Assembly (NCBI GenBank): GCA_022565355.1
Contig: JAIUMU010000002.1
Span: 310,001 to 374,000, forward strand
Reading direction: 5' to 3'
Source: Idiomarina sp.
GTDB lineage: Bacteria > Pseudomonadota > Gammaproteobacteria > Enterobacterales > Alteromonadaceae
Length of the DNA: 64,000 nt
The notes below the pieces were generated by a model that searched no databases, was not told the DNA's origin, and worked only from the letters and a program-made list of their open reading frames with translations. Shown in pieces: positions 1-64,000 of the stretch (positions are counted from its first letter, which is position 1; every line of letters starts with the position of its first letter). The position numbers and the translations under genes were made by a program.

Positions 1-1
1 C

Positions 2-421
2 CCTCATAACAACACGCCAACTTTGCCCGATGCTGAGCAAATCGCTGCGGCATTGCAGCAAGCGCAACAATGGGAGCAGCGTTACCGGTATCTATTGGGC
101 TTAGCGAAAATGGCACAACAGCTACATGCGGTACCTGAAGAAACGCCATTTGCCGTTGCCGGTTGCGAAGCGCCTGTTTGGCTTAAAATCGAGTGTCAAA
201 ATAACCAGTGCTACTATTACACCCACAGTAGCTCACGTTTAATTGCTGGCCTGTTGGTGGTGTTATTTGCGCCAGTTCAGGGCAAACCGCATAGCGCCCT
301 TAGCGAATTTAACTTTAACCAGTGGTTAACCAGCTGTGGCTTACAGCAGCAACTTACACCTTCTCGCAGTAACGGCCTCTATCAAATATACAACCATGCT
401 AAACAAGCCATTACGGGCTAA
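2..421 (+). CDS. csdE: SufE-family sulfur acceptor CsdE (5' end outside window)
   Basis: SufE/CsdE proteins accept persulfide sulfur from a cysteine desulfurase (CsdA) and pass it on; they act in the cytoplasm. The motif AGCEAPVWL holds the conserved acceptor cysteine, and the C-terminal LTPSRSNGL matches the SRSxGL motif of the family. The frame is open to the left edge. A TTG at 23 could serve as a start, but E. coli CsdE is about 147 aa and this part would give 132, so the true start is probably outside the window. It is convergent with tcdA and the two stop codons overlap by a few bases, matching the usual csdE-csdL partnership. Confidence 0.85.
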   Translation, partial: PHNNTPTLPDAEQIAAALQQAQQWEQRYRYLLGLAKMAQQLHAVPEETPFAVAGCEAPVWLKIECQNNQCYYYTHSSSRLIAGLLVVLFAPVQGKPHSALSEFNFNQWLTSCGLQQQLTPSRSNGLYQIYNHAKQAITG

Positions 422-1218
422 GGTTTGGCCGCTGAGCTGGGTGTTTGCTTTGGTAGCACCCGTTCCATTAACTTGGCCGCCGCAAATAAGCCAAAACTTG
501 CGGTAACCATCATGCTTGCCCCAAACCCAGTGCTGCAATCCATGCGCTGATGTTCCTCACCATGCTTGGCGTAAGATACTGAACCATCGCCCTGTGGATA
601 GCGCAACTGCTCGGTAGAGTACACACAATCAATACCGAATTTACGCTTCGGATTGCGGCTATAACCATAATCTCTGCGTAGTTGATTACGCACCTTCGCC
701 ATCAGTGGATCTTGCGTAACCTTGGCCACATCAGTAACCGCTATTGCCGTTGGATCGATTTGGCCACCGGCACCACCGGTGGTTACTACAGCAATTTTTT
801 GCCGTTTACACCAAGCTAATAACGCCACTTTTGCTTGTATGCTATCAATCGCATCAAGCACACCATCTGGGTGCGGCGTAAGTAACTCGGCAAGATTATC
901 GCTACTAATGAAATCGTCTATCACCTGCACTTCGAGTTGCGGATTAATATCCAAAAGCCGAGCTGCCAACACCTCTGCTTTGGGCTTACCAATGGTGCTG
1001 GTAAGGGCGTGCGATTGGCGATTAGTGTTGCTTAGGCAAACCTCATCTAAATCAATTAAGGTAAGTTTACCTACACCGCTACGAGCTAATCCTTCTGCGG
1101 CCCATGACCCTACGCCACCAAGGCCAATTACGCACAGGTGCAAAGAACGAATACGCTGGGCATGGTCGCTACCATATAATCGTTCAATACCATTAAAGCG
1201 GCGCTGCCACTCATTCAT
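418..1218 (-). CDS. tcdA: tRNA threonylcarbamoyladenosine dehydratase TcdA (CsdL)
   Basis: This E1-like enzyme uses ATP to cyclise t6A37 in tRNA to ct6A. The 266-aa length fits the E. coli protein (268 aa). The N-terminal nucleotide-binding loop GLGGVGSWAAEGL (about residues 32-44) is followed by LIDLDEVCLSNTNRQ, the ThiF/E1 signature, and the C-terminal CSTGFGASMMVT is typical of TcdA. In E. coli TcdA works with the CsdA-CsdE sulfur system, and csdE is the convergent neighbour. It lies 15 bp downstream of the thyA 3' fragment on the same strand, so in the uninterrupted chromosome it probably shared thyA transcription. Confidence 0.93.
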   Translation of the reverse strand: MNEWQRRFNGIERLYGSDHAQRIRSLHLCVIGLGGVGSWAAEGLARSGVGKLTLIDLDEVCLSNTNRQSHALTSTIGKPKAEVLAARLLDINPQLEVQVIDDFISSDNLAELLTPHPDGVLDAIDSIQAKVALLAWCKRQKIAVVTTGGAGGQIDPTAIAVTDVAKVTQDPLMAKVRNQLRRDYGYSRNPKRKFGIDCVYSTEQLRYPQGDGSVSYAKHGEEHQRMDCSTGFGASMMVTASFGLFAAAKLMERVLPKQTPSSAAKP

Positions 1219-1233
1219 GCAAAACCCCTACAA

Positions 1234-1515
1234 CTAGATGGCTACTGGTGCTTTGATATGCGGATGGGCTTGATAACCCACTAACTCAAAATCTGCATAG
1301 GTAAAGGCAAAAATATCCTTAACCGCCGGGTTAATTTTCATGGTTGGCAAAGCATGCGGTTCTCGGCTTAGTTGCAGCTCTGCTTGCTCCATATGGTTCG
1401 AGTACAAATGCGCATCGCCAAAGGTGTGAATAAATTCACCAGGCTCTAGGCCGCACACCTGCGCCACCATCAATGTGAACAAGGCATAGCTAGCAATGTT
1501 AAAGGGCACACCCAA
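1234..1515 (-). pseudogene. thyA: Host thymidylate synthase, 3' part (codons 185-277), cut off by element insertion
   Basis: This part encodes the C-terminal 93 residues of ThyA, from [13 protein letters not shown] through LYSNHMEQ and LSREPHALP to the invariant ending IKAPVAI. It joins in frame to the fragment at 19812-20363: 184 plus 93 codons gives 277, exactly the length of the intact thyA at 12724-13557. An open frame extends upstream to an ATG at 1578, but those 21 residues are element sequence, not ThyA. The fragment lacks the catalytic cysteine and cannot work alone. Precise excision of the element would rebuild the gene. Confidence 0.93.
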
Positions 1516-1590
1516 AAGGTTTATAACCCCAGAAATATGCACAATACGTGTGCTCATATCGCCATATACCCCTCTCATGCATTGTGCAAT
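1514..1590. repeat. Left end of the element: terminal inverted repeat and recombinase-site-like motifs
   Basis: Just inside the thyA junction, TTTATAACCCC (1520-1530) is the inverse of TTTATGCCCCC read on the minus strand at the other end (19799-19809), 9 of 11 bases identical. Further in, GCACAATA (1539-1546) is an exact inverse of TATTGTGC at 19780-19787. GCATTGTGCA (1579-1588) is repeated in the same orientation at 19710-19719. Ordered motifs at both ends of a tyrosine-recombinase element suggest core and accessory binding sites. This is read by eye; no binding data are implied. Confidence 0.6.
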
Positions 1591-1856
1591 TAACCTTACC
1601 GCTCTTAGTGCAGCATGTTAGCAACATATAGATAATAGATACACCTTCTTAGCCTTGTATTGCCTAGAGTCCATTACTTTTGACTAGTTTTCTAAGGTAG
1701 TATTTGACGAGTCGGCGTACCAGTGATAATTTTCATGAAAGGCACTAAACCTAGATGAGTCCTCAAACCGGTGCCCACACAAACCTAAGTACTATAATAA
1801 CTAGCAACTGACGTCCAAGCCACTAAAGACTCAAAAAGCGGACGTAAGGGATAGTT
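1516..1856. other. Non-coding left-end region of the element
   Basis: After the end motifs (to 1590) no gene is seen up to the 333-aa gene at 1857. A TATAAT at 1793-1798 is a possible -10 box for that gene, but no good -35 box is seen at the right distance. AAGGGA just before the ATG at 1857 is a fair ribosome binding site. No tRNA or long repeat was found. Confidence 0.4.
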
Positions 1857-2858
1857 ATGTCAGATTCAAACGTATTAATCAGTCAACACGATTTACCACT
1901 TCTCAAAGACTTCGTTAAATTTACATTAGACAATAGCAACGTCAACGTCAGTTTGCATGATGGTTACAACCTCTTAGCGAAAGCCATTGGTTATCGTAAC
2001 TGGAATTGCCTGTCTAAATCGAATAAACATGAAGTCTTGTTTTCAGATGTATTTCAAGTCCTGAATGAATCTGCTCCGGCATTCTTCAAGGAAATAGCAA
2101 ACCATACCAGTACGACTCTAACTGAAGAACAAGCAATATCGGCGCGAGATAGAGCTTTTGCTTCTTTCATTCCTTCTAACCGAAAATGGCTAGAACTCAG
2201 TGGTGTTGGACGCAGCGCCTACAACAATGAGATGAAGATCTGCTTACTACCTACAGAGAAGCCAGCCTGCTTTATCCTCTTAGGCTACAAAAGCTATTTG
2301 GAACTTTTGATAAGAGCAAAACACATTAATGAGAACCCAGACCTATTCGCAATGCAAATTATTGAGATAGATTTAAAAAAGACCCGAAGAAGAGTACGAC
2401 CACATAAAACAAGTCTTCCAATCTATTCTTACCTAGATTCGTATATTAAAAATGCGGTCTTTGTAGAGAAAAGTAACATAATAGTTACTCACTACAACTC
2501 AATTAAGTCTGAAGATGTCGTAATATCTGACATTTCAATGCAGTACCTATGTGCGAGGTCTGCCTTTTTTTATCCAATTAGCTATTGTTATACACTGGAG
2601 GTGAAAAATAGTTCGCTGCTACTCTATTCAAACAATGAGTTTGACAACAGAGTAATAGGTATTGACTTTAAGCCAAAGAAAGCTCTTGAACAATTCAAAG
2701 AAAATCGCCCAAATGGAGAATATATTCCGATAGAGCTATTATTGTGCATCAATCAACTAAAAGATAGCCCTGTGTCTTATGGCGAGGAGTGCTACCTCGA
2801 ATTTTGCAATAAATATATTTGCGCATATTACAATCTAAGCTATATAGCGAAACCATAG
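1857..2858 (+). CDS. Unknown 333-aa cargo protein with an N-terminal helical domain
   Basis: I do not recognise the whole protein. Residues about 10-60 have a helix-rich pattern ending in LLAKAIGYRNWNCLSK. This resembles the small N-terminal domain often annotated as glyoxalase-related, whose hallmark is a (L/A)xxxGYxxWxxL stretch; that match is from memory. The rest, about 270 residues, shows no motif, signal peptide or membrane segment. It is the only cargo gene on the plus strand and converges on the SIR2 gene, with 52 bp between them. A ribosome binding site (AAGGGA) supports the ATG. Its place in a defence-rich element makes a defence or regulatory role possible, but nothing in the sequence proves it. 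Confidence 0.7.
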   Translation: MSDSNVLISQHDLPLLKDFVKFTLDNSNVNVSLHDGYNLLAKAIGYRNWNCLSKSNKHEVLFSDVFQVLNESAPAFFKEIANHTSTTLTEEQAISARDRAFASFIPSNRKWLELSGVGRSAYNNEMKICLLPTEKPACFILLGYKSYLELLIRAKHINENPDLFAMQIIEIDLKKTRRRVRPHKTSLPIYSYLDSYIKNAVFVEKSNIIVTHYNSIKSEDVVISDISMQYLCARSAFFYPISYCYTLEVKNSSLLLYSNNEFDNRVIGIDFKPKKALEQFKENRPNGEYIPIELLLCINQLKDSPVSYGEECYLEFCNKYICAYYNLSYIAKP

Positions 2859-2874
2859 CTTTCTTTTACTCAGA

Positions 2875-2890
2875 AGCAATACTCATTGCT
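2875..2890. terminator. Small stem-loop between convergent cargo genes
   Basis: AGCAAT-ACTC-ATTGCT forms a 6-bp perfect stem with a 4-base loop between the ends of the 333-aa gene and the SIR2 gene. No T-run follows on either strand, so if it acts as a bidirectional terminator it is a weak one. Confidence 0.25.
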
Positions 2891-2910
2891 ATGTGTCGTT
2901 AAATATACTT

Positions 2911-5900
2911 TCAACCAATCATCGACCATTGATTTTTAATTTCGGAAAATTCATTTTCTGACTGACAAATGTCTTTCCATTTCAGGACTTCAGAGGGCAT
3001 GACTTTCTCCATCTTAAAGTAACACTGATAAAGAGTGTGAGCCAACTTTGCAGCGCTTTTCCTTAAAGCTAAATTTTCTTCGAAATTTAAATGCTCAAAT
3101 CCACGCGCGATGCTGTTGAGAGATTTTAGTATCGCAGATTCAAGTTCAGGATTTAATTTATCGATATATAGCTTCAAAATACAGTTCACAACCTGAAGGG
3201 CCTCAACTAGGTATTGCCCCCTAGAATACCTTATAAAAGTAGCAAGAAGACTTTCATACTGTTCACGACGCTTATCATTATTACGGAGAATCGCGTCTAT
3301 GGCTCTTAATGCATCTAAGACCTTATACTTTTCAAAACTTGAGATAGAATCTTCAACGTCGCTAATGAAATCGTCTTCGTCGTATGACACGAACTCGTGG
3401 GCCACAGCTTTTAAACTTAGACTGTCAAGGCCCAACGTCTTAAATTCAGCAATCATTTTCTCGATTTGTTCTCTGTACCTAACCATGTTGTTGCGTATGA
3501 TCACTACATCAATAGCAGCGACAAAAAGAGAAAATCTATCCCGCATCTCTTTGAATAGCTCGCTATCGCTTTTTCTTGCCTCAAAAATAGCCTTATCCAA
3601 CTGCCACCATGTTATAAGCTTCTCTGCGTGATTTATGAGTTCGTCTTTGCTCCATTCTATATGAGCGCTACCACCAACTATTTCGCTAGTAAATGGATCT
3701 GGCCTTCCTCGCATGCTGAACGAACTTGGCTTAGCACTATTCGCTTGTATCAGTGGCGAAGCATCAAGCAAAAACTCGCGAAACGCCTTTTCTATGTTTC
3801 TATCCCCTTCAAACATATCTATAAATGCGAACTTAAAGTATCCAGTATTTTCTGGAAGCCCGTACTTATCTTTATGGAATAGAAGTTTAGTTAACAAGCT
3901 TTTGATTTGATTCTTATTTAGAAGCCCCATATTCTTTAAACTAACAAGAGTGATGCTTGCGTTTTCCCTTACGTCATTTACATTTGACTTTAAAGCATCT
4001 AGAAATGGCTTCACTTTATTGTGAGGTAGCTTACGCTCGCTAGCTTCCTCTATTGACTTAATATCTGAAGAAAAATAAATAAAGCTAAAAGGATTATAAA
4101 AATAAAAAGAATTAAATTTGTCTAGTTCGCCACTTATCCCGTATCGAGCGATATCAACAATCTGGTCTACACGAGAAATAATTTCTCGATCACTAAACGA
4201 AAACATCAACCTTTTTACTAGGTTATTCAAAGAATCATATTTATTTCTGTTAAAGTTATTGCTGTAAATTTTTATCAATAACGTTAAAACTTGATCTTTG
4301 ATTTTGGTACTTGCTTTACAGCAGAGCCTCGAAAGAACCTCGGGCAAAACAAAACCATAATCGTAGAGGCTACTTTCTTCATTGACAAATGAATTCAAGA
4401 GGTCAATATAGCTTTTAGCTAATTCATCAACATACTCAGTATCAAATTCCAATAAACTTTCTCTTGTAAAAATTAACTCAATGCTTTTTTTATCTCGCGT
4501 TCGAAGCATGGTCACCATTGCCCAGTAGGGAGCATGCGTTGCAATCCTTTTGATGGCATTATTTGCCATAGTATTAGCAATATTGACCCGAGGCAAGCTG
4601 AATGGTAAAGCTGCATCTTCGAAAAACCTCAACAATCGGAACGCATTGAGCACCTCATCACTCTCAAAAGAAAAGTGACGTGTTGTCCTCTGACTTCCTA
4701 TATCAAATCCACTGGTAACAGAGATAGCCTTCTGAGGCGTCGGTTCATGCTTTATCTCTAATTGTAGTAATTCCATTTCTTGCCGTGGATTACATTTGAA
4801 CTGTTGAAGCTCATTTAATCTATCTTGGTACTCTTGTTTTTGCTCCGACGACCAATTACCGGATTGTATCGATAAGGCTAAATTAACATTAGTTAGTAAA
4901 ACTAAGATATAGGATTCGAGTGACACGTTTCCGTATTCTACAATAGAAGTATCCGCGTTGATCTTTCTTCGAGTTTTAACAAGAGCTTTTTCAAGCAAGT
5001 CTCTTGCATTACCTAGACTATTCACTTCAGCCAGTATGCTTGCTTTCCTAAACATCCAAATAGCTGACGTCGATCCAGAACCCCAGCGTGTTAGTAAATT
5101 CGTGAGCTCTGCCCCCTTATTTTCCATTAAAAGGTACAACGCTTTTTCATGGGTTAGATAGTCGATATAAACTGGCTCTTTAAATTTATCAGATGCCACT
5201 TTGAAAAGCGTCTTCCATGAGCTTTTTTTTCCTTCCTCCCGATAATATCTCAGTAAAGACATTACAATATGGAAAACTTTAGGATCTTTCAATTTATCTT
5301 TCGAAATATCAGCTTCGATTGACGACCAAATTGAATTAACTTCATTGTCAAACACCGGAAGTAATGATTTTTCTTTACGCCATAGAAATTCATATACAAA
5401 GTCTTTCATTAACTGCAATGGTATCGATTCACTCTGACTGAATATCTCTGACCAATCGCGTGTGTAACTCCATAGCTTCTTTCTTAAGTCGTGAGGAACA
5501 ACAAGCCAATTTGGGTAGGATTGCCTTTCATCTCGCCACAGCTTTGTCACCTGCGATATATTGTTTGGTAACTTCTTGATATCCAGCATACCTTTATCGT
5601 TTTTCTTCGGGCGGATATACTTTGGCGACAAGTTCCAATCACTCTTGGTTTCAGAGTCAGTTTTAAACCTACAGTAATTAATAAATTTAGCGATCCCGCC
5701 GCGATGATCACTCTTTTGAACGTCGTCACATAGCGACATGTCTACGCACGTTATATTATATTGCGCCAACGCTTTTTCTTGTGATGCAGACAAGTTCAAT
5801 ACACCTATAAGGTATATTTTGGGTGAATTCTCTTTACCTAAGTTATCTCTAATCCAACCAACCCATTTAAGAAAGTTTGGATCATCTCCTGAGAAACCAA

Positions 5901-6513
5901 TCAAACACAAGGTGTTCTCTAACAACGTTTGTTGTACGGTATTAACGAAAGGAGCAAATTTTTGAGGGTAAATTCTATAGTCTTCTTCGCTAATAATTAA
6001 AGGAGTCGAAGCAGAGAAGCAGCCGTGCAATTTAAATATACGAGGAGGCATTGAATGAACTAAGTTATCTTTATGCACTACTACTTTGTAATTTCTTTCA
6101 TTCACAGAGTCAGCGGCACGCTCCAAAAGGGTATCGTAATTAGTTGTAAAAACATCTGTCCAAGGCAGACTCAGTAAGGAGTGGTGCAACTCAGACGGTT
6201 TGTAGTCATTATCTGGAATATTTTCTCTAAGGAGCGAGTCCAGAACTGGACGACCAAAATTTGATTCAACTTCATATGCTAGCTTTAGCGGGTCGAAAAA
6301 ATTGTACTTGGCATTGCGTATGTCCTCTCCTCTCACCTTCTCAAAAAAAGCATTACCTAAATCTTGCCAACTAGGAAATTTTTTTGCATTTTCGAACGTC
6401 GGCTTTGCATTCATACTAAACCCTGCACCCACCATAATGGATGCGTTTCTGTCAGATAAGCATTGTGCTATCTCATCAAGATAAGGCTTAATCGAAGAAG
6501 GGATTTCCTGCAT
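2911..6513 (-). CDS. Large SIR2-domain protein, probable anti-phage NADase (DSR-like)
   Basis: The N-terminal 290 residues or so form a SIR2-like domain, with GAGFS (residues 29-33), TTNYD (123-127), KLHG with the predicted catalytic histidine (161-164) and LIGFSGDDPNF. In bacterial defence proteins such domains typically cleave NAD+ to stop phage growth. The remaining ~900 residues are helical-looking without a recognised motif. That gives the layout of defence-associated sirtuins, where the long C-terminus senses the phage. The frame could start at 6609, but ATG 6513 (MQEIPSSIKPYL) is chosen because GGA lies just upstream and the SIR2 fold begins right after it, giving 1200 aa. No second defence gene is clearly paired with it. 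The SIR2 fold is clear; the biological role is inference. Confidence 0.85.
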   Translation of the reverse strand: MQEIPSSIKPYLDEIAQCLSDRNASIMVGAGFSMNAKPTFENAKKFPSWQDLGNAFFEKVRGEDIRNAKYNFFDPLKLAYEVESNFGRPVLDSLLRENIPDNDYKPSELHHSLLSLPWTDVFTTNYDTLLERAADSVNERNYKVVVHKDNLVHSMPPRIFKLHGCFSASTPLIISEEDYRIYPQKFAPFVNTVQQTLLENTLCLIGFSGDDPNFLKWVGWIRDNLGKENSPKIYLIGVLNLSASQEKALAQYNITCVDMSLCDDVQKSDHRGGIAKFINYCRFKTDSETKSDWNLSPKYIRPKKNDKGMLDIKKLPNNISQVTKLWRDERQSYPNWLVVPHDLRKKLWSYTRDWSEIFSQSESIPLQLMKDFVYEFLWRKEKSLLPVFDNEVNSIWSSIEADISKDKLKDPKVFHIVMSLLRYYREEGKKSSWKTLFKVASDKFKEPVYIDYLTHEKALYLLMENKGAELTNLLTRWGSGSTSAIWMFRKASILAEVNSLGNARDLLEKALVKTRRKINADTSIVEYGNVSLESYILVLLTNVNLALSIQSGNWSSEQKQEYQDRLNELQQFKCNPRQEMELLQLEIKHEPTPQKAISVTSGFDIGSQRTTRHFSFESDEVLNAFRLLRFFEDAALPFSLPRVNIANTMANNAIKRIATHAPYWAMVTMLRTRDKKSIELIFTRESLLEFDTEYVDELAKSYIDLLNSFVNEESSLYDYGFVLPEVLSRLCCKASTKIKDQVLTLLIKIYSNNFNRNKYDSLNNLVKRLMFSFSDREIISRVDQIVDIARYGISGELDKFNSFYFYNPFSFIYFSSDIKSIEEASERKLPHNKVKPFLDALKSNVNDVRENASITLVSLKNMGLLNKNQIKSLLTKLLFHKDKYGLPENTGYFKFAFIDMFEGDRNIEKAFREFLLDASPLIQANSAKPSSFSMRGRPDPFTSEIVGGSAHIEWSKDELINHAEKLITWWQLDKAIFEARKSDSELFKEMRDRFSLFVAAIDVVIIRNNMVRYREQIEKMIAEFKTLGLDSLSLKAVAHEFVSYDEDDFISDVEDSISSFEKYKVLDALRAIDAILRNNDKRREQYESLLATFIRYSRGQYLVEALQVVNCILKLYIDKLNPELESAILKSLNSIARGFEHLNFEENLALRKSAAKLAHTLYQCYFKMEKVMPSEVLKWKDICQSENEFSEIKNQWSMIG

Positions 6514-6721
6514 ATTTATTCCATTTTGTTTAATTTCGTTAATAAACACAAAGATAAAATTCCGATGGCGCAGATAAAGAAGATTCTCTCTACAAAGGAT
6601 GCATCTCAATCTAGACTTATTTTACTTATCAAACCTTCTCAAGGAAACAATACTCAAGTAAACCCCAGAGTAAGTACTCGCTGTAATCAGCTCATCACAC
6701 CTTCATGTACTAAGATATCAC

Positions 6722-6931
6722 CTATGTTGGAATAAATTTACCTTCCTTCAGTATGCCGTGCTCAACAACTCCTGACGGTAAGCGCCGTATCAGCAAGTCA
6801 CGATTGTTTGGATCGGGTGAGTACAAAGTGTTGCCGTCAGCTATCAATTGTTTATACAAACCACCTTGAAGCGAATCCAGCGTCACTTCTCTCGCAAGCG
6901 CATATACATCCAGAGGTTTTCTGTTAGTCAT
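6722..6931 (-). CDS. Small unknown cargo protein (69 aa)
   Basis: I do not recognise this protein. A longer frame begins at 6961, but ATG 6931 is preceded by a perfect AGGAGG (6936-6941) at a 4-base spacing and is chosen as the start (MTNRKPLDVYALAREV). It is soluble and mixed charge, with no cysteine or membrane segment. It lies 67 bp downstream of a 97-aa gene on the same strand and upstream of the SIR2 gene. The strong ribosome binding site argues that it is a real gene. Confidence 0.6.
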   Translation of the reverse strand: MTNRKPLDVYALAREVTLDSLQGGLYKQLIADGNTLYSPDPNNRDLLIRRLPSGVVEHGILKEGKFIPT

Positions 6932-6998
6932 GGAGCCTCCTAGTTGCAGCTCTACCATCACTTCAGGCTACATACTTTCCTGAGTGTCGAGTCGTTCT

Positions 6999-7292
6999 CT
7001 ATGACTCCTTGCCAGAACGTTGCAGTTTGATTTCGTTAGCGGAGGCAAATGACTGAAGCTTTTGGTCGTAACGAGATAACTCTTTAGCATATCGGCAGAA
7101 AAACTTTACCGTACTGCTCTCAATGTCAAACGTGGCCCGCAGGTCGTTCTCTCCTGCATCGACTGAATACCACCCGTTTCCCAAATTATGCGCACATCTG
7201 GCTCTTACAAAGTGCTCTCTGGCAAATTTTGAGAGTACCTCTTCAACCTGATCTGAATTGATTGTATGAAAAGTTGTTTGACAGTACGGCAT
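6999..7292 (-). CDS. Small unknown cargo protein (97 aa)
   Basis: No family is recognised. The protein starts MPYCQTTFHTI, is soluble and ends in a basic tail (KLQRSGKES). GAGAGG lies eight bases before the ATG. It is on the same strand as the type III R-M pair and the 69-aa gene, and 225 bp of non-coding DNA separates it from res, so it probably has its own promoter. Function cannot be stated from sequence. Confidence 0.55.
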   Translation of the reverse strand: MPYCQTTFHTINSDQVEEVLSKFAREHFVRARCAHNLGNGWYSVDAGENDLRATFDIESSTVKFFCRYAKELSRYDQKLQSFASANEIKLQRSGKES

Positions 7293-7342
7293 GGCAATAG
7301 CCTCTCGTTCAACGTCTTTTGAACATAATAGAGTCTGATTAC

Positions 7343-7380
7343 CGCTGACGCAAATACTAGCTGATAAGCCTGCGTCAGCG
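7343..7380. repeat. 10-bp perfect inverted repeat upstream of the small cargo genes
   Basis: CGCTGACGCA (7343-7352) and its exact complement TGCGTCAGCG (7371-7380) are separated by 18 bases in the gap between res and the 97-aa gene. No T-run follows on the minus strand, so an operator or a weak termination structure are both possible. Confidence 0.4.
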
Positions 7381-7517
7381 CTTCAGTAGATAATTTGGAT
7401 ATCAGTCAAACCGCCCGTAGAAACGGAGTAAACCCTATTTTTGTTGGGGCAAGCTGAACCAAGTAGAGTTGGTTATGCACCCACTCTATTATTTCCTTGT
7501 TCACGTTTTCCATATTT

Positions 7518-10500
7518 CTATCCGTTTAATGCTTCGTTTAGTGTTGTCACCACATCGAAATTCACACCAATAGCGGCGAAGTGCTTCTCGCCACAAGCGA
7601 TTTTATCTTGCTCCGATTCGCGTAATTCTTTTCGATTACGTGTGCTTTTAGTTTCACGAACTAGATACAGCTTTTCCTCACCCTCAGTGACTAATGCCCA
7701 GTCTGGGTTGTATGGCCCGACAGGTGTATCAATTTTGAAGCTGGCCGGAAGTTTGCAGTAAAATTTAATACGCTCATCACTATCACAAGCCTTTGCAAAG
7801 GCTCGCTCTACTTCGGAGTCATACTCGACAAAATCAAACAACGTCTTGTCTTGGTTTTGCACTTCATACAAATTGTTTAAGTACCGAGTAATACCTCGTT
7901 CTGCCTCTTCTTCAATCTTATGCATTTCATAGCTACATCCACCAACCTTTTCGTACTCAATGCCCTTCACTGTAACGTGGTGCAAAACATCCTGAATACA
8001 CTGGGTAACTTGGTTGATGAACACTTGCGGGTTTTCAAGAAAATCTTTCAATCTGCCGCTGCGCTTGAGAATATTCACTAGGGTGTGACGGGTTAGCTCG
8101 GTGCTATTTTGCAAATAAGCCAATAGATCCGGTAACTCTGGTGATTGGCTTATCTCACGGACGCCGCCAGAAATTTGCTCACCTTCAATTCCTGCCTTGT
8201 TCGTATCTAACCGATAAACTTCGGTTGTGATTCGAGAGCGGTGAATTGGGGGCATGTCAGCAATACTTTTCGCAGCGTCTTTGACCAGCTCTTCAGTATC
8301 GAACACAACTCGGAATTTTGTACGTTGGGTGATTCGTTTCCAAAGCTCTACGAAGTCAGGATCAAGAGTGACATTCTTTCTCAAGGTCAAGGTGCGCTTG
8401 TCCCGAGCATCGGCTATGCGATTCTTGAAAACATACTTATTTATCTCATCCGCAATCTGAGGGCGCATGTGCGCCCATTCAGGGGGGAGGTCTAGAGTAA
8501 AGTGAGGGTTCTTAGGGTCGAATTTATCCGTCACCTTTCCTTCAGCATCTAGATAGCCACTTTCGTGCAATGATTTAAAAATAGCTTCTGAGGCCTCTTG
8601 TCCAATATTCACATATTGTTGCGCTTGAGGGTTGGCAAGTTTCGCAAACGCATTGATATCTAGCTTGCCGAAACCGATTCCATAATCCTCTTCGTATTCC
8701 GTCTGCAACTGATTAGCGAAGTCGTCGTATGATTCATTTGCAATAACAGTCAAACGATTTATCGACGGATCGTGCACACGTTCACCATGTTGATTGACTG
8801 GTAAGCGCAAGCCCCTCCCAATTTCTTGACGTTTTCTATCTGCACTCTTAGTCTCATTTAAGGTACAGATTTGAAACACATTCGGGTTGTCCCAACCTTC
8901 GCGTAATGCAGTATGCGAAAAGATGAAGCGTAATGGCTCATCTAAAGACAACAACTGCTCTTTATCTCGCATGATAAGTGAATAGGTATCTTCATCAGCT
9001 TTAGTGGTGCCTGATGTATCTTTGTAACCTTTTTTATCTTGGGAAAAATAACCGTTATGCACGTCTACCACAGGATAATTCAGCAACCCTTGATATAGGG
9101 GCTTTTGAGTCAGTTCGTTATACGCCTCTTCGAACCACTTACCCAACTTCCCCAAGTTGCTCGTGCCATCGTCCTTATATTCACGGTAGTTCGAAACTTT
9201 ATCGATAAAGAACAGTGAGAGGACTTTAATGCCTTTGCCTTTGACGGCCAACTCTTTCTTGAGATGCTGTTCAACCGTTTCATATATCTGCGCACGCATC
9301 AACTCACCATCTAAGCCTCCCAATTGCTCTCCTAGCCGCAATATCTGACCGTTGGCAAATTCAATGTGTTCAAGACCCGGTTCACAACTTATATTTGCGA
9401 CTATCCAGCCGTGTTGGTATTCCTGTCGCTCTTTTGAAGCAGTGTACAGATCTACTCCCTGCCTCACTGTGACAAGCTTTTTCTTCGGCCCTGCTTTATC
9501 CTGCACGTTAATTTGCAGTTTCGCTTTAATGCCTTTCTTATTGTCTAGGTCTTTTAGAGCAACAAACGTGTTATTAAAGCTTTGCTCCTCAATCATACTA
9601 GCGACTTCGATCCGCTTGACTAATTTAAGGTCATAAGCTTCGATCGGCCCCAAGCTATACAGTAGGTTATAAGGATTTTTGTGCGTAGCTGAATAGCGAA
9701 GCGTACAAAGTGGATTGAGGCTGTGCAACGCTTCAGAACGTTTAGTTCTATCTTTACTGGTATCGCCTTCTACCGACTGTGGCTCATCAATAATTACGAT
9801 AGGGTTCGTCGCACGAATAAAGTCGATCGGTTTGTTGCCACTTAATTTATCCTGCTCTCGGTTGATAATATTCTGTTCTTTCTCAAAGGCCTGAATATTT
9901 ATCACCATGATCTGGATTTTGTTACTCGAACCAAACTGGCGCACTTGACCTAACTTGGATGGCGTATACACGAAATGATCGAACGGCACATGCTCATATA
10001 GCTCGTGAAAATGCGAGCGCATGATTTCTAAGCTTTTCAAAACCCCTTCACGGATTGGAACACTCGGGACTACGATTATAAACTTAGTAAACCCATAGGT
10101 TTTATTCAGTTCAAAAAGGGTGCGAAGATAGACGTAAGTCTTGCCCGTTCCTGTTTCCATCTCTACCGAAAAGTGCGGCACATATTTTTCAATCTTGTAA
10201 GTGCCTTCTTCATCTTCTTGCTCTAGGTCAAAAGTGGTGTTCCGTAGCTCATCGGCAAGTAAGATGTTATTTGCCTCCTGCACATTACGTAGGTTTTTCA
10301 ATAGTTGGTCGTGAGACAGCAATAGCTGATTGGAAACCGCAGCAATACCATCAAAACCACCGCCGTCCAACGAAAGCTGGCTACCACCAGAATGTTGTCC
10401 AACGGATACTGTGAACGCATCTTGTGCCAGTGGTTGCTCCTCGAACAAATCAACTACTGACTGAACTGCTTGTTTTTGATAGCTAAGCGTGGCGTTAAAT

Positions 10501-10520
10501 TTGAGCTTCAATAAAGACAT
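7518..10520 (-). CDS. Type III restriction enzyme, Res subunit
   Basis: Res is the ATP-dependent translocase and nuclease of type III R-M; it cuts only in complex with Mod. The 1000-aa protein has a superfamily 2 helicase core: Walker A METGTGKT (about residue 120), motif II IIDEPQ (about 243), motif III SATH, and motif VI EIGRGLRLP (about 566). The C-terminal nuclease is visible as NPDWALV (about 936) followed by YLVRETK (about 953), a PD-(D/E)xK arrangement. It starts 9 bp after mod and is surely co-transcribed with it. No frameshift or missing motif was seen, so the system appears intact. Confidence 0.93.
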   Translation of the reverse strand: MSLLKLKFNATLSYQKQAVQSVVDLFEEQPLAQDAFTVSVGQHSGGSQLSLDGGGFDGIAAVSNQLLLSHDQLLKNLRNVQEANNILLADELRNTTFDLEQEDEEGTYKIEKYVPHFSVEMETGTGKTYVYLRTLFELNKTYGFTKFIIVVPSVPIREGVLKSLEIMRSHFHELYEHVPFDHFVYTPSKLGQVRQFGSSNKIQIMVINIQAFEKEQNIINREQDKLSGNKPIDFIRATNPIVIIDEPQSVEGDTSKDRTKRSEALHSLNPLCTLRYSATHKNPYNLLYSLGPIEAYDLKLVKRIEVASMIEEQSFNNTFVALKDLDNKKGIKAKLQINVQDKAGPKKKLVTVRQGVDLYTASKERQEYQHGWIVANISCEPGLEHIEFANGQILRLGEQLGGLDGELMRAQIYETVEQHLKKELAVKGKGIKVLSLFFIDKVSNYREYKDDGTSNLGKLGKWFEEAYNELTQKPLYQGLLNYPVVDVHNGYFSQDKKGYKDTSGTTKADEDTYSLIMRDKEQLLSLDEPLRFIFSHTALREGWDNPNVFQICTLNETKSADRKRQEIGRGLRLPVNQHGERVHDPSINRLTVIANESYDDFANQLQTEYEEDYGIGFGKLDINAFAKLANPQAQQYVNIGQEASEAIFKSLHESGYLDAEGKVTDKFDPKNPHFTLDLPPEWAHMRPQIADEINKYVFKNRIADARDKRTLTLRKNVTLDPDFVELWKRITQRTKFRVVFDTEELVKDAAKSIADMPPIHRSRITTEVYRLDTNKAGIEGEQISGGVREISQSPELPDLLAYLQNSTELTRHTLVNILKRSGRLKDFLENPQVFINQVTQCIQDVLHHVTVKGIEYEKVGGCSYEMHKIEEEAERGITRYLNNLYEVQNQDKTLFDFVEYDSEVERAFAKACDSDERIKFYCKLPASFKIDTPVGPYNPDWALVTEGEEKLYLVRETKSTRNRKELRESEQDKIACGEKHFAAIGVNFDVVTTLNEALNG

Positions 10521-10529
10521 GTTACTTCC

Positions 10530-12569
10530 TTACACGACTTTGAAGACCATTTCGGCCTCGCTGTCTTGAGAGCGAGCTTTAAATGCCTGTGCAGAATTGG
10601 CCTTAAGCTGATCGTTACCTTGGAAGCCTTTATCCAAGCAAACAAATTGCATTGGCTCTAATGCGATCACTGCGTCTATCAGTTCCCTAGTCAGTTGGTC
10701 TTCTAGACAGATAAGCAGTGCGTGGTTCTCGATCGAGTAGACAATCTTTCCAATAATTTCTAGTCTTTCAATACTTGTAGTAAGTTCAAAACCAGCTTTC
10801 AATAACAACTCAAATAACTTATCTTCACTGCTGCAATCGTGCGAATTATCAACATATAGCTCAAGAGCATTCTGCAAATCTGATTCACTTGAAACGTTAC
10901 TCGGATTCCACTGCATAAACGTCGAGGGAGTCAATTTAAACACTTTAAATCCTAAGTCGATAGCACTACGTTGAGTCGTTGAATTACGCATTCTATCTGA
11001 CGCTTTTCGTATTCTGGCTTTTGATAAATCCGCTATTGTTAACATTCCTTGAGAACGAGCTAGCGATTCTTCTGGAGTAGGTTCAGGCAGTTGGACGAGA
11101 ATAAACTTTCGATTTGATGAGTTCTTTTTATTAAGGTCAAGTACGGCATGAGCGGTAGACCCAGATCCAGCAAAGAAATCTAATATAATATCGTCATCTG
11201 TTGTGCAGTAATCAATCAGCCGCGCAAGAATTTCGTGATCTTTAGGATTTTCGAATACTTTCTCTCCGAAAAGTTCTTTAATTACATCATTAGATGGCTG
11301 AGAATGCCTATAAAACACACTTCCCATTACCTGTCTCTTACCGCCAACATCCTGATCCTTACCCGAAAATTCAGGATCTATATATAAATACGATTTCAAA
11401 ATTGGCGGTTGTGTGTGGTCTTCTCTGAAGTGAATATACCCTTCTTGGATCTTCTGCTTCATTGTAGTTTCAACGAATCTCCATCCATCATCAGGTACTT
11501 TACATGGTTTACCTGTAATTGGGTGGACTAAATCATACTTAGGTCCACCCCCTCCCGGCCATGAGATATTGTTATCACGCCAAATTCCGCGCTGGTCAAC
11601 AAACCGACTGCGAGCATATTTTTTTGACGGATGATCTGCTTCTAAAGACTTGTAAAACGTAATCAACTCTTCACTTATCTTGTCGTAGTCCTTAAGATGT
11701 TCTTTCTTTGCCTTGTTGTATATGTCTATTATTTCCTGAATACCTTCCTTAGGTTCACGCCAAGGCTGGCTTATCTCCTCAATAAATGCTAAGTCCTTAG
11801 CATAAAGAACCATGTATTCGTGTCCAACTGATACTCGTTTGGCGTCGTTCTTTCTTCCTTTCTCCCACACCAACGTAGCTATGAAATTTTCTTCACCGAA
11901 AATTTGATCAGCGATTTGTTTTAAATTGTATAACTCTTTATCATTAATGGAGATGCATATTACGCCGTCGTCTTGCAACAAATTCTTCGCTAAAAACAAT
12001 CGCGGGTAGATCATATTCATCCACTTTGAATGAAATCTTCCTTCAGAGGCCGTATTAGTCGCAAATTTCTTACCTTGATCGTCCACCAAACCAGCATAGG
12101 CAAGGTAAGTATCTAAAGTCTCCTGATAATTATCAGGATATATAAACTCATTGCCAGTATTGTAAGGCGGATCGACGTAGATCATTTTCACCTTTCCGTA
12201 ATAACTCTTCTGCAAGAGCTTTAGCACTTCAAGGTTATCGCCTTCGATAAACAAATTCTTAGTGCTATCCCAATCAACCGAATCTTCCGGGCAAGGCTTC
12301 AAAGTCGCACGGCTAGGCTCTTGAATGATCTTCATACAATCGCGCTTCCCCGGCCACTCCATGCCATAACGCTCACGGCGTCCCTCATAGATATCAGAAA
12401 ATGTACCGAGTTCAGCTTTTAGCCGCTCAAAGTCAACGGAAGAAACAATGTTACCTTCCTTGTCCTTAACTTCTGTGAATACACCGGGGAATAGCTGTTT
12501 CAATTCATCTCTACGTTTAGCGGCAATATCTAAAGACTCACCGTCCATTTTTATTGAGTTGTTGTCCAT
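10530..12569 (-). CDS. Type III DNA adenine methyltransferase, Mod subunit
   Basis: Mod recognises the target site and methylates adenine at N6 on one strand, and also specifies the site for Res. The order DPPY (residues 133-136) before DFFAGSGST (about 463) marks a beta-class N6-adenine methyltransferase. The region between them is the likely target recognition domain (about 200-400). The 679-aa length is typical of Mod. No simple-sequence repeat of the kind that makes some mod genes phase-variable was seen. The ATG at 12569 has a poor ribosome binding site; ATG at residue 8 is an alternative. It heads the mod-res operon, 154 bp downstream of the element thyA. Confidence 0.93.
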   Translation of the reverse strand: MDNNSIKMDGESLDIAAKRRDELKQLFPGVFTEVKDKEGNIVSSVDFERLKAELGTFSDIYEGRRERYGMEWPGKRDCMKIIQEPSRATLKPCPEDSVDWDSTKNLFIEGDNLEVLKLLQKSYYGKVKMIYVDPPYNTGNEFIYPDNYQETLDTYLAYAGLVDDQGKKFATNTASEGRFHSKWMNMIYPRLFLAKNLLQDDGVICISINDKELYNLKQIADQIFGEENFIATLVWEKGRKNDAKRVSVGHEYMVLYAKDLAFIEEISQPWREPKEGIQEIIDIYNKAKKEHLKDYDKISEELITFYKSLEADHPSKKYARSRFVDQRGIWRDNNISWPGGGGPKYDLVHPITGKPCKVPDDGWRFVETTMKQKIQEGYIHFREDHTQPPILKSYLYIDPEFSGKDQDVGGKRQVMGSVFYRHSQPSNDVIKELFGEKVFENPKDHEILARLIDYCTTDDDIILDFFAGSGSTAHAVLDLNKKNSSNRKFILVQLPEPTPEESLARSQGMLTIADLSKARIRKASDRMRNSTTQRSAIDLGFKVFKLTPSTFMQWNPSNVSSESDLQNALELYVDNSHDCSSEDKLFELLLKAGFELTTSIERLEIIGKIVYSIENHALLICLEDQLTRELIDAVIALEPMQFVCLDKGFQGNDQLKANSAQAFKARSQDSEAEMVFKVV

Positions 12570-12723
12570 TTGATTGTCTTATTTCTGATTAGTGTTAGAA
12601 GATAAGCGATAATATTCAAAGTAACGGATTCACTAAAAGTCCATTTAAAATTACACAATTCGCAAATAAATTTTCTTATACCGTTAAAAAAGCATGCCTT
12701 TGTTAAATTTAAACACTCGCACT

Positions 12724-13557
12724 TCAGATAGCCACTGGAGCTTTTATATTTGGGTATGCGTCATAATTGTGGATCACAAAATCCTCAAATTTGTAACCAT
12801 AAATGCTATCTGGTTTTCTAGCAATCTCTAACGTGGGCAACCCATGAGGTTCACGCGAAAGTTGCTCTTGAATTTGTTCCATGTGATTTGAGTAAGCGTG
12901 TAAGTCACCAAAACTGACGATCACCTCTCCCGGCTCTAAATCACATTGCTGGCACAGCATATGAACCAACAAGGATAGGCTAGCGATGTTATATGGTAAT
13001 CCCAAGAAAATATCTGAGCTTCTGATATACAGTTGTCCTGAGAGCTTTCCATTTGCTACGTAGAACTGATAAAGCAGGTGGCATGGAGGAAGTGCCATTC
13101 GACCATTTCGGGCGTTCTCTTGCGGACTCACAGTCTCGTCAGGTAGGTATTCAACATTCCATCCATGAAACAAAATTCTTCTGCTGTTTGGATTGGTTTT
13201 CAAAGTGTTCACAACGTAGTCGATCTGGTTAATCTTACCGCCGTCTTTCGTCGGCCATGCAGTCCACTGCTCACCATAGATAGGCCCCAAAGAGCCATCT
13301 TCAAGTGCCCATTCATCCCAAATTTTCACACCGTTTTCATTGAGCCAATGATTATTGGTATTTCCATTCAAGAACCAGATCAGCTCGTTAGCTATGCTCT
13401 TAAAGTGAAGCTTCTTGGTAGTGAGTAAAGGAAAGCCATCTTTCAAATCATGTCTAATTTGGCGACCAAACACGGACTTTGTACCTGTACCAGTACGATC
13501 TCCTTTTTCTACGCCGTTCTCTAAGACATCTTTTAATAATTCTAAGTAAAGTTTCAT
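12724..13557 (-). CDS. thyA: Intact thymidylate synthase carried by the element
   Basis: ThyA converts dUMP to dTMP with methylene-tetrahydrofolate. This 277-aa copy has [12 protein letters not shown], the catalytic cysteine in LPPCH (C159), the dUMP-binding [12 protein letters not shown] and HAYSNHMEQ, and the conserved ending IKAPVAI. It is clearly diverged from the interrupted host copy (for example [12 protein letters not shown] against [12 protein letters not shown]), so it was not made by local duplication. Its ATG overlaps the stop of the preceding 158-aa recombination gene (ATGA), with GAGAG upstream. It therefore sits as the last gene of the recombinase operon and presumably restores the thymidylate supply that the insertion destroys. 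Confidence 0.97.
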
Positions 13558-14030
13558 TTATTCTCTCTCAATAGCTCTTTCATTAATTCGACTTGAGCTT
13601 CTAAATCGCGTACTTTGGCCTTTTCTTTTTCATATGCAGAGCGATAAAAATCTGCATTCTCTCGTGCCCTTTTCAATTGATTTTCAAAATCTCCGCGATC
13701 TCGATTAGCTTCTCGATATTGTGCAAACCAATACACAACCTCGCTCGACAGACCGTCAATTGTCTTCTGTAACTCTTTTTCCTTATCCCTTTTTTCCTTA
13801 GCTGAGGCTGCTGCTGCCTCTTTCCTTATTTTTTTTATCTCTTTCAGTCGCCGTGCAGGAAACTTCCTATTCGTTACTGTATTCCTTGAGACACCAGCCA
13901 ACAAAGCAACTTGAGCATTGGTTGCAGGTAGCTTAGAGTTCTTGGCTATCGATTCCAACGCATTAGTTAGCCGCAATGTTACGCTATCATAGTCATCAGC
14001 ATTCTTGTCATCGTAAGCTTGATTTGTCAT
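13554..14030 (-). CDS. Small HTH and coiled-coil recombination-associated protein (Srap-like)
   Basis: This 158-aa protein has a helix-turn-helix-like segment, [18 protein letters not shown] (about residues 39-56), then a long charged coiled coil (about 63-158, rich in E, K, R and A). The position, directly after three recombinase-fold genes, and the size fit the fourth conserved gene (srap) of SE elements and recall TnpC of Tn554; both comparisons are from memory. It probably helps or directs recombination by binding element ends. It overlaps intB and thyA by 4 bp each, so its translation is coupled to both. Confidence 0.65.
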
Positions 14031-16105
14031 ATGAGAACTTCCTCGCCCAGCAATTTTAGCACGCCTTCTGCTTCCTTAATTGCTGATAAAAGCTGCTCTT
14101 GCCTATCCTCATAACCTTCTCTGCCCAAAAGTGCGCGGTTTGTTACGACTACTTCCCTCCATTTAGGAGCATTCACTTTCGTAACTACAGCATTCGAACA
14201 TCTTATGGGATTACACCTCAATGAGCCAATGCAGGGTAAAGAATCGTCAAAGTCTTCAACACCCCCAAAACAAAATCCACTACCGACATTTATGACAGCA
14301 AGGCCTTGCTTGGCCATAGCATCAAAGATTTCATCTCGCGAATAGCCTGCTGCTAGATAGCCTTGAAATACCTTTGTAATCCTATGCTTGTGCTCTCTTC
14401 CTTTTGGACCAGCGTAGTTACCCTCTGGGTCCATAACACTTTTTACTCGTTCGACCTCAGCTAAATGTCGGATCTCCCGAGTATGTGCTTTATCTTGAGT
14501 TATCCGCTCAGCGATTTCCCCGTAACCAAGAGTTGTGTCCGAAGTAGCACCAAAACTTGTGTAGCGACCAACATGGTCTACGACATGTTTTAGCTGAAAA
14601 GATATGAAGGGTAGCCCGAGTTCGGCTCTGTATAACTGGTAGGTGAGAGTATGTCGCAACATGTATGGATTGAAATTTATCTTCTTTGCGTTTTCGTCAC
14701 CATAAATACTTGCAAAGTAATTATTGAAAAAGTGAGCAATGCCGCCGGGGCCCATACTGTCTCCTTCAGCATCAGGGGCTACGGTGTCTACGTTGCTAAG
14801 CAAATAGTCATTGTTTTTAAGCACTGAAATCAATTGTGCAGCCCTCAGTGCATCCTTCATAATTGGAATTGTTACCCACTTGTCATCAAATAACTTAAGG
14901 TTATCTAAGCGACCTTTTTTGACATTTGAGCAAATCAGATCAAATCCGTTTTCGCTATTAAGGCATGAAGAAATTTTTATTTCTGCTGCTTCACTTGGTC
15001 GCATGCCAGTAAATTGGTAAATAATGTATGCGCTCGCATAATAGACCTCATTGACTTCTTTCCTAAGATCATCAAAGTGCGAGATGCCATGCCTAGCTTT
15101 TGCAATTTTTCTAACGTTTTCGCTAAACATTAACTTACCATCATCTCTCAAGTATTCTCTGGAGATATCACAGAATTTTGAGATGTACTCATCAGAATAT
15201 CCCTTAGTCAATAGCCGTATCAAAACATAATCGTTAAGAGTTTCCTTATTGAAACTGAAATGACGTTTTGCATTTTTACTTAAAAATTCGTAATGACTGA
15301 GGGCAACCTTGTCATTAACTTCCTCCTCCAATGACATAAGGAAACCAAGGACTTTTTGAGTGGAATGAGTAGTATTACGCTCGAAGATCTCATTCTCAAA
15401 CACCAAGCTTTGCTCACGCTTAGATACCTCTTGAGTAGGCCAAGGGAGAGTGGAAAAATCTACTTTTACTTGTTCTCCTAGAATTCTTATTGATAGTGGA
15501 TGAGATAGATATCTAAGAAACTGCTTAAGTTGATTATCTACTCTTAGTTGGAATGCACTTGCAGCTTGTCGGAAATCTGCATCGAATACATCAGTTATAG
15601 ACTTGTATTTATCAAGAACATATTCAACGCCCATCTCATTTAACTGACCAAATAAGAAGTCTATGTATCGAAGCCCTCCCTCAAATTGAGAAATAGCTGT
15701 ATTTGGTTTTAGGGATCCTCGCTTAGACTTACCCTTCATGCCGCTTTTTTTAAATGATTCAGGAGCTGCTAAAACATAATGCAATAAACATTTCATCTCA
15801 ACAAGGATGTACGGGGGAACGTTAGAATACTTGGAGAAGTTGATTTTTAACTTCGCTCCTCGAATCGACTTGGGAGGGTTCAGAACGTCGTCATTGTAAT
15901 CCCATATCGTATCCTCAAACCGACTCAGCTTAGTGACATTCAATTTCATTAAGTTAGCGATAAGCGCGGAAGGGTTGAATGCCTGTGTTGATGGCTCAGC
16001 TTGTTTAATATTAATCTCTGAAATAACCAGAGGGATTAAAGCATCCTTGTGCCTGCCAAGTTGATGTAATAATTTTATACTTTGTTCCTGCTTGCTAGCG
16101 ATCAT
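14027..16105 (-). CDS. Large tyrosine recombinase (IntB-like) with C-terminal cysteine cluster
   Basis: The 692-aa protein has a recombinase catalytic domain in its C-terminal half: box I arginine in FTGMRPSEAAEI, box II as PYMLRHTL (tyrosine where the first histidine of HxxR is usual), then LKHVVDHVGRYTSFG with a candidate nucleophilic tyrosine. After this comes a cysteine-rich tail, FCFGGV...LPCIGSLRCNPIRC (about residues 620-650), that could bind zinc. The N-terminal ~350 residues are not recognised. It is third in the recombinase operon, overlapping its neighbours by ATGA. It probably acts with IntA in strand exchange at the element ends. Confidence 0.82.
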   Translation of the reverse strand: MIASKQEQSIKLLHQLGRHKDALIPLVISEINIKQAEPSTQAFNPSALIANLMKLNVTKLSRFEDTIWDYNDDVLNPPKSIRGAKLKINFSKYSNVPPYILVEMKCLLHYVLAAPESFKKSGMKGKSKRGSLKPNTAISQFEGGLRYIDFLFGQLNEMGVEYVLDKYKSITDVFDADFRQAASAFQLRVDNQLKQFLRYLSHPLSIRILGEQVKVDFSTLPWPTQEVSKREQSLVFENEIFERNTTHSTQKVLGFLMSLEEEVNDKVALSHYEFLSKNAKRHFSFNKETLNDYVLIRLLTKGYSDEYISKFCDISREYLRDDGKLMFSENVRKIAKARHGISHFDDLRKEVNEVYYASAYIIYQFTGMRPSEAAEIKISSCLNSENGFDLICSNVKKGRLDNLKLFDDKWVTIPIMKDALRAAQLISVLKNNDYLLSNVDTVAPDAEGDSMGPGGIAHFFNNYFASIYGDENAKKINFNPYMLRHTLTYQLYRAELGLPFISFQLKHVVDHVGRYTSFGATSDTTLGYGEIAERITQDKAHTREIRHLAEVERVKSVMDPEGNYAGPKGREHKHRITKVFQGYLAAGYSRDEIFDAMAKQGLAVINVGSGFCFGGVEDFDDSLPCIGSLRCNPIRCSNAVVTKVNAPKWREVVVTNRALLGREGYEDRQEQLLSAIKEAEGVLKLLGEEVLI

Positions 16106-18438
16106 GCGGTTACTCCATCAACATAGGCTGTTTGTTCAAACATTGAAAGTCGCTCGCCTTTCTCTAATTCTTCTTCACTGAAATCTGACTTTTCAGGATT
16201 TAAAATTTCATCCAGAACAGATAGGTTTTCCTCTATCACGACCCCGTAGGGTGTGTCCATAATGCGATTGCGTTGCATCAGAATCATATAATCTCGCTTC
16301 ATTGCGAATAGCATCGGCAGGTGTTCCGCAATTATCATTACATTGTCGCATGACAAGCATTTATTATATTGAGAGCAGGGTTGACCTTTCTTATAAAGAG
16401 AAGATTTCTGAATAAAATCAGGAGGTGAAAACAAGTTCGAGCAGCCAGCTAGAGGAGTCGAAAACATCGTTATCTCTCGGTGTTCCATGTTCTGTTCTGC
16501 TTGTTTTTTTGCTGGTTTTATTACCTTCGCATGGATGTGCTTTAGCGTCTCTGATAACTTCAGTCTCGCAATTCGATTGAAGTCCAATCGATCAAGGTAG
16601 TTGATCGTCGTTTGAATGTTACTATGACCTAAAAGAAGCTGTATTTCTCGGATACTAACTCCAGCCTCAATCAACTCGCTTACGAAAGTCGGGCGAAAAC
16701 GAGATATACTAAAACTTAATGTTCGATTTTCTGTGTCTACCAGATTATGCCGAGACACGAAGTTCTTATACACGCTAGTCAGAATAGATAAATTGAAACG
16801 CTTCACAACGCCATAGCTATTCTGTCCAGTACTCTTATATATGAAGAGTAGGTCTTTGATAGAATCAGGAGCATCGCTTCTGATTGACGTCGTAAGGGCC
16901 TTCACAGAATTGAAAATCTCTTCAATTTCTTTACTCTGTTTTCTAGTAAGCCATTGTAGTTTGGCTTCAAACAGATCTAAATGCATTTCCTTCTCCCCGG
17001 TACTTCGCTCCTTCCAATACCGTAGACAGGGTTTTCCAGTTACTGGATGCTCAGGCACAAAGTCGTCGTGAGTGAGATCAATTAAAGAATCTGCATTCAT
17101 GCCCGTAACTTGTGCAAGCCGCAGTAAGAAGGGCGCAATTACCCCAGCGTCAATAACTGGCAGTATTCCCCAACTTTTATATAAACCATGTAGTCCTAGT
17201 TCACTTTTCTTAACGATTGATAGGAAAGCCTTTTCTGGACGAGACTTTGCAGTATGATTGAATACAGGCTGACAGGCTAAATGATTTTCAAACAAGAATC
17301 TGGCGTTATCAAGGGTCCCCATTCCGGCTTTGAGATTTTGTTCTTCGTCAAAAGGGTTCTCACCTATGCCGGTTTTAAAGTAAGTAGTAAACTTGGTAAT
17401 TTCATTAATATCTGACTGAATTGCGTAGCTGATCGCTTCGCGTTCTTTGGTAGTGTATGGCTTGTAATATTCGCCGGTTCGCCCCTTAGCAATCATTTCT
17501 ACGTCGTAGAAGCTGTGGAAATCTAAACCTTCTATAGACTTTGCACGCTTAAGCATAGCTCGAACCGCACTTACAATTGTAGGTGCTGAATTCGGTGACA
17601 TTTCGCCGGAGTCGAGTGCAGGCAAAATGTAATCTGCTTTGAACCTTTTAAGAATAAACTCATTGAGAATATTCTTCAGAGTTTCATTTTCTGGTATTCC
17701 ATTAGCTTTCAAAAAACGACATAAGTGATTAAAGCCATCACGAAAATTGTTCTTAGTAGAGCGAGATGAGGCGGTATGCCGAAGCACCGCCGCTAAGTGC
17801 TTTAATTGAGAAAAGGGCTCTGTTTCACTAGATGTATTCAAAAAGTCATCTACATTTCTTAAAGGCATTCTCCCGAGATCATCCCAACGTTTTTTGCTCG
17901 CCTTTTGATTTGCGATATAGGACTTATCTCGCAATTTATCTCGGTCTTTCACCTCGATATAATCTTTAGTCAAGACTCCCAGCTCGATAAGCTCTTCGTT
18001 AATTTGACTACACACTTTTCCTAATAACTCGTATCCCTTGCCTCTTCTCCATCCCTTAATATATTTTTGAGCTTGTACAGAATTTCCAAATGTAGCGACT
18101 TCTTTCTTTTCTTCAATTGATAACCCACGCCACCAATTTAATGTGTTTCTCCGTAATTCCAGTGCTGAAGCACTCTCCTTCTTTAAAAGTACTCCCTCTT
18201 TTTTAAGCACATCATTTAACTGTTCCATTAGAGCGCTGTACATCGCAGATGCTGAAGTGTTTCCCCGCAGTGCATCCGTTGAAATTCCTAGAGCCTTACT
18301 CAAATGTGCATAAGATGCCGTTGCGTAGTAATCATCTTTAAGTACTTTGTTTCCGATCGGCACATCCCAAGCGCGTTGAGGATTTGCAACAATATCTCTC
18401 ACATACGATTCGAGTGCTTGATACTTAAATTTTTTCAT
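16102..18438 (-). CDS. Recombinase-fold protein lacking some catalytic residues (Tfp-like)
   Basis: This 778-aa protein has the end of a tyrosine recombinase fold: LLGHSNIQTTINYLD (about residues 603-617) with histidine and tyrosine in the right places. But box I reads VTGMNADSLIDL, with asparagine where the catalytic arginine is expected, and box II reads SRFRPTFVS, lacking the HxLR histidine. A cysteine cluster follows (CSNLF, then PCSQYNKCLSC, about 660-690). This agrees with the remembered Tfp of SEs, a recombinase-fold protein whose activity is uncertain. It may be a structural or targeting partner. ATGA overlaps link it to genes on both sides. Confidence 0.78.
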   Translation of the reverse strand: MKKFKYQALESYVRDIVANPQRAWDVPIGNKVLKDDYYATASYAHLSKALGISTDALRGNTSASAMYSALMEQLNDVLKKEGVLLKKESASALELRRNTLNWWRGLSIEEKKEVATFGNSVQAQKYIKGWRRGKGYELLGKVCSQINEELIELGVLTKDYIEVKDRDKLRDKSYIANQKASKKRWDDLGRMPLRNVDDFLNTSSETEPFSQLKHLAAVLRHTASSRSTKNNFRDGFNHLCRFLKANGIPENETLKNILNEFILKRFKADYILPALDSGEMSPNSAPTIVSAVRAMLKRAKSIEGLDFHSFYDVEMIAKGRTGEYYKPYTTKEREAISYAIQSDINEITKFTTYFKTGIGENPFDEEQNLKAGMGTLDNARFLFENHLACQPVFNHTAKSRPEKAFLSIVKKSELGLHGLYKSWGILPVIDAGVIAPFLLRLAQVTGMNADSLIDLTHDDFVPEHPVTGKPCLRYWKERSTGEKEMHLDLFEAKLQWLTRKQSKEIEEIFNSVKALTTSIRSDAPDSIKDLLFIYKSTGQNSYGVVKRFNLSILTSVYKNFVSRHNLVDTENRTLSFSISRFRPTFVSELIEAGVSIREIQLLLGHSNIQTTINYLDRLDFNRIARLKLSETLKHIHAKVIKPAKKQAEQNMEHREITMFSTPLAGCSNLFSPPDFIQKSSLYKKGQPCSQYNKCLSCDNVMIIAEHLPMLFAMKRDYMILMQRNRIMDTPYGVVIEENLSVLDEILNPEKSDFSEEELEKGERLSMFEQTAYVDGVTA

Positions 18439-19673
18439 CGTTTTTCCTTCAATGGAACGGTCAATCGAGTGCTTTTTGATAGTCGCTCCATAAGGTCTGC
18501 TCTTGTCAAAAGAACACTATTATTATCTTGATACTGACCATAAATATCGTAGGGTAGAGCGGTATAAATTTGAGTTGTGGCTATATGTGAGTGCCCCAAA
18601 CACTGCTGTAGTACCACTAACTTATCTACACTGTGCTCGCCAAGATCTGGTGATCTTAATACCCCCCCAGCGAAGCCATGTCTCAACATATGAGGATGGA
18701 TTGGGCGCTCAAGTAATCCTCTTTTGATTGCTCTATCAGAGAGCTTTTTTAGAATTTTTCCAATTGATGCCTGTGTATATGGTCGTCCTTCAGAGTTAAT
18801 GAATGCACGCGCATCGAGGCCATATTTACCCGCTAGTTTGCGATATTCGGGTGTGGAAAAATAACGTCTAACTCTTGCTAGTGTCGCAGAACTTGGAAGA
18901 GTGTATCGAGGCTTAACTTCCCGCTTTCGCCCCTTACTTCCTGCTACGTAGAGGGCTTTATACTTTGATGGCAATGCTACAGTTTCTTGGTCTACGATCA
19001 GTGTTGATTTATTCGAGTTAAATGCTTTATCTATATCCGTTTTCTTGACTTTTGTAACTTCGGAACGACGAACCCCAGTATCGTACATAAACTGTATCAT
19101 CGCCCTTTCTCGTTCTGAATGTGAACACAAGATAAGGGCTTTTAACTCATTGAGTGTGCACATCTCGACGACTTTTGACTTAGCCGCCCTAGATAATAAT
19201 CCGTCATCGTAGGGATTATCGTCTCTAATTGCTTTGCCATCTCGGCGCGCTCTGCATAGATATTTATCAAAGAATATTTGGAAGGTTGCGTCTCTATTTC
19301 GAATTGTATTAGACGATAAACTGCACTCAGTTTTCAGATATGCGAAGTACTCCTGAATCGTATGACTATAGATGTGCAGGAAAGCATCGTCTACGGCTAA
19401 GTTCTCGTAGCTCTGTGCCTCATTAAGGTAGTCAAGAAAATAGGAAATATTATTAGCGTAAGTGCCAATTGTGCTTGGAGGAGTTAGCTTCTCGCTAAGT
19501 TCTTCCGTCAACCAATCCGAAACGAGCGGCAGTACTTCGTGGTTTTTATTAAAAGCCACAACAGCGCGAGTTTTCTTCTGAGACAAAACAATATCTTCTT
19601 TTAATTCACTTTGCCCAAGAACATGAGACTTACTTAAGTCGACTGTTTCGTTATCTATAATTTTAAATCTCAA
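18435..19673 (-). CDS. Tyrosine recombinase IntA-like
   Basis: This protein has the full catalytic set: box I arginine in DTGVRRSEVTKV, box II HMLRHGFA, the LGHSHIATTQ motif and the tyrosine in IYTAL. An N-terminal SAM-like core-binding domain (about residues 60-160) precedes it. The frame reaches ATG 19727, but TTG 19673 is preferred: GGAGG lies 5 bases before it, and the longer version would begin inside the promoter and end motif. That gives 412 aa. It is the first gene from the right end and heads the five-gene operon. It is the best candidate for the enzyme that cuts the element ends. Confidence 0.85.
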   Translation of the reverse strand: MRFKIIDNETVDLSKSHVLGQSELKEDIVLSQKKTRAVVAFNKNHEVLPLVSDWLTEELSEKLTPPSTIGTYANNISYFLDYLNEAQSYENLAVDDAFLHIYSHTIQEYFAYLKTECSLSSNTIRNRDATFQIFFDKYLCRARRDGKAIRDDNPYDDGLLSRAAKSKVVEMCTLNELKALILCSHSERERAMIQFMYDTGVRRSEVTKVKKTDIDKAFNSNKSTLIVDQETVALPSKYKALYVAGSKGRKREVKPRYTLPSSATLARVRRYFSTPEYRKLAGKYGLDARAFINSEGRPYTQASIGKILKKLSDRAIKRGLLERPIHPHMLRHGFAGGVLRSPDLGEHSVDKLVVLQQCLGHSHIATTQIYTALPYDIYGQYQDNNSVLLTRADLMERLSKSTRLTVPLKEKR

Positions 19674-19699
19674 GACTACCTCCAATACTACACTACTCA

Positions 19700-19727
19700 A
19701 TAATACCACGCATTGTGCATTTTTCAA
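19700..19727 (-). promoter_or_regulatory. Predicted intA promoter overlapping an element-end motif
   Basis: On the minus strand TTGAAA (19722-19727) and TATTAT (19700-19705) are 16 bases apart and well placed for the TTG start at 19673. The spacer contains the repeat ATGCACAATGC (19710-19720), the same motif found at the left end (1579-1590). A recombinase or Srap-like protein binding this motif would cover the promoter, which would give self-regulation. Confidence 0.5.
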
Positions 19728-19811
19728 GTGTCACGAATTAATTTTTTAAAAGTTTAAAAAAAAGAATCAATGATATTTATATTGTGCAATTCTATAGTGG
19801 GGGCATAAAAA
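19706..19811. repeat. Right end of the element: terminal inverted repeat and recombinase-site-like motifs
   Basis: Next to the thyA junction, GGGGGCATAAA (19799-19809) is the imperfect inverse of the left-end TTTATAACCCC (9 of 11). TATTGTGC (19780-19787) is the exact inverse of the left GCACAATA. GCATTGTGCA (19710-19719) repeats the left copy in direct orientation. The outer motif lies 23-32 bases from each boundary. No gene lies here; the region holds the element end plus the intA promoter. Confidence 0.6.
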
Positions 19812-20363
19812 GAAGATATCAGCGCTGCGCTGGTACAACTGACAACTCAATTTGCCATCGGCTACATAAAATTGAAACAGCGTGTGGCATGGCGGTAATG
19901 CTTGTAAACCTGCTTGCGCGTTTGCTCTTGGTGTTTTGCTGGTATCTGGCAGCAATGCAGGATTCCATGCGCTTACCAATAAACGCCGCGAATCTGGGTT
20001 AGTTTTAATTTGCGCGATTAACTCACTAATTTGATCTACGCTGCCACCGTTGGCGGTAGGCCAATTGCGCCACATTGCGCCATATACTGGCCCTAAATCA
20101 CCAGCTTCCGTGGCCCACTCATCCCAAATCGATACGCCGTTTTCACGCAGATACGCTACGTTGGTTTCCCCTTTCAGAAACCATAGTAGTTCGTGAATAA
20201 TCGAGCGCAAATGGCATTTTTTTGTGGTTACTAAAGGAAAGCCTTCGGCTAAATCAAAGCGCATCTGGTAACCAAATACGCTGCGGGTACCGGTACCGGT
20301 GCGATCTTCTTTTACTGTGCCATTTTCCATTACATGGCGCATAAGGTCTAAATACTGGCGCAT
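19812..20363 (-). pseudogene. thyA: Host thymidylate synthase, 5' part (codons 1-184), interrupted by the element
   Basis: The ThyA sequence starts [15 protein letters not shown], includes [12 protein letters not shown] and the catalytic LPPCH (C159), and runs to QRSADIF at residue 184. Beyond that the frame continues 14 residues into element DNA and stops at 19767. The missing part (LGVPFN to IKAPVAI) is at 1234-1515. Without the C-terminal dUMP and dimer contacts the fragment should be inactive. A 198-aa product with an intact dimer face could in principle interfere with, or be degraded beside, the element ThyA. It lies 14 bp after lgt, as in E. coli. Confidence 0.93.
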
Positions 20364-20377
20364 GAGTTCCCCACTGT

Positions 20378-21280
20378 TTATTTTTTCCGTTGCTGTTTTT
20401 TTGCCGGCTGTTTTTTTGCCGGCTTATTTTTTGCTGATTGAGCTGGCTGGTTATTTGCTGCAGGCGCTCGGTTGGCAGGTTCAAAACGCTGAAGTTTGCC
20501 TTGGTAGGCCAAGATCATTAACGCCGCGCCTGCGATAACCATCGGCAAGGATAACCACTGGCCCATGCTCATAATACCTAAAATGCCAAGATGCGCATCC
20601 GGCTCGCGGAACAACTCCACTACCATTCTGGCAACACCATAACCGAGCAAGAATAAGCCAGAAATCGCACCCACCGGTTTTGGTTTGCGGCTAAACGCCC
20701 ACAGTACTAAGAATAATAATAACCCTTCCCCTATGGCTTGGTATAGCTGCGAGGGATGGCGCGGCAAAAACCCGGCTGCGGGGTTTGGAAACACCATGGC
20801 CCAAGGTACATCACTTACGCGGCCCCATAGTTCGCCGTTAATAAAGTTACCAATGCGCCCAGCACCTAAACCCACTGGCACCATCGGTGCTACAAAATCA
20901 CCCACTTCTAGTAATGAACGGTTGGTTTTTATGGCGTAAATCAGCAGTACTGCGATAACACCGAGCATACCGCCATGAAACGACATGCCGCCACCGCGGG
21001 CTTGCAATAAATACAATGGATTAGCCAAGAAATGATCGAACTGATAGAACAACACATACCCTACCCGGCCACCAATCACCAATGCCAGAAAGCCCCAAAA
21101 GAGGATATCTTGCCACTGATTCTCATTCCAATTCGGTGCTTGCCGAGCCCGTTTGTTACCCCACCAATAAGCGAATACCGCGCCTACTAGATACATTAAG
21201 CCATACCAATGCACATCGATTGGCCCGATGGAAATCGCAATCGGATCCCAGTTTGGAAACTGCAGGTGATTACTGCTCAT
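20378..21280 (-). CDS. lgt: Prolipoprotein diacylglyceryl transferase Lgt
   Basis: Lgt adds diacylglycerol to the lipobox cysteine of prolipoproteins at the inner membrane. The 300-aa protein has multiple membrane segments, SFHGGMLGV with the conserved histidine, and the signature [25 protein letters not shown] is also typical. The C-terminus carries a lysine, alanine and glutamine-rich tail of about 25 residues with two exact PAKKQ units, which is longer than usual. It belongs to the chain rppH-ptsP-TSUP permease-lgt-thyA', with 18 bp before and 14 bp after. Confidence 0.96.
20393..20422. repeat. Two perfect 15-bp tandem repeats in the lgt tail
   Basis: CTGTTTTTTTGCCGG occurs twice in tandem and encodes PAKKQ twice on the minus strand. 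Each unit contains a T7 run. Gain or loss of a unit keeps the frame; slippage in the T-runs would change the Lgt tail. Confidence 0.7.
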
Positions 21281-21298
21281 AATGTTCCTTGTGCTGTT

Positions 21299-22096
21299 CT
21301 AGCGTCCGAAAAATAAATGCAATGCTACCGAAATAAGCAGCACAGCAAAAGCACGCTGTAAATAACGCACTGGCAATCGATGCGCTATCGCAGCACCAAC
21401 CCGTGCAAAAATCATTGATGTAGTACTAATCGCCAGCCAAGCTGGCAAATACACATAGCCAATTAAACCACTCACCCCGGAAGCTGAAGGTGCAGGGCCT
21501 GCCAGCATATAGGTAAGGGAACCAAAACCAGCCAATAACACACTACATACAGCGGCTACGGCCACCGCATTACGCATCGCTACTTGATAAAAATGCAGTA
21601 ACGGCACAATTAAAGCGCCGCCACCAATACCAACCAATGCCGAAACCACGCCAATTACGCTAGCAAATGCGCGCGCAATGGGCTGGTTAATTTGCGCATC
21701 CACTGATTTCGGGCGATGTTTCCAAATCATGTGTACGGCAAGAAAAATAAGTACCGCAGCAAAAATTCGTTGCAGGATTTCAGGTGGAATTCGCGTGCCT
21801 AAGTAAGCACCTACTAACCCACCAGCAATTAAAAAAGGCCCTAATAGCTTCACCCACGCCCAATCAACATAACCGCGTTTAGCGTGCGCTCGAGCACTGG
21901 ATAAGGTAGTTAACATGATCGTGGCAAGGCTGGTAGCGATAGCAGTTGGCACCACAATACTTGCTGGCAGCCCCATAATGGGCAGTAAATAAATCAATAA
22001 GGGCACAATAAGAATGCCACCACCAATTCCCAACATACCCGAGAGCAAACCCGCGGCAATACCGCCCGCCAAGCATATCAACAAGCTCAACAGCAT
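21299..22096 (-). CDS. TSUP (TauE/SafE) family permease
   Basis: This 265-aa integral membrane protein has about eight hydrophobic segments and the internal repeat typical of the family (GGIAAGLLSGMLGIGGG near the start, GVVSALVGIGGGALIVPLL in the middle). Members move sulfite, sulfonates or other organic anions across the inner membrane; the substrate here cannot be told. Its ATG overlaps the ptsP stop (TAATG) and lgt follows 18 bp later, so it lies within the rppH-ptsP-lgt-thyA operon. Confidence 0.88.
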   Translation of the reverse strand: MLLSLLICLAGGIAAGLLSGMLGIGGGILIVPLLIYLLPIMGLPASIVVPTAIATSLATIMLTTLSSARAHAKRGYVDWAWVKLLGPFLIAGGLVGAYLGTRIPPEILQRIFAAVLIFLAVHMIWKHRPKSVDAQINQPIARAFASVIGVVSALVGIGGGALIVPLLHFYQVAMRNAVAVAAVCSVLLAGFGSLTYMLAGPAPSASGVSGLIGYVYLPAWLAISTTSMIFARVGAAIAHRLPVRYLQRAFAVLLISVALHLFFGR

Positions 22097-24369
22097 TATT
22101 TACCTGCTCGCACAAAACCACCTAAACCTAACGATTCGAGTTTAATTCGAATCAGCCGCCGTACCTGATCCGGATGCGTTGCCTGCATCACTTGCGAAAG
22201 CAAAATATGCATCGTTTTACTATCTACGTGGCGCAGAATCCAACGGGTTTTATCCAGGTTGTGCGTGGTCATCGAAAGCTTGCGATAGCCCATGGCTACT
22301 AACAGCAATGCACCACCCGGATCGCCCGCCATTTCACCACACACGCTCACCGGTTTTTGCAGTGCCGCGCAACGTTGAATAATGAATTGCAAGGCATGCA
22401 GCACTGCCGGATGGAAGTTATCGTAGATACCGGCAACCCGAGAGTTATTCCGATCTACCGCCAACAAATATTGGGTTAAATCATTCGTTCCTACAGAAAA
22501 GAAATCCACCCGTTTTGCTACTGCATCAAGTTGATACAGCAAGGCTGGCACTTCAATCATCACGCCGATTTTTGGGCGGCTAATTTGCGCATTTCTATCT
22601 TTTTGCAGGAGTTCGTTACGTACTTCAAAGTAGGCTTGGTTAATTAGCCGAGTAGATTCATCCACTTCATCCAGCGAAGTAATCATGGGTAATAAAATCT
22701 GCAGGTTATCAATACCAATATTGGCGCGCAGCATCGCCCTTACCTGCACTAAGAAGATCTCTGGGTGATCCAAGGTCATGCGAATACCGCGCCAACCCAA
22801 AAATGGATTCTCTTCATGAATAGGGAAATACGGTAACGGCTTGTCGCCGCCTACATCAAGGGTGCGCATTACTACTGGTAATCCAGCCGTGCTCTTCAGT
22901 ACGGAGAGATACAACTCATATTGCTCGCTTTCAGTTGGAAAGCGCTCGCGCATCATAAATGGAATTTCGGTTCGGTATAAACCGATGCCTTCATAATGAC
23001 CAAGGCGATCTTGGTCATGTTCCACATTCATGCCCGCGTTAATCTGTAACGATACGGGCACGCCATCAAGGGTGCAGGCCTCGGCATCCCGATGCTCCGC
23101 CACCATTTCTGCGAGTTCATATTCTTCTGCTCGCAGCACCTCATATTCTTGAATAAGCTGCGCTGGCGGGTTTACAAAAATCTCGCCACTGTAACCATCT
23201 ACAATTAAATGTTGATCGTGCAGATACGAGAGCGGTACATCGCTCAAACCAAACACGGCTGGAATACCCATGCTGCGAGCCATAATGGCCGCGTGGGAGT
23301 TAGCCGAGCCTTGCAGCGATACTAAACCTTGTAGTTTTTTCCGCGGCACTCCCGCCAACATACTCGCGGTAACTTCTTCGGCAATTAAAATACAGGTATC
23401 AGGGAAGTTGTGCTGTTGGCCATTCTTTTCTTGTAAAAACGACAGCACGCGCTGGCCTAAATCGCGGATATCAACAGCACGTTCACGCAGATAGGAATCA
23501 TCTAAATCTTCGAACTTAGCAACGAAATCTTCAACCGCCATTTTTACTGCGGTTTGCGCCATCCAGCCATCTTTAATCTTTGCTTCTACGGCATCGCCTA
23601 AACTGGCCGCATCCAACATGCTTTGGTACACATCAAATATGGCTAAGGTATCTTCAGCAACGTATTCCGCCACTTGTTCAGCTAACGCACGCAATTCCAT
23701 GCGTGTTTGCATTACCGCTTTGCGGAATTTATGGATTTCCCGCCAAGGGTATTCGGTGCGCCTAGGTACTACCGAGCTCAAGGTTGCAGCTGGCCGGCCA
23801 ATAAATGCTTGGCCAATGGCTACACCCGGCGCGCCGGGCAAACCATTCAAATTACGTAGCCATGGCGAATAGTGGCCACTTACTAAGCCGCGAGCTTCTG
23901 CGTGCGCTATTACCGTAGCAAGCTGCGCCGCTAAGGTAACTACAAAAGCTTCTTCTTCACCAGAAAACGCCCGAGCTTTTTTCTGTTGGGCAGCCAATAC
24001 GCCGAGTACTTTACGCTGGTGAATAATCGGTGCCACCAGCATGGCTCGATAGGCTTCTTCACCAACAGATTCAACCAATTTGAAATTAGGGTGTTCATTG
24101 GCGTTGGCAATGTTTAACGGTTCTTCCCGCTGTGCGGCAAGGCTGATGAGGCCCTCGCCAAAATTTAAGGTTACCCGCTCGCTTTCATCAAGCTGTAAAC
24201 CTTCGGTGGCCATCATCACAAACTGTTGTTGCTCGTGATCAGCCAAATACACACTGCACACATCGCTGCCCAAGGCAGCCCGTGCTTTTTGCACAATCAT
24301 ACGCAGCGCCGCATCGAGATCCGGCGCTTGATTTACTGCTTCTACGATCCGTTGTAATACGGTGAGCAT
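22096..24369 (-). CDS. ptsP: PTS enzyme I (nitrogen type), PtsP
   Basis: PtsP takes phosphate from PEP to NPr in the nitrogen-related phosphotransferase relay. The 757-aa protein starts with a GAF domain (about residues 1-160) followed by the enzyme I core. The phospho-histidine segment is GSANSHAAIMARSMG (about 355-370). The PEP-binding barrel includes LYRTEIPFM, GGDKPLPYF and GTNDLTQY. Length and layout match E. coli PtsP (748 aa). It lies 3 bp after rppH, as in E. coli. Confidence 0.95.
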   Translation of the reverse strand: MLTVLQRIVEAVNQAPDLDAALRMIVQKARAALGSDVCSVYLADHEQQQFVMMATEGLQLDESERVTLNFGEGLISLAAQREEPLNIANANEHPNFKLVESVGEEAYRAMLVAPIIHQRKVLGVLAAQQKKARAFSGEEEAFVVTLAAQLATVIAHAEARGLVSGHYSPWLRNLNGLPGAPGVAIGQAFIGRPAATLSSVVPRRTEYPWREIHKFRKAVMQTRMELRALAEQVAEYVAEDTLAIFDVYQSMLDAASLGDAVEAKIKDGWMAQTAVKMAVEDFVAKFEDLDDSYLRERAVDIRDLGQRVLSFLQEKNGQQHNFPDTCILIAEEVTASMLAGVPRKKLQGLVSLQGSANSHAAIMARSMGIPAVFGLSDVPLSYLHDQHLIVDGYSGEIFVNPPAQLIQEYEVLRAEEYELAEMVAEHRDAEACTLDGVPVSLQINAGMNVEHDQDRLGHYEGIGLYRTEIPFMMRERFPTESEQYELYLSVLKSTAGLPVVMRTLDVGGDKPLPYFPIHEENPFLGWRGIRMTLDHPEIFLVQVRAMLRANIGIDNLQILLPMITSLDEVDESTRLINQAYFEVRNELLQKDRNAQISRPKIGVMIEVPALLYQLDAVAKRVDFFSVGTNDLTQYLLAVDRNNSRVAGIYDNFHPAVLHALQFIIQRCAALQKPVSVCGEMAGDPGGALLLVAMGYRKLSMTTHNLDKTRWILRHVDSKTMHILLSQVMQATHPDQVRRLIRIKLESLGLGGFVRAGK

Positions 24370-24372
24370 GAT

Positions 24373-24888
24373 TTATCGCTTACGTTTAAATCGTTTCGGA
24401 CGCGCTTTCCCGCGAAATGGCATTACCACCGGGGCAAATTCTTTCATCACCCTGCGGTATACATCGCGTTTAAACGCCACTACTTGACGAACCGGATACC
24501 AATACGTAACCCAGCGCCAACCATCGAATTCTGGGTGGCCTGATTGCAAAACATCTACTTCCGATTCCGCACAGGTTAATTTTAACAAAAACCATTTTTG
24601 TTTTTGGCCTATACAAACCGGTTTCGAGCCTTTTCGCACGAGGCGTTTCGGGAGCCGATAGCGATACCAAGTTCTACTGGTATATACTAACTCGACCTGT
24701 TCGGGCCGCAGCCCTACTTCTTCATACAATTCACGGTACATTGCTTGCTCAGGGGTTTCGCCATCATCAATGCCACCCTGGGGAAATTGCCAGCTTTGCT
24801 GACCAAAGCGCCGTGCCCAAAATACTTGCCCTTGCTCGTTACATATTACTATGCCGACATTCGATCTATATCCCTCGGCATCAATCAC
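24373..24888 (-). CDS. rppH: RNA pyrophosphohydrolase RppH
   Basis: RppH removes pyrophosphate from the 5' end of mRNA and so starts its decay. The Nudix box [20 protein letters not shown] with following VGL is complete, and WQFPQGG and [13 protein letters not shown] are typical. The GTG at 24888 is chosen over an upstream in-frame start (24930): it matches the E. coli N-terminus (MIDxxGYRxNVGIV) and has AGAGGA seven bases upstream. That gives 171 aa. It is divergent from mutH with 113 bp between the starts, as in E. coli, and heads the operon that runs to thyA. Confidence 0.94.
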
Positions 24889-25001
24889 TCGAGCATCCTC
24901 TTTCTTAAGCTTTTCTTGATTCTTCCACAAACCCCGGCTTGCGGCAAATATCTTCGCCTTTTACTATAGCGAATAATAATTCTTTCAGAGGTACTACGAG
25001 C

Positions 25002-25700
25002 GTGTTGCAATCATTTCCTAAAGTAGCCCAAAATCCGCCCAGCTCAGTAGCAGAGCTTCTTGAGCGGGCGCAAGACTTAGTGGGGTTTTCTTTTGCTGAA
25101 CTCGCCGCCATTGCGCAAGTACAGGTACCTTCTTCATTACGTAACGCCAAAGGTTGGACCGGGCAGCTACTGGAGCTATTTCTGGGCGCCAGCGCGGGTT
25201 CAAAGGCCGAACAAGACTTTCCAGAGCTGGGCGTAGAGCTAAAAACCATTCCGGTAAACCTGGCAGCGATGCCGTTGGAAACTACCTATGTGTGTATTGC
25301 ACCACTACTTGGCTTAAATGGCGTAAGTTGGGAGCATTCCAACGTACGTAATAAACTTAGCCAAGTGCTGTGGATACCCATTGATGGCCGCCGCGAAATT
25401 CCAGTAGCTGAGCGTACGGTAGGCTTGCCACTGTTATGGCAACCAAACGAAGCCCAAGAACAGCAACTGCGGCGTGATTGGGAGGAAATTACGGAAGCGA
25501 TTATTCTTGGCCAAGTAGAAAGCATTACCGCACGCATGGGCAGCGCCTTACAACTACGGCCGAAAGCCGCGAACAGCAAAGCACTAACAGCTGCATATGG
25601 GGCCAGTGGTGAACCGATACAAACGTTGCCACGTGGATTCTATCTTAAGAAAGAATTTACTCGCACTATTCTTTGCGAAGGCTTGGGCTTAGGTAAATAG
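25002..25700 (+). CDS. mutH: DNA mismatch repair endonuclease MutH
   Basis: MutH nicks the unmethylated strand at hemimethylated GATC sites when activated by MutS and MutL. The metal-binding set is visible in [14 protein letters not shown] (D, then E-x-K). [11 protein letters not shown] matches the family N-terminus. The start is taken as GTG 25002, giving 232 aa (E. coli 229), rather than TTG 24939; GAGGT lies upstream. The 3' end overlaps the convergent EAL gene by 12 bp. Confidence 0.92.
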
Positions 25701-26432
25701 TTTTTTATCTAACGCTGCCAAGCTTTCCAATTGTGGCCGCGCAAAATAATAGCCCTGCATCAATTCAATACCTTGATCGCGCAAATACAAGTACTCGCCT
25801 TCCTGCTCGATACCTTCAGCAACTACGGTAATCCCCAGTTCGTGTGCTACCGAGAGAATACCTTTTAAAATAATCTGGGTAATGCGCTTCTCATGTATAT
25901 TGCGCACCAGTTGCATATCGAGTTTGATAATATCCGGTTGAAAATCAGCTAATAAGTTCAGGCCTGCGTAACCTTCACCGAAATCATCAATAGCCGTGAG
26001 AAAGCCGTGCTGCTTGTAGGTAGTAAACACGTCCACGAGCAGCGAGTGGTTTTCTATTTTTTCATGCTCTGTAACTTCAAAAATAATCCGCTCATGGGGA
26101 AAGTTTACTTTCTTCGCGGTAGCTAGCGTGCGCTCTAGGCATGTTTCTGGCTCATAGATGGCGTTGGGCATGAAATTAATGCTCAAGTGCTCTTGCATAT
26201 TGAGCGCAGCCGCACTCTCTATCGCGCTCATGCGGCAGGTTTGATCAAACGAATAAATGTTATCGCTATTCACTCTGCTCAGCACTTCACCTGCGCCTTC
26301 ACCGTTTAAACCCCGCACTAATGCTTCATGAGCATAAATACTTTGCGTGGTGGTATTAATTATCGGTTGAAAGGCCATTTGGATATTAAAACCAAGGCCT
26401 TTGTAACAACTACAGGTGCTGCAAGTAGCCAT
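25689..26432 (-). CDS. rimA: Small EAL-domain c-di-GMP phosphodiesterase, RimA-like
   Basis: The protein is one EAL domain of 247 aa. Catalytic motifs are complete: EALVRG, the asparagine in INFMP, EVTE, DDFGEGY, KLD and the late MQGYYF glutamine, so it should cleave c-di-GMP. The N-terminus has an unusual CSTCSC cluster (residues 4-9) that might bind metal or sense redox state. It is divergent from rimB-rimK with only 68 bp between. In Pseudomonas a small EAL protein, RimA, works with RimB and RimK; the name here rests on that context. Confidence 0.82.
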
Positions 26433-26500
26433 TTAGTTTTACTCCTAATCATTTTAGGTTAAGTTTATACCTTCACTTTACTCAGAAGCGGTATAACTTT

Positions 26501-26962
26501 GTGTCGAATCAACAAACTAATCAACAATACCCTACCACCGGATGGCGCGAATGGGTATCACTGCCAGAACTTGGAATTGCGGCCATAAAGGCGAAAGTAG
26601 ACACCGGCGCGCGCACGTCGTGTTTACATGCGTTCAAAATCGAGCCTTTTGAAAAGGAAGGTACGGAGTGGTTGCGAATTTGGGTTCATCCCATACAGAA
26701 TGATTTATCCGAGCATGTGTGCGAGGCGCCAGTTTTAGAACAGCGACAAGTAACTGATTCTGGCGGCCACACCGAAGTACGCTATGTAATTCGCACTTTA
26801 GTGCGTGTTGGTTTTGCGACGAATGCACAAGAATTTAATGCTGAATTTACTTTAACAAACCGTGATACAATGAAATTCAGAATGTTGTTAGGGCGCCAAG
26901 CGCTCAATGGTAAATATCTAGTGAACCCTGAAGCGTCCTATCTACAAGGAAAACCGGCATGA
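26501..26962 (+). CDS. rimB: Retropepsin-like protease RimB (PF05618 type)
   Basis: This 153-aa protein has the aspartic protease-like motif [12 protein letters not shown] (about residues 31-42). The family is often annotated as ATP-dependent zinc protease. In the Pseudomonas RimABK system RimB is reported to cut or counteract the glutamate tails added by RimK. Start is GTG 26501 with no clear ribosome binding site; a TATAAC at 26492-26497 would put transcription start almost at the codon, so it may be nearly leaderless. Its stop overlaps the rimK ATG (ATGA). Confidence 0.85.
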
Positions 26963-27864
26963 GAATCGCCATCCTATCGCGGAACAAAAACCTGTATTCT
27001 ACTCGCCGCTTAATCGAAGCTGGCCAATCTCGCGGCCATGAAATGCATGTGCTTGATCCATTGCGTTGTTACATGAACATCAACGCAAAAGAGCCTGAAA
27101 TTCACATGCGTGGTGAAGGGTTACCCCAATATGATGCGGTAATCCCGCGGATTGGTGCCTCAATTACCTTCTATGGCACGGCGGTGTTGCGCCAGTTCGA
27201 AATGATGGGTACTTACCCATTGAACGAATCGGTAGCCATTAGCCGCAGCCGCGATAAGCTGCGTTCTTTGCAATTATTATCCCGCAAAGGCATCGGTCTT
27301 CCGGTTACTGGCTTCGCCAGCAAGCCTTCGGATATCCCTGATCTTATTGATATGGTAGGTGGCGCACCTCTAGTAATTAAGCTTCTGGAAGGTACGCAAG
27401 GTATTGGTGTGGTTCTCGCTGAAACCCGCAAAGCATCGGAAAGTGTGATTGAAGCCTTTATGGGCCTAAACGCTCACTTTATGGTGCAAGAATATATTAA
27501 AGAAGCGGGCGGCGCCGATTTACGCTGTTTCGTTATCGGCGATAAGGTAATCGCGGCAATGAAACGCCAAGCCAAGCCAGGCGAGTTCCGCTCGAACCTG
27601 CATCGCGGTGGTAGTGCTACGCTTGTAAAATTAAGCCCGGCAGAACGTGCAACGGCGGTGAAAGCGGCTAAAACAATGGGGCTAAATGTAGCCGGCGTTG
27701 ATTTACTGCGTTCCAACCACGGGCCATTAGTAATGGAAGTAAACTCTTCGCCCGGCTTAGAAGGAATTGAAACAGCTACCGAGAAAGACGTAGCGTTACA
27801 AATTATTACCTTCATTGAAAAAACCGCAAAACAGCACAAAACCCGCACCAAAGGTCGCGGCTAA
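26959..27864 (+). CDS. rimK: Ribosomal protein S6 glutamate ligase RimK
   Basis: RimK is an ATP-grasp ligase that adds glutamates to the C-terminus of ribosomal protein S6. The 301-aa protein matches E. coli RimK (300 aa). It has [15 protein letters not shown] (ATP-grasp loop), [19 protein letters not shown], and [14 protein letters not shown] with the metal-binding residues. It overlaps rimB by 4 bp and is followed by the desuccinylase-like gene. Confidence 0.95.
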
Positions 27865-27883
27865 TTGCTTTGCTAACCGATTT

Positions 27884-27925
27884 GCAGATTACCAATCTAA
27901 CGCATAGTTCGGAATCGTAATCTGC
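27884..27925. repeat. 9-bp perfect inverted repeat between rimK and the desuccinylase-like gene
   Basis: GCAGATTAC (27884-27892) and GTAATCTGC (27917-27925) are exact complements 24 bases apart. The second arm is followed by GTTTATCATTTT rather than a clean T-run. It could be a weak terminator that lowers expression of the next gene, or an operator. Confidence 0.35.
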
Positions 27926-27951
27926 GTTTATCATTTTGAGGTTTTTAATTC

Positions 27952-28983
27952 ATGGCACGCAAACGTAACCAGCCATTTCAACTCGGCGAGATTTCTATAG
28001 CGCCGGGCACGCAAGAGCGGGTGCTTTTACCCGCGGCGCGTTTATATTCCGATACACCATTAGATTTGCATGTAGAAGTGCTGCATGGCACCAAGCCAGG
28101 CCCAGTGCTTTTAGTATGCGCGGCGATTCATGGCGATGAGCTGAACGGCATCGAAATATGCCGTAGGTTAATTCAATCCATCGATCCTGCCGAGCTAACC
28201 GGCACCCTACTTTTGGTTCCAGTAGTGAACATGTTTGGCTTTATCCAACAAACGCGCTATTTACCCGATCGGCGTGATTTAAACCGCTGTTTCCCAGGTT
28301 CTGAACGCGGTGCTCTAGGCAGTAGATTAGCCTACCTTTTTCGCACCCAGTTGGTGGAACGCGCAACCCATATTATTGATTTGCATACCGGCGCCATTCA
28401 CCGCAGCAACTTGCCACAAATTCGCGTGAATTTAGATAGTGAAGAAGCTACCGCCATGGCCGAAGCATTTAATAGCCCGGTAATCATGAACTCAAAAGAT
28501 CGCGATGGCTCGTTACGTTCGCAAGCTTCTGAGCTTGGTATTCCGCTTATTTTGTATGAAGCAGGTGAAGCATTACGGTTTGATTACTCAGCGATTAAAG
28601 CTGGGGTAAACGGCGTTACCAACGTAATGAAAATGCTGAAAATGATGAAAGGCCGGCGTACCCGTAAAAAGGTAACCCCAGTGTTTGCCCAGCGCTCGGT
28701 GTGGGTTCGCAGTGAAGGTGACGGCCTGGTGTTAGCCAAAGTAGAATTAGGCCACACAGTAAGCCGCGGCCAATTGCTAGCACACGTTGCCCCACCTCAT
28801 GGTGGTGAACATACCTCGATATACGCTACAGTTGGCGGTATTGTTATCGGTATTAGCAATATTCCAGTAAGTAATGAAGGCGAAGCGCTGTTCCATATTG
28901 CCTGTTTTGATGCAGAAGAATCATCATACGCAAGCGAAATGGTAGATACCTTTGTGGAAGCATATCCAGATCGCCCAAGTTAA
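27952..28983 (+). CDS. Succinylglutamate desuccinylase/aspartoacylase family zinc hydrolase
   Basis: This 343-aa protein has the zinc carboxypeptidase-like motifs of the AstE/aspartoacylase family: AIHGDELNGIE (zinc histidine and glutamate), RDLNRCFPG, and IDLHTGAIH (second zinc histidine). YEAGEALRF near residue 205 supplies the likely catalytic glutamate. The C-terminal ~100 residues have a lipoyl/biotin-like beta fold feel (GLVLAKVELGHTVSRGQ). Such genes often follow rimK, so a role linked to glutamylated substrates is plausible; the substrate is unknown. Confidence 0.87.
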   Translation: MARKRNQPFQLGEISIAPGTQERVLLPAARLYSDTPLDLHVEVLHGTKPGPVLLVCAAIHGDELNGIEICRRLIQSIDPAELTGTLLLVPVVNMFGFIQQTRYLPDRRDLNRCFPGSERGALGSRLAYLFRTQLVERATHIIDLHTGAIHRSNLPQIRVNLDSEEATAMAEAFNSPVIMNSKDRDGSLRSQASELGIPLILYEAGEALRFDYSAIKAGVNGVTNVMKMLKMMKGRRTRKKVTPVFAQRSVWVRSEGDGLVLAKVELGHTVSRGQLLAHVAPPHGGEHTSIYATVGGIVIGISNIPVSNEGEALFHIACFDAEESSYASEMVDTFVEAYPDRPS

Positions 28984-29066
28984 CGCTCCAATATTGCCAA
29001 ATACGTAACGTCATAACCTAAATTTTAATAACGTAATTTTTAATAACGTAAGTATAGTGAGAATTC

Positions 29067-30215
29067 ATGTCGGTAGCCGCCACAAAATTAATATTGCGCC
29101 AAGCTGAGCAAATCGAAGCCGGTTTATCAGTATCTGCAGGTTCTGCCCCGCATCTGCTGCTGGTAAACCCCAGCCCTGGAATGCTAGAAGCACTGCAACC
29201 TACTGGCTGGCAGTTCACCAGTTGGGTATTGAATGCACAAGCATTACCGTTTACCACAGCGGCGGATTTCAGAGCGGCGCACACCGCGGCTGCGGATGCT
29301 ACCGCTAATCAAAACCCGCTCACTGATACTGATACCGATGCAGAAACTGGCAACACGATGATTTTCAGTGCTGCACTAACCGAAGTGCTGCCCGTTACTG
29401 GGGTAATCTTAAACATCCCCAAAGAGAAGCAACTTACCGTAATGTTGCTGGCTAACCTACGCGCCGCTGTACCAGAGGGCACACCAATTTGGCTTGTAGG
29501 CCACAATGATGTGGGCATTCGCTCGTATTTAAAGCAAGAACATGCCGGTTGGCAAAAATGGCAGAAGGTTGCCAATGGCAATCATTGCCAATTGCTACAA
29601 AGCGAACTCAGCGCAGCAGCTAGTTTTGCTTTGAACGATTACCAGCAGCACTATTCGCCAAGCATTTCCGCAGGCGATGCACCCATCGATATCATTAGTT
29701 TTCCTGGCGTATTTAGCAGTGGCAGGCTCGATAGTGGCACAGAGCGGCTATTACAAAACTTGCCGCCGTATATTGCTGGGCGCGTGCTCGATTTTGGTTG
29801 TGGTGCCGGGGTAATCAGTAAATACCTAGCTCGCCATTACCCAATCACGGAATTGCATTCAGTAGACATTAATGTGCTTGCGCTTGCCGCTACAACGGCT
29901 ACGCTGGGGAACGAAAATACGTTTAAGCACCGCGTGTATGCAAGTGATGGGCTAAACGCCGTAAGCGGCCAATTTGATTGGATTATCAGCAATCCACCCT
30001 TTCATGCGGGCAAGCATACCGATTATCAGATTACGCAAAACTTTATTCAGGCGAGCCAGAAAAAACTCGCGCCGCGTGGCAGCTTAGTGCTAGTGGCCAA
30101 CACGTTTTTGCCTTATCGTGAAGCGCTTGCTAAAGCATTTAAACAAGTAAACACCTTGTTAGAAACACCGAAATTTACCGTGTGGCATGCTACTAACGGG
30201 CAGAAAGGAAAGTAA
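29067..30215 (+). CDS. rsmC: 16S rRNA m2G1207 methyltransferase RsmC
   Basis: RsmC methylates G1207 of 16S rRNA using SAM. The 382-aa protein has two halves as in E. coli: an N-terminal degenerate domain and a C-terminal Rossmann domain with VLDFGCGAGVISKYL (SAM site, about residues 240-255) and the catalytic NPPFHAG (about 311). It is somewhat longer than the E. coli protein (343 aa), partly because of an acidic insert of the DTDTDAE type near residue 90. The histidine kinase gene begins at the very next base. Confidence 0.93.
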   Translation: MSVAATKLILRQAEQIEAGLSVSAGSAPHLLLVNPSPGMLEALQPTGWQFTSWVLNAQALPFTTAADFRAAHTAAADATANQNPLTDTDTDAETGNTMIFSAALTEVLPVTGVILNIPKEKQLTVMLLANLRAAVPEGTPIWLVGHNDVGIRSYLKQEHAGWQKWQKVANGNHCQLLQSELSAAASFALNDYQQHYSPSISAGDAPIDIISFPGVFSSGRLDSGTERLLQNLPPYIAGRVLDFGCGAGVISKYLARHYPITELHSVDINVLALAATTATLGNENTFKHRVYASDGLNAVSGQFDWIISNPPFHAGKHTDYQITQNFIQASQKKLAPRGSLVLVANTFLPYREALAKAFKQVNTLLETPKFTVWHATNGQKGK

Positions 30216-31862
30216 ATGAGTAGAACGCGGGGATGGTCTTTAACCAATCGGTTGAATATGATCGTTACCAGCATCGTAGCGCTCGCTATGTTGCTGTTTC
30301 TCGCCCTATCTACGTTATTAGTTTCTGATTCGGAGCGAAAATCACTGCTTCTGCAGCACGAAGCATTGGCCCAACAACTGGCAATGCGGGCCAGCAGTGA
30401 AGGGTTAAACGAGCAATCGGCGGCGGCTATTTTAAATGGTTTAACCGCTTACCCGTTGCTACATCACATGCATTTATATCGCTACACCGATGTTACCATG
30501 AGTACTGCGGCTATCTACAACGCGCCGGGCCGCGCAGCAGTGCAAAGCCAAGTGAGTAACTTTTCCGACACCACCAGCTTTCGCTTTAGCCTTGATTATT
30601 TAGAAATCACGCAACCTGTATATCGCAGCAATGAAATTGTTGGCTATGTTTACCTGCGGGCGTCTCTTGAGCAGGTGAAAGCAGCGCATCGCCGGCACTT
30701 ATTGATCAGTTTTGCCGCGCTGTTTTTAGTATTGGTAAGTGCTTCTCTGGGCGTACGGTTCTTCTCGAAAAGTTTAGATTCGAGCTTACACCGTTTCAGC
30801 AGAATCATAGCGAAATCGGGCCAAGACAGTAACTATGATATCGACCATGAACGCGATATCCCTGACGAATTTATTGATATCAAATTGCAGGTGCAGCGGC
30901 TGCTTGAGCGCTACCGCCATGAACGCAGATATGCCGAACATAGCGCTGATAAAGCCCAGAAAGCCAATGAGCAATTGAACAGTGAAGTGCGCGCGCGTAC
31001 CCAGCACTTAAGCGAAGTAAATGAAAAACTTACCTTAGCCTTGAATGAACTGCATCGGTATCAGCGCAAACGGCTAGAGCAAGATAAAATGGCCTCGTTT
31101 GGCGATGTGGTAGCCGGTATTGCGCATGAGCTTAATACACCACTCGGTACCAGCATTACTGCCGCAAGCTTGCTGCATAGTAAGCACGAAGAATTAAGCA
31201 TGCAGTTTAATAATGATCGCTTAAGTAAGGTGCAACTGAGCCGCTACGTGCAGGATACTGAGAAGCAGCTAGAATTAATGTTACGTAACTTGAATCGCTG
31301 TTCAGATTTAATCCGCCACTTCCAGCAGCTTTCATTGCTAAATCGTACCGATGCTGCAAAGAAAGTGATGCTCTGTAACTTCCTTGAAGGATTTTACCTG
31401 AGCATTACCGAAGAGCGCGGATTACCCGGGCATGCATCGCTCAGCATGAACTGCAATCAAGAGGGTGCCATTGTTGAACTGAGAACCGTAGTTCTAGAAC
31501 AAGTACTGAATGAGCTGATCGATAACAGCCTTATTCATGGCTCGATAAAGAACTCCCGTTTGCAGTATGAACCGATAAACATCAGCATCAACGTTGATCT
31601 GGCGGAAGAGTTTGTAGAAATAACCTACACTGATAATGGTCTTGGCATAGCACCCGAAATGCGCAGTAAGATTTTTCAGCCGTTTGTTACCTCTAATCGA
31701 GCCAAAGGCGATACCGGTTTGGGGTTATTCCAAGTGTTTAATTGGGTAACTCAGTTACTGCAAGGCGAAATTGAATGTGAGAGTACACCGTATATTGAAG
31801 GTGATGAATCTACCGAGCACGGCACTACTTTCTTGATTCGAATTCCACGAAGCTTGCAATAA
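30216..31862 (+). CDS. Membrane sensor histidine kinase upstream of arcA
   Basis: This 548-aa kinase has a transmembrane segment at about 13-37, a periplasmic sensor domain to about 160, a second transmembrane segment at about 162-185, a coiled-coil linker and a cytoplasmic kinase. The phospho-histidine is H304 in GIAHELNTPLG. The ATPase has the N box LNELIDNSL, D box DNGLGI and G box GDTGLGLFQ. No receiver or Hpt domain is fused. It directly follows rsmC and lies 144 bp upstream of arcA, so it may feed ArcA or the nearby Hpt protein. The signal is unknown. Confidence 0.88.
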   Translation: MSRTRGWSLTNRLNMIVTSIVALAMLLFLALSTLLVSDSERKSLLLQHEALAQQLAMRASSEGLNEQSAAAILNGLTAYPLLHHMHLYRYTDVTMSTAAIYNAPGRAAVQSQVSNFSDTTSFRFSLDYLEITQPVYRSNEIVGYVYLRASLEQVKAAHRRHLLISFAALFLVLVSASLGVRFFSKSLDSSLHRFSRIIAKSGQDSNYDIDHERDIPDEFIDIKLQVQRLLERYRHERRYAEHSADKAQKANEQLNSEVRARTQHLSEVNEKLTLALNELHRYQRKRLEQDKMASFGDVVAGIAHELNTPLGTSITAASLLHSKHEELSMQFNNDRLSKVQLSRYVQDTEKQLELMLRNLNRCSDLIRHFQQLSLLNRTDAAKKVMLCNFLEGFYLSITEERGLPGHASLSMNCNQEGAIVELRTVVLEQVLNELIDNSLIHGSIKNSRLQYEPINISINVDLAEEFVEITYTDNGLGIAPEMRSKIFQPFVTSNRAKGDTGLGLFQVFNWVTQLLQGEIECESTPYIEGDESTEHGTTFLIRIPRSLQ

Positions 31863-32006
31863 TGCAGCTAATTTGCAGTTTTTGTTAAAAAAAACGTCAA
31901 CTTACTTGCAATTATTGGCCTGCAAAACATATCCTTATAAGTTGAACAATGCTCTATTAGCAGATTCAGATTTAAAAATACTCGAACGCGGAGATGGGAA
32001 CACAGC

Positions 32007-32747
32007 ATGGAACCGAAAACTAACGTGAAACTCCTGATTGTGGAAGACGAGGTGGTTACCCGCCAAACACTCACGCGCTTATTCCAGCAAGAAGGGTATG
32101 ATGTATTTGATGCTGCTGATGGGCGGCAGATGGAAAGTATCATGGCGCAACAAGCCATTGATATCATCATTATGGATGTTAACTTGCCAGGGCAAAGCGG
32201 CCTAGAGCTCGCTGAATCATTGCGTGAGCAAAATAACATCGGCTTAGTGTTTTTAACCGGCCGTGATAGTGATGAAGATCGCCTACTTGCACTTGAACTA
32301 GGTGCTGATGATTACCTTATTAAGCCATACAATCCGCGCGAGTTAACCGTGCGGGTGCGCAACTTGGCTCGCCGTATTGAACAAATCAACGAACCGAAAG
32401 AACATCAGGTAGAAGGTAGCACGCAGTATCATTTTTCCAACTGGGTTTTGGATTGTGATAGCCGCTGCTTGTTTGCTCCAGATGGTAAAATGTTCCGCTT
32501 ACCAAAAAGTGAATATCGTGCGCTTGAGCTGTTTTTAACCAATCCAGGTAAAATTCACGACCGCGATACGCTTGTACGGAAAATGCTAGATCGTGAATTG
32601 CGCCCGAATGATCGCACCGTAGATGTGGCTATTCGCCGTATTCGTCGGCACTTTGAAGCCCATCCGGAAACACCCAACCTAATCACCACGATTCATGGTG
32701 AAGGGTATCGCTTTGTAGGTGATGTAGAAATCAAAGTAGCTTCATAA
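32007..32747 (+). CDS. arcA: Two-component response regulator ArcA
   Basis: ArcA is the DNA-binding regulator that represses respiratory genes when oxygen is low. The 246-aa protein has a receiver domain with acidic pocket VEDE (12-15), phospho-acceptor D57 in IIIMDVNLPG, the threonine in VFLTGRD, and lysine in LIKPYNPREL. The winged-helix C-terminus has NDRTVDVAIRRIRRHFE and HGEGYRFVGD. It resembles E. coli ArcA closely over the whole length. It has 144 bp of its own leader, so a separate promoter is likely. Confidence 0.95.
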   Translation: MEPKTNVKLLIVEDEVVTRQTLTRLFQQEGYDVFDAADGRQMESIMAQQAIDIIIMDVNLPGQSGLELAESLREQNNIGLVFLTGRDSDEDRLLALELGADDYLIKPYNPRELTVRVRNLARRIEQINEPKEHQVEGSTQYHFSNWVLDCDSRCLFAPDGKMFRLPKSEYRALELFLTNPGKIHDRDTLVRKMLDRELRPNDRTVDVAIRRIRRHFEAHPETPNLITTIHGEGYRFVGDVEIKVAS

Positions 32748-32769
32748 GCAAGCCCACGCTTAACTTATG

Positions 32770-33129
32770 TTAACTACTTTGCTTTACTAGCCACTCGTTT
32801 ACTATGGCCGTATCTGCTGCAAAGCGATGCGGCCATTGTTCAAGTTCATGGCCCACTTCTTGCCATTGCCAATCCTCTTTCTCGATCAGTTGCATACTTT
32901 CGCCCAACCGCTGAAACCCTAATGAGCGGCAACTACCCTTTAGTTTGTGAGCTTGGCTGCGTAATTTTGCTTCATTCTGCTCGGTATAGAAGCCCGTAAG
33001 CTCGGCAAAATACTCCGGCGCTACGGTAACAAACATTTGAATGCTCTCTTGTATACCCTCTGCTCCCAAGATGTCACGATACTGCTCTAACAATACCCAA
33101 TCGATTCCTGCGTTATTTCCGCTTGTCAT
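32770..33129 (-). CDS. Stand-alone histidine phosphotransfer (Hpt) protein
   Basis: An Hpt domain fills the protein. The phospho-histidine is H61 in AHKLKGSCRSLG, the usual HxLKG motif with helical flanks. Hpt proteins pass phosphate between receiver domains in relays. An in-frame GTG at 33165 is possible, but ATG 33129 fits better, giving 119 aa. It is convergent with arcA, with 22 bp between the stop codons. The neighbourhood suggests a relay with ArcA or a hybrid kinase elsewhere. Confidence 0.83.
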   Translation of the reverse strand: MTSGNNAGIDWVLLEQYRDILGAEGIQESIQMFVTVAPEYFAELTGFYTEQNEAKLRSQAHKLKGSCRSLGFQRLGESMQLIEKEDWQWQEVGHELEQWPHRFAADTAIVNEWLVKQSS

Positions 33130-33291
33130 GCAATCCAAATCCTTATCTTTATGCGTATATGCCACATGTTCAACGCTAAACTGCTATGTTTGGCCACGAA
33201 TATACACAACTTTACTACAGCTAGGTTCGTTTGCCACGTACCCATACAGCAGTTTTTTTGCCCTGGGGTGCCGTTCTTATCGGCCTTGTTG

Positions 33292-33297
33292 TATAAT
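33292..33297 (+). promoter_or_regulatory. Possible -10 box of folE2
   Basis: TATAAT in the context TTGTTGTATAATTCGCGG lies about 100 bases before the folE2 ATG. A very similar block (GCTGTATAATCTGCGG) precedes the PfkB gene. No strong -35 box is seen. In the predicted leader TTATCGC (33344-33350) pairs with GCGATAA (33364-33370), which could form a hairpin near the ribosome binding site. Confidence 0.38.
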
Positions 33298-33399
33298 TCG
33301 CGGTCACTTTTTCAATTTAAGAATTGACGCGCGCAGTCAGGGTTTATCGCTTTTAGCTTTTTTGCGATAACGAAGCCCACATAAAAGCGGAGTAGTTTA

Positions 33400-34323
33400 A
33401 TGCCAACATCAATGCCGGATATCGCCAACCAAGCTGAAGCCCATATCGAAGGTGCGTTAGATTGGGTAGGAATGAGCAACATTGAAATGCCATTTATGGT
33501 AGCAAGTGAAACTGGTTTGCCGCAGCAAGTTGGCACACGTGTAGAGGCGTTTGTAAGCCTAGACGATGCTAAAGCGAAAGGCATTCACATGTCACGGCTG
33601 TATCTAGCCATCGATGAACTTGCCAACGATGATGTGTTAAGTGGGAGCAGCATTCGTGCCTTGCTTAATCGTTTCATTGAAACCCACTCAGATTTAAGTT
33701 CGCAAGCACGCGTATCATTTAGCTTCGAATATCTGTTGCGCCGCAAATCATTGATTAGCGGTAAGCAAGGTTGGAAAGGCTACCCCGTTACCATTAGCGC
33801 TGTGCGTAATGGCGATAAAACTGAACTCGAGCTGCAAGTAGGGGTTACCTACTCATCTACCTGCCCATGCTCCGCTGCCCTGGCGCGGCAACTCATTCAA
33901 GAGGCCTTTAAAAAGCGCTTCAGTGGTGATGATTTAAGTATGGAAGATGCGTTAGCGTGGTTAGGCACTACAGATGGTATTGTAGCTACGCCGCATAGCC
34001 AACGTTCTCTCGCTGATGTAAAAGTAAAGCTTACCGAGAGCACCGATATTTTGCCTATCGTAGCCCTTATCGATCGAATTGAAGCGGTTCTAAAAACACC
34101 AGTACAGGCTGCTGTGAAACGTGAAGATGAACAAGAGTTTGCGCGCTTGAACGGGCAGAATTTAATGTTCTGTGAAGACGCTGCGCGGTTGTTGCAGCAT
34201 GATCTGAATAAGAACAGTGCCGTGCTCGATTTTTGGATTCGTGTGAACCATTATGAATCACTTCACGCCCACGATGCAGTTAGTGTTACAACAAAAGGAA
34301 TTTCGGGCGGATATCGCGCGTAA
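33400..34323 (+). CDS. folE2: GTP cyclohydrolase FolE2
   Basis: FolE2 (GTP cyclohydrolase IB) makes dihydroneopterin triphosphate, the first step of folate synthesis, and does not need zinc, unlike FolE. The 307-aa protein has the family motif [13 protein letters not shown] with the catalytic cysteine, and QRSLADVKV further on. GGAG lies upstream of the ATG. Folate made here would serve the thyA and folA genes of the same window. No Zur box could be recognised upstream. Confidence 0.95.
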
Positions 34324-34330
34324 ATTGCTG

Positions 34331-34336
34331 TATAAT
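34331..34336 (+). promoter_or_regulatory. Possible -10 box of the PfkB kinase gene
   Basis: TATAAT (34331-34336) sits 31 bases before the start codon and just after the folE2 stop, preceded by TG. It would drive the kinase-ahcY pair. Confidence 0.42.
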
Positions 34337-34366
34337 CTGCGGCCTTATTATTTTAACTGAGCTAGC

Positions 34367-35401
34367 ATGAGCAGCGTAATGAAATCTTACGACGTAATCG
34401 GCGTGGGTAACGCCCTGGTAGACCAAGAATTTAAGGTAACCGACGAATTCTTGGTACGCCACAATATCGAAAAAAGCATCATGACTTTACTTGATGAGGC
34501 ACAACAGCAACTTTTGCTGGGCGAGCTTCACAAAGAGTTTGAGCTAGAGAAACGCGCGGGTGGCGGTTCTGCAGCGAACAGTTTAGTAGCCTTTAGCCAA
34601 TTTGGTGGCAAGGCCTTTTACTGCTGTAAAGTTGCCAACGACGACGATGGCAATTTCTATCAAGCCGATTTAGATCGTGCTGGCGTGAGCACGCACTTGG
34701 TTAAGCAAAACAACAATGGCCATACTGGAAAATGTGTGGTGATGGTTACTCCAGATGCAGAGCGCACTATGTGCACGTTTTTGGGGATTACCATCGATTT
34801 CTCAACCGAAGAGCTAGAGCCGGAAGTAGTAGCTGATTCCCAGTATTTATATATTGAAGGCTACTTGGCTACATCTGAAATAGCACGAAAAGCAGTTCAA
34901 GAAGCACGTGCTGTAGCAGAAGCCAACGGCACACGCATCGCCCTCACCTTCTCAGATTCTTCCATGGTGAAGTATTTTAAAGAAGGGTTAGATGAGTTTT
35001 TAACGCCGGGTGTTGATTTACTGTTTTGCAATCAGGAAGAAGCAGAACTGTATACTGGTAAAGAAGGTTTAGAACCCGCGTTACAAGCATTGTTGCAAGT
35101 AGCGCGGCAAGTAGTAATTACCCGTGGTAAAGATGGCGCTATTATTGGTACTCGTGAACGCCGTATTCAGGTTCCGGGTTTCAAAGTAACCGCTATTGAT
35201 ACTAATGGTGCCGGTGATATGTTCGCTGGTGCTTATTTATTTGGCATAACGCAGGGGTTAACACCTGCGCAAGCAGGCACGCTAGCTAGCCGCTCTGCAG
35301 CGGAAGTGGTGAGTAATTATGGGCCACGCTTAAGTACCGAACGGCAACAAGAATTATTGCTGGAACTTGGTTTAACCGAACACGTTGCCAGCACCTTATA
35401 A
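34367..35401 (+). CDS. PfkB-family carbohydrate/adenosine kinase
   Basis: This 344-aa ribokinase-fold protein has [18 protein letters not shown] (substrate loop, about residues 64-81) and the PfkB signature [16 protein letters not shown] with the catalytic aspartate (about 288-303). It lies 23 bp upstream of ahcY on the same strand. AhcY releases adenosine, so phosphorylating adenosine is the likely role, which would pull the AhcY reaction forward. The family is clear; the substrate is inferred from context. Confidence 0.85.
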
Positions 35402-35424
35402 CCTGCAAGATACGAGAGAATTCA

Positions 35425-36798
35425 ATGACCGATTTTCAAGATTATAAAGTAGCTGATATCAGCCTTGCCGATTACGGCCGCAAAGAAATTCAAATCGCTG
35501 AATCAGAAATGCCAGCGTTAATGGCGATTCGGGATAAGTATAGAGCCAGCCAGCCGTTGCAAGGCGCACGTATTATTGGTTGTATTCATATGACCATCCA
35601 AACCGCTGTACTGATCGAAACCCTAATTGATTTGGGTGCCGAAGTACGCTGGTCTTCATGCAATATTTTCTCTACCCAAGACCATGCTGCGGCAGCCATT
35701 GCAGCTGCAGGCATTCCAGTATTTGCATGGAAAGGCGAAACGGAAGAAGAGTATGAGTGGTGCCTAGAGCAAACCTGTACCAAAGATGGCCAGCCGTGGA
35801 ACGCGAACATGATTTTGGATGATGGCGGCGATGTAACGCTGCTCATTCACGAAAAATACCCAGAAATGCTAGAAGCTGTGCACGGTATCACCGAAGAAAC
35901 CACTACGGGTGTGCACCGTTTACTAGAAATGCTAAAAAAAGGCACCTTGAAAGTTCCAGCGATCAACGTAAACGATTCAGTAACGAAATCGAAGAACGAC
36001 AACAAATATGGTTGCCGCCATTCACTTAGCGATGCCATTAAGCGCGCTACAGATCACCTTTTAATGGGCAAGAAAGCCCTGGTAGTAGGTTATGGCGATG
36101 TGGGTAAAGGTTCTGCTGCATCACTTAGCCAAGAAGGCATGATCGTTAAAGTAAGTGAAATCGATCCAATCTGTGCCATGCAAGCCTGTATGGATGGCTA
36201 CGAAGTAGTATCCCCATACATTAACGGTGTAAACAGCAATGATGGTTCTACTATTAACCATGAATTGCTTGGTAAAACTGATTTAATCGTAACCACCACC
36301 GGTAACGTAAATGTGTGCGATCAGTACATGCTATCGGCACTGAAAAATGGCGCTGTAGTATGTAACATTGGCCACTTCGATAACGAAATCGATACCGCAT
36401 TTATGCGTAAAAACTGGCGTTGGGAGCAAGTGAAGCCGCAGGTGCACACAGTGTTCCGCAGTGAATCAACTGACGATTATCTGATTTTGCTTTCTGAAGG
36501 CCGTTTGGTGAACTTGGGCAACGCTACTGGCCACCCAAGCCGCATCATGGACGGTTCATTTGCGAACCAAGTATTGGCACAAATTCATTTATTTGGGCAA
36601 AAATTTGCTGCGATGTCTGCGGCCGACAAAAAGCAGCACTTAACAGTAGAAGTATTACCGAAGCAGCTTGATGAAGAAGTTGCCCGCTACATGGTAGAAG
36701 GTTTTGGTGGTGTAATCACCAAAATGACCGAGCAACAAGCAGATTACATTGGTGTAACTGTAGAAGGCCCGTTCAAGCCAGAAACTTACCGGTACTAA
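35425..36798 (+). CDS. ahcY: Adenosylhomocysteinase AhcY
   Basis: AhcY splits S-adenosylhomocysteine into adenosine and homocysteine, removing the product that blocks methyltransferases. The 457-aa protein has [17 protein letters not shown], the active-site [16 protein letters not shown], the NAD-binding [10 protein letters not shown], and the conserved end KPETYRY. GAGAGAATTC precedes the ATG. No SAH riboswitch could fit in the 23-bp gap upstream. A strong terminator follows. Confidence 0.97.
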
Positions 36799-36857
36799 AT
36801 TGCCACTAGTTGTATGCTTGAGCACAAATAACGCATACACCTAAGGCGCACAAATGT

Positions 36858-36887
36858 AAAAAGGAGCAGATTTCTGCTCCTTTTTTT
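36858..36887 (+). terminator. Rho-independent terminator after ahcY
   Basis: GGAGCAGA and TCTGCTCC form a perfect stem around a two-base loop, followed by a run of seven T. Leading A residues could also make it work on the other strand. Confidence 0.9.
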
Positions 36888-36932
36888 GTGCCCTTTTTTT
36901 GTACCCCACTTATCATCACCCTTAACGAACGT

Positions 36933-36938
36933 TATAAT
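36933..36938 (+). promoter_or_regulatory. Possible promoter of the GNAT gene
   Basis: TATAAT (36933-36938) with TTATCA 17 bases upstream (36910-36915) lies just after the ahcY terminator and 41 bases before the GNAT start. Confidence 0.4.
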
Positions 36939-36979
36939 GGCTGTATTCACTCTGATATACAGAATTATGACAATTATTT

Positions 36980-37555
36980 ATGCAAACACCTCGTTTACTA
37001 TTTCGTCCACTCACTGAAGCTGATTTCGCGGACGTACTCGCGCTCGGCAACAAAGTACATGGCGAGAATTACCTTACCCCAGAGAATTTAGCGGATTACT
37101 ACGAGCGCGGACAAACTGAGAATGGCAGAAACCTGCATTGGTTAGCGTTCAGCGATGATCAGCTCGCCGGAATTCGCCTTACTTTCGCGCCCGGTAAATG
37201 GGATGTAGATCAGTACTGCACACCCAGTGCTTGGCCATTTGCTGCCGAAGAGCTGTGCTACTTTAAATGTTCAGCGGTGGATTACGATGTGCAAGGCGCC
37301 GGCATTGGCCGCTCACTGTTAATGCATTCCATTGTGGAAGCGCAAGGTGCTGGCTGCAAAGGCGGGTTAGCGCATATTTGGCGGCAAAGCCCCAACAACA
37401 GCGCTTTCGAGTACTTCACGCGGTGTGGGGGCGAACTGATTGCCGATCATGGTAAGCGCTGGCTACAAGCTTCATTAGAAGATGGCTATTACTGCCCCGT
37501 GTGCGATGGCGATTGCTATTGCACCGCGGCAGAAATGTTACTTCGCTTTACCTAA
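36980..37555 (+). CDS. GNAT acetyltransferase with C-terminal cysteine-rich tail
   Basis: The 191-aa protein has an N-terminal RLLFRPLTEADF start and the acetyl-CoA loop VQGAGIGRSLLM (about residues 102-113) typical of GNAT proteins. The C-terminus has CPVCDGDCYC (about 174-183), which could bind zinc or iron and is not part of a normal GNAT domain. No clear ribosome binding site is seen before the ATG. The substrate is unknown. Its 3' end overlaps the convergent oxidoreductase gene by 18 bp. Confidence 0.8.
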   Translation: MQTPRLLFRPLTEADFADVLALGNKVHGENYLTPENLADYYERGQTENGRNLHWLAFSDDQLAGIRLTFAPGKWDVDQYCTPSAWPFAAEELCYFKCSAVDYDVQGAGIGRSLLMHSIVEAQGAGCKGGLAHIWRQSPNNSAFEYFTRCGGELIADHGKRWLQASLEDGYYCPVCDGDCYCTAAEMLLRFT

Positions 37556-38866
37556 ACGCTGCCACCGATACAATGCCCGCAAGGCCAGCCTGCGGGCTGG
37601 GGCAAATGGATATTTCGGCAGCTCGGATTGATAAAATGGTAGTTCTGGTAATGCCTTACCCGCGCTTAGCTCAGCTAAACGCTTTCCGGCAAGGCTAGCA
37701 AACGCCACCCCAGCACCGCAGTAGCCGGCACTGGTAAACACACCAGGAGCCGGGCTATACACCCGTGGCATGGCATCTAACGCCACACTAATCCAACCAC
37801 TCCAGAAGTAATCAGCATGCAAATCCGTGAGCGTAGGGAAGGTATTTTGCATAGCGGCAAGCAAGCGCTGCTTTTCCCGCTCTGAACTTGCATTTTTACC
37901 GGTTACCGCGCCGCGGCCACCAAACAAAATACGGCCATCGGGTAATAAACGGTAGTAGTACTTCAGTAGCCGCGTGTCCATTACCAAATCGTTTACTTGC
38001 AGCCCTACATATTGCTGCTCAGAAACGTTTAACGGCCGAGATACCAGAATACTGGAGAGCACGGGGAATTGGCGCGTACTCAAATCTGCAAACGGCTGTT
38101 TTGCTAAATAGCCGTTGCCGCACACCAATACCTGCTCACAGGTTACTGTTTGCTCGCCGGCAGTAAGTAGATGTTTGCCATTTTGCCGCTGCCAATGGGT
38201 AACCGGATGCCCCGTGGCAATTTTCACGCCAGCCTTTTGCGCGCGGGTTAAGTAGGTAGCCACTAAAGCTCGAGGGTTAATTGCTGCCGCAGGAGAAAGT
38301 GCTAGGCCGCCATGCTTCCAGCAAATACCAGGCAATTGTTCATGCTGTTGTGCCGAGCTTAACCATTCTGCCTGTAACAGCGTATTGGCATAGGCGGGTT
38401 GTTGGCTAGCAAGAAGCTTTGCCGCTTTTGCATTGTGCGCTAAGCGCAAATAACGGCCCTGCAATAATTCACAAGGCCACTCTGAATCCGCAGCCATGGT
38501 TTGCACATGGGCAATACTTTCCGCAAATTCATTCTGTACCGCATTCGCCACAGCTTCGCCAAAACGGGCATGATAATCGGCGTAGCCTAGGCGCCCTGTG
38601 CCCGGTAAAAGGAAACCGGCATTGCGGCTACTTGCACCAGCACCAACACCACCCGCATCAATCAGCAATACTTCACGTTGTTGCTGCTCAGCAATTTCAA
38701 TGGCGGCATTCAGGCCAGTGTAGCCGGCGCCAATTACTACCACCTCGGCGGTTTTTGGCAAGGCACAGGCGTTGGTATCTGGAAATGGCGTAACCGCCTG
38801 CCAGTAAGAATCGGTGCCAAATTCGTGAAAAGCCGGCGTAAACCGGCTTTTTAAAGGATCATACAT
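37538..38866 (-). CDS. FAD-dependent amino acid/amine oxidoreductase (DAO family)
   Basis: The protein has the FAD-binding dinucleotide motif VVVIGAGYTGLNAA near residue 46 and the DAO-family layout of OrdL/PuuB-like enzymes, which oxidise amines or amino acids such as gamma-glutamyl-putrescine. ATG 38866 is chosen over the longer frame (to 38983) because GAGG lies just upstream and the extra residues have no family likeness. That gives 442 aa. It is last in a four-gene chain after the ABC exporter genes, 8 bp behind the permease. Confidence 0.85.
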   Translation of the reverse strand: MYDPLKSRFTPAFHEFGTDSYWQAVTPFPDTNACALPKTAEVVVIGAGYTGLNAAIEIAEQQQREVLLIDAGGVGAGASSRNAGFLLPGTGRLGYADYHARFGEAVANAVQNEFAESIAHVQTMAADSEWPCELLQGRYLRLAHNAKAAKLLASQQPAYANTLLQAEWLSSAQQHEQLPGICWKHGGLALSPAAAINPRALVATYLTRAQKAGVKIATGHPVTHWQRQNGKHLLTAGEQTVTCEQVLVCGNGYLAKQPFADLSTRQFPVLSSILVSRPLNVSEQQYVGLQVNDLVMDTRLLKYYYRLLPDGRILFGGRGAVTGKNASSEREKQRLLAAMQNTFPTLTDLHADYFWSGWISVALDAMPRVYSPAPGVFTSAGYCGAGVAFASLAGKRLAELSAGKALPELPFYQSELPKYPFAPARRLALRALYRWQRLGKAK

Positions 38867-38874
38867 ACTCTGCC

Positions 38875-40017
38875 TCAAAGGCCGAATACAACTTTTTCGC
38901 TGCGCAGCATACGGGTTACTACAGCCACTAAAGCCGCCGTAGCCAGCACCGTTACCCCTGCGCCCGCCAACACCATTAACCAATTAATATCTTGGCCACC
39001 AATGGTGTTTAACAACATACGATGCTGCGATGTTACCGGCAGCAAACCGAGTGCTGGATGCTCAAAGCGGGTGAATTCCACAGCGAAAATAATCGCAACG
39101 GGAATAAACATTACCAGTGAAATATAGGTTTGCGCTTCTTTAAACGATTTTGCGCGGAAGCTCACAAACAGTTGTAGAATACTAGCAAACGCAGCCAACG
39201 GTACAAGTACCAACATCATGCTTAGCTGCTCAACGAAGCTAATACTGAAATCGATGCCCAGCTTTTCTAGTGGCACAAAAATAAATACCAGCGGAATAAG
39301 CAAAATACTCAACACCGCCCCTGCCAAGGCAAAGGTTGCAGCGGCGCCGGCTTTTGCCATCACTAGCCAATGGGTAGCCACTGGCTGCGCTAATAGAAAC
39401 TCAAGGGAATTGCGTTCGCGCTCCCCTGCACTGCCATCAATCGCCACGTTCATGCCAGAGAAGAAGATTGCCATCAACACAAACACCATTACCGTGCCAA
39501 GAATCATGGCAGCGCGAGCTTGTTTCGTTGCGGTGTCTTGCTTATCAATACGAATGGGGGCAATTACCTCGGCACTAATACCGCGTAACGTGAGGCGGTG
39601 GCTAGCAATGGTGTTGTTGTACTCACGCAACGCGCTTTCAACCCTGCTGCGGGCACTACTATCACTGCGCTCAGAGTAATCCGCACGCACCGTAATAAAC
39701 ACTGGTTTCGCACTGGCAATATGTTCTTGGTAGTTACTGGGGATGTGTAGTTCAATATCACGCGCTTGCTGTTCTTCGCTACCGGCAAAAATGCGCCGAT
39801 CGCCCAAGAAATCAACCAAGGCCGGCGCATGTTCGGCACCTTCAATATGCACGTACACATCGCGCTCCGATACCGCGTCCTGAATAATCATCATAAACGC
39901 CACGGCCATCATGATGGGGCCGAAAAATGCGTACGACATGGCCGCCATTAACGAACGGCGATCACGCAGGGCATCTTTCATTTCTTTTAACCAAACGGTC
40001 ATAAATACTGATTTCAT
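38875..40017 (-). CDS. ABC-2 type exporter permease (NatB-like)
   Basis: The 380-aa inner membrane protein has one N-terminal membrane segment (about 22-45), a large extracytoplasmic domain, and a cluster of about five segments from residue 165 to the end. This is the layout of NatB/CcmB-like ABC-2 permeases. Its start overlaps the end of the ATPase gene by 4 bp. NatAB exports sodium in Bacillus; the substrate here is not known. Confidence 0.84.
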   Translation of the reverse strand: MKSVFMTVWLKEMKDALRDRRSLMAAMSYAFFGPIMMAVAFMMIIQDAVSERDVYVHIEGAEHAPALVDFLGDRRIFAGSEEQQARDIELHIPSNYQEHIASAKPVFITVRADYSERSDSSARSRVESALREYNNTIASHRLTLRGISAEVIAPIRIDKQDTATKQARAAMILGTVMVFVLMAIFFSGMNVAIDGSAGERERNSLEFLLAQPVATHWLVMAKAGAAATFALAGAVLSILLIPLVFIFVPLEKLGIDFSISFVEQLSMMLVLVPLAAFASILQLFVSFRAKSFKEAQTYISLVMFIPVAIIFAVEFTRFEHPALGLLPVTSQHRMLLNTIGGQDINWLMVLAGAGVTVLATAALVAVVTRMLRSEKVVFGL

Positions 40018-40748
40018 AACATGATGCCCTCTTCGGTGCCGATTAACTGCACAAAAGCGTCTTCAAAACTTGCTTGGCCCGTGCGTTCACATAGTTCGGT
40101 AGGGCTACCTTCCGCTACTACTTGGCCAGCCACCATAATCACTACGCGATCACACAGCGCGGCAACTTCTTGCATTACATGGCTAGAAAATAAAATACAG
40201 CGCCCTTGTTCACGCAAACGGAACAGCAAATCGCGTAAAATACGGGTGCTCATTACATCTAACCCACGGCTGGGCTCATCTAAAATCAAATTCTGTGGTT
40301 GATGCACAATAGCTTGGCCAAGCGCTACTTTCATACGTTGGCCTTGCGAGAAGCCACTCGTGCGGCGATCGGCGATATCATTCATATCCAAATCATCAAT
40401 TACTTGCTGCACTGCTACTTTACGGGCATCACCATGTAAGCCATGTAACGCTGCGAAATAAGCAATATGCTCGCGCGCCGTTAAACGTTCTTGCAGGCCG
40501 AATTTATCAGGGAAAATACCAATGCGTTTGCGCACTTCGAGCGGTGCCACCGATGCTTCAATACTATCTACCGCGGCACTGCCTGTATCGGGTTTAATCA
40601 AACCATAAATACTACGCAAACAGGTGGTTTTACCCGCGCCATTGGGGCCTAGCAATCCAGTAATCTCGCCATCGTTGGCATGAAATGAAAGGCCCTTAAG
40701 CGCTTTCACATCTTTGTAAGCTTTTTCTAATCCGTTGGTTACAATCAT
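40014..40748 (-). CDS. ABC transporter ATPase (NatA-like)
   Basis: The 244-aa protein has Walker A GPNGAGKTT (about residues 34-42), the signature SGFSQGQRMK, Walker B LILDEPSRGLD and the H-loop SSHVM. The order and length are standard for a single-domain exporter ATPase. It lies 3 bp after the exported hydrolase gene and overlaps the permease gene, so the three are co-transcribed. Confidence 0.92.
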   Translation of the reverse strand: MIVTNGLEKAYKDVKALKGLSFHANDGEITGLLGPNGAGKTTCLRSIYGLIKPDTGSAAVDSIEASVAPLEVRKRIGIFPDKFGLQERLTAREHIAYFAALHGLHGDARKVAVQQVIDDLDMNDIADRRTSGFSQGQRMKVALGQAIVHQPQNLILDEPSRGLDVMSTRILRDLLFRLREQGRCILFSSHVMQEVAALCDRVVIMVAGQVVAEGSPTELCERTGQASFEDAFVQLIGTEEGIML

Positions 40749-40751
40749 TTC

Positions 40752-42251
40752 TTACATCCCCGCTGCGTTAACGTTGCGAATAAACGGCAGCAAACGCGTG
40801 CGGCTTAAACAGGCGTCATCCACTTCATTGCTTGGGTTATCAAGAAACTGCGCAATCAGGCGATTGGCGCAGGTGTGGCTCATAATCGTGTGGCCACCAA
40901 ACTCAGCCACTAAATGCTGGCTGTTGGTTAGAGTTTCTGCGGCAATGTTGCCCCATTCTGGTGGGGTTACCGGATCTTGCTCACCCGAAAGTAATAGCGT
41001 ACGAATATCGCTTTGTACTGGTTCGGCGTGGCGCTCATCAGGCAAGGGTTGTACTGGCCAGCCGGCGCAAATTTTCTGGAAATCATAGCCAGTTCTGCCA
41101 CCAATAAAGCGGTTATCGGCATCATCGGCTAACAGCTCAGCGCTAGCGCGCGGCATATCTTCTTGGCAGATCACTGAGGCCAATAAACCAACATACAGCG
41201 GGGATTCGCCATCAAAGGCGCCAATCAAACCTGATAACGGGCGCCAGTTACCCTGATATGCCTCGCTAATCACCAACGGCAGCAATTGCCGACTGCGCGG
41301 TGAATACAATGCCCCGCGCAACGTGCTTGCCAAGCGTGATGCGGTCATCAATACTTCGCGCGGCTCATCACTACGGGCATCATTCATCACCATGCGTTCC
41401 GGCTCTGCTTGGAGGCGTTCACGCAACGCATAGTAAGTAGCGGCTATATCACCAAACTGCTCGGCACAGCCGCTATCGTTGGCACAGTCCGCCACCATTA
41501 AATCAAATGCCCGTTGGCTATAGGTGCCAAATGGGCCAATTACCACTTGCGTAGGTGCCACACCATCTAATACCACACTGCGCAATGATTCCGGCGCTTC
41601 CCGCATCCATACCAGCGCTGCACGAGTGCCATACGAACCGCCATACAAGTTCACCTGCTGGTAACCAAAGGCTTTGCGCACCGCTTCAAAATCTTGAATG
41701 GCATTTACTGTATTGTACTGCTGAACATCATACTCAAACTCAGAGGCACATTCGGCCATTGCCGCGGCAAGATCAACTGCATCATCCGGCACCAATAAAT
41801 CTTCTAATACCGAGATCTCACATTGCATACCATTCGATTTACCGGTACCACGCTGATCTACCAAGATAATATCGCGCCGTTGCCGCACATCGCGAAAGAT
41901 CTGCGCAATAATCCCGGTTAGTTCCGTTGCCGCTTGGCCTGGGCCACCGGCAAGAAAGAACAAAGGATCAGCCGCTGCGCCCGAGCTCACCGCGGGTAAA
42001 CGCACGATGTTCAAGGCAATGGTGCGGCCATTCGGCTGCTTATAGTTTTCCGGAACCGTTAATGTGGCGCACTCAACTTGTTCGTCAAGGCCACGCACAT
42101 GGCAAGGTTCAGTTTGCAGCGCTAGAGCGCGTTGGGAAGTATTGGTAGGAAGTTCGGCATCATCTGCAGCATTTGCCGCATACACAGATATGCTGGCCAT
42201 GGTCCACAGCGATGCTGCAACCAGCCATCTTGGCGAGGTTCGCGTTATCAT
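40752..42251 (-). CDS. Exported alpha/beta hydrolase, proline/tripeptidyl aminopeptidase-like
   Basis: The 499-aa protein starts with a signal peptide (hydrophobic segment ending near YAANA, about residues 10-27). The hydrolase core has LAGGPGQAA (oxyanion loop), the nucleophile in YGGSYGTRAAL, the acid in LSGEQDPVTPPEWG and the histidine in EFGGHTIM. A TAP-like C-terminal part is present. It probably cleaves peptides in the periplasm or outside the cell. It heads the operon with the ABC exporter and the FAD oxidoreductase. Confidence 0.87.
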   Translation of the reverse strand: MITRTSPRWLVAASLWTMASISVYAANAADDAELPTNTSQRALALQTEPCHVRGLDEQVECATLTVPENYKQPNGRTIALNIVRLPAVSSGAAADPLFFLAGGPGQAATELTGIIAQIFRDVRQRRDIILVDQRGTGKSNGMQCEISVLEDLLVPDDAVDLAAAMAECASEFEYDVQQYNTVNAIQDFEAVRKAFGYQQVNLYGGSYGTRAALVWMREAPESLRSVVLDGVAPTQVVIGPFGTYSQRAFDLMVADCANDSGCAEQFGDIAATYYALRERLQAEPERMVMNDARSDEPREVLMTASRLASTLRGALYSPRSRQLLPLVISEAYQGNWRPLSGLIGAFDGESPLYVGLLASVICQEDMPRASAELLADDADNRFIGGRTGYDFQKICAGWPVQPLPDERHAEPVQSDIRTLLLSGEQDPVTPPEWGNIAAETLTNSQHLVAEFGGHTIMSHTCANRLIAQFLDNPSNEVDDACLSRTRLLPFIRNVNAAGM

Positions 42252-42348
42252 TTGTTATCTCTCTTGTTAAACGCTAGCTAAGATGTACTTTGTACCGAGT
42301 TCAATCGGTTACTGCAATAGCGGTTTACATTTGCTAACAAAAAACCGG

Positions 42349-42879
42349 CTATTCGCTATCGGCGCTCGCTGTGTTGCGCTCGTATAAGTAGCCTTTGTAG
42401 TTCAGAGGATTGGAGGCTTCGGCAGTATGTTCACGCAACAAGGTACGCTGCCATTCATCTGGATGATATTCAGGGAAGTACGTATCGCCATCTACCTGTA
42501 AATCGATTTGAGTAATGTACAGGCGCGTGGCCATCGGCAGAAAAGCAGCATAAATCTGCCCACCACCAATAATCATCACTTCTTGTAGCTCAATACCATC
42601 GGCCGCCGCAGCAGATTTGGCAATCTCTAGGGCCTCTGTAGGGTTGCTAGCTGCACTCACGCCAGCAGGCAGGGCATTCGGCTTACTGGTAATTACGATG
42701 TTGTGGCGGCCCGGCAAAGGCCTACCAATGGAGGCAAAGGTATGGCGCCCCATAATGATAGGTTTACCGAGGGTTAGTTCTTTAAAATACTGCAACTCAC
42801 TGGGCAAATGCCATGGCATATCTCCATCACGGCCAATTACGCGGTTATGAGCCATCGCGGCGATCAATGAGATATGCAT
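42349..42879 (-). CDS. folA: Dihydrofolate reductase FolA
   Basis: FolA reduces dihydrofolate, the by-product of ThyA, back to tetrahydrofolate with NADPH. The 176-aa protein has the typical start ISLIAAMAHNRVIG, the substrate site DMPWHLPSEL, the NADPH motifs MGRHTFASIGRPLPGR and IIGGGQIYAAFLP. It lies 35 bp after obgE on the same strand. It depends on ThyA only through the pathway, not through gene linkage here. Confidence 0.96.
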   Translation of the reverse strand: MHISLIAAMAHNRVIGRDGDMPWHLPSELQYFKELTLGKPIIMGRHTFASIGRPLPGRHNIVITSKPNALPAGVSAASNPTEALEIAKSAAAADGIELQEVMIIGGGQIYAAFLPMATRLYITQIDLQVDGDTYFPEYHPDEWQRTLLREHTAEASNPLNYKGYLYERNTASADSE

Positions 42880-42914
42880 GCTTAGTTCCTTTTTCCCAGT
42901 AACAACATGAAACG

Positions 42915-44449
<1,535 letters not shown>

Positions 44450-44464
44450 CTGTCTCTACTCCTC

Positions 44465-44776
44465 TTAAGCGCCAATACCAGTGATTTTCACTTCCGTGAA
44501 CCACTGACGATGACCCTGTTGCTTGCGTGAGTGCTTCCGACGACGGAACTTAACGATAGTAATTTTATCGCCACGACCATGGGTCACTACTTCTGCTTTA
44601 ATCTTGCCACCTTCAACGAAAGGTGCACCAATTGTCACGTTTTCACCATCAGAGAGCATGAGCACTTGCTCAAACTCAACGGTATCACCGGTAGCTGCTT
44701 CGAGCTTTTCCAGGCGAACGGTCTGGCCCTCGGTGACACGGTGTTGTTTACCGCCACTTTGAAAAACCGCGTACAT
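44465..44776 (-). CDS. rplU: 50S ribosomal protein L21
   Basis: L21 begins [14 protein letters not shown] and has the C-terminal [15 protein letters not shown] basic motif. ATG 44776 is chosen over 44788: GGAGAA stands seven bases upstream and 103 aa is the E. coli length. It is the first gene of rplU-rpmA and divergent from ispB, as in E. coli. Confidence 0.98.
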
Positions 44777-44860
44777 ATTTTTCTCCAATGCCTTTTACAG
44801 GCGCTACAAACTTAATTTAGGTCGCGGATTTTACGGAAAAATCGCGCTTAGCGCAAGCGA

Positions 44861-44866
44861 ATTATA
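44861..44866 (-). promoter_or_regulatory. Possible -10 box of rplU
   Basis: TATAAT on the minus strand lies 85 bases before the rplU start. Candidate -35 hexamers at 17-18 bases (TTCTGC or TTTCTG) are weak. Confidence 0.38.
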
Positions 44867-44947
44867 TAAAAATGATCAAACTGGCAGAAATTTGTAAATC
44901 AGGTAAAATCAGCCGCAAATATTATGTAAATAAAGAGCCAACCCACA

Positions 44948-45919
44948 ATGGATTTATCTGCCGTACGCACGCTTAGCGATGCTGATATGCGTGCTGTAAA
45001 CAATATTATTACAGCACAATTAAGTTCGGATGTCGCGTTGATTAACCAGCTGAGCTTTTACATTATTAACAGCGGTGGTAAGCGTTTACGCCCCCAACTA
45101 GCGGTGCTTACAGCCCGCGCATTTGGTTATGAAGGCAACAAACATCACCTCTTGGCGGCAATCGTAGAATTTATTCATACAGCCACATTGCTGCATGATG
45201 ATGTGGTAGATGAATCACTTACCCGGCGCGGCAAAGAAACGGCCAACGCCTTATTCGGCAACGAAGCCAGCGTATTAGTGGGCGATTTTCTGTATACCCG
45301 CGCATTTCAATTGATGGTACAAACCGAAAGCATGCGCGTGCTCGAAGTGCTCGCCGATGCCACCAATATTATCGCCGAGGGTGAAGTGCTGCAGCTCATG
45401 AACTGCAATGATCCCAACACCACCGAGGCCTCTTATTTTCAAGTAATCTACAACAAAACGGCGAAGTTATTTGAAGCAGCAACCCAACTTGGTGCCGTAC
45501 TTGCTGAACAAAGCCCTGAAATTGAGCAAGCCGCAGCCGATTATGGCCGTTACTTGGGCAACGCCTTCCAGTTAGTAGATGATTTACTCGATTACACTTC
45601 CGATGCCGAAACCATGGGCAAAGATGCTGGTGATGATTTGGCCGAAGGCAAACCTACCCTGCCGTTGCTGTATGCGATGTGGAACACAGATACAGAAAAC
45701 GCTGCGCTTATTCGTAGCGCCATTGAAGAAGGTGGCAAGCGTGATGCACTAGAGCCTATCCTTGCTGTGATGCATAGCACTGGCGCCTTAGAATACACCC
45801 GCAACAAAGCCCTAGAGCAGCGCGATTTGGCGATTGCCGCACTAGCACCCTTCCCTGCCGGCGAGCACAAAGAAGCACTAATTGCGCTAGCGAACCTTGC
45901 GGTGGAGCGGCTTGCGTAA
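44948..45919 (+). CDS. ispB: Octaprenyl diphosphate synthase IspB
   Basis: IspB makes the long prenyl side chain of ubiquinone or menaquinone. The 323-aa protein has both aspartate-rich motifs: LLHDDVVDES (about residues 80-89) and LVDDLLDYTSD (about 207-217). SGGKRLRPQL is the substrate-binding start. It is divergent from rplU, as in E. coli. Confidence 0.95.
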   Translation: MDLSAVRTLSDADMRAVNNIITAQLSSDVALINQLSFYIINSGGKRLRPQLAVLTARAFGYEGNKHHLLAAIVEFIHTATLLHDDVVDESLTRRGKETANALFGNEASVLVGDFLYTRAFQLMVQTESMRVLEVLADATNIIAEGEVLQLMNCNDPNTTEASYFQVIYNKTAKLFEAATQLGAVLAEQSPEIEQAAADYGRYLGNAFQLVDDLLDYTSDAETMGKDAGDDLAEGKPTLPLLYAMWNTDTENAALIRSAIEEGGKRDALEPILAVMHSTGALEYTRNKALEQRDLAIAALAPFPAGEHKEALIALANLAVERLA

Positions 45920-45998
45920 AGTTGAGCGTTTATGTGCGGCCGCGGAGTCACCAATGTTGCAGAATGCCGTGAACCAAGGCTAGTGTCTTGGATTGATT

Positions 45999-46700
45999 CT
46001 AACGACTGAGAGAAAGCCGGCTCGGATCATCGGTTGCGATATATATGCCAAAAACAGTTACTTCACCAACGTCATTTACTTGCGTATTAGTAAATGAGTA
46101 GTTGGTATCGAATCGAGCGAATTCAGAAAGCTCATCGGTAGAGATTTCATCAATAGACTGAATCGTTACCGCGCATATATTTCCTGAGCATGCGTGATTA
46201 CTTTGTAAAACTTTTGCTCCTAAGGCATCTGCGAGTTGTTGATAGAGCAACCCCTCTCTTTCCATCGATACTTCATCATGTCCTGAATCTCTAATTCTAT
46301 TCACTATTTGATTGAGATCTTCCTGTTGAAAAACATGATTCAAACTACGGCTATTTACAACGCCATTCGCATCTACAAATGCTCGATTCAGATTCTCAGG
46401 AGAAGCAAACGCATCACTTGCCAGAAAGTCATCAGATTCTGAAAGCTCTTTCGAGTCAGCGTCAGCAGACTCTTCATGGCTCGATAAAACAGAGCCGGAA
46501 GAGCTCTGTTTATCAGTGCTTATTGATCTATCAGACACCACATCCGGACCGCTTGCCAATGCATTACTCTGCTGGTTTTGTGTTGCTACGTCGCTTCTAA
46601 CCGCACTTGAATCCGCGTTATTAAAGTAGCCAGACGTATAATAAATTAGGCCAATCAGTACAATACCACCGCCTAAAATACTTAGTTTCTTTGCAAGCAT
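45999..46700 (-). CDS. Unknown membrane-anchored periplasmic protein (paralog of 56575-57264)
   Basis: No family is recognised. The 233-aa protein has one N-terminal membrane anchor (about residues 5-25), a serine- and aspartate-rich linker (to about 105) and a small C-terminal domain with a cysteine pair, NHACSGNICAVTI. This cysteine pattern and layout recur in the protein at 56575-57264. ATG 46700 is chosen because AAGGAAGGA lies upstream. It follows two small membrane protein genes on the same strand. The cysteines could form a disulfide in the periplasm. Confidence 0.65.
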   Translation of the reverse strand: MLAKKLSILGGGIVLIGLIYYTSGYFNNADSSAVRSDVATQNQQSNALASGPDVVSDRSISTDKQSSSGSVLSSHEESADADSKELSESDDFLASDAFASPENLNRAFVDANGVVNSRSLNHVFQQEDLNQIVNRIRDSGHDEVSMEREGLLYQQLADALGAKVLQSNHACSGNICAVTIQSIDEISTDELSEFARFDTNYSFTNTQVNDVGEVTVFGIYIATDDPSRLSLSR

Positions 46701-46801
46701 ATATTCCTTCCTTAGAATAAAGTGGATCGGCAATTCACCCACCTTAGTTTATAATTATCTGCGCAATGGCTATCCTCACTATTGGGAACACGCGTTGGGG
46801 T

Positions 46802-47275
46802 TCACCTACCCCCTAGCATAGATTCAGCAGCCATAAGCACAAATGGTGTAGAGTTCAGTATTGCATGAATAACAAAAGGAACAAACAAGGCTAGTTTCTT
46901 CGATTTATTTCGCCAATCGAAATAAGCAAAACTAAACACTACAAAGGGTATAAATACAAACAAACCCCACAATGGAAACAGCATCGAGTGCAAACCGGCC
47001 CATAACAAGCCATTTAATAGCGAAGATATTATGATGCTTCCCGAGAAATAGAAGAATATTCTAACCGATAGAATCATTAGTAAGGTTTCAACAAAAGGCG
47101 CAAAAAAAACCACGCCAAAGAAGTCCTTAAACGATAAGGTTAAACTCGGGCCTTCATCTGGGAACTCAATCAAGAAAGAAGCCAACAGCAAAAGGCTTAA
47201 CGAGGTTGCTATCGTGAACGCTGAAGCTTTCAAGATATAAAAAGCAGGCCTTTTCTCATTTTTAAATAACATCAT
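46802..47275 (-). CDS. CPBP-like intramembrane protease family protein, motif partly degenerate
   Basis: This is a small multi-span membrane protein of about 157 aa. It has the three CPBP (Abi) motif positions: APFVETLLMILSVR where EExxxR is usual, LLWAGLH and FVIHAILN. The first motif has a single glutamate preceded by valine rather than the EE pair, so activity is uncertain. Two in-frame ATGs (47275, 47272) fit the upstream AGGGA equally well. It lies 27 bp after a six-span membrane protein gene. Confidence 0.6.
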   Translation of the reverse strand: MMLFKNEKRPAFYILKASAFTIATSLSLLLLASFLIEFPDEGPSLTLSFKDFFGVVFFAPFVETLLMILSVRIFFYFSGSIIISSLLNGLLWAGLHSMLFPLWGLFVFIPFVVFSFAYFDWRNKSKKLALFVPFVIHAILNSTPFVLMAAESMLGGR

Positions 47276-47302
47276 CACTATCCCTATGATTTAAATACGG
47301 CT

Positions 47303-47896
47303 CTATTTCCGAGGCCGTAAAGCCGCATAGTACACCGCAAAGAGCCAAATAAAAGCCGCGAACTTGCCCGATTTTTGTACTATCGGTAGCCATTGGGCAC
47401 CTATTTGGCCATAAAATAATATTGCGTTTATCAGCGGTAGAACGATCGCTAATATCCCGAGCGCTAACAAGCCGCGGTGATTTCGCAGATACAGCCAATG
47501 GTTAAGAGTTAACGAGGCCACCAAAAAGCAAAGTAGCGCAATACTTACCATTACGTGGTGCAACGGTGTAACCACTAAAAATGCGAATACTACGGTGCTA
47601 ATGCCGGCACCGCGAATCCAGTTTTGGTGCGGTTCCGTTTGCGTTATTTGCGCAATTTGCTGAAACACCATGCCAATACTGCAGCAAAAAATAAATACGG
47701 CCACAATCGCATACCAACGCGCAGGGTTTACTTCACCATTCACAGCAAACGGTTGAAAAAGCGCTGAAATGGTATTCTCACCCCAACTGTACCCTACTGT
47801 TGTAGGATCTAGCCGAGTGCCACCTGGATACAATGTGGAGGCAAACGCAAATAGCACCACAGACAGTAAAGCGCCAAGCAAGGGCACATGTTTCAT
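47303..47896 (-). CDS. Unknown six-span membrane protein
   Basis: The 197-aa protein has about six hydrophobic segments (near residues 5-22, 62-82, 97-115, 118-135, 145-160, 175-192) and a long periplasmic loop after the first. No motif is recognised; the DUF998 type is a possibility from layout only. AGAGG lies before the ATG. The CPBP-like gene follows closely. Confidence 0.6.
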   Translation of the reverse strand: MKHVPLLGALLSVVLFAFASTLYPGGTRLDPTTVGYSWGENTISALFQPFAVNGEVNPARWYAIVAVFIFCCSIGMVFQQIAQITQTEPHQNWIRGAGISTVVFAFLVVTPLHHVMVSIALLCFLVASLTLNHWLYLRNHRGLLALGILAIVLPLINAILFYGQIGAQWLPIVQKSGKFAAFIWLFAVYYAALRPRK

Positions 47897-47961
47897 AGCT
47901 ACCTCTTAAACCATTAGGCTTAATCAATAACGCCTATTCTGACAAAAAACTGCCATTAGGC

Positions 47962-47998
47962 AAAAAAAACCGCGCTGGGCATAGCCGAACGCGGTTTA
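47962..47998 (-). terminator. Terminator after mdh
   Basis: On the minus strand AAACCGCG and CGCGGTTT form a stem, followed by a T-run. The inner bases GTTCGGCTATGCCCAGC can add a partial second stem. Confidence 0.85.
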
Positions 47999-48038
47999 TT
48001 CATACATCACCAACAACTGGCGATATAACAATCAAGCT

Positions 48039-48974
48039 TTACTGATTGGCGAAATCGATACCCATTTGGATGTCTTTTTTCAGGCCATCTAGCATATCGG
48101 CTTTCGCTTTTGCTTCAAAATCGCTGAGCTCGCCATACGGTAGAATTTCTTCAATACCATTCGGGCCCAACACAACGGCTTGTGCAAAGTACTGGGCATC
48201 GCTGCCATCTCCTTCAACATAAGCGTATTCAGTAACGTGAACACCTTGCAGGCCTTTCACTACTGCCAAACAAAAACGCGCTGCTGCTTGGCCCATAGAT
48301 AGAGTTGCAGAGCCACCACCCGCTTTCGCTTCAACCACTTCAGTACCAGCATTCTGAATGCGGTGCGTTAATGATTCAATTTCTTCTTGGCTGAACTGCA
48401 CAGCGTTTACTTGTGAAAGTAATGGCAAAATCGTGGTGCCGCTATGGCCGCCAATTACTGGTACTTGCACGTCTTCAACTGGAATGCCTTTGAGTTCGCC
48501 AACGAACGTTTCCGCACGAATTACATCAAGGGTAGTTACACCGAATAAACGGTTTTTATCGTAAACACCTTTCGCTTTTAATACTTCAGCGGCGATCGCA
48601 ACAGTAGTGTTTACTGGGTTGGTAATAATACCGATACAAGCTTTCGGGCAAGTATCCGCAATATTTTCAACTAGGTTTTTAATAATACCGGCGTTCATGT
48701 TGAACAAATCTGAACGATCCATGCCTGGCTTACGTGGAACACCTGCTGGAATCAATACAACATCAGCGCCTGCAAGCGCTTCCGTTAAGTTTTCTTTGCC
48801 ATAACCTTTCACGCTTACCGAGGTTGGAATATGGCTTAAATCAACAGCAACACCTGGCGTTACCGGCGCTAAATCGAACAAGGCAAGGTCAGTGCCAGCA
48901 GGAAGCTGAGTTTTCAATAGCAAAGATAACGCCTGACCAATACCGCCAGCGGCGCCTAATACTGTTACTTTCAT
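48039..48974 (-). CDS. mdh: Malate dehydrogenase Mdh
   Basis: Mdh interconverts malate and oxaloacetate with NAD in the TCA cycle. The 311-aa protein matches E. coli Mdh (312 aa): NAD loop [14 protein letters not shown], substrate arginines in [13 protein letters not shown], and active-site histidine in [16 protein letters not shown] 48974 is chosen with GGAG upstream. It is divergent from argR, the usual gammaproteobacterial pairing. AcnB elsewhere in the window serves the same cycle, and both are typical ArcA targets. Confidence 0.97.
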
Positions 48975-49154
48975 AATGCACTCCAATCAATCGTTGCGGG
49001 GGCTAAACCTTAGCCGATCAGGCCCCAAAAAACAATAAAACGCGTGTTTAATTCGCTCTTGAAAGCGCTGTTAAACATTTACAAAACTAGGTGTTGTGGA
49101 AAATATCCGATACACTATGTGTCTGTTTAACTTAATGAACAATTAGACAATAGT

Positions 49155-49619
49155 ATGGCATCACATCAGCAAGATTTGCTCATTGAAGCATTTCGCGAAT
49201 TACTAAAAGAAGAATGCTACGCATCACAAGCAGAAATCGTGGATGCACTGCAAGATCGTGGCTTCGATGGCATGAACCAATCGAAAGTTTCCCGCATGCT
49301 CAGTAAATTCGGTGCTGTGCGCGCTCGTAATGCCCGCGAAGATATGGTGTATTGCTTACCGCCAGAATTGTCTATGCCTTCGGCACGCAGTTCGGTGCGC
49401 CAGCTGGTTCTGGATGTAGAGCACAATGATGTAATGGTAATTATCCGCACTACCCCTGGAGCTGCTCAGTTAATTGCTCGGTTGCTCGATTCAGTAGGGC
49501 GAAAAGAAGGTGTGCTAGGAACCATTGCTGGTGATGATACAATTTTCATTGCGCCGGTAAAAGTAACCGAAATCGATGAAACCTTAGCCAATATCCAGCG
49601 CTTATTTGAAAGCCATTAA
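49155..49619 (+). CDS. argR: Arginine repressor ArgR
   Basis: ArgR represses arginine synthesis genes as an arginine-bound hexamer. The 154-aa protein has the N-terminal winged helix ([18 protein letters not shown]) and the C-terminal arginine-binding domain with [13 protein letters not shown]. The length is close to the E. coli protein (156 aa). It is divergent from mdh. The 180-bp gap may hold ARG boxes, but none was clear by eye. Confidence 0.96.
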
Positions 49620-49638
49620 TTCCGTATTAGCCGTTAGT

Positions 49639-50544
49639 TCAGCGGCCACCAAGCTGCTCCAGCCACTGTAACGGTGGCGCAAAATAAGCACTGGCATGTT
49701 CCACATTCTCGAATTCCAGCAACGGATCAGCCAACCCTTTCTCGTCTACCATAAAACGATTGCGAATCCAGCTATCCAATACATCGGCTTGGTTGGCGAA
49801 TAGTAAGCTCATTTCTTGTGGGCGCTGTAAGCCGCCAAACGGCATGTGCAAGCGCCATAAATCACCCGCCGTTTTATCTGCATGGCTTGGCTCTTTATTA
49901 CTTTTAATCATGCGGCCTGAAAGCTTATCGCGGCCCATAATGCGTTCTTGCTCGGCTTGGGTTAAGGCCGCAAAGCGCTGCACATCTTGCTTGCTAAAAA
50001 ACAACCAGAAGAAACTACCACCTGCAAATTCCGGATCATGCTCTGCGCTAATTAAGGTGCGTTCGCGCCGAGTTGGCCCTGCCATATGCTCATTCATGTA
50101 TTTAAACCCGAACAAATCACGGCCATCTAAACAACGAAACGGCGCATGCTGTTCGGCTAGTACCACCACATCATCAAGCCAATGCAGCAGCTGCAAGCCC
50201 GCCAAATAGTTTGCATCGGCGCGATCAGAACGAATTACCATCACTAAATCAAAGGGCGTTACCGGCAGTGGATGTTCACTACGTACATAATCAGGAATAT
50301 TCTTTAAGCCCTGAGGGCGGCTTTGTGGGGCCAGTACATCCCAATAGGGTTCGCCAACACCAAGGGTAACCGTAAGCAATGCTTCCGAGAAACGATCCGC
50401 TAACTGCGTACTTTGCATGGGAAACTGCGCCAGCTTTTGGCGAATTTTCCGCACATCTTCCGAAGTAACGTGCATAAGCATCACTAATGCATGCAAACTT
50501 GCCTCAGCACACACACCCGCTTGTGAACGAATTAACTGACCCAT
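49639..50544 (-). CDS. Dyp-type heme peroxidase family protein with altered GXXDG motif
   Basis: The 301-aa protein follows the Dyp peroxidase layout. A segment SNKEPSHADKTAGDLWRLHM holds the likely heme-ligand histidine, and MPFGGL follows as in YfeX-like enzymes. The distal motif, normally GFxDG, reads DLFGFKYMNEH, so the catalytic aspartate of GXXDG is missing. It may be a low-activity or altered heme protein. AAGGA precedes the ATG. It lies 66 bp after a glycosyltransferase gene and is convergent with argR. Confidence 0.75.
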   Translation of the reverse strand: MGQLIRSQAGVCAEASLHALVMLMHVTSEDVRKIRQKLAQFPMQSTQLADRFSEALLTVTLGVGEPYWDVLAPQSRPQGLKNIPDYVRSEHPLPVTPFDLVMVIRSDRADANYLAGLQLLHWLDDVVVLAEQHAPFRCLDGRDLFGFKYMNEHMAGPTRRERTLISAEHDPEFAGGSFFWLFFSKQDVQRFAALTQAEQERIMGRDKLSGRMIKSNKEPSHADKTAGDLWRLHMPFGGLQRPQEMSLLFANQADVLDSWIRNRFMVDEKGLADPLLEFENVEHASAYFAPPLQWLEQLGGR

Positions 50545-50610
50545 GTTATATCCTTATGAACCCATGCTCTTTATGGTGGTAAACGCTTACCTATTTGCTA
50601 TTTATCTTTT

Positions 50611-51528
50611 CTACTTGTCTTTTCTGTCGCGCCACCAAGTTTGTACTTGGCGAATGCGGCTGCGTAATGATGTATTCGTAGCCGAGCCGGTATAGCGGCC
50701 TTTAAAAATATGCCGAATACGATATACACCCGGCACATTCACTGGCTGGCCTTGGCTATTTAGCAGCCAACGAAACGCCCGATCTTCATAGCATTTCTGC
50801 CATGTAGCCGCCGGTGTTTGATACACCGACATGGCATCACAATAGCCCATTTCTCGCGCCGCATCACCATGGGTGATTTGCAGCGGCCCAGTGGCCTTGG
50901 TAATCTGCTTGGTAATGAATTCGGTGCCATCAAGGTTTACAATCTGCGCCTGAGCAGCGTTTTGCAACAGCGGATCATCTTCCGCTAGTAACGAGGTAAC
51001 CCGCTCTTCTTGCGGGTACACTAACGGCGCTTCACACCCCTGCAATTCCTTCGCTAAGCTATCTAATGCGCCAGCATGAAACACCACATCACAATCGGTA
51101 AACCACACCCAATCAGCGCTGCTATTTAACGCTGCATGGTTGCGGCCAATACCGCGGCGAAATAGCTGCTCTTTCGGTAATGCTCGCCACTGCCAAACAA
51201 CGTTCGGCACTTGCTGTTGAGCAAAAAACGTAAGTAACTCTACCGCTTTGGTATCTTCTTCGCTGTAATACACGGTCATCGTAATATCCATATCACGCGG
51301 TGGGTGCTGCACCAATGAACTCAGCTGATATGCTTGCAGATGTGCGTATTGCCAACAATGGCTTACTATCTCTAAATGCAGCCGACCAGTTTTGCCCGGA
51401 TAGCTTGATTTTGGCTTTGGATACAAGCCACGAATAGGTAACACACCGCTTACTGCCAAACGCGCCAGCTGCCCTTGAACACCACGATACCAACGCTGCG
51501 GGGCTACCCGCACTGAACCTGCCTGCAT
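50611..51528 (-). CDS. GT-A type glycosyltransferase
   Basis: The 305-aa protein has FTDCDVVFHAGALDSL (about residues 139-154), with the DxD motif that binds a metal and nucleotide sugar in GT-A enzymes. The N-terminal ~50 residues are basic and lack a signal peptide. The acceptor is unknown. GAGA lies upstream of the ATG. Neighbours give no clear pathway. Confidence 0.75.
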   Translation of the reverse strand: MQAGSVRVAPQRWYRGVQGQLARLAVSGVLPIRGLYPKPKSSYPGKTGRLHLEIVSHCWQYAHLQAYQLSSLVQHPPRDMDITMTVYYSEEDTKAVELLTFFAQQQVPNVVWQWRALPKEQLFRRGIGRNHAALNSSADWVWFTDCDVVFHAGALDSLAKELQGCEAPLVYPQEERVTSLLAEDDPLLQNAAQAQIVNLDGTEFITKQITKATGPLQITHGDAAREMGYCDAMSVYQTPAATWQKCYEDRAFRWLLNSQGQPVNVPGVYRIRHIFKGRYTGSATNTSLRSRIRQVQTWWRDRKDK

Positions 51529-51597
51529 GAATTATATCTCGTTGCGTAAGTTAAATTACTACTGCCTTTGTGCGCCATTCGCACCTGGCGCCACGCA

Positions 51598-51652
51598 CAA
51601 AAAAACCCGTGTTGTGATGCTACACCATCACGCCACGGGTTTCATCTACGCA
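51598..51652 (-). terminator. Long-stem terminator after the S10 peptidase gene
   Basis: On the minus strand AAACCCGTG pairs with CACGGGTTT, and within them GTGATG pairs with CATCAC. A T-run follows. Confidence 0.85.
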
Positions 51653-51660
51653 TTGCGTAA

Positions 51661-53196
51661 CTAGTACTTGGCTGGAGTTCCAGGTGCTGGCAATGCCGCA
51701 CGAATGAAATCACGCACATGTTCGTTGGAAAGGCGGAGATCATCGCGGCGTAAATACATCATATGGCCGCTACGGTAGCCTTCAAAGAACAAACGATCTT
51801 TCATTTTTCCGCTTGGGTCCATTTGCCACATGCTGTACTTCGCATCGAAGTAGTTGGTAGCGCCATCGTAGTAGCCTGCTTGGAACAACACGTTTAAGAA
51901 TGGGTTTTGTGCCATTGCTTGGCGAAGGTTTTCACCCGTATTGTTACCGCTACGATCCCATGGATGCACTGGGCCAAACATGTTGTATGAAACATCAGTT
52001 TTAAAGCCCAGCTCTTCACGTAAATAGTAGTTAATAGCAGGCGTGAACGAATGCAACCAAGAGGTAAGCTCAGAGTTGAAATCTGGGCGTACACCAACAT
52101 CTTTGCGATCCAAACCTTTGTAGCGCGAATCTAAACGCCCTACGGTGTGGCCTTCATGGCGCAACAATTCTTTCCAGAAAAATGCTGTATCTACATCTAA
52201 GTTACTTTGCAGTACCGATTCAACAGAAATACCAGAATAGCGCGCTACTTGTTCTGCTATGGCTTGTTTCTCGTCGGCTGGCAACCAAGCGCCTTTTGCA
52301 AGGGCTGGAAGGTATTCATTAATAGTGAATTCTTCTACTTTCGGCAATAAATCGTATAAATCGCCTTCTTGCAAATCATCGGCTAGCTGGCCGTGATACC
52401 AAGCGGCTGCGGCGAAATACGGCAGGCGGTTGGCGGCTTTAACTGGCCCATCACGATCAATACCCATATCGGTTGGCGATACTAAAATCACGCCATTGAG
52501 GTACATCCAATGCGCATTCTGCAGTTGCAACGCCATACCCGCTACCCGGGTAGTACCGTAGCTTTCACCAATTAAAAACTTCGGCGAACGCCAGCGGTTA
52601 TAACGAGTAACAAAGGTGTTTACCCACTCAGAAAGGTAACGAATATCTTCGTTTACACCAAAAAACATTTTCTGTTGTTCGGCACGCGAAGGCATCTTGC
52701 CATCAGGGCCAGGCAACACTCGAGAATAGCCAGTATTTACCGGGTTCACAAACACAATATCGGCTACATCTAGCACTGAATAGGGGTTCTGTTGCACGCC
52801 ATAAGGCTGGGTAGGAAAGCCTTCTTCATCGAGTAATAAGGTTTTTGGGCCGGTGTAAGCGATGTGCATCCACACAGACGCAGAGCCAGGGCCGCCATTA
52901 AAGGAAATCAGTAATGGCCGGCTTTCTTGGTTACGCACGCCTTGGCGTTCGTAGTAAGTGTACTGCAAGGTGGCTGTTGGGTGGCCTTCATCATCCCACA
53001 CTGGCAGAGTGCCCGCAAAAGCCTTGTAGTTAACCCGCTCACCGTTAATTTGTGCACGATGCTCGGTTTCTACAACTGTTTCAATTTCGATACTGCGTTG
53101 ATGTTCGTTGCTGGATTGCGCAATGGCTTGCGCCATGAAGCCAGCTTGCACCAGCACTAGGGCTAGCCAGAACACGCCTTTATTTAAGGTGTTCAT
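51661..53196 (-). CDS. Exported serine carboxypeptidase (S10 family)
   Basis: The 511-aa protein has a signal peptide (MNTLNKGVFWLALVLVQAGF to about residue 26). The S10 motifs are FNGGPGSASVW (oxyanion hole) and GESYGTTRVA (nucleophile serine). The late AGYYDGATNYF and SGHMMY supply the likely aspartate and histidine. It should act in the periplasm or outside. ATG 53196 with GAGGAA upstream is preferred to the upstream frame at 53274. It follows an acyltransferase remnant. Confidence 0.88.
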   Translation of the reverse strand: MNTLNKGVFWLALVLVQAGFMAQAIAQSSNEHQRSIEIETVVETEHRAQINGERVNYKAFAGTLPVWDDEGHPTATLQYTYYERQGVRNQESRPLLISFNGGPGSASVWMHIAYTGPKTLLLDEEGFPTQPYGVQQNPYSVLDVADIVFVNPVNTGYSRVLPGPDGKMPSRAEQQKMFFGVNEDIRYLSEWVNTFVTRYNRWRSPKFLIGESYGTTRVAGMALQLQNAHWMYLNGVILVSPTDMGIDRDGPVKAANRLPYFAAAAWYHGQLADDLQEGDLYDLLPKVEEFTINEYLPALAKGAWLPADEKQAIAEQVARYSGISVESVLQSNLDVDTAFFWKELLRHEGHTVGRLDSRYKGLDRKDVGVRPDFNSELTSWLHSFTPAINYYLREELGFKTDVSYNMFGPVHPWDRSGNNTGENLRQAMAQNPFLNVLFQAGYYDGATNYFDAKYSMWQMDPSGKMKDRLFFEGYRSGHMMYLRRDDLRLSNEHVRDFIRAALPAPGTPAKY

Positions 53197-53197
53197 A

Positions 53198-53400
53198 TCA
53201 TTCCTCGTTACTATTGTGGTTAGTAGCAAATATTTCTGCGAACAAAGGTTGTAAGAAGCTCGCACCATATTCATTTAAATGATCATCATCAAAATAAATT
53301 GGTGTGCCATCCTTATCACCCCAACAAACTGCATCATCACAAAAAATAGGCACCGGGTCGAGTAAACGCACGCCACATTCGGTGGCTGCCTATTCAAACG
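53198..53400 (-). pseudogene. Remnant of an OafA/YrhL-type acyltransferase C-terminal SGNH domain
   Basis: Translating the minus strand from 53400 gives LLDPVPIFCDDAVCWG, then GTPIYFDDDHLNEYGAS, and a stop at 53198-53200. This is the conserved end of the SGNH domain fused to O-antigen acyltransferases, with the catalytic DxxH as DDDHL. Only about 67 codons remain and the toxin-antitoxin pair adjoins the broken end, so the rest has been lost. It is too short and lacks a start; treat it as a gene relic. Confidence 0.75.
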
Positions 53401-53420
53401 CGGCGAGTATCACAAGTTGC

Positions 53421-53455
53421 AAGAGAACCAAATTCGAACTATATTTGGTTCTCTT
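53421..53455. promoter_or_regulatory. Operator-like palindrome of the first toxin-antitoxin pair
   Basis: AAGAGAACCAAAT (53421-53433) and its exact complement ATTTGGTTCTCTT (53443-53455) are separated by 9 bases. The palindrome ends 22 bases before the antitoxin start. Antitoxins of this kind usually bind such sites to control their own operon. Confidence 0.7.
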
Positions 53456-53477
53456 GATATCTCTATTGGAGAGTAAC

Positions 53478-53753
53478 GTGAAGTTATCACAGCAAATTAA
53501 ACCCATTAGTTATCTAAAAGCGCACGCTGCTGAGTTAGTTCGTAATCTAGGCGAGAACCCTGGACCGCTCGTTATAACCCAAAATGGTGAAGCAAAAGCC
53601 GTTCTTCAAGATATTGAAAGCTACGAACAAACCCAAGAAACAATGGCGCTACTAAAAATACTAGCGCTTGGCACTCGGCAAATTGAAGAAGGCAAGGTTC
53701 ACCCTGCTGCAGATGCTCTTCAGCGCCTTCGCGACAAAAATAGTGAGCTCTGA
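53478..53753 (+). CDS. Phd/YefM-family antitoxin
   Basis: The 91-aa protein reads KPISYLKAHAAELVRNLGEN, then PLVITQNGEAKAVLQDIESY, the classic Phd/YefM fold. The start is GTG 53478 with GGAG upstream; an open frame reaches further back but that part is not family-like. TGATG overlap joins it to the toxin gene. Confidence 0.85.
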   Translation: MKLSQQIKPISYLKAHAAELVRNLGENPGPLVITQNGEAKAVLQDIESYEQTQETMALLKILALGTRQIEEGKVHPAADALQRLRDKNSEL

Positions 53754-54076
53754 TGGCGTTACCCATTCTACTTACAGATGATGCCTATCAAGATCTGAAC
53801 GAACTGCATCAGTATATTCGCCAACACGATTCACTCGCGAGCGCAGAATATGTGCTAACACAATTAGAAACGGCTCTCGCTTCGCTTGCTGAGCACCCCG
53901 AACGCGGCACCTTCCCAAAAGAGCTTTTAGAAGCAGGGTTGCGGGAATACCGCGAAATCTACTTTAAGCCGTATCGAATCATTTACCGCGTTATCAACAA
54001 CAACGTTTACATTATGCTGATTGCCGATGGCCGCCGTAACATGCAAACCTTGCTGCAACGGCGGCTTTTACGGTAG
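53753..54076 (+). CDS. ParE/RelE-family toxin
   Basis: The 107-aa protein has the family layout: an N-terminal ILLTDDAYQDLNEL helix, LAEHPERGTFPKEL in the middle, and the C-terminal IYFKPYRIIYRVINNNVYIMLIADGRRNM strands, cited here as a region only. ParE types poison gyrase and RelE types cut mRNA; the sequence does not decide. It starts on the antitoxin stop codon and is paired with it. Confidence 0.83.
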   Translation: MALPILLTDDAYQDLNELHQYIRQHDSLASAEYVLTQLETALASLAEHPERGTFPKELLEAGLREYREIYFKPYRIIYRVINNNVYIMLIADGRRNMQTLLQRRLLR

Positions 54077-54087
54077 CAATCGGCGGT

Positions 54088-55788
54088 TTAATACCCAGCC
54101 GCATACCCATCTTTGCGGCTTTCCGAGGCACCGATATAATAGCCGCGCTCATCATACCAAATCGCCTGATAGCCCCCGAACGGCCCTACCGCTTCTTGCA
54201 AGCGATGGCCCATTTTGGTGAGCTCACGGCGAGTGTTATCGGAAAAGCCATTTTCTAAACTGAGCACGCCACCATCGGTCATAATTTCACCGGTAGGTTG
54301 GCTAGAGCCTTGATGCAGAATGCGCGGCGCATCGCCTGCTTCTTGCAGGTTCATGCCAAAATCAAGAATGTTAATCAGAATCTGCGCATGCATTTGTGGC
54401 TGCGTACCGCCGCCCATTACGCCATAGCTCATTACCGGTTTACCATCTTTGGTAACAAAGGCCGGAATAATAGTATTAAACGGCCGTTTCCCCGGCTCAA
54501 ACACGTTCATGTGGCCTTCTTCAAGAGCAAATAACTCACCGCGATTTTGCAGCACAAAGCCTAAGCCTGTGGGGGTAATGCCAGAGCCCATACCACGATA
54601 GTTACTTTGAATTAAAGACACCATGTTGCCATGCTTATCAGCCGTGGTGAGGTATATGGTATCGCCGGTCATTGGCGGATTACCTGGTTCATAGCTGCGG
54701 CCCGCTCGTTCTGGATTAATCAGCTTTGCTCGCTCTTGAGCATATTCTTTGGAAATCAGCCAATCTACAGGAATATCGTTGAAGGCCGTATCTGAATAGA
54801 ATTTCGCGCGATCTTCAAAGGCCAACTTTTTCGCTTCTACAAAGTGGTGAATATACTCTGGGCTATCGAAACCCATTTCAGCAATATCGTACTGCTCTAA
54901 AATGTTGAGAATCTGCAACGCCGCAATACCTTGCGTATTCGGTGGCATTTCCCACAAATCGTAGCCACGATAATTAGTAGACACCGGATCTACCCACTCC
55001 GAATAATGCGCAGCCATATCTTCATAGGTTAAAAAGCCACCGTGTTCTTGCACAAACTCACCAATGGTGCGGGCAATATCACCGCGGTAAAACGCATCAC
55101 GTCCGCCGCTGGCAATTTTCTTATAGGTGTTCGCTAAATCTGGGTTACGAAATACGTCGCCTTTCTGCGGGTGCTCGCCATCCTTCATGAATACTTCACG
55201 AAAGCCCGGAAAATCTTGCAATACCGCTGAATTGGTACCGAAGTAGTACGCAATTACCTCGGTTACTGGGAAGCCGTTTTCCGCATAGTGAATTGAAGGG
55301 GCCAGTATCTCTGGCATCGCCATCGAGCCGAAGCGCTCATGCATTTCAAACCAACCATCTACTGCGCCTGGTACTGAAATCGGCAATACGCCCCGCTGCG
55401 GAATACTCTCGTAGCCATTCTCCACAAAATAATCTAATGAAAGACTTTGGGGTGAACGCCCAGAAGCATTTAAGCCATATAGTTGGCCGCTTTCAGCATG
55501 CCAAATAATCGCGTACAAATCGCCTCCGATACCATTACCGGTAGGCTCAACTAGGCCCAACATGGCATTTGCTGCAATGGCTGCATCAATGGCGTTCCCG
55601 CCCGCTTTCATAATATCGAGCGCAGCTTGCGTGGCTAAACCTTGGCTGGTAGCGGCCATCGCTTCCGGCGCCATTACTTCCGAACGCGTTGCGAAATGGT
55701 GGCCGGTAATTCTATCGGCGGCAACGGCAGTAAAAGCAGCGCTTGCCACAAGTGCAGTAACCGCTGTTTTCCTAAAAAATGAATGCAT
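54088..55788 (-). CDS. ggt: Gamma-glutamyltranspeptidase
   Basis: Ggt hydrolyses glutathione and transfers gamma-glutamyl groups in the periplasm. The 566-aa protein has a signal peptide (MHSFFRKTAVTALVASAAFT region to about residue 24). NAIDAAIAA is the family start, and MTGDTIYLTTADKHGN contains the threonine expected to become the new N-terminus after self-cleavage. GAPRILHQ-like and GGTQPQ motifs follow. ATG 55788 with GGAGAT upstream is chosen. It is flanked by two unrelated toxin-antitoxin pairs. Confidence 0.94.
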   Translation of the reverse strand: MHSFFRKTAVTALVASAAFTAVAADRITGHHFATRSEVMAPEAMAATSQGLATQAALDIMKAGGNAIDAAIAANAMLGLVEPTGNGIGGDLYAIIWHAESGQLYGLNASGRSPQSLSLDYFVENGYESIPQRGVLPISVPGAVDGWFEMHERFGSMAMPEILAPSIHYAENGFPVTEVIAYYFGTNSAVLQDFPGFREVFMKDGEHPQKGDVFRNPDLANTYKKIASGGRDAFYRGDIARTIGEFVQEHGGFLTYEDMAAHYSEWVDPVSTNYRGYDLWEMPPNTQGIAALQILNILEQYDIAEMGFDSPEYIHHFVEAKKLAFEDRAKFYSDTAFNDIPVDWLISKEYAQERAKLINPERAGRSYEPGNPPMTGDTIYLTTADKHGNMVSLIQSNYRGMGSGITPTGLGFVLQNRGELFALEEGHMNVFEPGKRPFNTIIPAFVTKDGKPVMSYGVMGGGTQPQMHAQILINILDFGMNLQEAGDAPRILHQGSSQPTGEIMTDGGVLSLENGFSDNTRRELTKMGHRLQEAVGPFGGYQAIWYDERGYYIGASESRKDGYAAGY

Positions 55789-55806
55789 GGTGATCTCCAA
55801 CGTGTT

Positions 55807-56157
55807 TTATGTTGGCGCTTTAATTACATAATCGATCAGCAATTGCTGCGCACTTTGTTTTTGGCGCATAAACGCCATTACGTGAGCTTCCTGCGGGGCT
55901 TTATCCAATCGGAATAGAACTTTGTATTTTTTGTAGGTTATCTGACGATAATCAGTAATGCCCAGCATTTCAAGCTCTGGGCATATAGGGAAGTGCTGCG
56001 GGCTGTTTTTTAAGTTACTTTCTGTAACTAAAATGAGTTCTCGAGCTAACTTTTTTGCTTCTGCTTCACCCAAAAATTGGCTCATATAGCGGATAAGGAT
56101 TGATAGCGTTACCTGCGCAACATGAGAATACACTACCGTAGTTTTAGCTTCGCTCAT
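55807..56157 (-). CDS. ParE/RelE-like toxin, second pair
   Basis: The 116-aa protein has YRQITYKKYKVLFRLDKAPQ in the second half, the beta hairpin region of RelE/ParE toxins, and ELEMLGITDY before it. Similarity is weaker than for the first pair. It lies 7 bp after a clear Phd/YefM antitoxin gene on the same strand, which supports the call. Confidence 0.75.
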   Translation of the reverse strand: MSEAKTTVVYSHVAQVTLSILIRYMSQFLGEAEAKKLARELILVTESNLKNSPQHFPICPELEMLGITDYRQITYKKYKVLFRLDKAPQEAHVMAFMRQKQSAQQLLIDYVIKAPT

Positions 56158-56164
56158 ACGGCCA

Positions 56165-56410
56165 TTATTCCTGAATATCCAACCCTAGATTACTAATGAG
56201 TTGCTCTGAATCAATAGCTCGCCCTTCGCGAATATCGCGCTCGGCAAGATTCATTAATTTAAGCAGTGCAATTCCCTCGTCGCGTATTTGCGCGCTTGCT
56301 TCCGATTCTATCCTGTACACCGGCTTACCGCCCTGCGTAACCACAATAGGCTCCTCTACATCAAGAGTTGCTGCATTTTGCTTGATATAACTGATGGTTT
56401 TAATTTGCAT
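56165..56410 (-). CDS. Phd/YefM-family antitoxin, second pair
   Basis: The 81-aa protein begins MQIKTISYIKQNAATL and has PIVVTQGGKPVYRIES, the Phd/YefM core. ATG 56410 is chosen over 56452 because GAGGAT lies upstream and the family starts there. The toxin gene follows 7 bp later. Confidence 0.82.
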   Translation of the reverse strand: MQIKTISYIKQNAATLDVEEPIVVTQGGKPVYRIESEASAQIRDEGIALLKLMNLAERDIREGRAIDSEQLISNLGLDIQE

Positions 56411-56503
56411 ACATCCTCGGAGATCAAAAAGCTTATAGAAATAGGAACTCACAATAGAAAAGTTTACGGGCAGACATTACCCAAATAACGCACAAGAAAC
56501 CAT

Positions 56504-56527
56504 TGATAGTCTATATATAGACCATCA
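56504..56527. promoter_or_regulatory. AT-rich palindrome upstream of the second toxin-antitoxin pair
   Basis: GTCTATATATAGAC (56509-56522) is a perfect 14-bp palindrome, and it extends to 24 bp with one mismatch pair. It lies about 94 bases before the antitoxin start, a plausible operator. It has no T-run, so it is not an obvious terminator for the gene ending at 56575. Confidence 0.5.
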
Positions 56528-56574
56528 GATTCCTATTAACAAGGTAAAAACGCACTGAAGGGAAGTGAACAACT

Positions 56575-57264
56575 CTATTCGTTCGAATCAAGAACAAGTG
56601 AGGAGCCTGTATAGTCGAAAATTATGCGCATTTGCGTAATACCATCAACACTTACCGCTCGGGCAATAACTCCCACCGCGCCTCTACCCTCTTGGAAAAA
56701 CACATGTTGCATAAAACTCTCGATATTGCTTTGGTTCTGATATTCTACTTTCGCTAAGCACACTCGATTATCACAAGCGAAATTACCAACATAAACATCA
56801 TTTTGCTTTACCTGCTCCGAATCCATGAATATATCTTGGTAAGTTGCTTCCATTTCATACGATTCTAAGTTTCGATCACTCTCTCTCGCTAAATTAAAAA
56901 GGCGATCAAAATCTCGGCTGATTAAGAAGCTATGCGCTGCGCTCTGGTGTATTCCCTGCTCTGAAACCAACCGCGAAAACTCTCGCTCTAGATTATCGCT
57001 AAGTTCTTCTGTTGGGCCGTGATTATCAAAAGCGATCAATTCTGATACTTCATCAGAGACTTCGTTAAAGTTTGCTTCACCCTCGGCATTTTCGATGTCT
57101 GAAACAGTGGTCGTATTCTCAGGCTCAGTCCAAGAAGTAAGACCTGCTACCGAACTTGAATTACTTTCTACATGCGATACTTTTTCTAATTTGCCAAAAG
57201 CAAAATAGATAAATGCTACTGCAACGATAAGTATCCCAACAACGGCTAGCTTCCTTGTTTCCAT
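56575..57264 (-). CDS. Unknown membrane-anchored periplasmic protein (paralog of 45999-46700)
   Basis: The 229-aa protein has one N-terminal membrane anchor (about residues 7-23), an acidic serine-rich linker and a C-terminal domain with NFACDNRVCLAKVEY. The cysteine spacing and position match NHACSGNICAVTI in the protein at 45999-46700, so the two look like diverged paralogs. AGGA precedes the ATG. It lies 24 bp after a four-span membrane protein gene. Confidence 0.65.
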   Translation of the reverse strand: METRKLAVVGILIVAVAFIYFAFGKLEKVSHVESNSSSVAGLTSWTEPENTTTVSDIENAEGEANFNEVSDEVSELIAFDNHGPTEELSDNLEREFSRLVSEQGIHQSAAHSFLISRDFDRLFNLARESDRNLESYEMEATYQDIFMDSEQVKQNDVYVGNFACDNRVCLAKVEYQNQSNIESFMQHVFFQEGRGAVGVIARAVSVDGITQMRIIFDYTGSSLVLDSNE

Positions 57265-57288
57265 GATCCATCCTGTCGATTAATGAAC

Positions 57289-57990
57289 TTAGCGTGTTTC
57301 TTGTTCAATGCGCTGTTTCAGCAAGCTCACAAACAATTCCCGGTTTTTCATTCCCTTTAATAAACGAATTATGTGCTTTTCTTCAGAACCATCTTCGCCT
57401 TTTGCATACACTGATACGATTTCTCCTTCCGAACAAAACCGGAGCCTACTAATCCAATCTTTTTTACGCTCAACCTTTACAAGATTCTGCATAGGTATGG
57501 TTACTTTACCTCGGCTGACTCCGGTAAGAATTAGTTTATCGCTGGAGAACTCGGCTGAATTAAATAGGGCAGGAATAATTTGGGAAAAATATAAGAATGT
57601 GATCGGCACAAATGGTAAGAAAAATAAGGTTCCCGGATTAAAGCTACTAGAAAATGAACTGTAAAGGCCGAAGGGGACAACAAAGCAACAACAGAAAAAA
57701 GCTGAGAATAATTCGTTTCGTCTATCTTTAGGAGCCATTATCACAAATTTATCTTCACCATTTTGGAATGAAGTCATCTCTGGTTTCGGTTCTCCCAACA
57801 CATATTTTCGCGACAACTGCGCTACCGCAAACAAAACTGCAAATGAGGTAAGTACAATAGCCAAGCTTGTATAGGATGTTGCTGCTTGTGTTTCTAACAT
57901 CTGAAAAACGAAGAAAACGGCGAGAATCGCTAACGTAACAATAGAGATATGCAGTGCTTTTCTGCTAAATATGCTTTTTTTGATATCCAT
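57289..57990 (-). CDS. Unknown four-span membrane protein with a cytoplasmic PH-like tail
   Basis: The 233-aa protein has membrane segments at about 14-31, 40-56, 92-114 and 119-140. A basic beta-rich C-terminal part (about 150-233, with KVTIPMQNLVKVERKKDW) recalls bacterial PH domains; this is an impression only. AAGGAAG precedes the ATG. It is likely co-transcribed with the anchored protein gene downstream. Confidence 0.6.
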   Translation of the reverse strand: MDIKKSIFSRKALHISIVTLAILAVFFVFQMLETQAATSYTSLAIVLTSFAVLFAVAQLSRKYVLGEPKPEMTSFQNGEDKFVIMAPKDRRNELFSAFFCCCFVVPFGLYSSFSSSFNPGTLFFLPFVPITFLYFSQIIPALFNSAEFSSDKLILTGVSRGKVTIPMQNLVKVERKKDWISRLRFCSEGEIVSVYAKGEDGSEEKHIIRLLKGMKNRELFVSLLKQRIEQETR

Positions 57991-58061
57991 GATGACTTCC
58001 TTGTTAATGTTAGAAAGTTAATACTACTGTTTTCCCCTACTTAATTCAACAAAATACCAAC

Positions 58062-58094
58062 AAAAAAGCCCGATACTCTGCAGTATCGGGCTTC
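58062..58094 (-). terminator. Terminator after acnB
   Basis: On the minus strand AAGCCCGATAC pairs with GTATCGGGCTT around a short loop, and a T-run follows. Confidence 0.92.
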
Positions 58095-58127
58095 CATTTT
58101 GTTAGCGACATTCAATCGCTAATGCAG

Positions 58128-60716
58128 TTACGCTACATTAATCGTAGGAATAATGCTGTCTTTAGCCTTTTGCTCCGCAGCGCGGAAATCAGGCATTTGA
58201 TCGAAGTTTAAGTATTTATACACTTCGCCAGCCATCGCATCGATGTTTTGTGCGTATTCCATGTACTCTTCGCGTGTTGGGATTTTACCCAAAATCGCGC
58301 CTACTGCAGAAAGTTCTGCAGAAGCCAAATACACGTTGGCGCCATCACCTAAACGGTTCGGGAAGTTACGCGTTGAAGTAGAAAGCACGGTTGCACCGGC
58401 TTTTACGCGCGCTTGGTTACCCATACACAATGAACAGCCTGGCATTTCAGTGCGCACACCGTTGCGGCCGTAAATGTTGTAGTAACCTTCTTCCATCAAC
58501 TGGGCTTCGTCCATCTTCGTTGGTGGCGCGATCCACAATTGGGTATTCAATGGCTTGGTATTTTGCTCTAGCAATTTACCAGCGGCACGGAAGTGGCCAA
58601 TGTTGGTCATGCACGAACCGATGAATACTTCATCTACTTTATCGCCAGCTACGTCTGATAATGTTTTCGCATCATCCGGATCGTTCGGGCAGCAAAGAAT
58701 TGGTTCTACGATTTCGTTCAAATCGATTTCCACAACTTCTGCATATTCCGCATCTTTATCGGCTTGCATTAGTTCTGGGTTTGCCAACCATTCTTCCATC
58801 TTCTGGGCGCGGCGCTCAAGCGTACGCACATCGCCGTAACCTTCAGCCATCATCCAACGGAGCATGGTGATGTTTGAACGAAGGTATTCAGCAATTGATG
58901 CTTCTGAAAGCTTAATTGTACAACCCGCAGCTGAACGCTCTGCCGAAGCATCAGAAAGCTCAAACGCTTGCTCAACAGTTAAATCATCTAACCCTTCAAT
59001 TTCTAAGATACGGCCAGAGAAGGCATTTTTCTTACCGCGTTTTTCCACAGTAAGTAGGCCTTGCTTGATCGCATATAAAGGAATTGCATGTACTAAATCA
59101 CGCAAGGTTACGCCCGGCTGCATTTTGCCTTTGAAGCGCACCAATACAGATTCCGGCATATCTAACGGCATTACGCCGGTAGCTGCAGCAAAGGCTACTA
59201 AGCCTGAACCCGCTGGGAACGAGATACCCAATGGGAAACGTGTATGTGAATCACCACCGGTACCTACGGTATCTGGCAACAACATGCGGTTTAACCAGCT
59301 GTGGATAATGCCATCACCTGGGCGTAGCGATACGCCGCCGCGGTTCATAATAAAATCTGGCAAGGTGTGCTGCGTATCGATATCTACTGGCTTCGGATAC
59401 GCGGCAGTGTGGCAGAATGATTGCATTACCAAATCTGCATTAAAGCCTAAACACGCGAGATCTTTTAGCTCATCGCGGGTCATTGGGCCGGTAGTATCTT
59501 GCGAACCTACCGTGGTCATGCGTGGCTCACAGTAAGTGCCTGGGCGAACACCTTCGATGCCGCACGCTTTACCTACCATTTTCTGCGCTAAGGTGAAGCC
59601 TTTACCGCTATCGTTTGGCTGCTCTGGCGCACGGAATAAATCGTGATGGCCCAAACCTAATGATTCACGAGCTTTAGTGGTTAAACCACGGCCAATGATC
59701 AGGTTGATACGGCCGCCAGCGCGCACTTCATCGATAATTACATCCGAAGCATATTCGTACTCAGCAATTACTTCGCCTGCTTCATTTTCAATTTTGCCAG
59801 CGTATGGATAGATGTGAATTACATCGCCCATATTCATTTGGTCTACATCGGCTTCGAACACCAAGGTGCCAGTATCTTTCATGGTATTGAAGAAGATAGG
59901 CGCTACTTTACCGCCGATACAAATACCACCAGAGCGCTTGTTCGGTGTACCTGGCATATCATCGCCAATGCACCACAGCACAGAGTTCGTTGCTGATTTA
60001 CGTGAAGAACCAGTACCTACTACATCGCCAACGAAAGAAATTGGGTGGCCTTTTTTCTTCAGCTCTTCAATTTGTGCTGCTGCGTTAGTAATCCCTTCAC
60101 GTGGCATTTTGTACATTGCTTTGGCATGCAAAGGAATATCTGGGCGCGACCATGCATCTGGTGCAGGTGATAAATCATCGGTGTTGGTTTCGCCCGTTAC
60201 TTTGAATACGGTGGTAGTGATTTTTTCTGGCATTTCCGGGCGGTTGGTAAACCATTCCGCTTTGGCCCAAGATTCCACTACATCTTTTGCTACCGCATTA
60301 CCCTTCTTCATGCGCGCTTCCACATCATGGAAAGCATCAAACATCAAAATGGTTTCTTTTAGTTCTGCGCCAGCAAGCTCAGCAAGTTCGGCATCATCAA
60401 GTAACTCAACTAGGGTTACGATGTTGTAGCCGCCGTGCATGTTGCCTAATAGTTTTACAGCAAGTGCTTTATCGATTACTGGGCTGCTTACTTCACCTTT
60501 GGTGATAGCAGCTAAGAAGCCAGCTTTCACATAAGCCGCTTCATCAACGCCTGGAGGCACGCGTTCACTCAATAGCTCTAATAAGAAATCTTCTTCACCT
60601 GCTGGTGGGTTTTTCAAAAGCTCTACTAACTCAGAAACCTGTTCTGCTGAAAGTGGCTTTGGTGGAATTCCTTCGGCGGCCCGCTCGGCCACATGTGCAC
60701 GGTATTGTTCTAACAC
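58128..60716 (-). CDS. acnB: Aconitate hydratase B
   Basis: AcnB turns citrate into isocitrate and also methylcitrate-derived acids. The 862-aa protein matches E. coli AcnB (865 aa). It starts with the AcnB-specific helical HEAT-like domain and then the swivel domain ([17 protein letters not shown]). Its iron-sulfur cysteines are in FIGSCMTN and [10 protein letters not shown]. The start is GTG 60716 with AGAGGA upstream. A TATAAT (60790-60795, minus strand) is a possible -10 box. Confidence 0.97.
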
Positions 60717-60883
60717 AAATAATTCCTCTTAATAAAAGCCCCCGCTCGGTTCAACACGAAACAAGCGTAGGCGATTTGAAAACGGCTGAATTATACGCGA
60801 TTACGCGTGGAAAATGAATGAGCACTGGTATCACAAGGCTGATAACAGCCATTCACTCAATTTATGGTGCTTATAATGCTGCG

Positions 60884-61027
60884 TTAATACTTGGGTTGTT
60901 TAGTTGCTAGTAGCTGCTCGAGTACCAGCGAATGATTCACACACCCTAACTCACAAACAGGCGGCGAATTAAGGGGATCTCGCTGGTACAAATCGGCAAC
61001 GCTAGTTTCTCGTAGAGTAAATATCAC
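60884..61027 (-). CDS. Possible 47-aa cysteine-containing protein after the YqiA-like gene
   Basis: A minus-strand frame from GTG 61027 to TAA 60884 overlaps the end of the esterase gene. It reads VADLYQRDPLNSPPVCELGC, then VNHSLVLEQLLATKQPKY. The composition looks protein-like (CxxxC then histidine, followed by an amphipathic helix). The start has no clear ribosome binding site, so it would rely on coupling to the overlapping gene. No family is recognised. Confidence 0.35.
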   Translation of the reverse strand: MIFTLRETSVADLYQRDPLNSPPVCELGCVNHSLVLEQLLATKQPKY

Positions 61028-61493
61028 TAAGGGCAGATAATATCATATCTTGGGAGCCTTCGGCAGCAAGGCGATGGCTATCCGCCACGGTAATCAACTG
61101 AATACCGAAGCGCTTGCAGAAATCCGCCACTTTATCGTGCGGCACTACTTCATCGGCATTGCCATGAATTACCCGTACTCGCGAGGCCGGTGGCATTTCG
61201 CTTACTCGATCACCTGCTTCGGTATGCACCGCCGGCGCCAGTAGCAGCAAGCTTTTAAAGCGTTCCGGATACAGGCTATACAACCGCGCAGCCAATAGCC
61301 CACCAAAAGATGAACCCACCAACGTAACCCCAGAAAGGCCGCGAGTTTCTTGCTCTGCAACAGCAAGGCGTTGTGCTAAATCCATACCTTGGAAATCCGG
61401 AGCCTGCAATTCAGGGTGTACCGCCTTCATTAAGTGGTACTTCGAACCATGCGGGCCGCTTTCTAGGCCATGAAAAAAGAATAATTGGCTCAT
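61002..61493 (-). CDS. YqiA-like small alpha/beta hydrolase (esterase)
   Basis: The 163-aa protein has FFHGLESGPHGSK near the start, nucleophile GSSFGG (about residues 62-67), the acid in HGNADEVVPH and the histidine in DSHRL. This is the YqiA layout, small intracellular esterases of unknown physiological substrate. Its ATG overlaps the stop of the CBS gene (TAATG). Confidence 0.82.
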   Translation of the reverse strand: MSQLFFFHGLESGPHGSKYHLMKAVHPELQAPDFQGMDLAQRLAVAEQETRGLSGVTLVGSSFGGLLAARLYSLYPERFKSLLLLAPAVHTEAGDRVSEMPPASRVRVIHGNADEVVPHDKVADFCKRFGIQLITVADSHRLAAEGSQDMILSALSDIYSTRN

Positions 61494-61879
61494 TAATCAA
61501 TTCGCGAAAGTAGTTGGTCCATAATATCGTTCATGGTGATGAACCCCACGAGATCGTTATCATTCACCACTACTAAACGTTTCACATGTTGCTGCACCAT
61601 AAGCCCCGCTACATGCTTCAGGCCTAAACTTTGGCCTACTGTTAATGCAGGCTTGGCACACACATCATAAACATTCAGAAGATCGATATCGCCATCTTCG
61701 GCGATTACCGTTTTTAGAATGTTGGTAAAAGTAATAATGCCATACGAATCATGTTCAGATTGCTTATCAACCACGAGTGATTTGATATTCTTACTCTTCA
61801 GCACACCTAACGCTTCGCGTATGGTAGCGAACGGAGAAATAGTAACCACATCGTGAATCATAACGTCTTTAACGATCAT
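61493..61879 (-). CDS. CBS-pair domain protein
   Basis: The 128-aa protein is one Bateman module of two CBS motifs: VKDVMIHDVVTISPFATIRE at the start, and LVVVNDNDLVGFITMNDIMD at the end. Such modules bind adenine nucleotides and act as sensors. It lies 26 bp after a P-II-like gene and overlaps the esterase gene, suggesting it regulates the membrane protein of the same operon. Confidence 0.87.
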   Translation of the reverse strand: MIVKDVMIHDVVTISPFATIREALGVLKSKNIKSLVVDKQSEHDSYGIITFTNILKTVIAEDGDIDLLNVYDVCAKPALTVGQSLGLKHVAGLMVQQHVKRLVVVNDNDLVGFITMNDIMDQLLSRID

Positions 61880-61905
61880 AGTGTTGTCCTACCCTAATTG
61901 GCGGG

Positions 61906-62256
61906 TTAAAAGGTTTCTTTTACGTGTTGTTCAAATTTTTCTAGCTGCGATACATCAATTCCAGCCAAATGTTCTAATGGAATAGTGAACACCAGGCCTT
62001 GGGAATCATTTTCATTCGGCATTACTACTTTCTGCACTGCCTTCAGCACGCATAGTGATAGGCCTTTTTCTAGCACCATCACCAGTACATTTTGGCTGCC
62101 ATCATAACTTAAGCCAAAAAATGATTTTTTCGCATTATTGCTAATCCCGCGGCCCGACATTACCGTAATACCACCGGCGCCTTCTTCGCGCGCTGCATCA
62201 ATCGCCTCTTGCTCCAAGTTTTCTGGCACAATGGCTACAAGCACTGAAAATTTCAT
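61906..62256 (-). CDS. P-II-like signalling protein
   Basis: The 116-aa protein has the P-II fold pattern: MKFSVLVAIVPENLEQEAID first strand and helix, AGGITVMSGRGI at the T-loop position, and the late LEKGLSLCVLKAVQKVV. It lacks the GlnB uridylylation tyrosine context, so it is a specialised P-II-like protein. Genes of this type often accompany DUF1538 membrane proteins. It begins 14 bp after the transporter gene. Confidence 0.8.
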   Translation of the reverse strand: MKFSVLVAIVPENLEQEAIDAAREEGAGGITVMSGRGISNNAKKSFFGLSYDGSQNVLVMVLEKGLSLCVLKAVQKVVMPNENDSQGLVFTIPLEHLAGIDVSQLEKFEQHVKETF

Positions 62257-62270
62257 TTCATTACCCTTCT

Positions 62271-63800
62271 CTATTGAGTATTTTGAATTTCTGAACCAGT
62301 TTTCGTTTCCGCATCGGCTTTAGCTCGCCTATCGGTTAGCCATTGCATCACGATAGCGTAGATCATTACGGTAACAATCGGGAATATCGATGCAAAGGCA
62401 ATTAAACCAAAGCCATCTATCAGTACGTTGCGATCTTCAATATGTGTGGCTAAACCAATCCCCAACGCCGTTACTAGCGGCACGGTAACTTCCGAAGTTG
62501 TTACACCACCTAAATCATAGGCTAGCGCAATAATATATTTCGGGGCCAAGAATGTGAGAATAATCACAATGGTGTAGCCACCAATTACGTATTGGTGCAT
62601 TGAGCCACCCACAATAATTCGGTGTACACCGATCCCAATACCTATGGCTACGCCAATGGCCACTAAAATGCGAATGGCGTTGCCATTCAGTTTACCGGCT
62701 GCCGCTTCCTCTGCCTGCTTACCTACCGCTATCAATGCAGGTTCGGCCATGGTAGTGGCAAAACCGATAAGGAACGCGAACGCATAAATATACAAGTAGT
62801 TATCACGCTGAATAAGCTGCTCCGCCATGCTACTGCCAATCGGGAACAAGCCCATTTTCAGGCCCACAACAAAGGCATATAAACCAAAAATAACCAGCAA
62901 GAAGCCCAGTATTACTTTGCGCGGATTAACCAACGGCCGTTTTAAAATAATATATTGAAAGAATACGATAGTAAGAATAATGGGGAGCACATCACGGAAC
63001 ATTTCCGCCAACTCCATAAAGGCGGCGAGCACTCCGCCGCGCACTTCATCAGTAGCTGCAAGAGCAATTAATTCGCCGCTAGCCTCTGGCTGCGCGCCCG
63101 AGAATACGATGATGCCGTAAACTTGCACACTGATCATCGGCACCATTACTGCCAAAGCCACCAAGCCAAAGCCATCAATTAACGGATTCCGCCCACGAAT
63201 CGATGCCGCTAGGCCAATGCCAAGCGCTGCAATTAATGGCACGGTAACAATGTTGGTGGTTACCCCGCCCGAATCATAGGCAAGGCCAATTATTTCCTCT
63301 GGCGCAAAGTAGGTAACAATCACCACAATGATGTAGCCGATAATCATGAACCACTGCAGTGGGTAGCCAAAAATAGTTCGAAATACCCCCAGCGCTACTA
63401 CTAAGCCTACTGAGAGAGCCACAATAAGCCGCAGCGTAAGCGCATCAATACGGCCATCACTAATTTCTTGGGCTTGTTGGGCCACCGCAATCAGCGCTGG
63501 CTCGGCTACCACGGCAGAAAAACCAATCGCAAAGCCGAAGGCCAGCAATATAGGCACGGAGCCTTTTTTCGCAAACTGGTTCGAAAGGCTTTTACCTACG
63601 GGGAATATACTCAGTTCTAAACCTTGTAAAAATAACGCCACGCCAATGGCAACAATACCCAAGCCAATCGCCATGCTGAGGCTGTTGTCGGGTACTTCAC
63701 GCAGAACTAATAATTGGAAAACGAGCACTACTACCACGATGGGTAGTAAGTTTTTGAAGGCGTGCACTAACGCGTGCGAAAATTCTTTTACGTACCCCAA
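62271..63800 (-). CDS. DUF1538-family membrane protein, duplicated domain
   Basis: The 509-aa protein is an internal duplication. AEPALIAVAQQAQ and LAYDSGGVTTNIVTVPLIAA in the first half recur as AEPALIAVGKQAE and LAYDLGGVTTSEVTVPLVTA in the second. Each half has about six membrane segments. DUF1538 proteins in Halomonas have been reported, to my recollection, as cation/proton antiporters (UmpAB). It heads the operon with P-II-like, CBS and esterase genes, so transport is probably controlled by nucleotide sensing. Confidence 0.85.
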   Translation of the reverse strand: MGYVKEFSHALVHAFKNLLPIVVVVLVFQLLVLREVPDNSLSMAIGLGIVAIGVALFLQGLELSIFPVGKSLSNQFAKKGSVPILLAFGFAIGFSAVVAEPALIAVAQQAQEISDGRIDALTLRLIVALSVGLVVALGVFRTIFGYPLQWFMIIGYIIVVIVTYFAPEEIIGLAYDSGGVTTNIVTVPLIAALGIGLAASIRGRNPLIDGFGLVALAVMVPMISVQVYGIIVFSGAQPEASGELIALAATDEVRGGVLAAFMELAEMFRDVLPIILTIVFFQYIILKRPLVNPRKVILGFLLVIFGLYAFVVGLKMGLFPIGSSMAEQLIQRDNYLYIYAFAFLIGFATTMAEPALIAVGKQAEEAAAGKLNGNAIRILVAIGVAIGIGIGVHRIIVGGSMHQYVIGGYTIVIILTFLAPKYIIALAYDLGGVTTSEVTVPLVTALGIGLATHIEDRNVLIDGFGLIAFASIFPIVTVMIYAIVMQWLTDRRAKADAETKTGSEIQNTQ

Positions 63801-64000
63801 AGGTTCCTTTCCTTTTTATCGTATGCACATCATTGGCGCGCATCATACTGCGGGTGGCGCTGTGTAAAGGAGAATACTAGGCTGCTATTGGTGCCGCAAC
63901 TATTTGTTAGTAGTTCCTAATGCTTCTTTTGATCTAGATTGGTTTCTCATGCCCTTCAGTTCTGGCAAATGCCTGCCAAACCGAATCACCCGCAGGGCCA
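63801..64000. other. Right edge of the window
   Basis: The leader of the DUF1538 gene lies here. Minus-strand frames that stop at 63900-63902 or a little upstream run to the edge, so the 3' end of another minus-strand gene may enter here. The sequence is too short to identify. Confidence 0.25.

Follow-up and report, generated by a model that had tools for sequence, protein, structure and literature searches.

A candidate integrative element that interrupts thyA and carries a diverged thyA in Idiomarina sp., and its relatives in other target genes

An interrupted thyA and the element within it

The window, i.e., the whole stretch of 64,000 nucleotides from Idiomarina sp. that was analysed, contains a host thyA gene in two pieces. 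These are separated by an insertion that begins with a four-gene tyrosine-recombinase operon and carries a second, complete thyA. The features are as follows, in window coordinates.

1234 to 1513, minus strand: 3' part of host thyA, 280 nt (1 nt, 92 codons and stop), from ThyA matches and the joined frame
1514 to 19809, minus strand: inserted element of 18,296 bp with the right-end 6-bp spacer, from its junctions against the uninterrupted L024 site and the joined frame
1514 to 1519, minus strand: attR 6-bp spacer CCTTTT, different from the left-end CTTCTT
1520 to 1532, minus strand: right terminal motif C' (CTGGGGTTATAAA), similar in relatives
1857 to 2858, plus strand: ORF of 333 aa without family match
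2911 to 6516, minus strand: Dsr2-like SIR2 protein (PADLOC Dsr2, 1295 bits)
6722 to 7292, minus strand: two small ORFs (6999 to 7292 and 6722 to 6961) without family match
7518 to 10520, minus strand: type III restriction enzyme (Res), family match
10530 to 12569, minus strand: type III DNA methyltransferase (Mod), family match
12724 to 13557, minus strand: replacement thyA, 277 aa (PF00303, motifs)
13554 to 14030, minus strand: gene 4, small protein of 158 aa without informative family match
14027 to 16105, minus strand: recombinase gene 3, 692 aa, with a long N-terminal part and a Cys-rich C-terminus (domain search, alignment)
16102 to 18438, minus strand: recombinase gene 2, 778 aa, Phage_integrase match, invariant R582, H605, Y614
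18435 to 19727, minus strand: recombinase gene 1, 430 aa, Phage_integrase, invariant R220, H346, R349, H379, Y388 in an alignment of seven
19797 to 19809, minus strand: left terminal motif C (TTTATGCCCCCAC), forming an imperfect inverted repeat with the right-end motif, similar in relatives
19810 to 19815, minus strand: attL 6-bp spacer CTTCTT, the same as in the uninterrupted L024 site
19810 to 20363, minus strand: 5' part of host thyA, 554 nt (184 codons and 2 nt), from ThyA matches and the joined reading frame

When the flanks are joined, the two minus-strand pieces give an open, frameshift-free gene of 277 codons plus stop, which bears out an earlier note on this DNA that host thyA is split by an insertion and that its parts sum to the length of the carried thyA, likewise 277 codons. 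That note had placed the split between codons 184 and 185; the break actually falls inside codon 185, after the second base, within the conserved S-x-D-x-F-L-G-V-P-F-N stretch of ThyA. Its start of the element at 1514 was correct, but the end lies at 19809 and not at 19811 (2 nt shorter), as judged from the uninterrupted site of L024, a same-genus genome used as the junction reference. An lgt-like gene (20378-21280) precedes the 5' part by 15 nt and the 3' part is followed by a tcdA-like gene (418-1218), which we take to be lgt and tcdA. The earlier note had reckoned with an uninterrupted thyA in relatives, and this was found in 15 of the 16 same-genus genomes, the remaining one having another thyA type at the locus. 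A ThyA search of the window genome (94.95% complete) gave one intact match and two partial ones, three in all, and ThyX gave no match, so that the element's thyA is the single intact thymidylate synthase gene detected.

All four recombinase genes are open. Gene 1 matches Pfam Phage_integrase at 2.8e-17, gene 2 has Asn448 in place of the usual first Arg, and gene 3, in which the invariant Arg369 is present, served as the marker for the family. Gene 4 ends within the start of the carried thyA, with an overlap of 4 nt. The product of the carried thyA shares 58.5% identity with the rejoined host ThyA, matches PF00303 over its full length (362.5 bits, positions 2-266 of 266) and contains DRTGTGT, SRR, PPCH, RSSD and YSNHM, presumably catalytic motifs. 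The carried gene retains a site much like the element's target, which speaks against its immunity through an altered target site. The start codon of the Dsr2-like gene was chosen by us (the listed ORF starts at 6609), and its product scores 1372.6 bits against NCBIfam Dsr2, slightly below the 1400 cut-off. This anti-phage cargo, type III restriction-modification and Dsr2-like, may profit from being anchored in thyA.

Relatives of the element and their target genes

Named genomes were scanned with a gene-3 profile derived from seven thyA elements, giving 66 related loci; the sample is thereby biased to thyA, yet other targets appeared. A broken thyA is present at 49 loci, a carried thyA alone is in view at two (L099 and L103, where the broken thyA was not resolved among the 51 thyA loci), and bcp, nadE and DUF808 are the targets at seven, five and three loci, respectively. 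Both an intact thyA and partial thyA matches were found in 48/48 further thyA-element genomes searched. This agrees with the earlier note, which had proposed looking for more copies of the module beside a broken thyA with a second thyA and had claimed that the element supplies the replacement, and the pattern extends to the three other targets. Of these genomes, 47/48 have a single intact copy together with both end pieces; in Pseudomonas sagittaria (G463) three intact thyA were counted, with pieces not resolved. ThyX gave no match in 47/48 and a match in G466. The six other genomes with the element that were found in the same taxonomic order show thyA sequence next to gene 1, and in each an intact thyA follows the module. 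The carried thyA follows gene 3 at a distance of 427-687 nt in 47/49 loci with both in view, and of 49 loci 35 have it in the direction of the module and 14 in the opposite one.

At the window junctions and in 39 relatives, imperfect C/C' repeats of the SE type with a 6-bp spacer are present (39 insertions had both ends readable, of 44 tried). The two end spacers are different in 30/39 insertions and identical in 9/39, and five pairs differ by one base only; the unlike spacers are what movement from one thyA gene to another should leave, and in the window CCTTTT at attR would be the mark of a previous donor site. An assembly artefact is very unlikely, given terminal motifs at both ends as in the insertions of other genomes and the partial and intact thyA in all 48 further genomes. 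Because the 5' part of the broken thyA is open over 165 codons in 37/38 loci examined, the insertions look young or reversible; the 3' pieces are mostly long open frames as well.

The best-surviving alternative, although improbable, is that the element is an immobile relic, an old fixed insertion in which selection acts on the replacement gene alone. It would fit with the gene-3 search of viral contigs, where 17 stretches fit a pattern and none was confirmed, and of phage records, where no relative was found; the same two results also speak against spread by phage. The relic reading is opposed by the four open recombinase genes, the two complete ends and the undecayed host pieces of the window, and by gene 3 not having been found in any of the 16 other same-genus genomes searched.

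For the other targets, an intact homologue was found in 7/7 genomes with a broken bcp, 5/5 with a broken nadE and 2/2 searched with a broken DUF808 (three loci), and it lies on the element's side of the break. In three bcp genomes a 34-residue 3' piece is not reported, and in L104 the module adjoins the DUF808 3' piece with an intact DUF808 upstream, a geometry unlike that of L105 and L106. No ThyA match was found within the 15 bcp, nadE and DUF808 loci. On the gene-3 tree the target labels need 5 changes, compared with a shuffled mean of 20.4; target and cargo change together on the recombinase tree. This co-switching disfavours the idea, which we rate slightly below the relic reading, that the carried thyA is ordinary cargo, retained for some advantage of its own (e.g., a more active or drug-tolerant enzyme, or phage help) with an incidental match to the site, since incidental cargo would not track the target. 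In favour of ordinary cargo, plasmid copies of the module lie outside any visible thyA, among them one in P. putida, where 32 kb of plasmid sequence contain module and thyA and no second thyA match was seen, and the carried thyA is sometimes of a different type from that of the host, hence maybe with different properties.

That host ThyA still functions as two separately made pieces, leaving the extra copy redundant, is the least credible reading: it accords with the mostly open pieces and was also raised for tmk in P. putida KT2440 (PMC10653934), but the break lies inside the conserved stretch, an intact copy accompanies it in 48/48 genomes, and in L047 the carried thyA is without its end, yet a further intact thyA follows. 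A second element within the carried thyA of L047 was rejected, as the site is still readable there and only the gene's end is lost.

Comparison with known elements

The element resembles the SEs in that a four-gene operon occupies its left end, its terminal motifs C/C' are imperfectly inverted, the spacer is 6 bp long and the end spacers are unequal (PMC10214605). The SE core order is intA-tfp-intB-srap at the left end, and the four window genes occupy matching positions; the gene 1 and gene 3 profiles match IntA and IntB of SE-6945 (2e-10 and 1e-8), whereas gene 2 has no detectable similarity to Tfp of SE-6945. In SEs the attL spacer comes from the target and the attR spacer from the previous donor, and the window attL equals the uninterrupted L024 site. 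SEs are further characterised by strand-biased circle formation without an empty site, and empty sites are reported to arise hardly at all (PMC5991714, PMC9345347, PMC10214605). SE-6283 has the same break-and-replace pattern with bcp, to which the bcp group is likened here by description only. The words "thyA" and "thymidylate" are absent from the main texts of PMC10214605 and PMC9345347, as is "thyA" from that of PMC5991714.

With GInts the element shares the ginABCD layout, site specificity and cargo directly behind the fourth gene (PMC5385486), i.e., an operon for three recombinase-fold proteins and a small fourth one, although named GInts were compared by description only. Genes 1-3 have counterparts, detected by BLAST or profile, in two plasmid trio operons that we take to be GInt-like; the strongest match is that of gene 2 (E 5e-24). 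GInts insert at gene ends or beginnings (ssb, ABC transporter), and complete inactivation of the target is considered improbable; the available text mentions no replacement gene, and empty sites could be detected in certain strains but not in others (PMC5385486). GinC of GInts is without the first catalytic Arg (PMC5385486), while here gene 3 has Arg369 and gene 2 has Asn. The element is therefore filed neither simply as SE nor as GInt, as with each it shares features and leaves one that is lacking or open.

The break-and-replace principle has precedents in SE-6283/bcp, recA and tmk. The RecA mobile element (RME) of Vibrio cholerae is likewise an island in recA carrying a diverged working recA; a phage integrase and a XerS-like recombinase are named as its mobility genes (PMC4405046). 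In C. difficile a 4.2-kb insert breaks the thymidylate synthetase gene and contains another version (Knetsch 2011, cited in PMC4405046). In Pseudomonas putida KT2440, a 65-kb island within tmk also breaks an essential nucleotide-pathway gene, with function tied to an island enzyme; it differs in the gene and in its dNMP kinase substitute (PMC10653934). The "target-gene-like" (tgl) Tn552-II is a tnpABC element with a target-gene homologue that brings the donor att along, and its authors propose rescue by this homologue; it is staphylococcal, Tn554-related and has a YolD-like target (PMC12486829). Acinetobacter "ICEs" in chromosomal thyA (PMC12904642), for which a replacement thyA is not mentioned in the available text, come from the same genus as elements L051 and L052. 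For NIPH 2171 that report gives thyA as uninterrupted, but the record (L052/G426) shows thyA pieces and an intact second type. What is new here is the thyA-targeting clade and the linked switching of target and cargo, nadE included. Within the literature consulted, neither a recombinase family with co-switching of target and carried gene nor nadE or DUF808 as targets of such elements was found.

Proposed mechanism and implications

Comparison at the sequence level establishes the break, the replacement, its place as the sole intact thymidylate synthase gene found, and the recurrence across four target genes. From these we infer mobility and rescue, and hold it very probable that a site-specific integrative element breaks thyA and survives by bringing a complete, diverged thyA. 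The four-protein tyrosine-recombinase module would recognise the thyA stretch at the S-x-D-x-F-L-G-V-P-F-N codons and insert in the gene's own direction, thus breaking thyA, and host and element would survive through the carried thyA, the first gene after the recombinase operon. By analogy with SEs, the circular form may take along 6 bp from its last donor site, to be deposited at the new right end. The replacement thyA would yield sufficient enzyme, via the element's own or the lgt-thyA promoter. If circles rarely leave an empty site, as for SEs, the host would depend on the element's thyA, and given such dependence its loss would be fatal without thymidine. A widespread core gene as target would offer landing sites in many hosts, at the cost of carrying a substitute.

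The earlier note held that precise excision would restore the host gene. An open 277-codon thyA is indeed what excision would leave in sequence, but ready restoration is uncertain, the literature being mixed; since empty sites are rare for SEs and strain-dependent for GInts, the lock-in could be tighter than that note assumed, or not. Islands with anti-phage genes would possibly be hard to lose.

Landing by destroying an important gene poses a survival problem at each move, and the family looks to have solved it repeatedly, for four target genes. Break-and-replace looks like a family rule, beyond the single case of the earlier note, and would explain how core genes can serve as landing pads for selfish DNA and why some bacteria have unexpected enzyme types for important steps. 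For annotators and essential-gene studies, a "pseudogene" thyA or nadE is perhaps the visible half of a replacement. With target and cargo switching together, whether cargo must match target becomes directly testable in E. coli.

When an element decays, its thyA may remain as a host gene. We lean towards a strict "break one, bring one" rule, under which each newly adopted target gene comes with a working substitute, often of another subfamily, as a motor of core-gene replacement, and towards the thyA of G004 and of some Pseudomonas being former element copies. In the same-genus G004 (L029) a type-2 ThyA is encoded between lgt and tcdA in inverted orientation, and it clusters with the carried thyA of L107; both make vertical inheritance less likely. 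Subfamily swaps seen in the family are type 2 for type 1 ThyA and long two-domain NadE for short NadE.

The interrupted thyA and its replacement

The insertion interrupts host thyA, a gene of 834 bases, at base 554, and, as an earlier note had claimed, its two flanks give an open gene of 277 codons once joined. The element that separates them (1514-19809, - strand) and the broken gene are organized as follows, with element genes listed from its left end.

1234-1513, - strand: host thyA, 3' part
19810-20363, - strand: host thyA, 5' part
gene 1 to gene 4: recombinase operon (the module), 430, 778, 692 and 158 aa
carried thyA: next after gene 4, with a 4-nt overlap
type III Mod and Res: after carried thyA
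two small ORFs, then a Dsr2-like protein: after Res
333-aa ORF: last in the element, on the opposite strand to the other element genes

Comparison of an uninterrupted site (locus L024, GATAT-CTTCTT-GGGTGTGCC) with the left end (GATAT-CTTCTT-TTTATGCCCCCAC) and right end (CTGGGGTTATAAA-CCTTTT-GGGTGTGCC) in the window places a 6-bp spacer between the host arms and the element's imperfect inverted motifs; the left spacer matches the L024 site exactly and the right one differs from it. The element also encodes two anti-phage systems at 2911-12569, namely, type III restriction-modification and the Dsr2-like protein.

The element's ThyA is full length (PF00303) and 58.5% identical to host ThyA. In the window's genome (2.7 Mb, 94.95% complete; window at G000:C2:310001-374000), a PF00303 search recovered this intact copy and the two host pieces, and a PF02511 search found no ThyX. 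Genome searches gave one ThyA match in each of 16 genomes of the same genus. The expectation that relatives would carry an uninterrupted thyA was borne out in 15 of the 16, in which the protein aligns with residues 1-277 of the joined host protein (77-89% identity). An lgt-like gene lies directly upstream of host thyA; the uninterrupted gene likewise adjoins lgt in 15/15 genomes, with a tcdA-like gene on the opposite side in 11/15 (lgt and tcdA are presumed names). The 16th genome contains a thyA of another type.

Range of the family and its targets

Among 394 sampled genomes of the order, seven contain gene-3 relatives, one of them being the genome of the window. In each of the other six, thyA sequence is found next to gene 1 and an intact thyA follows the module (6/6). 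A gene-3 profile built from these seven members was run against named genomes and yielded 66 loci out of 90 stretches matching its patterns, among which five of the six other order members are taken to recur (L045, L046, L053, L080, and L110, not G027). By record title, Pseudomonas and Psychrobacter account for 42/66 loci; the others come from Acinetobacter, Shewanella, Vibrio, Aliivibrio, several Alteromonadales, Methylophaga, Marinobacter, Aeromonas, one Paraburkholderia, and metagenome bins, one of which bears an archaeal title that is probably a misassignment. Two Pseudomonas plasmids (L166, L167) also bear module and thyA and are possible vehicles of the module; in L167, gene 3 is incomplete and an IS30-family gene occupies the place expected for the first recombinase genes.

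A ThyA match was found in 50 of the 66 loci, as a partial thyA within the locus in 42 and an intact thyA alone in 8. Genome searches located thyA pieces for six of these eight and for L056, which lies on a short contig, and no broken thyA was resolved for L099 and L103. The remaining 15 loci are inserted in genes that we take to be bcp (7), nadE (5), and DUF808 (3), the first two names being borne out by family models.

For the thyA loci, 48 genomes were searched, covering all but those of L099 and L108; L103 is represented by L102, from the same genome. All 48 contained at least one intact ThyA plus partial ThyA, the combination that the earlier note had proposed to look for with other copies of the module. 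Among the matches listed, 47/48 had a single intact thyA and pieces of both ends; Pseudomonas sagittaria (G463) had at least three intact thyA and pieces not assigned to ends. This species holds two element copies with identical gene 3 (L102, L103, L164). Only one of the 48 thyA-element genomes (G466) gave a ThyX match.

For bcp, a truncated gene and an intact bcp were found in 7/7 genomes, and a short 3' piece in 4/7 at the E-value limit used. For nadE, 5/5 genomes contain both pieces as well as an intact gene, which lies on the side of the element, roughly 1.2 kb away from the 3' piece; two weaker matches in every genome are probably other proteins. In the single carried NadE analyzed (L188), a CN_hydrolase domain lies at the front, as in the glutamine-dependent type, and the other four intact copies are open frames of 549-581 aa; the broken host NadE of L090 fits best to NF001979, which we take to be the ammonia-dependent type. 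For DUF808 (three loci in all), both pieces and an intact gene were found in the 2/2 genomes searched. In L104, the module is next to the 3' piece, with the intact copy upstream of that piece; unlike L104, L105 and L106 have the 5' piece preceding gene 1.

Coupling of target and cargo, and possible traces of earlier insertions

The gene-3 tree was built by a quick method and contains some long branches. Its 64 rows are the window, L043, and 62 of the 66 loci, the four omitted loci being short. The bcp, nadE, and DUF808 groups each fall on one side of a branch with support 100, and thyA rows surround the bcp and nadE groups; support is 93 for the fork that unites the bcp group with that of the window and 97-99 for the forks around nadE. 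Five changes suffice for the target labels, in which loci without visible direction were entered as in-sense by default; shuffled labels averaged 20.4, and 0/200 shuffles were as low. On this tree, target and carried gene switch together. L107, L108, and L110 form a separate deep group with the opposite direction, in which the broken 3' piece begins near codon 220 and, in two genomes (L156, L157), the 5' piece runs through the usual site; this suggests that thyA was adopted as target more than once.

Host and carried ThyA can belong to different types that share about 27% identity. A type-2 host with type-1 cargo is seen in L045 and L046 and the reverse in L048-L053; both are type 2 in L072, L080, and L089, and both type 1 in the window and many Pseudomonas. 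Such sequence difference should also hinder homologous recombination that would delete the element.

The 16th same-genus genome (G004; L029 1498-2343) has an inverted type-2 thyA between lgt and tcdA. In the ThyA tree (71 rows; 18 hand-picked host pieces are included, and 14 loci are omitted, mostly because they were near copies) it clusters, at support 97, with the copy carried in Marinobacter L107, which is also inverted relative to host thyA; the G004 gene is apparently a carried copy left behind. Four Pseudomonas host thyA are nested inside the carried type-1 clade (whole-clade support 100, inner fork 94), so that transfer in either direction is possible. Pseudomonas helleri (L063, 4954-6223) has a truncated thyA, a second broken thyA of different type, and then the module. 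Together, the G004, Pseudomonas, and L063 traces suggest serial takeover, short of proof. In a Methylophaga element (L047, 11246-13061), the carried thyA is missing its end and is followed by another, distinct thyA that is intact. Of 38 loci examined, 37 have a host 5' part that is stop-free across 165 codons, which points to young insertions or to occasional restoration of the gene by excision; some thyA pieces are listed with internal stops, and most such matches seem to extend past the junction into the element.

Spacers and relation to known elements

Both ends were readable in 39 of 44 genomes tried, and the paired spacers differed at 0 positions in 9, 1 in 5, 2 in 6, 3 in 2, 4 in 12, and 5 in 5. 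At several right ends in Pseudomonas hosts whose own gene seemingly encodes DLGLGTPF, FLG or PLG occurs instead, resembling codons from thyA of other types. The right-end spacer may thus be read as a mark of the previous donor; identical pairs fit either a like donor or absence of a donor-mark mechanism. For SEs, a spacer mark left by the previous donor is described in PMC9345347, PMC10214605, and PMC10782965.

Gene 1 and gene 3 are distantly related to IntA and IntB of SE-6945, whereas gene 2 had no detectable relatedness to its Tfp. Genes 1-3 are also related to trios on two plasmids that we take to be GInt-like. The family lies between SE and GInt and is assigned to neither. The break-and-replace idea is in print for bcp/SE-6283 (PMC5991714, PMC9345347), recA (PMC4405046), tmk (PMC10653934), a staphylococcal target (PMC12486829), and, via a citing paper (PMC4405046), a Clostridioides difficile thymidylate synthetase insert. 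Within the literature searched, target-cargo coupling is new, as are the insertions in nadE and DUF808 and the widespread thyA family. The thyA of Acinetobacter variabilis NIPH 2171 is termed uninterrupted in PMC12904642, whereas it is in pieces in the record compared here (L052).
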